DNA of 21,333 bases, from IMG/VR virus record IMGVR_UViG_3300027985_000993, positions 1 to 21,333 of that record. One strand, written 5' to 3'. The notes under the pieces were generated by a model, which saw only the letters and a list, made by a program, of their open reading frames with translations, did no database searches and was not told where the DNA came from. Made by a program: the position numbers and the translations under genes. Origin of the DNA: a virus. This document shows, piece after piece, positions 1 through 21,333 of the stretch (positions are counted from its first letter, which is position 1; the number at the start of each line of letters is the position of its first letter).

Positions 1-1
1 A

Positions 2-916
2 TTATATCGCGCTGAAGTTTGGCATCCAGACAACATTCATATTGGTGAGCAACTGTTCGAAGATATTAAAAATAAGCCAGTTTTGTCTGATTATACTTAT
101 CCATTTGATTTTTTAAATGCTAAAACCTATGGTTTGAGGAAGGGCGAGATTGTAACTTTGACGGCTGGGTCTGGTATTGGTAAATCTACAATTGCTAAAG
201 AAATAGCCTATAATTTAATTTCTAAGCACGATCTCAAAGTTGGCTTTATTAGTTTAGAAGAACCTAGTCGCAAAGTAGCGTTAGGCTTAATGGGCCTCCA
301 TTTAAACACACCGTTAGCGATAAAAGAAGTAAATAGCATTGATGACATTAGTCTTTTGAATACCTATGACAAAATCATAAAGACCAAATTTGTCGGTTAT
401 GATGGGCTGATCAATGAAAATAATTTATCAACGATGCTTCGCTATCTCGTAAAGGGCTTAGATTGTGACTTTGTCGTTCTCGACCACATTTCGATGATTG
501 TCAGTGGTATTTCAGACGGTGACGAAAGGCGCCTCATCGACAACATGATGACAACAATTCGTCAAAGCATCGTCGATATGCAATATGGCATGATTTTGAT
601 TTCACATTTGGCCCGTTCTAATAAAACACCACACGAAGAGGGCGGCAACACTTCTTTATCACAGCTTCGAGGTTCTGGCGCCATAGGGCAGATTTCAGAC
701 ATGGTCATTGGTGTTGAGCGAAATCAACAAGATGAAGAACATGCTAATTTATTAAAAATGCGGCTATTGAAAAATAGATTCTGCGGCATTACAGGAGTTG
801 CCGGGTATGTGTCTTACGATCTAGCAAGTGGACGATTGAAAGATGTCTCGGCGAGCAGCAACAAACCACAACCAAAACAACAGATAAAATATGACGAAGA
901 CGAATCCCCATTTTGA
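2..916 (+). CDS. T7 gp4-type primase-helicase, helicase domain (5' end outside window)
   Basis: Replicative hexameric DNA helicase, RecA/DnaB fold. The frame is open from base 2, and the TTG at 83 is only an internal codon because the residues before it (VWHPDNI, GEQLFEDI) read as natural protein. Visible motifs: Walker A GSGIGKST (167-190), ISLEE, Walker B VVLDH followed by ISMIVSG (about 472-507), then HEEGG and LRGSGAIGQ, ERNQQ and LKNRF. These follow the T7 gp4 helicase in order and wording. The N-terminal zinc/TOPRIM primase half would lie upstream, unseen, so a helicase-only protein is not excluded. The C terminus is an acidic tail ending DEDESPF, like the T7 gp4 tail that contacts its polymerase and like bacterial SSB tips. 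The last 26 bases overlap the polymerase gene, so the two are translationally linked. Confidence 0.93.
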   Translation, partial: LYRAEVWHPDNIHIGEQLFEDIKNKPVLSDYTYPFDFLNAKTYGLRKGEIVTLTAGSGIGKSTIAKEIAYNLISKHDLKVGFISLEEPSRKVALGLMGLHLNTPLAIKEVNSIDDISLLNTYDKIIKTKFVGYDGLINENNLSTMLRYLVKGLDCDFVVLDHISMIVSGISDGDERRLIDNMMTTIRQSIVDMQYGMILISHLARSNKTPHEEGGNTSLSQLRGSGAIGQISDMVIGVERNQQDEEHANLLKMRLLKNRFCGITGVAGYVSYDLASGRLKDVSASSNKPQPKQQIKYDEDESPF

Positions 917-2768
917 AAAGTTTAAGAGTTTTTTTGAGTGGTCTGATTCTGATCTGATTTCGGATTTGAAGATTGGAAGTAAGACATTGTCTATATTCGA
1001 CGTTGAGACATTTAAAACCTTTACGTGCGTTATAGCTATTGACCATACTGGCGTTCATGGGTTTCGAAGCGATCGGAATAATTTTACGGAGCGTGTGCGC
1101 CAATATTTTACACAAGATTCTTTAATTTATACTGGGTTTAACAATCATAGCTTTGATAATACTGTGATCAATAGGCTTTCAAATGACACACTGACAAACT
1201 TTATGTTGGCTCAAAGTTTAATTCTTGAGAAAAGTAAAAAGTGTGTGACTCTTTTTGATGGCTTTGAAACAATAGATTTAATTGGTCTACGTGGAGTTAA
1301 AGAATTGAGTGGGCTTAAAGGTATTGCAGCAAAAAACAACACTACCGTCATCCAAGAGCTGCCTTATCCTTTTGACATAGATGCACTTACGTCAGACCAA
1401 TGCAACAATATTGTTGGTTATTGTATAAATGACGTAGTAGAAACGCTTAGGTTTGCAAGACAAAAGTTTGATGACATGCAATTGCGGTATCAATTGATGC
1501 GCAAATTCGACATGCCTCGCAAGCTATTTTCATTTTTTGTTTCGGCCAAAGGAGCATCTGTTGCCGAAATGACAATCAAGCATTTATATGAATCTCACGG
1601 TGAAAAAGTGTCACGAATTAATACGATCTCGGATGAAGTCAAAGTTTCAGACCTAATGCCGTCTATCTTTTTTAAAACCGAACAGTTGAGTACTTTTTAC
1701 AACGAGTTTAAAGAAATTCCGGTAAATGCTTATAATTTCATTGAAAAATTAAAGACAAGCTTTAGATTTTCAAACTTAGAGTTTTTTATTGGGTCTGGTG
1801 GCATACACGCAGCCAAAGAATATCAATATGAAGACGACGGCTCTGCGATACTGGAAGATCGCGATGTGACCAGTTATTACCCTTCATTAATGTTGGAATA
1901 TAATATTAAACCTCGTCATTTGTCCGATCAGTTTTTACAAGAATTTGCAAAAATTGTTTCCGATCGTGTAGCAGCAAAGGCGGCGGGGGATTCTTTTACT
2001 GCAAATGCGTTAAAGCTCGTAATTAATTCGACATTCGGTAAGTTGAATAATGCGTCGATCAACAACGGAGAAGTAGAATATGCCAGCTTTCTTTATGATT
2101 GGCAAGCTATGCTCTCGGTCACACTAACTGGACAATTTTTATTATTGAAGTTGTGTGAGGAATATTTTCTAAATAATATTGAGATCATAAGCGCAAACAC
2201 TGACGGCGTCATGATCAAATATACTGAAGAACAAGCAGATGTTGTAAAGAAAATTGACGCAGAGTGGCAAGAGTGGTCTAAGATGAACTTAGAGTTTACG
2301 AAGATTGCTGTATTAAAACAGCGTGATGTAAATAACTATGTTGCCAAGCTTGAAAATGGAAAGACAAAAGTCAAAGGAGCATTCGCCCAAGGCGCTGGCA
2401 ATAGAGCTGAAATTGTTTCAGAGGCATGCTTGGCTTATTTATTAAATAACAAATCTATTTCAGACACAATTAATGAGTGTAATATCACAGACAAGTTTCT
2501 AATGGTTGTCAACATAAAGCAGCCATTTGCGGCGTCATTCAACAACGAAGAGTTATCGGGTCACGTAGTGCGCTATTATCATTCTACTACGAAAACTCCA
2601 TTGTTAAAAGTAGATGGTTCACGAGTAATAAAAGTTTCAGGCGCTGAATCAATATCATTGGCTATTCGCAAACCAAATGAGCTGCCTGTTGATATTGACA
2701 AATCAATTTATATTCAAGAAGTAGAAAAATTAGTTGGTGTCGAGAAGCAATTAATTTTAGATTTTTAA
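891..2768 (+). CDS. Family B DNA polymerase with 3'-5' exonuclease domain
   Basis: Replicative phage DNA polymerase, 625 residues, short for family B. Exonuclease motifs: Exo I D37 and E39 in FDVET, Exo II N84 to D89 in FNNHSFD, Exo III Y177 to D181 in YCIND. Polymerase motifs: A, D325 in DVTSYYPSL; B, K375 to G383 in KLVINSTFG; C, D438 in ANTDG. Motif C has Asn where classical YGDTDS has its first Asp, but the catalytic second Asp is kept. The start overlaps the helicase gene by 26 bases and has no clear Shine-Dalgarno, fitting coupled translation. The C-terminal six residues are QLILDF, matching the hexapeptide beta-clamp-binding motif (compare QLVLGL at the end of E. coli Pol IV), so use of a sliding clamp is inferred. 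No clamp gene is in the window. Confidence 0.92.
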   Translation: MTKTNPHFEKFKSFFEWSDSDLISDLKIGSKTLSIFDVETFKTFTCVIAIDHTGVHGFRSDRNNFTERVRQYFTQDSLIYTGFNNHSFDNTVINRLSNDTLTNFMLAQSLILEKSKKCVTLFDGFETIDLIGLRGVKELSGLKGIAAKNNTTVIQELPYPFDIDALTSDQCNNIVGYCINDVVETLRFARQKFDDMQLRYQLMRKFDMPRKLFSFFVSAKGASVAEMTIKHLYESHGEKVSRINTISDEVKVSDLMPSIFFKTEQLSTFYNEFKEIPVNAYNFIEKLKTSFRFSNLEFFIGSGGIHAAKEYQYEDDGSAILEDRDVTSYYPSLMLEYNIKPRHLSDQFLQEFAKIVSDRVAAKAAGDSFTANALKLVINSTFGKLNNASINNGEVEYASFLYDWQAMLSVTLTGQFLLLKLCEEYFLNNIEIISANTDGVMIKYTEEQADVVKKIDAEWQEWSKMNLEFTKIAVLKQRDVNNYVAKLENGKTKVKGAFAQGAGNRAEIVSEACLAYLLNNKSISDTINECNITDKFLMVVNIKQPFAASFNNEELSGHVVRYYHSTTKTPLLKVDGSRVIKVSGAESISLAIRKPNELPVDIDKSIYIQEVEKLVGVEKQLILDF

Positions 2769-2769
2769 T

Positions 2770-2797
2770 TTGACTTTTTAACAAAAATAGATATAAC
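2770..2797 (+). promoter_or_regulatory. Predicted sigma70-type promoter
   Basis: TTGACT at 2770-2775 and TATAAC at 2792-2797 are separated by 16 bases, in the 45-base gap between polymerase and phosphoesterase genes. It would start transcripts a few bases before the ATG at 2814 and drive the small-gene cluster through to the sigma-like gene. A second TATA-rich stretch (TATATATAAC, about 2800-2809) overlaps the expected start, so the exact -10 is uncertain. Confidence 0.5.
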
Positions 2798-2813
2798 AAT
2801 ATATATAACATTT

Positions 2814-3551
2814 ATGACAACATACGAAAAATTCAAAAACACGCGCGGAAACGTGCTGGTAATTGGAGATCTTCACATTCCTTTTGAGCATCCGGGCTAT
2901 CTCGGATTCTGTAAAAAAGTTGCTAGAGTTTATGGATGTACTAGGTTTGTTCAGATCGGAGACGAGTTAGACTATCATGCTGCTAGCTATCATGAATCAG
3001 ACCCAAACTTGTCAAGTGCTGGTGATGAATTCAAACGTTCATTAAAACGATTAAAAAAGTGGTATCGCGCATTTCCAGAGATGCTTGTCTGTGTCGGTAA
3101 CCATACAGCCATTCCAGAACGCAAGATGAAAACAGCGGGACTACCGGGCCAATTTATGAAATCATATAGTGATGCATTAGAGGCCCCAAAAGGCTGGCAA
3201 TGGGGCTACGATTTCGTTTTAGACGATGTCCTATATAAACACATACCAGAAGGCGGAGGAACGCTTGAGGGGCAAGCTAGAGGTGCTGCTATGAATATGA
3301 TGTCTATGGTAACAGGTCACACTCATACCACAGTTGGAGTCAGATATCTAGCAGGAAAGAAGAATATTGTCTTTGCGTGTGCTGTTGGTTGTGGAATTGA
3401 TCATGAGGCTTTAGCTTTCGCATATGGTAAAGAACACAAACATAAACCAATTCTCGCCTGTGCGGTCGTCGAAGACGGTGGTCGTCAAGCAATCAATGTA
3501 GTATTTGATCTGAAGACTTGGGAACAACAAAAAGGAGTTATCAACATATGA
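2814..3551 (+). CDS. Calcineurin-like metallophosphoesterase
   Basis: Cytosolic dinuclear-metal phosphoesterase, 245 residues, all signature motifs in order: GDLH (D19, H21), GDELD (D50), GNH (N96, H97), a lone His in YKH (H143) and GHTH (H169, H171). The substrate cannot be told from sequence; phage members of this fold include nucleotidases, protein phosphatases and DNA-end nucleases. It follows the predicted promoter directly. No good Shine-Dalgarno precedes the ATG. Its stop TGA overlaps the ATG of the next gene (ATGA), so the two are co-translated. A role in nucleotide metabolism or host takeover is inferred only from its place among early genes. Confidence 0.85.
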   Translation: MTTYEKFKNTRGNVLVIGDLHIPFEHPGYLGFCKKVARVYGCTRFVQIGDELDYHAASYHESDPNLSSAGDEFKRSLKRLKKWYRAFPEMLVCVGNHTAIPERKMKTAGLPGQFMKSYSDALEAPKGWQWGYDFVLDDVLYKHIPEGGGTLEGQARGAAMNMMSMVTGHTHTTVGVRYLAGKKNIVFACAVGCGIDHEALAFAYGKEHKHKPILACAVVEDGGRQAINVVFDLKTWEQQKGVINI

Positions 3552-3769
3552 AAAAGAAAGACGAATTAAGTAAATTTCAATCGACACTGAATGCAGGTAT
3601 AGTGTTCGGAATAGCTGGATGGTTTCCATCTTTTGTATTAGGTTCAATAATAGGAATAATAAAAGGCTCGATTGCGTCTTTAGTAAATGTCATGCTAGGT
3701 GGTATGGTTGCATTCGCAATTATCGGCATGCTGTTAATGTTAACACTTGGATATTCAAAAGAGAAATAA
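3548..3769 (+). CDS. Small two-helix membrane protein
   Basis: About 73 residues. The ATG is chosen because it overlaps the phosphoesterase stop as ATGA and sits 10 bases after AAGGAG at 3532-3537; an upstream TTG at 3518 would add an unlikely leader. A charged N terminus (MKKKDELSK) is followed by two hydrophobic, glycine-rich segments, about residues 15-38 and 45-67, and a charged end YSKEK. This predicts an inner-membrane hairpin. I do not recognise the family. Possible roles are holin-like, superinfection exclusion or host membrane modification; the early position makes lysis less likely. Confidence 0.7.
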   Translation: MKKKDELSKFQSTLNAGIVFGIAGWFPSFVLGSIIGIIKGSIASLVNVMLGGMVAFAIIGMLLMLTLGYSKEK

Positions 3770-3797
3770 GTTAATATGAACTAAAGGGGATATAAAT

Positions 3798-4433
3798 ATG
3801 ATTGAATACGAACAAATTAGCGACGATATTCTCGATCTTTTTTTATGGTGTAGAAATCAATATAAAACCATAGAAGAAATATACGATCCTTATATTAAAC
3901 GTTGGGCAAATGACGAGGACGCAACCAATTGGTACGGTAGAGGTCTAAAAGCATTGAAACGGGCATTATTCATAGACAAACCCGAGATAGAAATTTGGAA
4001 AATACGCAAGAACTTAGTGGATCATTTTTATGATTATTGTTTTAATAATCTCGCATTTTCAGCTTATCTTCTTCTGAATCGATTCAGTGATAGATCAAAT
4101 ACCGTACAAGAGTTCGCAAATAGATTATTAGAGTTAGAAATCAAATTGGTTTTTTTATTGTTAGCAGGCAATTTTTGTGTATCTAATAGCATTACCATAG
4201 CTAATCTTGTGACAGATATAGGCAGACGTGAGAAGGTTTATAAAGATGATTATAAAATGCTTAGAACTTGCTATTCTGTCATAATTACATATAAACATGG
4301 AGACGAAACATTCACGCAATCATTTGAAAATGACTTTGCTTATGAAAAAACTTCTTTTATGCCGAAACCCATGCAAGACTCAAATCACGGTGTAGCGTTT
4401 TTAAAGGCTTTACAACATTTTAAACTATTCTAA
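3798..4433 (+). CDS. Unidentified early protein, 211 residues, ending QHFKLF
   Basis: No family recognised. The protein is rich in acidic and aromatic residues, probably mostly helical, with no signal peptide; the hydrophobic run near residues 116-127 (KLVFLLLAGNF) lies inside a helical region and is too short to call a membrane span. A strong Shine-Dalgarno-like AAGGGG (3784-3789) lies 8 bases before the ATG. The last six residues, QHFKLF, resemble a clamp-binding peptide (compare QAMSLF, the motif usually quoted for the clamp-loader delta subunit) and the ends of the polymerase and sigma-like proteins. Function unknown; an adaptor working with a clamp is a guess. Confidence 0.75.
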   Translation: MIEYEQISDDILDLFLWCRNQYKTIEEIYDPYIKRWANDEDATNWYGRGLKALKRALFIDKPEIEIWKIRKNLVDHFYDYCFNNLAFSAYLLLNRFSDRSNTVQEFANRLLELEIKLVFLLLAGNFCVSNSITIANLVTDIGRREKVYKDDYKMLRTCYSVIITYKHGDETFTQSFENDFAYEKTSFMPKPMQDSNHGVAFLKALQHFKLF

Positions 4434-4452
4434 GAAAGGTAGGAAAATAAAA

Positions 4453-4641
4453 ATGCCATCAAATGATACATTCAGAGAGTGGGAACGCCAAGAAGAATAC
4501 AACAATGCACAAATACGCTTAGAGCGGGAATATAGGGAAGCTGGTGTATTTAAACGCGTGTTCATAAAGTTAAAGGCGAAGAAACTAAGAAAAGAACATG
4601 GGCGAGCCGATAAATTTTATGATCGATACTGGACATTTTAA
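4453..4641 (+). CDS. Small basic helical protein
   Basis: 62 residues, highly charged: an Arg/Glu-rich first half (REWERQEEYNNAQIRLERE) and a Lys/Arg-rich second half (KLKAKKLRKEH), ending in aromatic FYDRYWTF. It looks like an amphipathic or coiled-coil helix with a basic patch that could bind nucleic acid or a host protein. AAAGGTAGG (4436-4444) precedes the ATG by about 8 bases. Family unknown. It is one of five early proteins that end in Phe. Confidence 0.6.
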   Translation: MPSNDTFREWERQEEYNNAQIRLEREYREAGVFKRVFIKLKAKKLRKEHGRADKFYDRYWTF

Positions 4642-4671
4642 AGCACAACGTATATTAGAAAGAAATCACAA

Positions 4672-4866
4672 ATGAAATATAGTCGCTTGGACAACCATCG
4701 TATAATCGTAGAAGGCCTAAATTACGAGTTGTTAGAATATGTGACAGCTTCTTTATTAGATCTTTGCAAATATAAGGCGTCATCAATTCTATTTGAAACA
4801 AAAGACGTTGACAACTTGATTGCATTATTATCAAACATAGAAAGGTTTAAACCATGGGAAAAATGA
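4672..4866 (+). CDS. Small unidentified protein, 64 residues
   Basis: Short soluble protein with a predicted beta-strand start (HRIIVEGLN), a central helix (ELLEYVTASLLDLCKY), a strand (SSILFET) and a C-terminal helix. This mixed alpha/beta pattern suggests a real folded domain. I do not recognise it. It overlaps the next gene by 13 bases. The 30-base leader holds GTATATTAGAAAG, loosely like the late-strand leaders, but no Shine-Dalgarno. Confidence 0.6.
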   Translation: MKYSRLDNHRIIVEGLNYELLEYVTASLLDLCKYKASSILFETKDVDNLIALLSNIERFKPWEK

Positions 4867-5045
4867 AATTGCACGTCACATTATTATTTAGTGCTATTAT
4901 AGGCTTCGCACTGTATTATTTACCAGGAATCATCATTTTAGCGGCTATATTCCAAGACTGGTCGTTTTTATTTAAGGGAACGTTGTTAACGCTTGTCTAT
5001 TCCGTTCCTGCTCTTTTAAAGGTGATAAAACCCTATATAAAATAA
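4854..5045 (+). CDS. Small two-helix membrane protein
   Basis: 63 residues with two hydrophobic segments, about residues 7-32 (including a GFALYYLPGIIILAAIF stretch) and 38-55, and a basic end (KVIKPYIK), predicting an integral inner-membrane hairpin. The start lies inside the 3' end of the preceding gene, with AAAGGT a few bases upstream of the ATG. No family recognised. It is the second tiny membrane protein in this cluster. Confidence 0.62.
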   Translation: MGKMKLHVTLLFSAIIGFALYYLPGIIILAAIFQDWSFLFKGTLLTLVYSVPALLKVIKPYIK

Positions 5046-5047
5046 TC

Positions 5048-5449
5048 ATGTGCGATCAAATCTGGCAGAAGATAAAAAATGGTGACTCTAGGGTTCTCAA
5101 AGAGTTTGTCGACGATAACGCCAAGCTATTTATCAAAATGATGCATTATGGCTTGTCACAGCAATATCAAATCGACGAGATGATATCTGACATGTATTTG
5201 ATTGTCTGGACTACAAGCAAAAAGTTCAATCCTGACAAAGGCATGAGCTTCAAAACATTTGTCGCCTCTGAGTTTCGATTTAGGGCAATGCGCATGGCTT
5301 CACGAACCAAGAGAAGATTACAGTTATGGGAAGGCAGGGTGGCTAGTGAAGCAGTGTTTAACGAAGAATTTGATTATGTTTCGGCTGAGCTCAATAGCGA
5401 AATCTACGAGATTGATCCAAAAGACCCACAAATTTATTTTAGATTCTAG
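5048..5449 (+). CDS. Sigma factor region 2-like protein without region 4
   Basis: 133 residues. About residues 15-90 match sigma70-family region 2: an initial helix (FVDDNAKLFIKMM), an acidic helix (IDEMISDMYLIVWTTSKKF) in place of the usual DDxxQ core-binding helix, the FNPDKGMSFKTF signature that mirrors FDPxxGxxFxTY, and a basic end (SRTKRR). Region 2 binds the RNA polymerase clamp helices and melts the -10 element. No region 4 helix-turn-helix follows; the last 40 residues are acidic and end QIYFRF. This is the domain content of T4 gp55, the late sigma for -10-only promoters. It is last in the early block and meets the late HNH gene tail to tail with an 11-base overlap. A role as late-gene activator is inferred. 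It could instead be a degenerate or regulatory sigma-like protein. Confidence 0.72.
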   Translation: MCDQIWQKIKNGDSRVLKEFVDDNAKLFIKMMHYGLSQQYQIDEMISDMYLIVWTTSKKFNPDKGMSFKTFVASEFRFRAMRMASRTKRRLQLWEGRVASEAVFNEEFDYVSAELNSEIYEIDPKDPQIYFRF

Positions 5450-5819
5450 ACGCCAACTCTTTAAACTTGCATCTCCCTAACCATTCTTCAACCGTTAGGG
5501 TTTTTGCAATGTCGACGGCTTGAGTCTTCAGTGAGTGACATGCTTGACATAGCGTCATTAGATTAAATGGGTCGTATATATGACCACCATCAATCAACGC
5601 CTTTATGTGGTCTACTTGTTCCCCAGCCTTTCCGCATTTACCACATACAGGGAATTGATGAATATGCAAGTTGCGTAGCCTAGTCCATCGTGAATTATAT
5701 TGCTTCTTACGAGCACGCCCTTCTTTCAAATGTTTATGAGCTGCACAATAGCCTTCTTTTACAGACACAATTTTAGTACAGCCTGGAGCTTTACACTTGA
5801 TTTTTGGCTGTGAAATCAT
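5439..5819 (-). CDS. HNH endonuclease
   Basis: 126 residues. An N-terminal zinc-knuckle-like pattern (C9, C14, C25, H28) is followed by a basic linker and a zinc-stabilised HNH domain: C59 and C62 in CGKC, H71 in VDH, N86 in DPFNL, C91 and C94, H95 in CQACHSLKT. This fits the McrA/phage HNH nucleases that in many HK97-like phages support terminase-dependent packaging. Here it lies at the far end of the late block; if the genome is circular or permuted it may lie far from the terminase. The start overlaps the preceding gene as ATGA. Homing-type nicking is an alternative. Confidence 0.88.
   Translation of the reverse strand: MISQPKIKCKAPGCTKIVSVKEGYCAAHKHLKEGRARKKQYNSRWTRLRNLHIHQFPVCGKCGKAGEQVDHIKALIDGGHIYDPFNLMTLCQACHSLKTQAVDIAKTLTVEEWLGRCKFKELASRI
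5475..5505 (+). terminator. Predicted rho-independent terminator of the early block
   Basis: CCCTAAC (5475-5481) can pair with GTTAGGG (5494-5500), a perfect 7-bp stem around a 12-base loop, followed at once by TTTTT (5501-5505). It lies 26 bases past the stop of the sigma-like gene, right for ending the + strand transcript. On the opposite strand no T-run follows the stem, so it should not stop late transcription. The stem is encoded within the last codons of the HNH gene. Confidence 0.55.
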
Positions 5820-6028
5820 AGATATGTTCTAAACACTATAAGCAGCGCCGACCCAACAATCGAACCAGCTGTAATTAGACCCAATAGCTTTGTATGAATC
5901 CAGGCCTGTTTCTTTTCAACTTCGTCGAGTCGTTGCACAACGCCTTTGTTTTGCAGACTGCCGACTAAGCAATGCTTGATTTCATTTATATCACATTGTA
6001 TTTGCTGCAGTAGTTCATCATTATTCAT
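5816..6028 (-). CDS. XhlA-like small membrane protein, possible lysis accessory
   Basis: 70 residues: an N-terminal amphipathic or coiled-coil helix (about 1-45, with LDEVEKKQAWI) and one C-terminal membrane span (about 49-66, LGLITAGSIVGSALLIVF). This plan matches the haemolysin XhlA/holin-associated family, anchored in the inner membrane with the coil in the cytoplasm. It overlaps its neighbours on both sides as ATGA. A role in lysis beside the preceding membrane protein is likely but inferred from architecture and position. Confidence 0.6.
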   Translation of the reverse strand: MNNDELLQQIQCDINEIKHCLVGSLQNKGVVQRLDEVEKKQAWIHTKLLGLITAGSIVGSALLIVFRTYL

Positions 6029-6453
6029 CTCTTTATCCTTGTTACGGATGCTCCGAAGTAGTATCCAATTATTGCATATAAGATGTTTGTGTCCAGTGGA
6101 GTAATTAAAAGACCATCAGCTTTCAAATACTTAAGCACTTCGTGACCATCAGTAAAGAATAAGAACCCGCTTGAGAATTCGTAGTAGGTTAAAAGAACTG
6201 GGCACTGTGGCCAAAAGACAGCGACTATCTTCGGAAAGACAACGATAAAAAAGACAGTCAACAATAAAACAGCACTCTTACACCATTCAAACCCGGCACT
6301 CATTGCGCGCTTATGTGATTTTTCGCTTTGGGTCTGTGCTTTTAACAGCGTGTTATAATACATGCGTTGGTTTTCTTGATGATTAGACCAAAGCCTAAAG
6401 AATGCTCCCAACACTGAGCTAATCAATGCGATGACTAATTCTGATGTTCCCAT
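6025..6453 (-). CDS. Multi-span membrane protein, holin candidate
   Basis: 142 residues: an N-terminal hydrophobic segment (about 4-20), a charged helical stretch, a strong span (about 60-80, KSAVLLLTVFFIVVFPKIV), and a C-terminal segment (about 124-137, ILYAIIGYYFGAS) before a basic end TRIKR. The plan resembles three-span phage holins. A GTAATATA motif lies 4 bases before the ATG, so it may have its own late promoter. No endolysin is recognisable nearby, so the lysis role rests on topology and position alone. Confidence 0.55.
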   Translation of the reverse strand: MGTSELVIALISSVLGAFFRLWSNHQENQRMYYNTLLKAQTQSEKSHKRAMSAGFEWCKSAVLLLTVFFIVVFPKIVAVFWPQCPVLLTYYEFSSGFLFFTDGHEVLKYLKADGLLITPLDTNILYAIIGYYFGASVTRIKR

Positions 6454-6457
6454 ACTT

Positions 6458-6465
6458 TATATTAC
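6458..6465 (-). promoter_or_regulatory. GTAATATA late motif, copy 1
   Basis: GTAATATA on the late strand, ending 4 bases before the ATG at 6453 (GCGTAATATAAAGTATG). Its TAA is also the stop codon of the upstream 286-residue gene. This copy lacks the AAGG found before most others, which weakens a pure ribosome-binding reading. Confidence 0.5.
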
Positions 6466-7322
6466 GCGCTAGTGTTTATCAAAACTCGTTTACTTACTAG
6501 AGTAAAAAATCCTCTACCTGTACACATTGCAGCAGTAGAATCTGGTTTGACCAATATTTCCAAATCTGTTTTTTCGTCAAAAATAGGAGGCGTTTTATAT
6601 ACACGACCTACGTCTGTGCTACCGTTTACAGATGTGGAATAGACACCAGAATCACGCCAACCACTATAATTATTATACGAATCTGCATTATACGTTCTAG
6701 CACGAGCAAAAAACTGTGCTGATTTATTAAGCCCGCTCAGATTGAAAGCTAGTTCGTCTAGTACTAAAATATAACCTGCTGGAACAGTATAGCGCGGTCC
6801 ATTGTATGCCCCTTGGCCGACTGGAATCTTACCGAGGATTAAAGAACTAGTCTGTGGAACCCCGTCGGTATATGAAGTTTCGTCTTCACTTGCTAAATAT
6901 ATGTCTCCTACTGCTCCACCATTGGAGCCGCACCGATAATCTTTAGCCCAAAATAAACGCAAGTATGTGTTTACACTTGTCACAGGAGTTTGACCGTTTA
7001 ATTCCACACGTTCTTCGACTAGAGCATAATTTGCATCAACTCCATAAAAATAAATTTCTTGTGTTCCTGTTCCTTCTGCGGTGTCATTTGCGCTCGATGA
7101 CGAAATCTTAAGATGCTTAGCTTCCGTCAAATATGGATACATTTCTTGTGCTGCTGTTGTAGTTGGTCCGATACTTTGCACATTCGTACTGACAGAGGAA
7201 TGGTAACCAAAAATTGCGTGAAATCTGTGCCAATGTAATTGATTTAATCCGACAGCATAATCAAAGCCATATGGAATGCGTTTGTCTGGAAGCAACTTGT
7301 CAAAATCCCAATGCCCGCTCAT
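6462..7322 (-). CDS. Virion-type beta-structured protein, probable tail or capsid decoration
   Basis: 286 residues, rich in Thr, Ser, Asn and Tyr and likely all beta. Segments such as SSSSANDTAEGTG, YFYGVDANYALVEE, VELNGQTPV, YTVPAGYILVLDEL and EKTDLEILV resemble a virion protein type common in environmental phages, in which a glycine/threonine-rich core is followed by a tYTVPAG strand. I recall the pattern but cannot name a family with certainty. Unlike most late genes it has a textbook Shine-Dalgarno (AAGGAGG, 6 bases before ATG). Its ATG overlaps the stop of the 47-residue gene. Surface attachment or receptor contact is a guess. Confidence 0.65.
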   Translation of the reverse strand: MSGHWDFDKLLPDKRIPYGFDYAVGLNQLHWHRFHAIFGYHSSVSTNVQSIGPTTTAAQEMYPYLTEAKHLKISSSSANDTAEGTGTQEIYFYGVDANYALVEERVELNGQTPVTSVNTYLRLFWAKDYRCGSNGGAVGDIYLASEDETSYTDGVPQTSSLILGKIPVGQGAYNGPRYTVPAGYILVLDELAFNLSGLNKSAQFFARARTYNADSYNNYSGWRDSGVYSTSVNGSTDVGRVYKTPPIFDEKTDLEILVKPDSTAAMCTGRGFFTLVSKRVLINTSA

Positions 7323-7462
7323 TTCGTTCCTCCTTGCTGTGCTTTAATTGCTTGCATTTGCTTGATGGCATTTTTAAGCGCGTTTGGACCTGTATAGCAT
7401 TTGCCGGTCGCTCCCCACTTGAAGCCCGGCTTTCCTTGATCTTGACATGGTTGAATCGGCAT
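7319..7462 (-). CDS. Small 47-residue phage protein (MPxxPC...GKPGxKWG...GKCYTG type)
   Basis: A short frame that fills the gap between the fibre and the 286-residue gene: ATG 2 bases after the fibre stop, TGA overlapping the next ATG. It starts MPIQPCQDQGKPGFKWG, continues GKCYTGPNA, then a basic helix (LKNAIKQMQAIKAQQ). This layout of Cys, GKPG, KWG, GKCY and a basic C-terminal helix is one I recognise from small hypothetical proteins in many unrelated tailed phages, function unknown. The two Cys and aromatic residues could form a small knuckle. The packing on both sides supports a real gene. Confidence 0.75.
   Translation of the reverse strand: MPIQPCQDQGKPGFKWGATGKCYTGPNALKNAIKQMQAIKAQQGGTK
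7329..7335 (-). promoter_or_regulatory. Strong Shine-Dalgarno AAGGAGG
   Basis: AAGGAGG is 6 bases before the ATG at 7322 and is encoded inside the last codons of the 47-residue gene. It is the only full-length Shine-Dalgarno I see in the late block, and shows that the host ribosome uses this pairing. Confidence 0.7.
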
Positions 7463-7464
7463 GA

Positions 7465-9333
7465 TTATGTTGTAATGTTGTTTGTTATAACTTTATTAGT
7501 TCCAGTCCCGTTGTCTGAAAGCTGTCCTGATGTATTTGCGCGAATTATGTTATTTGTAATGATATATCGATCAGACGCACCAGTGGCTAGATAAATTCCA
7601 TATTGTCCATTTACTGTAAACTCTCCAGCGGCGCCCATTACATTTTGGACCAATTGAAAGTCTGTAACTCCTCCTGCCACGTAAACGCCGTTTTGTGAAT
7701 TACCAGAACATGTTGAATTGTTTAATGAGAAAAACTTTGGACCAGAATCATTGATGAAGAGCCCGTGTGTGTTGTTCGACAGAGTACAGTTGCTCATTTC
7801 TACGCGATTGACAGTACCGCCAGATGTTACTAAGGCAATTCCACTGTTTGTATTAGTACACGACCAAATGTTAGATAATTTAACTAAATCGACGTCACCA
7901 GAATTTCCAGCGATATAGACACCATATGCAGAGCCTTGGTCAAAATAGCAGTTTGAACACATGACCGCTTGAACAGTTTCTGATGCTGGAGCAATGATTT
8001 TTAGACCAGTTCCTGTGTATATCGTTGAAACGCGATCAATAACGATATCGCCAAGATTGTCAATACGAATGCCAGCGTCCATTTGTGCACCAGAAGATGC
8101 TGCTGTTATTAGAATATTGCAAATGTAGTAGTCAATCCCATTGCTTGTTGTGTCTATGCGTATGCCGCTACCACCAGCAACGCAATTTAAAATATTGACA
8201 TCAATTACTTTATTCCCTGTACCGCCTGCCCCTGTCATCAATACACCATTGAATGCTCCGTACATAGTAAGACTCTGCAGGGTTACTAAATTGACCCCGC
8301 TCAATTCGATGACAGAATCGGCCGTTTTTGTTGTCCCAGAATTAAATTGTAAATCTCTGACAAAGCAATTGCCACCAGTGATTTCCACAGTGTTACCGGT
8401 TGCGGAATAAAGCTTAATGATGGACTTTGTTCCAACTCCTTCTAAATTGACACCACTTACAGACAACGTCAACGCACTGGTCGTTTTATAAGTGCCCGCT
8501 GGAAAAAAGACTGTCCCTCCTGCAACATTAGCTGCAGTGATGGCGCTTTGAATCGCAGAAGTGTCATCCGTAGAATCATCTCCAACAGCACCATATGTTC
8601 TAACATTAAATGATGGGAACAACGCATCAACTTCCGTTGTAGAATAAACGCCTAAGTTTGTACGGGCTCCGCTGGCATCGCTTGCACCAGTACCTCCGTC
8701 GGCTACGGCCAAATCCGTAATTCCTGAAATGGCTCCGCCAGTAATAGAGACAGAATCTGCATCTTGGGTTGCAATAGTTCCCAAACCTAGATTTGTGCGT
8801 GCCGTTGCTACATTATCGAGATCATTTAAATTATTGGCGGCCTCTATATATCTACCATCAGATTCCACTTTGGTATAATAATTACTAAGGCTACCTGTCG
8901 GGGTACCGCCTAGTGCCGTCTCTTTAACAGTTATTGAGCCAGCAGATAAGACCAATGTTGTAGTGGCTGTTGAGGCAATGACGCTCAACCAATAAAATCC
9001 ACCAGATAAAGTATTTTGTGTGCTAGAAATTGAAAGTGTGGCGTGTTGGTCAAGATCATTTTTCCATTGAGTCAATGTCAATGACGAATTTAAACTCGCA
9101 GTTGAAGCTAAAATTAAAGGATTTGTGTCGCCAGCAGCATTTCTGATTTCCACACTCAACGCCGTTATATTAGACGCATCCATCAAGGAATCACGATTAA
9201 AAATACCAATTTGAAATTCAACATCCGTCCCTTCGTAAATGACAGGCTGGGCTTGGGTTAATTTTTCTACGGGTGCCGTCGCATAATGTGCATCGCATTT
9301 TAGTCGAATAATGTGTTTGCTTACTTGTGTCAT
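7465..9333 (-). CDS. Tail fibre/spike with pectate-lyase-like beta-helix
   Basis: 622 residues. Residues 1-140 form a beta domain of the type that anchors fibres to the baseplate. A linker follows (about 151-235) with the fibre signature YYTKVESDGRY and two related repeats, NNLNDLDNVATARTNLGLG and GASDASGARTNLGVY. From about 243, FNVRTYGAVGDDSTDD begins a pectate-lyase-3-like right-handed beta-helix with GGTVFFPAGTY and many short Asn/Gly/Ser/Thr-rich coils to the C terminus (TNKVITNNITT). The fold is typical of host-recognition spikes and polysaccharide depolymerases. Catalytic residues cannot be assigned by eye, so enzymatic activity is only possible. GTAATATA lies 5 bases before the ATG. 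Base composition is less AT-rich than the early genes. Confidence 0.85.
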   Translation of the reverse strand: MTQVSKHIIRLKCDAHYATAPVEKLTQAQPVIYEGTDVEFQIGIFNRDSLMDASNITALSVEIRNAAGDTNPLILASTASLNSSLTLTQWKNDLDQHATLSISSTQNTLSGGFYWLSVIASTATTTLVLSAGSITVKETALGGTPTGSLSNYYTKVESDGRYIEAANNLNDLDNVATARTNLGLGTIATQDADSVSITGGAISGITDLAVADGGTGASDASGARTNLGVYSTTEVDALFPSFNVRTYGAVGDDSTDDTSAIQSAITAANVAGGTVFFPAGTYKTTSALTLSVSGVNLEGVGTKSIIKLYSATGNTVEITGGNCFVRDLQFNSGTTKTADSVIELSGVNLVTLQSLTMYGAFNGVLMTGAGGTGNKVIDVNILNCVAGGSGIRIDTTSNGIDYYICNILITAASSGAQMDAGIRIDNLGDIVIDRVSTIYTGTGLKIIAPASETVQAVMCSNCYFDQGSAYGVYIAGNSGDVDLVKLSNIWSCTNTNSGIALVTSGGTVNRVEMSNCTLSNNTHGLFINDSGPKFFSLNNSTCSGNSQNGVYVAGGVTDFQLVQNVMGAAGEFTVNGQYGIYLATGASDRYIITNNIIRANTSGQLSDNGTGTNKVITNNITT

Positions 9334-9338
9334 TTTTT

Positions 9339-9346
9339 TATATTAC
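9339..9346 (-). promoter_or_regulatory. GTAATATA late motif, copy 2
   Basis: AAAAGGTAATATAAAAAAATG: the motif ends 5 bases before the fibre ATG and lies wholly after the stop codon of the upstream 111-residue gene, so here it is in noncoding sequence. AAGG lies 12 bases before the ATG, the same spacing as at 12825 and 19643. Confidence 0.55.
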
Positions 9347-9349
9347 CTT

Positions 9350-9685
9350 TTAATAATTATAAAATTTAGTTGTGTGTTGTGCTAATGTTAAATCAAACTC
9401 GATTGTTGGAATACTATTTGAAAAATTGGTAATCCTGAAATCTACTAAATCAAATGGCGTGGCCGTTACTGTTGTACTTTCAAACGAACTAACACCAAAA
9501 GCCGCGCTAGTAGTAAAAGTATAAGCTATTTCATGCGTAACCAAACTAGTCCATGAACCACTATTGACGCGATATTCAACATCAAAGGTCAATGTCGCTT
9601 CTGACACATCTCCAACAACACAAGTTCCCGCAAGCGATAAAGTAAGATCGACGGTCGGATCAGATTTAAAAAAAATGTTACTCAT
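9350..9685 (-). CDS. Small beta-rich tail-tip protein, unidentified
   Basis: 111 residues, Thr/Ser/Val/Phe-rich alternating pattern (VDLTLSLAGTCVVGD, ATLTFDVEYRVNSGSW, STTVTATPFDLVDFRITN) predicting a beta-sandwich, ending KFYNY. No signal peptide or membrane span. It overlaps the J-like gene by 8 bases and precedes the fibre gene, so a connector between tail tip and fibre or a small tip decoration is inferred. Family not recognised. Confidence 0.65.
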   Translation of the reverse strand: MSNIFFKSDPTVDLTLSLAGTCVVGDVSEATLTFDVEYRVNSGSWTSLVTHEIAYTFTTSAAFGVSSFESTTVTATPFDLVDFRITNFSNSIPTIEFDLTLAQHTTKFYNY

Positions 9686-11222
9686 AATAGTATCCCTGAA
9701 ATGATGATAATGACGTAGTGACTAAATCGGTTTCTGATTCCCATGGGAGAATATCTATTGTGGCAGTAAATGGCCCAATGATATTTTGTTCATATGAAAT
9801 TTCTGGAGCACTTATTATTTCTTGTTCATCGTCAACAGACCAAGAATAAACGTTACTATCAATAGCTTGCAAACTAAGGGCTACTTGTAGATTTGGGTTA
9901 TCTACGTCTCCGCTTTGCAACGACCAATTGAGCACCTCAAACACCTTTTGATTCCATCCGTATTTATCTAAAGAAAGTGTAACATTATCACCAGGTCTAA
10001 TTTTTAGGCCCTTTAAATTCATTGTAAAAGTAACAATCTCTTGTCGCCGATTTCGTTCCAATACTATTTTTGCAATTCGTTGAGCAACCGCCGCATGTTG
10101 TGTGTATCGTAACTCCAAGTCTTTCCAAATAGTCTCATAATTATCTTCTGCAATATATGTCGTGTCTGATCGCTGAGGGTAATCTGAAGACTGATAATTG
10201 TTTTCTGGGTTTATGTAGGTTCCTTTTACGCTATTAAAACGATCTTTTCTGGATAACTTTGTTTGAATTTCCAATGGACCAATAATATCATCCTCAGCTA
10301 TGTGTAACAATGGAGTTGCATATGCGCCACCAGTTACGTAAAATTTTCCACCCGAATATCCTATTTTACCAGCAAAACTCGAAGCCATCTGTTCTAGTAT
10401 GTCGGCAGGCGTTTGGTCTGTGTCAAAAACGCCACTTATTGGATAACGTTCTATCGTTCCACCTGCTGACAAAGACACTGTTTCTTCTGCTAAATTTGCC
10501 AGCGATATAAAACTTGGGAGATCAATTTCATCAGTCGATGCACCTAGACCATAATCCGAGTTGGTTAAATAATCGTAAATCATCAACGCAGGATTAGTGG
10601 AATAATAGGTTGTTTCTGTTCTGAAATCGTATAATTTTTTACCTTTTACAACAGCAGAAATGTTCGGGATCCCTTCTGGAAACTTTGATTGGTCATATAA
10701 CAACTTTACAGTCAAATAACCTATTCCTCTCAATCGATGGTCGGTTGTCCACTTGTTAGCCGATTCTGCGACTAAATAACTATTTGCGGCCTGATCACTA
10801 GTGCCTAGAAATTTATCAACCCAAACATAGCCAGCATATGTGCCAGTGTCTTCTCTTCCACTGAGAGTCAATACATCATTGTTGATATAAATGTCATCTA
10901 TAGATTGCAACTCATGACCAGATAAAGCAATAACGAAATGTACATATTTGTTGTTCTCACCAGTGCTTTCCACGTAAACGATTGGACCAGAAACTTTATT
11001 TAGCCCATAAATGACACGGCGAGGCTGCACGCTCTCTCTTATCATTTGGGAAATACCACCTGGATCAGTAGATGCTGATGGGGCTTTCTTATTCGAGAAT
11101 AAACCGCTAGTTAAAAAAGAAAATGCCGCTGATACTATAGCGCCAATGAGCTTCCCTACAAATGCGCTTGCACCTGCGGAAGTCGCTATTGATGTTACTA
11201 TTGCTCCTACTACTGCGCCCAT
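9678..11222 (-). CDS. J-like tail-tip (central hub) protein
   Basis: 514 residues. The first 45 residues are hydrophobic, Gly/Ala-rich (AIVTSIATSAGASAFVGKLIGAIVSAAFSFL), usual for this class. The QPRRVIYGLNKVSGPIVYVES signature follows (about 66-86), then HELQSIDDIYIN, a hub region, and a fibronectin-like C-terminal part with IRPGDNVTLSLDKYGW (about 407-422). It forms the cone under the tail tube in lambda-J-type siphophages and carries receptor-binding parts. The protein is much shorter than lambda J, as in GTA-related and many environmental phages, which probably leaves host recognition to the separate fibre. It follows the NlpC-like gene closely. GTAATATA lies 34 bases before the start, inside that gene. 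Confidence 0.87.
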   Translation of the reverse strand: MGAVVGAIVTSIATSAGASAFVGKLIGAIVSAAFSFLTSGLFSNKKAPSASTDPGGISQMIRESVQPRRVIYGLNKVSGPIVYVESTGENNKYVHFVIALSGHELQSIDDIYINNDVLTLSGREDTGTYAGYVWVDKFLGTSDQAANSYLVAESANKWTTDHRLRGIGYLTVKLLYDQSKFPEGIPNISAVVKGKKLYDFRTETTYYSTNPALMIYDYLTNSDYGLGASTDEIDLPSFISLANLAEETVSLSAGGTIERYPISGVFDTDQTPADILEQMASSFAGKIGYSGGKFYVTGGAYATPLLHIAEDDIIGPLEIQTKLSRKDRFNSVKGTYINPENNYQSSDYPQRSDTTYIAEDNYETIWKDLELRYTQHAAVAQRIAKIVLERNRRQEIVTFTMNLKGLKIRPGDNVTLSLDKYGWNQKVFEVLNWSLQSGDVDNPNLQVALSLQAIDSNVYSWSVDDEQEIISAPEISYEQNIIGPFTATIDILPWESETDLVTTSLSSFQGYYYE

Positions 11223-11226
11223 AATG

Positions 11227-11661
11227 CTAAATTGTTGATAGAGTCACTGCTTTTTTTATATTACTTAGATGTACAAATTCAATTCCACCGCCTTTTTTTG
11301 GGTGGATACTAAACCTCCCATCACAGACACCAAAAGAAAACGTTGTTAATTTATCAGGAGAGTTAAACAACAACATGAGATCTCCGCGTTTTGCTTGCTT
11401 GGGATCAATCTCTTTTGCATTCAAATCAAACAAACGAAATGCCGATATGGCAAACTGCTTTAAATCTTTTCCTAAGGCGGATCTTAGCCACTTTAACGCC
11501 TGTAGAGGGGTTTTGTATTGTCCACGTAGTTTTGAAGCACTTTTTGTATCATAAAGAGCGTCTATAAGATCACACGCTAATAAAAGACAATCGTTCGTGC
11601 CCCATTCAAAAGGCTCATTACGTTTCTTATCAATTTCTGCATAAAATGCCTCAAAGTTCAT
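11227..11661 (-). CDS. NlpC/P60-like tail-assembly protein (DUF6950 type)
   Basis: About 144 residues. The start at 11661 (MNFEAFYAEID) is preferred because it overlaps the previous stop as ATGA; a start at 11679 would add six residues. The pattern FEWGTNDCLLLACDLID gives the Cys of an NlpC/P60-like fold. KLRGQY, KRGDLMLLF and SFGVCDGRFSIHPKKGGG follow, the last in the region of the catalytic His. These proteins sit between distal tail and tip genes (lambda K position) and act in tail assembly or local peptidoglycan opening. Activity is plausible (Cys present) but not proven. Confidence 0.78.
   Translation of the reverse strand: MNFEAFYAEIDKKRNEPFEWGTNDCLLLACDLIDALYDTKSASKLRGQYKTPLQALKWLRSALGKDLKQFAISAFRLFDLNAKEIDPKQAKRGDLMLLFNSPDKLTTFSFGVCDGRFSIHPKKGGGIEFVHLSNIKKAVTLSTI
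11257..11264 (-). promoter_or_regulatory. GTAATATA late motif, copy 3
   Basis: AAGTAATATAAAAAAAGC, 34 bases before the J-like ATG at 11222. It falls within the last codons of the NlpC-like gene (Ser-Asn-Ile-Lys-Lys). The distance is far too large for a ribosome site but suits a promoter leader. Confidence 0.45.
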
Positions 11662-12224
11662 CCTTGTGTCTTTCCCCATAAAATAGGCAACTCTTGAATA
11701 GAATTGACATATTCAAAACCTTTATCGCCAGCATAGCGAATTTTTTGTTCTTCATCTGTATAGCGTGAGATGCGCGGCGTCTCTAAAGCGATTAGACGAT
11801 TTTCAATGCTCATGTTTAAAACAATCGTATTGCCAGAATCTTGAATATTCAATGCATCCATCGGACCACTAAAAAGAACAACGGGTGAAGCAATTATGGA
11901 TTCATTTTCGTCTAAAAGCGCCATGGTGACAATTGCAAGACGCTCTTGATAATTTTCAGTCATTGCGTTTGTTATTAAAGAATCAGGGATTCCAGACAAC
12001 TGAACAGTTATACCAGTCGATTGTGTACCGTTAACTTCGCTAATGACATCAACACTAATTAGTGAACCCGCTCCAGCATACGTATGACCGCCGTAAGATA
12101 AATCCCCAACGCCTGACCACATATATAGTGTTCCGCTATCAAACTGAGCCTCAAATAATAAAATAGGCCTAACTACTTGCGCTCCTGACGCGCTTTCCAT
12201 GGATGCTGATAATCCCCTAGACAT
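11658..12224 (-). CDS. Distal/minor tail protein (tail-tip module, DUF2163-like position)
   Basis: 188 residues, mostly beta. LLFEAQFDSGTLYMWSGVGDLSYGGHTYAG and the middle part (FSGPMDALNIQDSGNTIVLNMS, then IENRLIALETPR) are typical of the minor tail protein encoded between the distal tail protein and the NlpC-like protein in GTA-type and many alphaproteobacterial siphophages (lambda L position). The C-terminal DKGFEYVNSIQELPILWG closes the domain. It starts 1 base after the previous gene and overlaps the next by 4, so all three are co-translated. Whether it binds an iron-sulfur cluster like lambda L cannot be judged; I see no Cys cluster. Confidence 0.75.
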   Translation of the reverse strand: MSRGLSASMESASGAQVVRPILLFEAQFDSGTLYMWSGVGDLSYGGHTYAGAGSLISVDVISEVNGTQSTGITVQLSGIPDSLITNAMTENYQERLAIVTMALLDENESIIASPVVLFSGPMDALNIQDSGNTIVLNMSIENRLIALETPRISRYTDEEQKIRYAGDKGFEYVNSIQELPILWGKTQG

Positions 12225-12225
12225 T

Positions 12226-12819
12226 TTAGAAACCTTCTATCGCTGTAAAATTTAATCCGAAATTACGCAACTCGTCTATTGAGAACGAGTTAGTGTTGTT
12301 TTTTAATCTAAACGTTGATTGCGGCGTGTCAGTCGTAATGGAAGAATTATTTGTAGACGCTTTCATGCGCGGCCAAATACTAATATCAGCATTACCAGAA
12401 GCATCGCTATCGACATCCGCCGTGACCATATAGATATAATCATCAAATTCAATAAAATCACCTTTTAATAATAAATTTTCTACATTCGTAGGCCACCCCT
12501 TGCTTGCGAGCGTCCTGCCACTTTGATTTGACCCATCGACAAGACCGCTATAGCGCTTTCTAGAGACGTTATCAATAATTGGTCCAATTTTAAAGGTGCC
12601 CTCGCGACCATTTAATTCCGCTAAAAACGCAACCCAAGCGCCGGCTTCTTCTTGATTCATAGGTGGTAAAGTTACTTTCACTTCCCAAAAGCTTCCAGGA
12701 TAAGCATAGACTTGTTGAGCACCTGTGAAAATAGAAGTACTCATGCCAACTATACTTCGCAACATAAACTCAATGCTTTTCGGCGAAGGTGAATCTGGTA
12801 TAGATAAAGGATAGCTCAT
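12226..12819 (-). CDS. Distal tail protein-like, first of the tail-tip module
   Basis: 197 residues. It opens YPLSIPDSPSPKSIEFMLRS and continues with YPGSFWEVKVTLPPM and EAGAWVAFLAELNGREGTFKIGP, a pattern I associate with the tail protein that directly follows the tape measure gene in alphaproteobacterial-type siphophages (GTA gp12/DUF2460-like position, or Dit). The remainder is beta-rich, with FIEFDDYIYMVTADVDSDASG and SISPR-like turns. It probably forms a ring at the tip end of the tail tube. GTAATATA lies 5 bases before the ATG and overlaps the tape measure stop. Confidence 0.72.
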   Translation of the reverse strand: MSYPLSIPDSPSPKSIEFMLRSIVGMSTSIFTGAQQVYAYPGSFWEVKVTLPPMNQEEAGAWVAFLAELNGREGTFKIGPIIDNVSRKRYSGLVDGSNQSGRTLASKGWPTNVENLLLKGDFIEFDDYIYMVTADVDSDASGNADISIWPRMKASTNNSSITTDTPQSTFRLKNNTNSFSIDELRNFGLNFTAIEGF

Positions 12820-12824
12820 TTTCT

Positions 12825-12832
12825 TATATTAC
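12825..12832 (-). promoter_or_regulatory. GTAATATA late motif, copy 4
   Basis: AAAAGGTAATATAAGAAAATG: 5 bases from motif to ATG, AAGG 12 bases before ATG. The TAA inside the motif is the stop codon of the tape measure gene, a different frame use from copies 3 and 6. Confidence 0.55.
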
Positions 12833-15060
12833 CTTTTATTGCCTCTTATTGTTTGACCAATCTGAGTATTGCGAGAACACTCGTTTGCCACCTGTTGCAC
12901 TGATTTATTAATAATTTGTTCACCCCATACTTTTAAATCTCTCTCTGTGACACCTTCGGAACGATTATTAATGGTTTGATTGATTACCGTGCCACCAGAC
13001 CCAGAAGATTGTTTTGCTGGATCTACACGAGACACACTGATGAATTCCCCAGGGTCAGCCATAAAACCTATTGGGACGCCGTCTATACCAGCAGCTGGAC
13101 CTTCTACTTGAAAGGAACCACCAGACGCAAATCCAAAGAAATCACCAATGCCTCCGAACATATCGCCAATGCCGCCAAATAGGTCAAATCCACCGTCTAA
13201 AATGCCTTCTCCGCTCATGATGTCTCCAGTAATTCCACCATCAAACAAACTACCGAATATATCGCCGATTCCAGACCCGAAAATGCTTTTTGTCAATGAG
13301 TCGATCTGAGAAAATATTCCAGAAATTGAGCCTCCTCCAAATCCACCAAGATCAATTCCAAATATCTGACTTATGCTATTCAGCAGATTATCAAAAACGG
13401 CGGTGACATCATTTCCCATTTTTTTAAAATTCTTGGTAATGCTAGTCGATGTTTTTTTAGCAACCTCATCCGTACTTTCTAATCCTCCATTGAGCCTTTT
13501 CAAATCTTTTTCTGTCGCGGTCTCTGAAAATTGTGTTATGACTTCGGCTGTTTCGGGTAATTCTGTTTTTGCGGTGTTAGCCAAGTCTTTTAAAGAAATA
13601 GTAGTTTCTTCGATCGCCACTGACGTTTCTTTAAATTGTTTTGTAGCTTTTTTTAAGTTATCTTCGGGAAATGCTTTTTCAAACGCTTTTTGTGCCGAAA
13701 CGCGATCTTGTAACATTTTATTCAGCATTTGTGATTGTTCTTCCGTATAAACGATTCCTTGATCTGGACGCATTACATCCCAACCACCTGCAAATTTTGT
13801 TAGAGCGTCGGTTGCAGAATGAATAGAACTGGTAATTGTTGCAAAACCCTCATTAATAGAATTAATAATATCGATAATTTTGTTAAAACTACTGACTAAA
13901 AAATCTAAACTTTGAATCAACGTTGGAATGGCTACGTCTGCGACATGGTTTAGGTTGCCTGAAAATTTTTCAATTATATCAATGACATTTCTAACATAAG
14001 GTAAAACAGCATCACCAATTTTTATACCAAGATCGACGAATGAGTTTTTTAACAAAACGATCGAATTGGCCGTTGTAGCAGAGCGATTTTCAAATTCCCG
14101 CTGGACGCTTCCTAAATAATTTTGTTCCTCTGCGACTAAACTAAGTGCCTTTTTATATTCATCCAAGCTACCTACTAATAATGCGACATCATCTTGATAT
14201 TCGAGCCCGAACATATCAAATAAAATGCCAGCTTGTTTTTTGGGGTCAATGGTTGCTAATTTGTCTAAAAATGATATTAAAGCGCCTTGAGCATCTTTCC
14301 TAACCATATCTGCAAACTTAGTAGCGGATATTCCCATGCTTTCCATGGCGTTTATAAACTTTGGTGTTTGCTTATCGGCAGTCCCTAATTTTGCCAACAT
14401 TGCATTTATGGCCGTGCCAGCTTTTTGTGGAGTTTTACCTAATGCTATAAAAGCATCAGACAATGCGGCCGCTTGCTGAGCGGTTAACCCAAATTGCTTA
14501 CTAGTACCGCCAATCATATTTAACGACTCAACAATTTCTCGAGCTTTTGCTGCGGTATTGTCGGATAAGTGGTTTATGGCATCTCCAAGTTTTTCCATCT
14601 CCGTAATTGGGATTTGGAACACGTTTGACAATTTTGCAATTGCGTCTCCAGCTTCTGCCGCAACCATATCATACGCTATTGAAATTTTAGAGACAGTTTC
14701 TGTAAAAGCTTTTAAGTCTTTTGCGGCGATGCCTAATTGTCCACCAGCTGCCGCAATTCCAGCCAGTCCTTCAGCTGTAACTGGAATCGTTTTAGACAAG
14801 TTGCGCAGCTCATCGCCAAGTTCTTTTAGTCCATTGGGTGTTTCGAAATTTACAACTTTACGGACGTCCGCCATTGCGCTTTCAAAATCAATAGCTGCCT
14901 TGATTGCACCAGCAAATAAGGCCGCACCAGCAGCCGCACCAATTTTTGCAAAAGATGCAAAAGCTGATTTGACCTTTTGACCAAGGCCGCTCAAGGTTGA
15001 CGTGAATTTTGAAGCGTCTGCAGAAACTCCAATTGACAAGTTTGCAATTTTTTTAGCCAT
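12829..15060 (-). CDS. Tape measure protein
   Basis: 743 residues. It sets tail length and is packed inside the tube; at the usual 0.15 nm per residue this suggests a tail near 110 nm. Residues 1-330 carry the phage minor tail/tape measure domain (SIGVSADASKFTSTLSGL, FESAMADVRKVV, then GLAGIAAAGGQLGIAAKDL and ALGKTPQKAGTAINAMLAKLG). Helical stretches follow, then a Gly/Phe/Ile-rich region (about 570-650, many GGIGDMFGG-like units) that may be membrane-active, and the C-terminal FASGGSFQVEGPAAG and DPGEFISVSR signature. It overlaps the gp10-like gene by 8 bases. Confidence 0.93.
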   Translation of the reverse strand: MAKKIANLSIGVSADASKFTSTLSGLGQKVKSAFASFAKIGAAAGAALFAGAIKAAIDFESAMADVRKVVNFETPNGLKELGDELRNLSKTIPVTAEGLAGIAAAGGQLGIAAKDLKAFTETVSKISIAYDMVAAEAGDAIAKLSNVFQIPITEMEKLGDAINHLSDNTAAKAREIVESLNMIGGTSKQFGLTAQQAAALSDAFIALGKTPQKAGTAINAMLAKLGTADKQTPKFINAMESMGISATKFADMVRKDAQGALISFLDKLATIDPKKQAGILFDMFGLEYQDDVALLVGSLDEYKKALSLVAEEQNYLGSVQREFENRSATTANSIVLLKNSFVDLGIKIGDAVLPYVRNVIDIIEKFSGNLNHVADVAIPTLIQSLDFLVSSFNKIIDIINSINEGFATITSSIHSATDALTKFAGGWDVMRPDQGIVYTEEQSQMLNKMLQDRVSAQKAFEKAFPEDNLKKATKQFKETSVAIEETTISLKDLANTAKTELPETAEVITQFSETATEKDLKRLNGGLESTDEVAKKTSTSITKNFKKMGNDVTAVFDNLLNSISQIFGIDLGGFGGGSISGIFSQIDSLTKSIFGSGIGDIFGSLFDGGITGDIMSGEGILDGGFDLFGGIGDMFGGIGDFFGFASGGSFQVEGPAAGIDGVPIGFMADPGEFISVSRVDPAKQSSGSGGTVINQTINNRSEGVTERDLKVWGEQIINKSVQQVANECSRNTQIGQTIRGNKR

Positions 15061-15469
15061 ACAAATCTATCTTTTTTTGTAATACCGTTCTAAATTTATC
15101 TAATACTTCTAAATATCGAGCCTCAAAACTAGATTTTAAGAAATGTGTTCCTGGCATTTTGCTTGAGCCATTTTCGACAATGTGTATATATGATCTAGGT
15201 TTTTTTATTTGACCATTTACTATGATTTTCGATGACGCGTTTACGCCAACGTTTGCGTCTGCTCCCTTTCCAGACGAAGTGCTTGTCTTTATTAGATTTT
15301 CCTTCAATGTGCCAGTATCAACGGGTACGCGAGCTTTTACTTCTTTCAAAAATGGAGTAGCCGCTTGTGTAATTGCGGCCTTTACTATTTTTTTACGCAA
15401 CTTTTCATCAAACTTTCCAAGTTCTCTTTTGAACTTGCCCCATTCAGAGTTGCTTAATTTTATATTCAT
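15053..15469 (-). CDS. HK97 gp10-like tail protein in an unusual position
   Basis: 138 residues: an N-terminal helix, then KAAITQAATPFLKEVKARVP with VDTGTLKENL, the hallmark of the HK97 gp10/tail-completion family, a middle part with SYIHIVENGSSKMPGTHFLK, and a C-terminal helix. Family members act at the head-tail junction or tail completion. The match is good, but the gene usually sits between the joining protein and the tail terminator. Here it lies after the tail-assembly-chaperone-like genes, directly before the tape measure gene. It overlaps both neighbours (4 and 8 bases). Confidence 0.82.
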   Translation of the reverse strand: MNIKLSNSEWGKFKRELGKFDEKLRKKIVKAAITQAATPFLKEVKARVPVDTGTLKENLIKTSTSSGKGADANVGVNASSKIIVNGQIKKPRSYIHIVENGSSKMPGTHFLKSSFEARYLEVLDKFRTVLQKKIDLYG

Positions 15470-15768
15470 CTTCCGAAAAGTTTCTGTAAAAGTAATTTTT
15501 GTTCTTTTGATGATCTTGCTTTATCATCTTTTGCCATAAAATCTTTAACTTTAAACGCTCTAGTTCCCTTGCGACGATTACAATTTGCGATCGTAGCACA
15601 AACCAAGGCATATCTAGATTCATCTATTCTCAATTTTTGTTTGTAGTGCTTAATTAGTTTTCGATATTGCTTGGGGGTCAACTTTGACCCCTCGCCATAT
15701 TTAAAACCGAAATAAATAGAACAAACCGCATTGATTTCATCTAAATCTATGTTAAGCGCTAAAGGCAT
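15466..15768 (-). CDS. Second tail-assembly-chaperone-like protein
   Basis: 100 residues, helical and basic in its second half (KQYRKLIKHYKQKLRIDESRYALV, RRKGTRAFKVKDFMAKD). It begins MPLALNIDLDEINAVCSIYFG inside the 3' end of the preceding chaperone gene, overlapping by 17 bases in the +1 frame. Position and small size fit the second member of a gpG/gpGT-type pair before the tape measure gene. The ATG and the ATGA overlap downstream allow simple coupled initiation. Function is inferred from context. Confidence 0.62.
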   Translation of the reverse strand: MPLALNIDLDEINAVCSIYFGFKYGEGSKLTPKQYRKLIKHYKQKLRIDESRYALVCATIANCNRRKGTRAFKVKDFMAKDDKARSSKEQKLLLQKLFGR

Positions 15769-16030
15769 CGTTCAAAACCTCGCTGATGTCAGTAACAAGA
15801 CTCATTAAATCTTTTAATTTTAGAGAATTTAGAAGATTTTTTATTTCGTCCTCTTTGTGATTATCAGACAACAAGCCTCTCAACAATGCGTTAATTTTTT
15901 TCGGAGATATATCTTTAAATATATCAGCCTCAAAAACGTTTAAACCAAACTTATCGTCCATCAATACAATTGCATCAAAGGAACAATTAAGTTTATAATT
16001 TTTTCCATTAATGTTTACTTCTTTCATCAT
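15752..16030 (-). CDS. Tail-assembly chaperone, GTA gp10/Phage_TAC type
   Basis: 92 residues. KEVNINGKNYKLNCSFDAIVLMDDKFG is the beta-hairpin-then-helix start of the GTA-type tail-assembly chaperones, followed by a short helical domain (ALLRGLLSDNHKEDEIKNLL, DISEVLNDAF). It coats the tape measure protein before tube assembly. The start overlaps the major tail protein stop as ATGATG, so translation is linked to the most abundant tail product. A second Met at codon 2 could be the true start. Confidence 0.75.
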   Translation of the reverse strand: MMKEVNINGKNYKLNCSFDAIVLMDDKFGLNVFEADIFKDISPKKINALLRGLLSDNHKEDEIKNLLNSLKLKDLMSLVTDISEVLNDAFSA

Positions 16031-16440
16031 GCATCATAAGTTGGTTTACCAGAAATCTTGATAGACAAGTCAGCCATGACTTTGTCATCCATGTCGACAG
16101 ATATGTCAAACGATGTTACAAATCCGCCAAATGTATAAAGCGTCGAGCCGTCGTCAGAAAAAGTAATCTTAAAGTTCGTAGCTGCGCTAGCCTTATCAAA
16201 CAACTTACTTTGTAAAAACTTGTGTGCTGTGTCGTCTGGATCCAATTGCACACTTAGTGATAATTCTCCAGGGTCAGCAAGACCTTGTTGAAATACACGA
16301 GTATTATTTTCCGAGGAAAGATTAGTTACGTCAATGACGGATGCGCTTGCACTAATACCAATGCTTTCGATTCCGCCAACGGCGACCCAATCTGTGTCAT
16401 AATAATGTAAGGTAGAATTATGTGAGTGGAATGCAGTCAT
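16027..16440 (-). CDS. Major tail (tube) protein
   Basis: 137 residues, beta-rich: HNSTLHYYDTDWVAVGGIESIGISASAS, VIDVTNLSSENNTRVFQQGLADPGELSLSV, an ANFKITFSDDGSTLYTFGGFV core and IKISGKPTYDA at the end. The G(L)xDxGxLSLSVQxDP pattern is typical of siphophage major tail proteins. It polymerises into the tube around the tape measure. It has both a Shine-Dalgarno (AAAGGAT, 16446-16452, 5 bases before ATG) and a separate GTAATATA 29 bases upstream, in a 39-base leader, suggesting its own promoter as expected for an abundant protein. Confidence 0.88.
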   Translation of the reverse strand: MTAFHSHNSTLHYYDTDWVAVGGIESIGISASASVIDVTNLSSENNTRVFQQGLADPGELSLSVQLDPDDTAHKFLQSKLFDKASAATNFKITFSDDGSTLYTFGGFVTSFDISVDMDDKVMADLSIKISGKPTYDA

Positions 16441-16469
16441 GTTTTATCCTTTGATTTGTTTAGTTTCTA

Positions 16470-16477
16470 TATATTAC
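16470..16477 (-). promoter_or_regulatory. GTAATATA late motif, copy 5
   Basis: AGAGGTAATATATAGAAAC, in the noncoding leader right after the stop of the tail terminator gene and 29 bases before the major tail protein ATG. A separate Shine-Dalgarno (AAAGGAT) stands next to the ATG, so the motif is not needed for ribosome binding here. This is the best argument for a promoter. Confidence 0.58.
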
Positions 16478-16479
16478 CT

Positions 16480-16866
16480 CTATTCTGAGTAAAAAAGTTC
16501 TAAGTCAATATACTTTCGAAAAAAACGTGTGTCTTTTTCATAATCTGAAAAATCATTATAAATCGCGGCTTGTGACACCTTTATTCCAAATTCCGTAAAT
16601 GTTGACCCACACAACACGTCTTTTATAATTTGTATAATTTGTGCAGCGCTCAAATAGCTATTAGCAAAAGCATTAATTTGAAATCGTGCAGATCGTACAC
16701 CAGATCGCCCGTTCAAATTTCTAGGTATGTCTGAATTTATAATCTGATAAGTGACAAATGGCAATGTAGTATTTTCTGGTGCAATTAATGGAAAAATACG
16801 AGAACTCACTACTGAGGAAAGAGATGCTGTTGTTGAAAGTTTCGAAAATAAACAGGCTTCAATCAT
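16480..16866 (-). CDS. Tail terminator protein (DUF3168-like)
   Basis: About 128 residues. The ATG at 16866 is preferred over a GTG at 16878; it overlaps the stop of the preceding gene by 8 bases. Segments such as LSSVVSSRIFPLIAPENTTLPFVTYQ, ARFQINAFANSYLSAAQ and IIQIIKDVL are typical of DUF3168/gpU-type proteins that cap the finished tail tube at the head side. It stands between the joining protein and the major tail protein, as expected. Confidence 0.78.
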   Translation of the reverse strand: MIEACLFSKLSTTASLSSVVSSRIFPLIAPENTTLPFVTYQIINSDIPRNLNGRSGVRSARFQINAFANSYLSAAQIIQIIKDVLCGSTFTEFGIKVSQAAIYNDFSDYEKDTRFFRKYIDLELFYSE

Positions 16867-17188
16867 TGTCAACTCCACGTAAAATAATATGTCTTTTATT
16901 CTGTCTATAAAAATTTCTAACCCCTACTATATTATAATCTAAATCATCTAAATTGATCAAATCGAACTTACTTATAGAAAAATCAGATCGTGTTTGTAAA
17001 ATACGTAATTCTGAATTATTAAATCCCGCATCAGTAACAAATTTTTCAGTCTCTTCTCGTGGCAAAGAATCAATAAATAATTCAAGTGCATAAACATACG
17101 AGCTTGAAAAAGTAAATAAGGATTCCCCAACGCTATTTGTTGACGCATAAGATCTTCTCTTCAGTGTGACTTTTCGATCGTGAAACAT
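16859..17188 (-). CDS. Head-tail joining protein (HK97 gp7/SPP1 gp16-like)
   Basis: 109 residues, beta-rich: HDRKVTLKRRSYASTNSVGESLFTF at the start, then an ELFIDSLPREETEKFV stretch, ILQTRSDFSISKFDLINLDDLDYNIVG (the domain's typical 'define the value, then formula' strands) and a C-terminal strand RHIILRGVDND. It forms the stopper ring under the connector. Its ATG shares a base with the stop of the gp6-like gene (TAATG). Confidence 0.78.
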   Translation of the reverse strand: MFHDRKVTLKRRSYASTNSVGESLFTFSSSYVYALELFIDSLPREETEKFVTDAGFNNSELRILQTRSDFSISKFDLINLDDLDYNIVGVRNFYRQNKRHIILRGVDND

Positions 17189-17811
17189 TATTCTTCAAAT
17201 TCGTATGGATAATTTAATACAAAAGGATTTAAAAGGTTTTTTGCCGCCGTAAGTGTGTTGCTGTGGGCGGATTCCGGCATTCTACTTTCAAACATATCTG
17301 ATACTAATAATAAAATTGCTAATTTAATTGCTGAATTTATGGTCGTTGTGCCGAAGCCTGCTGTATATGTCAGTATATACGGAAATTTTCTAGATGATAA
17401 ATCGGAACTATCTGAAAATGAACTCAATGCGTAAAGTCGCGCCACTGGCTCGGAATTATCGACAACTAATGCAGAGGTGCTCAGCGTTTGTTCGGTTTCT
17501 GTTGAATCATAATATTTCAAAGAAGTCAATGAAGCTTGTCCGCCATATAAATAAATTGGAAAGCTTAATGTGTCTAAATTTGCAGTAATTGTACGGTTGT
17601 AAAATGGTCGCCTACAATAACTTTCGGCATAATCTGTCGCAGCATTAATACACGTCTCAACAAATGTCTGATCATCATCAGAATTTAATCTAAGATAAGC
17701 TTTTGCCTCATCATACGTAACAACGGCGATGCTAGTTGATGCGATTGAGAATCGTTGATTGTTTGCTATTTTCATTTTGTTTGTCGGCAGGGCTATTGCT
17801 AGCCCCACCAT
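17188..17811 (-). CDS. Head-tail connector, HK97 gp6-like
   Basis: 207 residues from 17811, or 195 from the in-frame ATG at 17775 (MKIANNQRF). The gap to the capsid gene favours the first start; neither has a Shine-Dalgarno, and a small hairpin lies between them. VVTYDEAKAYLRLNSDDD and ETCINAATDYAESYCRRPF are the signature of gp6/gp15-like adaptors that build a ring on the portal. A beta part and the helical C-terminal half with IKLAILLLVSDMFESR complete the fold. Confidence 0.85.
   Translation of the reverse strand: MVGLAIALPTNKMKIANNQRFSIASTSIAVVTYDEAKAYLRLNSDDDQTFVETCINAATDYAESYCRRPFYNRTITANLDTLSFPIYLYGGQASLTSLKYYDSTETEQTLSTSALVVDNSEPVARLYALSSFSDSSDLSSRKFPYILTYTAGFGTTTINSAIKLAILLLVSDMFESRMPESAHSNTLTAAKNLLNPFVLNYPYEFEE
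17790..17805 (-). other. Hairpin with GCAA tetraloop after the capsid gene
   Basis: On the late mRNA strand, GGGCTA and TAGCCC form a perfect 6-bp stem with a GCAA loop (GNRA type), 30 bases past the capsid stop. No T-run follows, so it is not a full terminator. It may stabilise the capsid mRNA 3' end, attenuate downstream expression, or affect the start choice of the next gene. Confidence 0.4.
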
Positions 17812-17834
17812 TACTTGTTCTTATTTGTTAGTTA

Positions 17835-19016
17835 CTAGGAGGATGGACAAACACCACGAGAAATTGCTTCTGCTAAAACTGGTTCGAAGCCGAATCTCTC
17901 AGTTGTATAGAGACCGATTTGATCGGTTCCTGCGTACAACTCCGACAAAATTTTGAACTCTAGAGCCCTGCGCTCAGCCAAGATCAAGAAACTTGGATCC
18001 ATGAAGGAGATTGCAATGGCATCGGCTCCCATCTCTGGATGCGAGGCAGAAGTAACAACAGGACGACCTAAAAGCATGTCTGGTTGTCCGGCTTGTAGGC
18101 CAGGTTGCCAGAGATATTGGTTGTTGCCGTCTTTGAGTAACCGGATGAGCTTCAGGGTACTGTCATTCATAGACCATATTGCATTTTTCCGATAGTGTTG
18201 ATTTAGACCGTGGAAAATTGCTACAATGTTGTCTGATGAAAGCGTTCCAGTGCCGCTAAGCTCTGTGGTGCCAATTGCAACTGAGCTGATGGAGGTTGGA
18301 ACGGCAAATCCAGTTTGTTGCGAAGAGCCCGTACCTGCTACAATTAATGCTTCTTCTTTAGCGGCCATTCCGCGTGCTACTTCGGCAATCAAGAACTCTT
18401 CAATGTTGAACTCTGAATCTTCGAGAAGCTCATTAGAAACAAGCAAGTTATGACCTAGCTTATAAATCTCAATTGATGCTTGATTAATTGTGGGTTGTGT
18501 TAAGCTATCTCCAACTGTTCCTGCTTCTGCAACAATACCAGCCGTTGTTTGTGTTCCTTGTACAGGTACTCTAAATGGATTGCTTGCAGTGTTAACAACG
18601 CGTACGTATTTTCTAAAATCGTTGAGGTCGCGGCGTTTTTCAATCACAGCTTTTAGCATATCACCAAGTACCGCATTTCCACCAGCTGTGGCGGTTCCTG
18701 CTGACATAGCCGCTAGCGAACGCACTTCACCACGAAAAATTGCGAGTGCCGCAGAACGAAGTTCATTACGCACTTCATTGTCGCTCTTATTTGTTGCACG
18801 AGCCGCAGAATCAACCCTCTTGTTTACAACCTCAGCAGCAAGATCATTATAGCCACTAATTTTGTTACGGAATTGTGCCAAATCGTCGATCTCTTTGATG
18901 CGAGCTTCTAATTGATCGAGTTTCGATTTTTCTTCGCTGTTAAGACCGCGTTTTTCGCTCTCGGCCCGCTCTACCACCGAACGCATTTCATGTATTAAAT
19001 TAAGTCTCTCTTCCAT
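17835..19016 (-). CDS. Major capsid protein, HK97 fold
   Basis: 393 residues. An N-terminal coiled-coil delta domain (about 1-55, with EMRSVVERAESEKRGLNSEE and KLDQLEARIKEIDDL) serves as internal scaffold, and is usually removed by the prohead protease somewhere around residue 90-110 (exact site unseen). The shell domain follows: RVVNTASNPFRVPVQ, AEAGTVGDSLTQPTINQ, LLVSNELLEDSEFNIEEFL, IVAGTGSSQQTGF, IWSMNDSTLKLIRLLKD, and GLYTTERFGFEPVLAEA near the end. It follows the protease as in HK97. The leader has no Shine-Dalgarno and only a divergent late motif. Confidence 0.95.
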   Translation of the reverse strand: MEERLNLIHEMRSVVERAESEKRGLNSEEKSKLDQLEARIKEIDDLAQFRNKISGYNDLAAEVVNKRVDSAARATNKSDNEVRNELRSAALAIFRGEVRSLAAMSAGTATAGGNAVLGDMLKAVIEKRRDLNDFRKYVRVVNTASNPFRVPVQGTQTTAGIVAEAGTVGDSLTQPTINQASIEIYKLGHNLLVSNELLEDSEFNIEEFLIAEVARGMAAKEEALIVAGTGSSQQTGFAVPTSISSVAIGTTELSGTGTLSSDNIVAIFHGLNQHYRKNAIWSMNDSTLKLIRLLKDGNNQYLWQPGLQAGQPDMLLGRPVVTSASHPEMGADAIAISFMDPSFLILAERRALEFKILSELYAGTDQIGLYTTERFGFEPVLAEAISRGVCPSS

Positions 19017-19026
19017 TTTATTTAGT

Positions 19027-19042
19027 CTTTCTATTTATTTTG
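19027..19042 (-). promoter_or_regulatory. Degenerate late motif before the capsid gene
   Basis: The leader reads AAAATAAATAGAAAG on the late strand. It lacks GTAATATA but shares ATAGAAAG with the portal leader and has AATAAATA, one base from the T4 late element TATAAATA. It overlaps the protease stop codon and ends 10 bases before the capsid ATG. Weak evidence alone. Confidence 0.3.
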
Positions 19043-19637
19043 TTAAGTCTTTGTCATCGGACAAATTCAAGATATTTAGCTTGGCTTTATATAGATTTAA
19101 GCTGTCTAATTCTCTTTGCTCAAAGTCTTCTTTTGCGCGCTCTTCTTTTGCTTTTAGATCTTCTAATTTTCTTACGGCAACCGATGTATCAGAATAAGCA
19201 GGAATGCTAACAATCGAAATTTCAATCAGATCAACAGCATTCAATTTGCGCAAAATCGTACCGTCGGCTCTGTGTTCAAACTCGTCCTCCAATACGACAA
19301 ACCCAAAACTGCATTGGTCGACAATACCTTTTGATACCAATTCTCTAATATCGCGCCCAAGCGTCGTGTCAGGAATATCCAATTCAAAATAAAGTCCTCT
19401 TTCATCCGTAAACAATTTCAAGGAGCCGTTTTTCGTGCGTCCCAACACTTTTCCGCTATTATGATCTACAAAAGCCCTAATGTCTTTTTTGTCGAGATCT
19501 CTAAATGCTCCAGGAACAATAACTTCAGTAAATCCGCCGAGGTCTTCCGATTCACTGTTAAATAATGCGGCATATCCTTTTAGTTTGCGATCTTCATTTA
19601 AAAAATCTTCGCAAAGCAATCTGATTTCTTTTTTCAT
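19035..19637 (-). CDS. HK97-type prohead protease
   Basis: 200 residues, family U35. GYAALFNSESEDLGGFTEVI opens the fold; H59 in VDHNSGKVLGR and S110 in DQCSFGF are the catalytic pair, with an acidic partner probably in the DLIEISIVSIPAY strand. The C-terminal 45 residues (KAKEERAKEDFEQRELDSL) are a charged helix that may be trimmed on maturation. It cleaves the capsid delta domain. Its ATG overlaps the portal stop as ATGA, and GTAATATA lies 5 bases upstream. Confidence 0.93.
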   Translation of the reverse strand: MKKEIRLLCEDFLNEDRKLKGYAALFNSESEDLGGFTEVIVPGAFRDLDKKDIRAFVDHNSGKVLGRTKNGSLKLFTDERGLYFELDIPDTTLGRDIRELVSKGIVDQCSFGFVVLEDEFEHRADGTILRKLNAVDLIEISIVSIPAYSDTSVAVRKLEDLKAKEERAKEDFEQRELDSLNLYKAKLNILNLSDDKDLTK

Positions 19638-21244
19638 TTCTCTATATTACCTTCCAGCTTTGTTAAAATTAAATTTTTTCTATCGTTTTCAAAATAATGT
19701 TTGATTTTTATAGCATCAAAATCATTTTCTGTCTTACATGCTTGTAAAATCCCAGACATAAAGCGCTTACTTAATTCAATTGCTTCTGGATTAATGTCCT
19801 TCAATACTTCTAAGGTGTTTTCAATTTGTCTATTGATTCCTTGCTCGAAGATTTGCATGCGTTTGTTTAAATCTTCTTGATCTTGTGCTTTTGATAAGAT
19901 GTTTGCTATCGCCACATTTTCTTTTTTTTGTTGAATAGTGAATAACTTATCTAAAATTTGTGATCGCATATTCGGTTGATCTTGATTGTCTTTAATGGAC
20001 ACGTTTTGATTTCCTTGAGCGCCTTTTACTTGATCTTCAGCAACGGTCTGCGTAATCTCGTTTATATCCATTCCGAGTGGTGCCATGTTGAGCGGTTGCA
20101 ATAAACCGTCCCCATTATCTACGGGCTCTAGGCCTTCCAAACGGCGAATCTCATTGATTGTCATAAAACGCTGCATTGCGACGTTATAACTATTATAGCG
20201 CGCCTCCATATCTCCACGCAATAATCCATCGATATTGAACTTAAAAGATTGGGTTTTTGGTAACAAGGAAGACGTTAACGCCTTTTCAATGCGTGACAAC
20301 CATGGGCGCAATGTAAATTTAACAAAATGTTGTGACAACTCAGAAATGCTCTTGTTGCTGGTCGTGTCGTCCAGTAAACTATATGGGACACCAAATAATT
20401 TAGCAATCTCTTTATCTTGAAATTCGCGTGATTCTAAAAATTGAGCATCGCTGTTGCTAATCGTTACACGCTCGAATTCCATGCCTTCTTCTAAGACAGC
20501 AATTCCTGTTCTCTTGTTGGCACCCATATAATTAGCAGACCACGAGTTTTTCAAAGATTTCAATGCCTCTTCTCCAAGATGGGATGGGTGCTTCAAAATT
20601 ACAACAGGGCTTCCATCGGTGTCAAAATAACGTTTGGCGTATTGTTGAGCAGATGCGCTTATCTCTAAAGAAGATTTAGCGAGTTCTATATTATTTAAAC
20701 CCCAAAGTCCATCGTGCGAAATATTTTTTATGTGTAAAACTTCCGATTTAGGTAATTCAACAACGCCGTTGTCGCTTTGTACAATGTATGTAATGATCAA
20801 GCCAGCATCCGTTTCTTTAAATTTCATCGAAACTCTGTCTGGATACAAAGGTATAAGTTCGACAACTTCTCCGAGGCGATTTTTTATAATTTGCGCAAAA
20901 AAATTACCACGAAGTAACAAATGTGTCATTATAAGTTCCTTAAATTCATAAGGCGTCAAATAATTATTCGGAGCATTCTCTAATACATATAAAGCGGAAC
21001 TGCTATTAATGCGCTTTCCTTCTTTATTAAATAAATACAAAGATAAATCAGCAACTCCGCCAGCTATTAGGCGGACGCATGAGTTTACAGCCATAATGCG
21101 AAGGGCGTTGTCACTATTGACAGAAGGTGTTTGACTATAACTACTAAAAAATTTAGAAACAGCTCCACTATCTTTGCTTTTATAACCACCCGAGTAATTT
21201 GCGCCCACAAAACGCTCTTCTTTTTTATTTTTTCTTTTACTCAT
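19634..21244 (-). CDS. Portal protein, HK97 family
   Basis: 536 residues. It forms the dodecameric ring at the head vertex. IMAVNSCVRLIAGGVADLSLYLF, NAPNNYLTPYEFKELIMTHL and LLRGNFFAQII, the DGLWGLNNIELAKSSL loop, and AKLFGVPYSLLDD with RPWLSRIEKAL are standard for the family. Beyond about residue 390 it has an extra Gln/Asn-rich linker and helical tail (QKKENVAIANILSKAQDQEDL to KDINPEAIELSKRF), longer than in many HK97 portals. ATG has no strong Shine-Dalgarno; GTAATATA lies 20 bases upstream. Confidence 0.94.
   Translation of the reverse strand: MSKRKNKKEERFVGANYSGGYKSKDSGAVSKFFSSYSQTPSVNSDNALRIMAVNSCVRLIAGGVADLSLYLFNKEGKRINSSSALYVLENAPNNYLTPYEFKELIMTHLLLRGNFFAQIIKNRLGEVVELIPLYPDRVSMKFKETDAGLIITYIVQSDNGVVELPKSEVLHIKNISHDGLWGLNNIELAKSSLEISASAQQYAKRYFDTDGSPVVILKHPSHLGEEALKSLKNSWSANYMGANKRTGIAVLEEGMEFERVTISNSDAQFLESREFQDKEIAKLFGVPYSLLDDTTSNKSISELSQHFVKFTLRPWLSRIEKALTSSLLPKTQSFKFNIDGLLRGDMEARYNSYNVAMQRFMTINEIRRLEGLEPVDNGDGLLQPLNMAPLGMDINEITQTVAEDQVKGAQGNQNVSIKDNQDQPNMRSQILDKLFTIQQKKENVAIANILSKAQDQEDLNKRMQIFEQGINRQIENTLEVLKDINPEAIELSKRFMSGILQACKTENDFDAIKIKHYFENDRKNLILTKLEGNIEK
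19643..19650 (-). promoter_or_regulatory. GTAATATA late motif, copy 6
   Basis: GGAAGGTAATATAGAGAAATG: 5 bases from motif to the protease ATG, with AAGG 12 bases before ATG. It lies inside the last codons of the portal gene, read as Gly-Asn-Ile, so it is under coding constraint yet matches the noncoding copies exactly. Confidence 0.52.
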
Positions 21245-21264
21245 CTTTATAAGCCAGCTTTCTA

Positions 21265-21272
21265 TATATTAC
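21265..21272 (-). promoter_or_regulatory. GTAATATA late motif, copy 7
   Basis: GAAGGTAATATATAGAAAGC, 20 bases before the portal ATG and just after the TGA of the upstream gene if that frame is right. TATAGAAA follows, as in copy 5. Confidence 0.52.
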
Positions 21273-21274
21273 CT

Positions 21275-21333
21275 TCATAAGAAAAGAATACCTCCGCCCT
21301 TAGAATATTTTGAAATTGTATCGCCACCAAGAC
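21275..21333 (-). CDS. C-terminal end of an upstream gene, probably terminase large subunit (partial)
   Basis: Eighteen codons before a TGA, ending DTISKYSKGGGILFL. This frame gives hydrophilic, natural-looking protein with the codon style of the neighbours; another open frame (ending FFSYEGNI at a TAG at 21262-21264) cannot be ruled out. The position before the portal gene is normally that of the terminase large subunit. Too short to identify by sequence. Confidence 0.4.
   Translation of the reverse strand, partial: LGGDTISKYSKGGGILFL

Follow-up and report, generated by a model that had tools for sequence, protein, structure and literature searches.

Seven copies of the octamer GTAATATA lie just upstream of late genes in the genome fragment of a small, previously undescribed, marine-type phage, raising the question of whether they are promoters and, if so, what reads them. 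An exact-match search of the window (the whole stretch analysed, 21,333 nt) finds the seven copies where an earlier note on this DNA had placed them, all on the - strand, and agrees with its count of 0 on the + strand (Table 1). The distances from octamer to start codon are likewise as first reported (4, 5, 34, 5, 29, 5 and 20 nt, in order of rising coordinate).

Placement of the octamer among the late genes

The octamer marks 7 of the 21 late genes and none of the remaining 14; a copy with one mismatch within 60 nt is found for a single one of these 14, 49 nt off. The copies lie mostly at module boundaries, as had been proposed, and split the late genes into units for the portal, the head, the tail tube to tape measure, the tail tip, J, the fibre and lysis. 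Element 2 heads the protease, capsid and connector genes, element 3 the genes from tail tube to tape measure and element 7 the lysis/HNH unit. The stretches of 40 nt before late starts account for 5.3% of the late region, yet they contain all seven octamers (binomial P=1.2e-9). When 8-mers are ranked by placement, those that come next are shifted versions that overlap the octamer, and the best unrelated 8-mer reaches P=0.016. Chance or base composition would be favoured by an AT-rich octamer in a sequence of 38.5% GC, and yet it is the least probable of the explanations considered here: dinucleotide shuffles (n=100) hold a mean of 0.99 octamers, both strands summed, 0 of 100 reach 7, and the placement P stays small when the choice among all 8-mers is allowed for. 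The backward-read control pattern gives 0 matches.

The coding contexts of the copies also proved to be those described in the earlier note, namely Gly-Asn-Ile in the portal gene, the stop codon of the tape measure (overlapped by element 4) and noncoding sequence before the fibre and major tail genes. To these can be added Ser-Asn-Ile in the NlpC-like gene, inside which element 5 sits, and the stop codon of 6462-7322.

Table 1. Coordinates of the late elements and of the genes and motifs discussed with them, in window positions.
Feature	Position	Strand	Context
Late promoter element 1 (AAGGTAATATA)	21265..21272	-	20 nt before portal gene 21244..19634; exact match
Late promoter element 2	19643..19650	-	5 nt before protease gene 19637..19035; exact match
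Late promoter element 3	16470..16477	-	29 nt before major tail protein 16440..16027; exact match
Late promoter element 4	12825..12832	-	5 nt before distal tail protein 12819..12226; exact match
Late promoter element 5 (AAGTAATATA)	11257..11264	-	34 nt before J-like gene 11222..9678; exact match
Late promoter element 6	9339..9346	-	5 nt before fibre gene 9333..7465; exact match
Late promoter element 7 (GCGTAATATA)	6458..6465	-	4 nt before holin-candidate gene 6453..6025; exact match
Family-B-like phage DNA polymerase (phrog_1252)	891..2768	+	ends QLILDF-COOH, candidate clamp-binding motif 2748-2765
Sigma-70-like early promoter candidate TTGACT-16-TATAAC	2770..2797	+	before phosphoesterase-to-sigma gene run; read directly in upstream sequence
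211-aa protein, no family found	3798..4433	+	in the sigma operon; ends QHFKLF; weak gp33-like partner candidate
Candidate late sigma factor, 133 aa	5048..5449	+	last gene of + strand early module; Sigma70_r2, PHROG and PDB matches
Region-2 part (core RNAP and -10 binding) of candidate sigma	5117..5314	+	Pfam match
C-terminal hexapeptide QIYFRF of candidate sigma, candidate sliding-clamp-binding motif	5429..5446	+	C-terminus comparison

Extent of the conserved block and predicted transcript starts

Five copies carry the longer form AGGTAATATA, as had been claimed; relative to it the J-like copy (AAGTAATATA) lacks one G and the lysis copy (GCGTAATATA) lacks AG. While this upstream extension stands, the block drawn in the earlier note was too short, a downstream nARAAA being kept as well, and the full conserved block at the seven sites reads AGGTAATATAnARAAA. 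When the seven sites are compared column by column, from 45 bases upstream of the octamer to 20 downstream, conservation spans -15 to +1 and no block near -35 is kept, consistent with the lack of a constant -35 element remarked on before. A single AT-rich element of this kind, with no conserved -35, is the architecture of single-element (-10-only) phage late promoters.

Two readings that act on RNA can be set against this pattern. A translation element, in which AAGG serves as Shine-Dalgarno sequence and TAATATA, rich in A/U, as spacer or enhancer, would account for the constant 12 bases from AAGG to ATG in three copies. The recognisable Shine-Dalgarno sites of the phage, however, place their purine-rich core 5-9 bases before ATG, the other four copies lie at different distances and two of the copies lack AAGG; in addition the major tail gene has a separate AAAGGA downstream of the motif, within the leader predicted for element 3. 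We consider this reading very improbable, and the earlier note too had found that a ribosome site fits badly. Slightly less probable again is an RNA-processing or endonuclease site at which one long late transcript would be divided into modules, which would suit one-strand sites at module junctions but requires a long primary transcript and a nuclease not identified, while the conservation resembles that of a promoter with a purine start.

The seven sites are instead very likely -10-only late promoters, which remains the best-supported reading because the motif is exclusive to one strand, is present or absent in an all-or-none fashion at module boundaries, keeps its sequence irrespective of coding frame and lacks a -35 partner, and because the early module encodes a region-2-only sigma. 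The octamer would occupy about -13 to -6, and initiation by the spacing of T4 and phiEco32 would fall on the sixth base after it, which is A at 6 of the 7 sites; the three sites with long leaders are among these six. At elements 2, 4 and 6 this predicted +1 is the A of the ATG (19637, 12819 and 9333, respectively), so that three, perhaps four, late mRNAs are predicted to be leaderless, an unusual prediction for three structural genes.

A candidate late sigma factor

The early module closes with a gene for a 133-residue protein, unmentioned in the earlier note, whose residues 24-89 match Pfam Sigma70_r2 with 26.4 bits against a cut-off of 24, placing it in the sigma-70 family (region 2) by the curated score. 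It also matches a PHROG sigma factor family (E=3e-5) and, in an independent search of the PDB, region 2 of RpoS (E=0.006). Sigma70_r2 is the sole domain found up to E=10, with no region 4, giving the gp55-type combination of region 2 present and region 4 absent. AlphaFold modelling gave low confidence (pLDDT 41 and 52), and a fold search returned no significant match. Comparison with T4 gp55 finds no significant homology (blastp 13.5 bits, E=1.7), and with phiEco32 gp36 no significant alignment; since homology to gp55 is lacking, the protein may be said to work like gp55 but not to be a gp55. From the fit between its domain content and the single element, this sigma is probably the reader of the octamer promoters.

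Two other readers can be envisaged. Most of the terminase is missing from the fragment (21 kb), as is the remainder of the early region, and the phage could therefore encode a further transcription factor or RNA polymerase outside this stretch. Promoters read by such a factor (a different sigma, for instance, or a single-subunit phage RNA polymerase), with another role for the 133-residue protein, would be compatible with the incomplete record and with conservation from -15 to +1 including an A-rich start region, which also suits the extent of a phage-polymerase promoter. We regard this as unlikely, as the -10-like AT-rich element and the region-2 sigma match each other within one genome and, to our knowledge, single-subunit polymerases are not usually found in siphophage layouts with a family B DNA polymerase. 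The second, the host housekeeping holoenzyme reading the sites as a variant of the extended -10 promoter, perhaps with the help of a phage activator bound upstream, is more improbable. TAATAT agrees with TATAAT at 4 of 6 bases and a G stands at -14, directly before the octamer, in 5 of the 7 copies; but a -35 element is missing, no block further upstream is conserved where an activator might bind, the sites have A-15 G-14 in place of the TG of an extended -10, and restriction to late genes would require another switch.

No close relative was found among viral contigs, genome contigs or cultured phages, which yielded only mosaic relatives, and none of these had motif and sigma together. Viral contigs were scanned with sigma, portal and polymerase alone, with alignments of J, polymerase and sigma, and with two motif patterns, genome contigs by the tape measure, and cultured phages by megablast and tblastn. 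Sigma70_r2 has no match in any of the 43 phage records that share their tail module with this phage (J at about 40% identity), and octamers are not in excess at their loci, a joint absence that we count in favour of the pairing of sigma and octamer. Motif-pattern matches elsewhere were single copies or mostly coding coincidences and were rejected, as was Roseobacter phage CRP-6, which has a weak sigma-like gene but no such motif in its upstream regions.

C-termini and the sliding clamp

Among 29 proteins, only the sigma (QIYFRF) and the DNA polymerase (QLILDF) have a C-terminus of the form Q-hyd-x-hyd-x-hyd (P=8e-5 for a pattern picked after seeing them). If the hexameric clamp motif QLxLxL (PMC4564189) is relaxed, both hexapeptides agree with it. 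Because sigma and polymerase carry the same type of hexapeptide, like the clamp motif of T4 gp55 and gp43, these ends hint at replication-coupled late transcription; that late transcription is coupled to replication through docking of the sigma on the clamp is nevertheless a tentative and rather doubtful proposition. A sliding clamp gene was not found in the 21 kb window, most early genes falling outside the fragment. The Q....F end of the 211-residue protein was rejected as a sign of gp33, since it compares with the polymerase tail no better than unrelated proteins do. A distant jumbo-phage sigma (L006) ends in the canonical clamp motif QLALF.

Comparison with known systems

The late element of T4, TATAAATA, lies at -13 to -6 and is read by gp55 (PMC1524935; PMC2988020), described as region 2 without region 4 (PMC2988020). 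The arrangement here is reminiscent of it in the single 8-bp -10 element at a predicted -13 to -6, the missing -35 and the small region-2-only sigma, and in the C-terminal motif type shared by sigma and DNA polymerase (gp55 SLDFLY and gp43 SLDFLF in the T4 record; QIYFRF and QLILDF here). However, this phage is of siphophage type and unrelated to T4, its octamer is GTAATATA, its sigma has 133 residues where gp55 has 185, and of the T4 set gp55, gp33 and gp45, a clamp and a gp33 were not identified in the window. Leaders are about 20 bases or more in two T4 promoters checked, whereas three elements here abut the start codon.

The phiEco32 gp36 promoter (tAATGTAtA, a single element with the start 6-8 bp downstream; PMC8948821) is likewise AT-rich without a -35 and heads middle and late genes, with the sigma gene opposite the late strand. 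The octamer differs from its consensus, gp36 (214 residues) cannot be aligned to the 133-residue sigma, and phiEco32 elements that match leave about 33-38 bases to the ATG, as against 4-5 here. Salmonella phage 7-11 gp47 is also a phage sigma dedicated to late genes with a GTAA core, but its promoters are bipartite, GTAAtg-(16)-aCTA (PMC8948821). A -10 element directly before the start codon, with leaderless mRNA predicted, recalls leaderless genes of Deinococcus-Thermus and mycobacteria (PMC12340547), although those are cellular genes of unrelated bacteria and these are phage late genes, probably under a phage sigma.

Proposed scheme

Host holoenzyme would transcribe the early (+ strand) genes, sigma included, possibly from the candidate promoter at 2770..2797. 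This candidate stands outside the output of a sigma-70 consensus scan, in which the second hexamer must end in T; the scan itself (77 sites in the window against 59 expected) was too noisy for use, and Rfam and tRNA scans of the window returned nothing. The sigma would then redirect polymerase to the - strand late promoters, host core enzyme with the 133-residue protein reading AGGTAATATAnARAAA and starting each of the seven late units, from portal to lysis, on its own, while QIYFRF may dock on the clamp that also serves the DNA polymerase and so tie late transcription to replication, as in T4. On balance we favour this scheme, with clamp docking as its more tentative further step.

A small siphophage unrelated to T4 with its own replication-coupled late transcription, in which a clamp-hung region-2 sigma of 133 residues fires seven -10-only promoters, several of them giving leaderless mRNAs of structural genes, is a possibility that we hold a shade more doubtful than the coupling itself. 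The ending of L006 suggests that clamp-tethered sigmas may recur beyond the T4 family. A single 133-residue protein, seven sites of 16 bp and a C-terminal motif common to two proteins make the genome a compact and testable candidate.

Placement of the octamer and the late units that it heads

The octamer GTAATATA occurs in seven exact copies in the 21,333-base record, a fragment that ends just upstream of the portal gene. All are on the - strand, and this exact count bears out the number, strand and positions reported in the earlier note. The expectation for both strands together is 0.99, and none of 100 shuffles reached seven copies. Placement before late starts is a stronger signal than copy number: 7/7 copies end inside the 40 nt preceding each of the 21 late starts, a zone comprising 5.3% of the late region (P=1.2e-9). 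In a ranking of 8-mers by placement, the octamer was followed by overlapping shifts of the same motif, the best unrelated 8-mer giving P=0.016. For one-strand octamer excess the window ranked first among about 310 loci examined, and the contigs ranked after it were short, with 2-4 copies each, mostly intragenic. Protein conservation cannot account for the octamers, as the earlier note had argued: three copies are noncoding, a stop codon falls within another two, and the remaining two are coding (read as Gly-Asn-Ile and Ser-Asn-Ile). Near the remaining 14 late genes, no octamer-like sequence was found except one copy with a single mismatch, 49 bases off.

Late units headed by the element and the candidate sigma gene (late units by the start of the first gene)
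Feature	Position	Strand	Content
Late unit	21244	-	portal
Late unit	19637	-	protease, capsid, connector genes
Late unit	16440	-	major tail protein to tape measure
Late unit	12819	-	distal tail proteins
Late unit	11222	-	J-like
Late unit	9333	-	fibre
Late unit	6453	-	holin candidate/HNH
Candidate sigma	5048-5449	+	final + strand gene, 133 aa, convergent with the late cluster

Motif-like copies were also seen in other contigs. In the related viral contigs L264, L279, L199, L280 and L303, GGTAAAAAGAGGTAATATAGAGAAAATG or a near-identical form is kept once per contig, and its octamer lies 27 nt before an ORF of 700-800 aa that starts with GTG. AAAGAAAGGTAATATAAA occurs twice, 30 bp apart, preceding a 106-aa ORF in contig L246 (7361-7410), while in L240 (940-1020), a 59% GC contig, CATGACAATCATATAGGTAATATA occurs twice, 44 bp apart, as an AT-rich direct repeat.

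Anatomy of the element and predicted transcript starts

Alignment of the seven sites shows conservation from 2 bases 5' of the octamer to 6 bases 3' (AG GTAATATA n A R A A A). Even the copies lying 20, 29 and 34 bases before ATG retain the A-rich 3' part, which is therefore more than the usual start-codon context. No conserved block appears near -35, confirming the proposed lack of a constant -35 element; only scattered single T or A columns reach about one bit, a level expected when some 70 columns are compared across seven AT-rich sequences.

The T4 late element TATAAATA spans -13 to -6 (PMC1524935), and mapped starts in phiEco32 lie 6-8 bp downstream of the element (PMC8948821). Placing GTAATATA at -13 to -6 as for T4 TATAAATA predicts a start at the sixth base after the octamer, which is A at 6/7 sites. 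This base is the A of the ATG at 9333, 12819 and 19637 and falls one base past that A at 6453, so that leaderless mRNAs are predicted for three or four late genes. Given that the sites are promoters, we consider a leaderless start at three genes probable. In contrast, the T4 and phiEco32 control elements inspected lie roughly 25-40 bases before ATG. For the major tail gene, the predicted leader is about 24 bases long and carries AAAGGA at the spacing of a Shine-Dalgarno site.

A candidate region-2-only sigma factor

Residues 24-89 of the candidate sigma match Sigma70_r2 (26.4 bits versus the Pfam cut-off of 24), PHROG labels the same stretch sigma factor, and RpoS region 2 is the closest match among solved structures (E=0.006). 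No region 4 was detected with profile matches allowed up to E=10, and predicted structures were too weak to add information. T4 gp55 (185 aa) recognises its 8-bp promoter by a region-2 domain alone (PMC2988020, PMC7892883); by this analogy a region-2-only sigma would be what a -10-only promoter needs. Tested by sequence, the 133-aa protein was not found to belong to the gp55 family. A sigma-70-like candidate early promoter (TTGACT-16-TATAAC, 2770-2797, +) precedes the gene run ending with the sigma gene. Roseobacter phage CRP-6 gp14 (L030:3586-4101), annotated hypothetical, matches Sigma70_r2 weakly (17 bits, under the cut-off), which suggests that this cultured roseophage encodes a sigma-like protein so far unrecognised.

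Possible coupling to the sliding clamp

In T4, gp55, gp33 and the polymerase have in common an interchangeable C-terminal clamp-binding motif (PMC2988020); the T4 record reads ...SLDFLYEAND for gp55 and ...SLDFLFG for gp43. The window sigma and DNA polymerase end in QIYFRF and QLILDF, both of which match the bacterial clamp hexamer QLxLxL (PMC4564189) in relaxed form. The C-terminal pattern is unique to these 2/29 window proteins (P=8e-5 from its internal frequency, for a pattern defined after seeing both). Most of 65 polymerase relatives are without such a tail; Xanthomonas phage Langgrundblatt1, where a replicative clamp gene directly adjoins the polymerase gene, has QAVMFF, and contig L160 has QAVLFF. 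The 235-aa sigma of a distant jumbo phage, L006 (IMGVR_UViG_3300027844_001828, 9782-10489), with region 2 and a weak region 4, ends in QLALF-E, a canonical beta-clamp-binding pentamer. Clamp coupling of late transcription is a real if unproven possibility, which we hold only tentatively.

The L006 sigma gene adjoins a clamp-loader gamma/tau-like gene (8641-9735). In the window, a DnaB-like helicase (83-916, +) has an acidic Phe-terminated tail, DEDESPF, resembling SSB-type/T7-type interaction tails, and 5/8 + strand proteins have a C-terminal F.

Relatives, host and the sigma-motif pairing

A marine alphaproteobacterial host is indicated by the nearest protein relatives of J (Roseobacter phages) and of the holin candidate (Roseobacter and Pelagibacter phages). 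The portal, however, is nearest to Firmicute phages, and the tape measure (12829-15060, -) to Wolbachia WO and Holospora-type prophages. Proteins of Wolbachia WO, Holospora and other prophages match the N-terminal half of the latter at 58-62% identity, a level far above every other window gene. The genome is a mosaic, and no close kin were found in the collections searched.

No sigma match was found in 43 phage records that share tail genes with the window, nor any octamer excess in those of their loci that were examined, and no second genome carrying both motif and sigma in the collections searched. We infer the pairing from the presence of both in one genome and their mutual suitability. The octamer sites are very probably late promoters, and the 133-aa phage sigma is their likely reader; the late system would then work like those of T4 and phiEco32.
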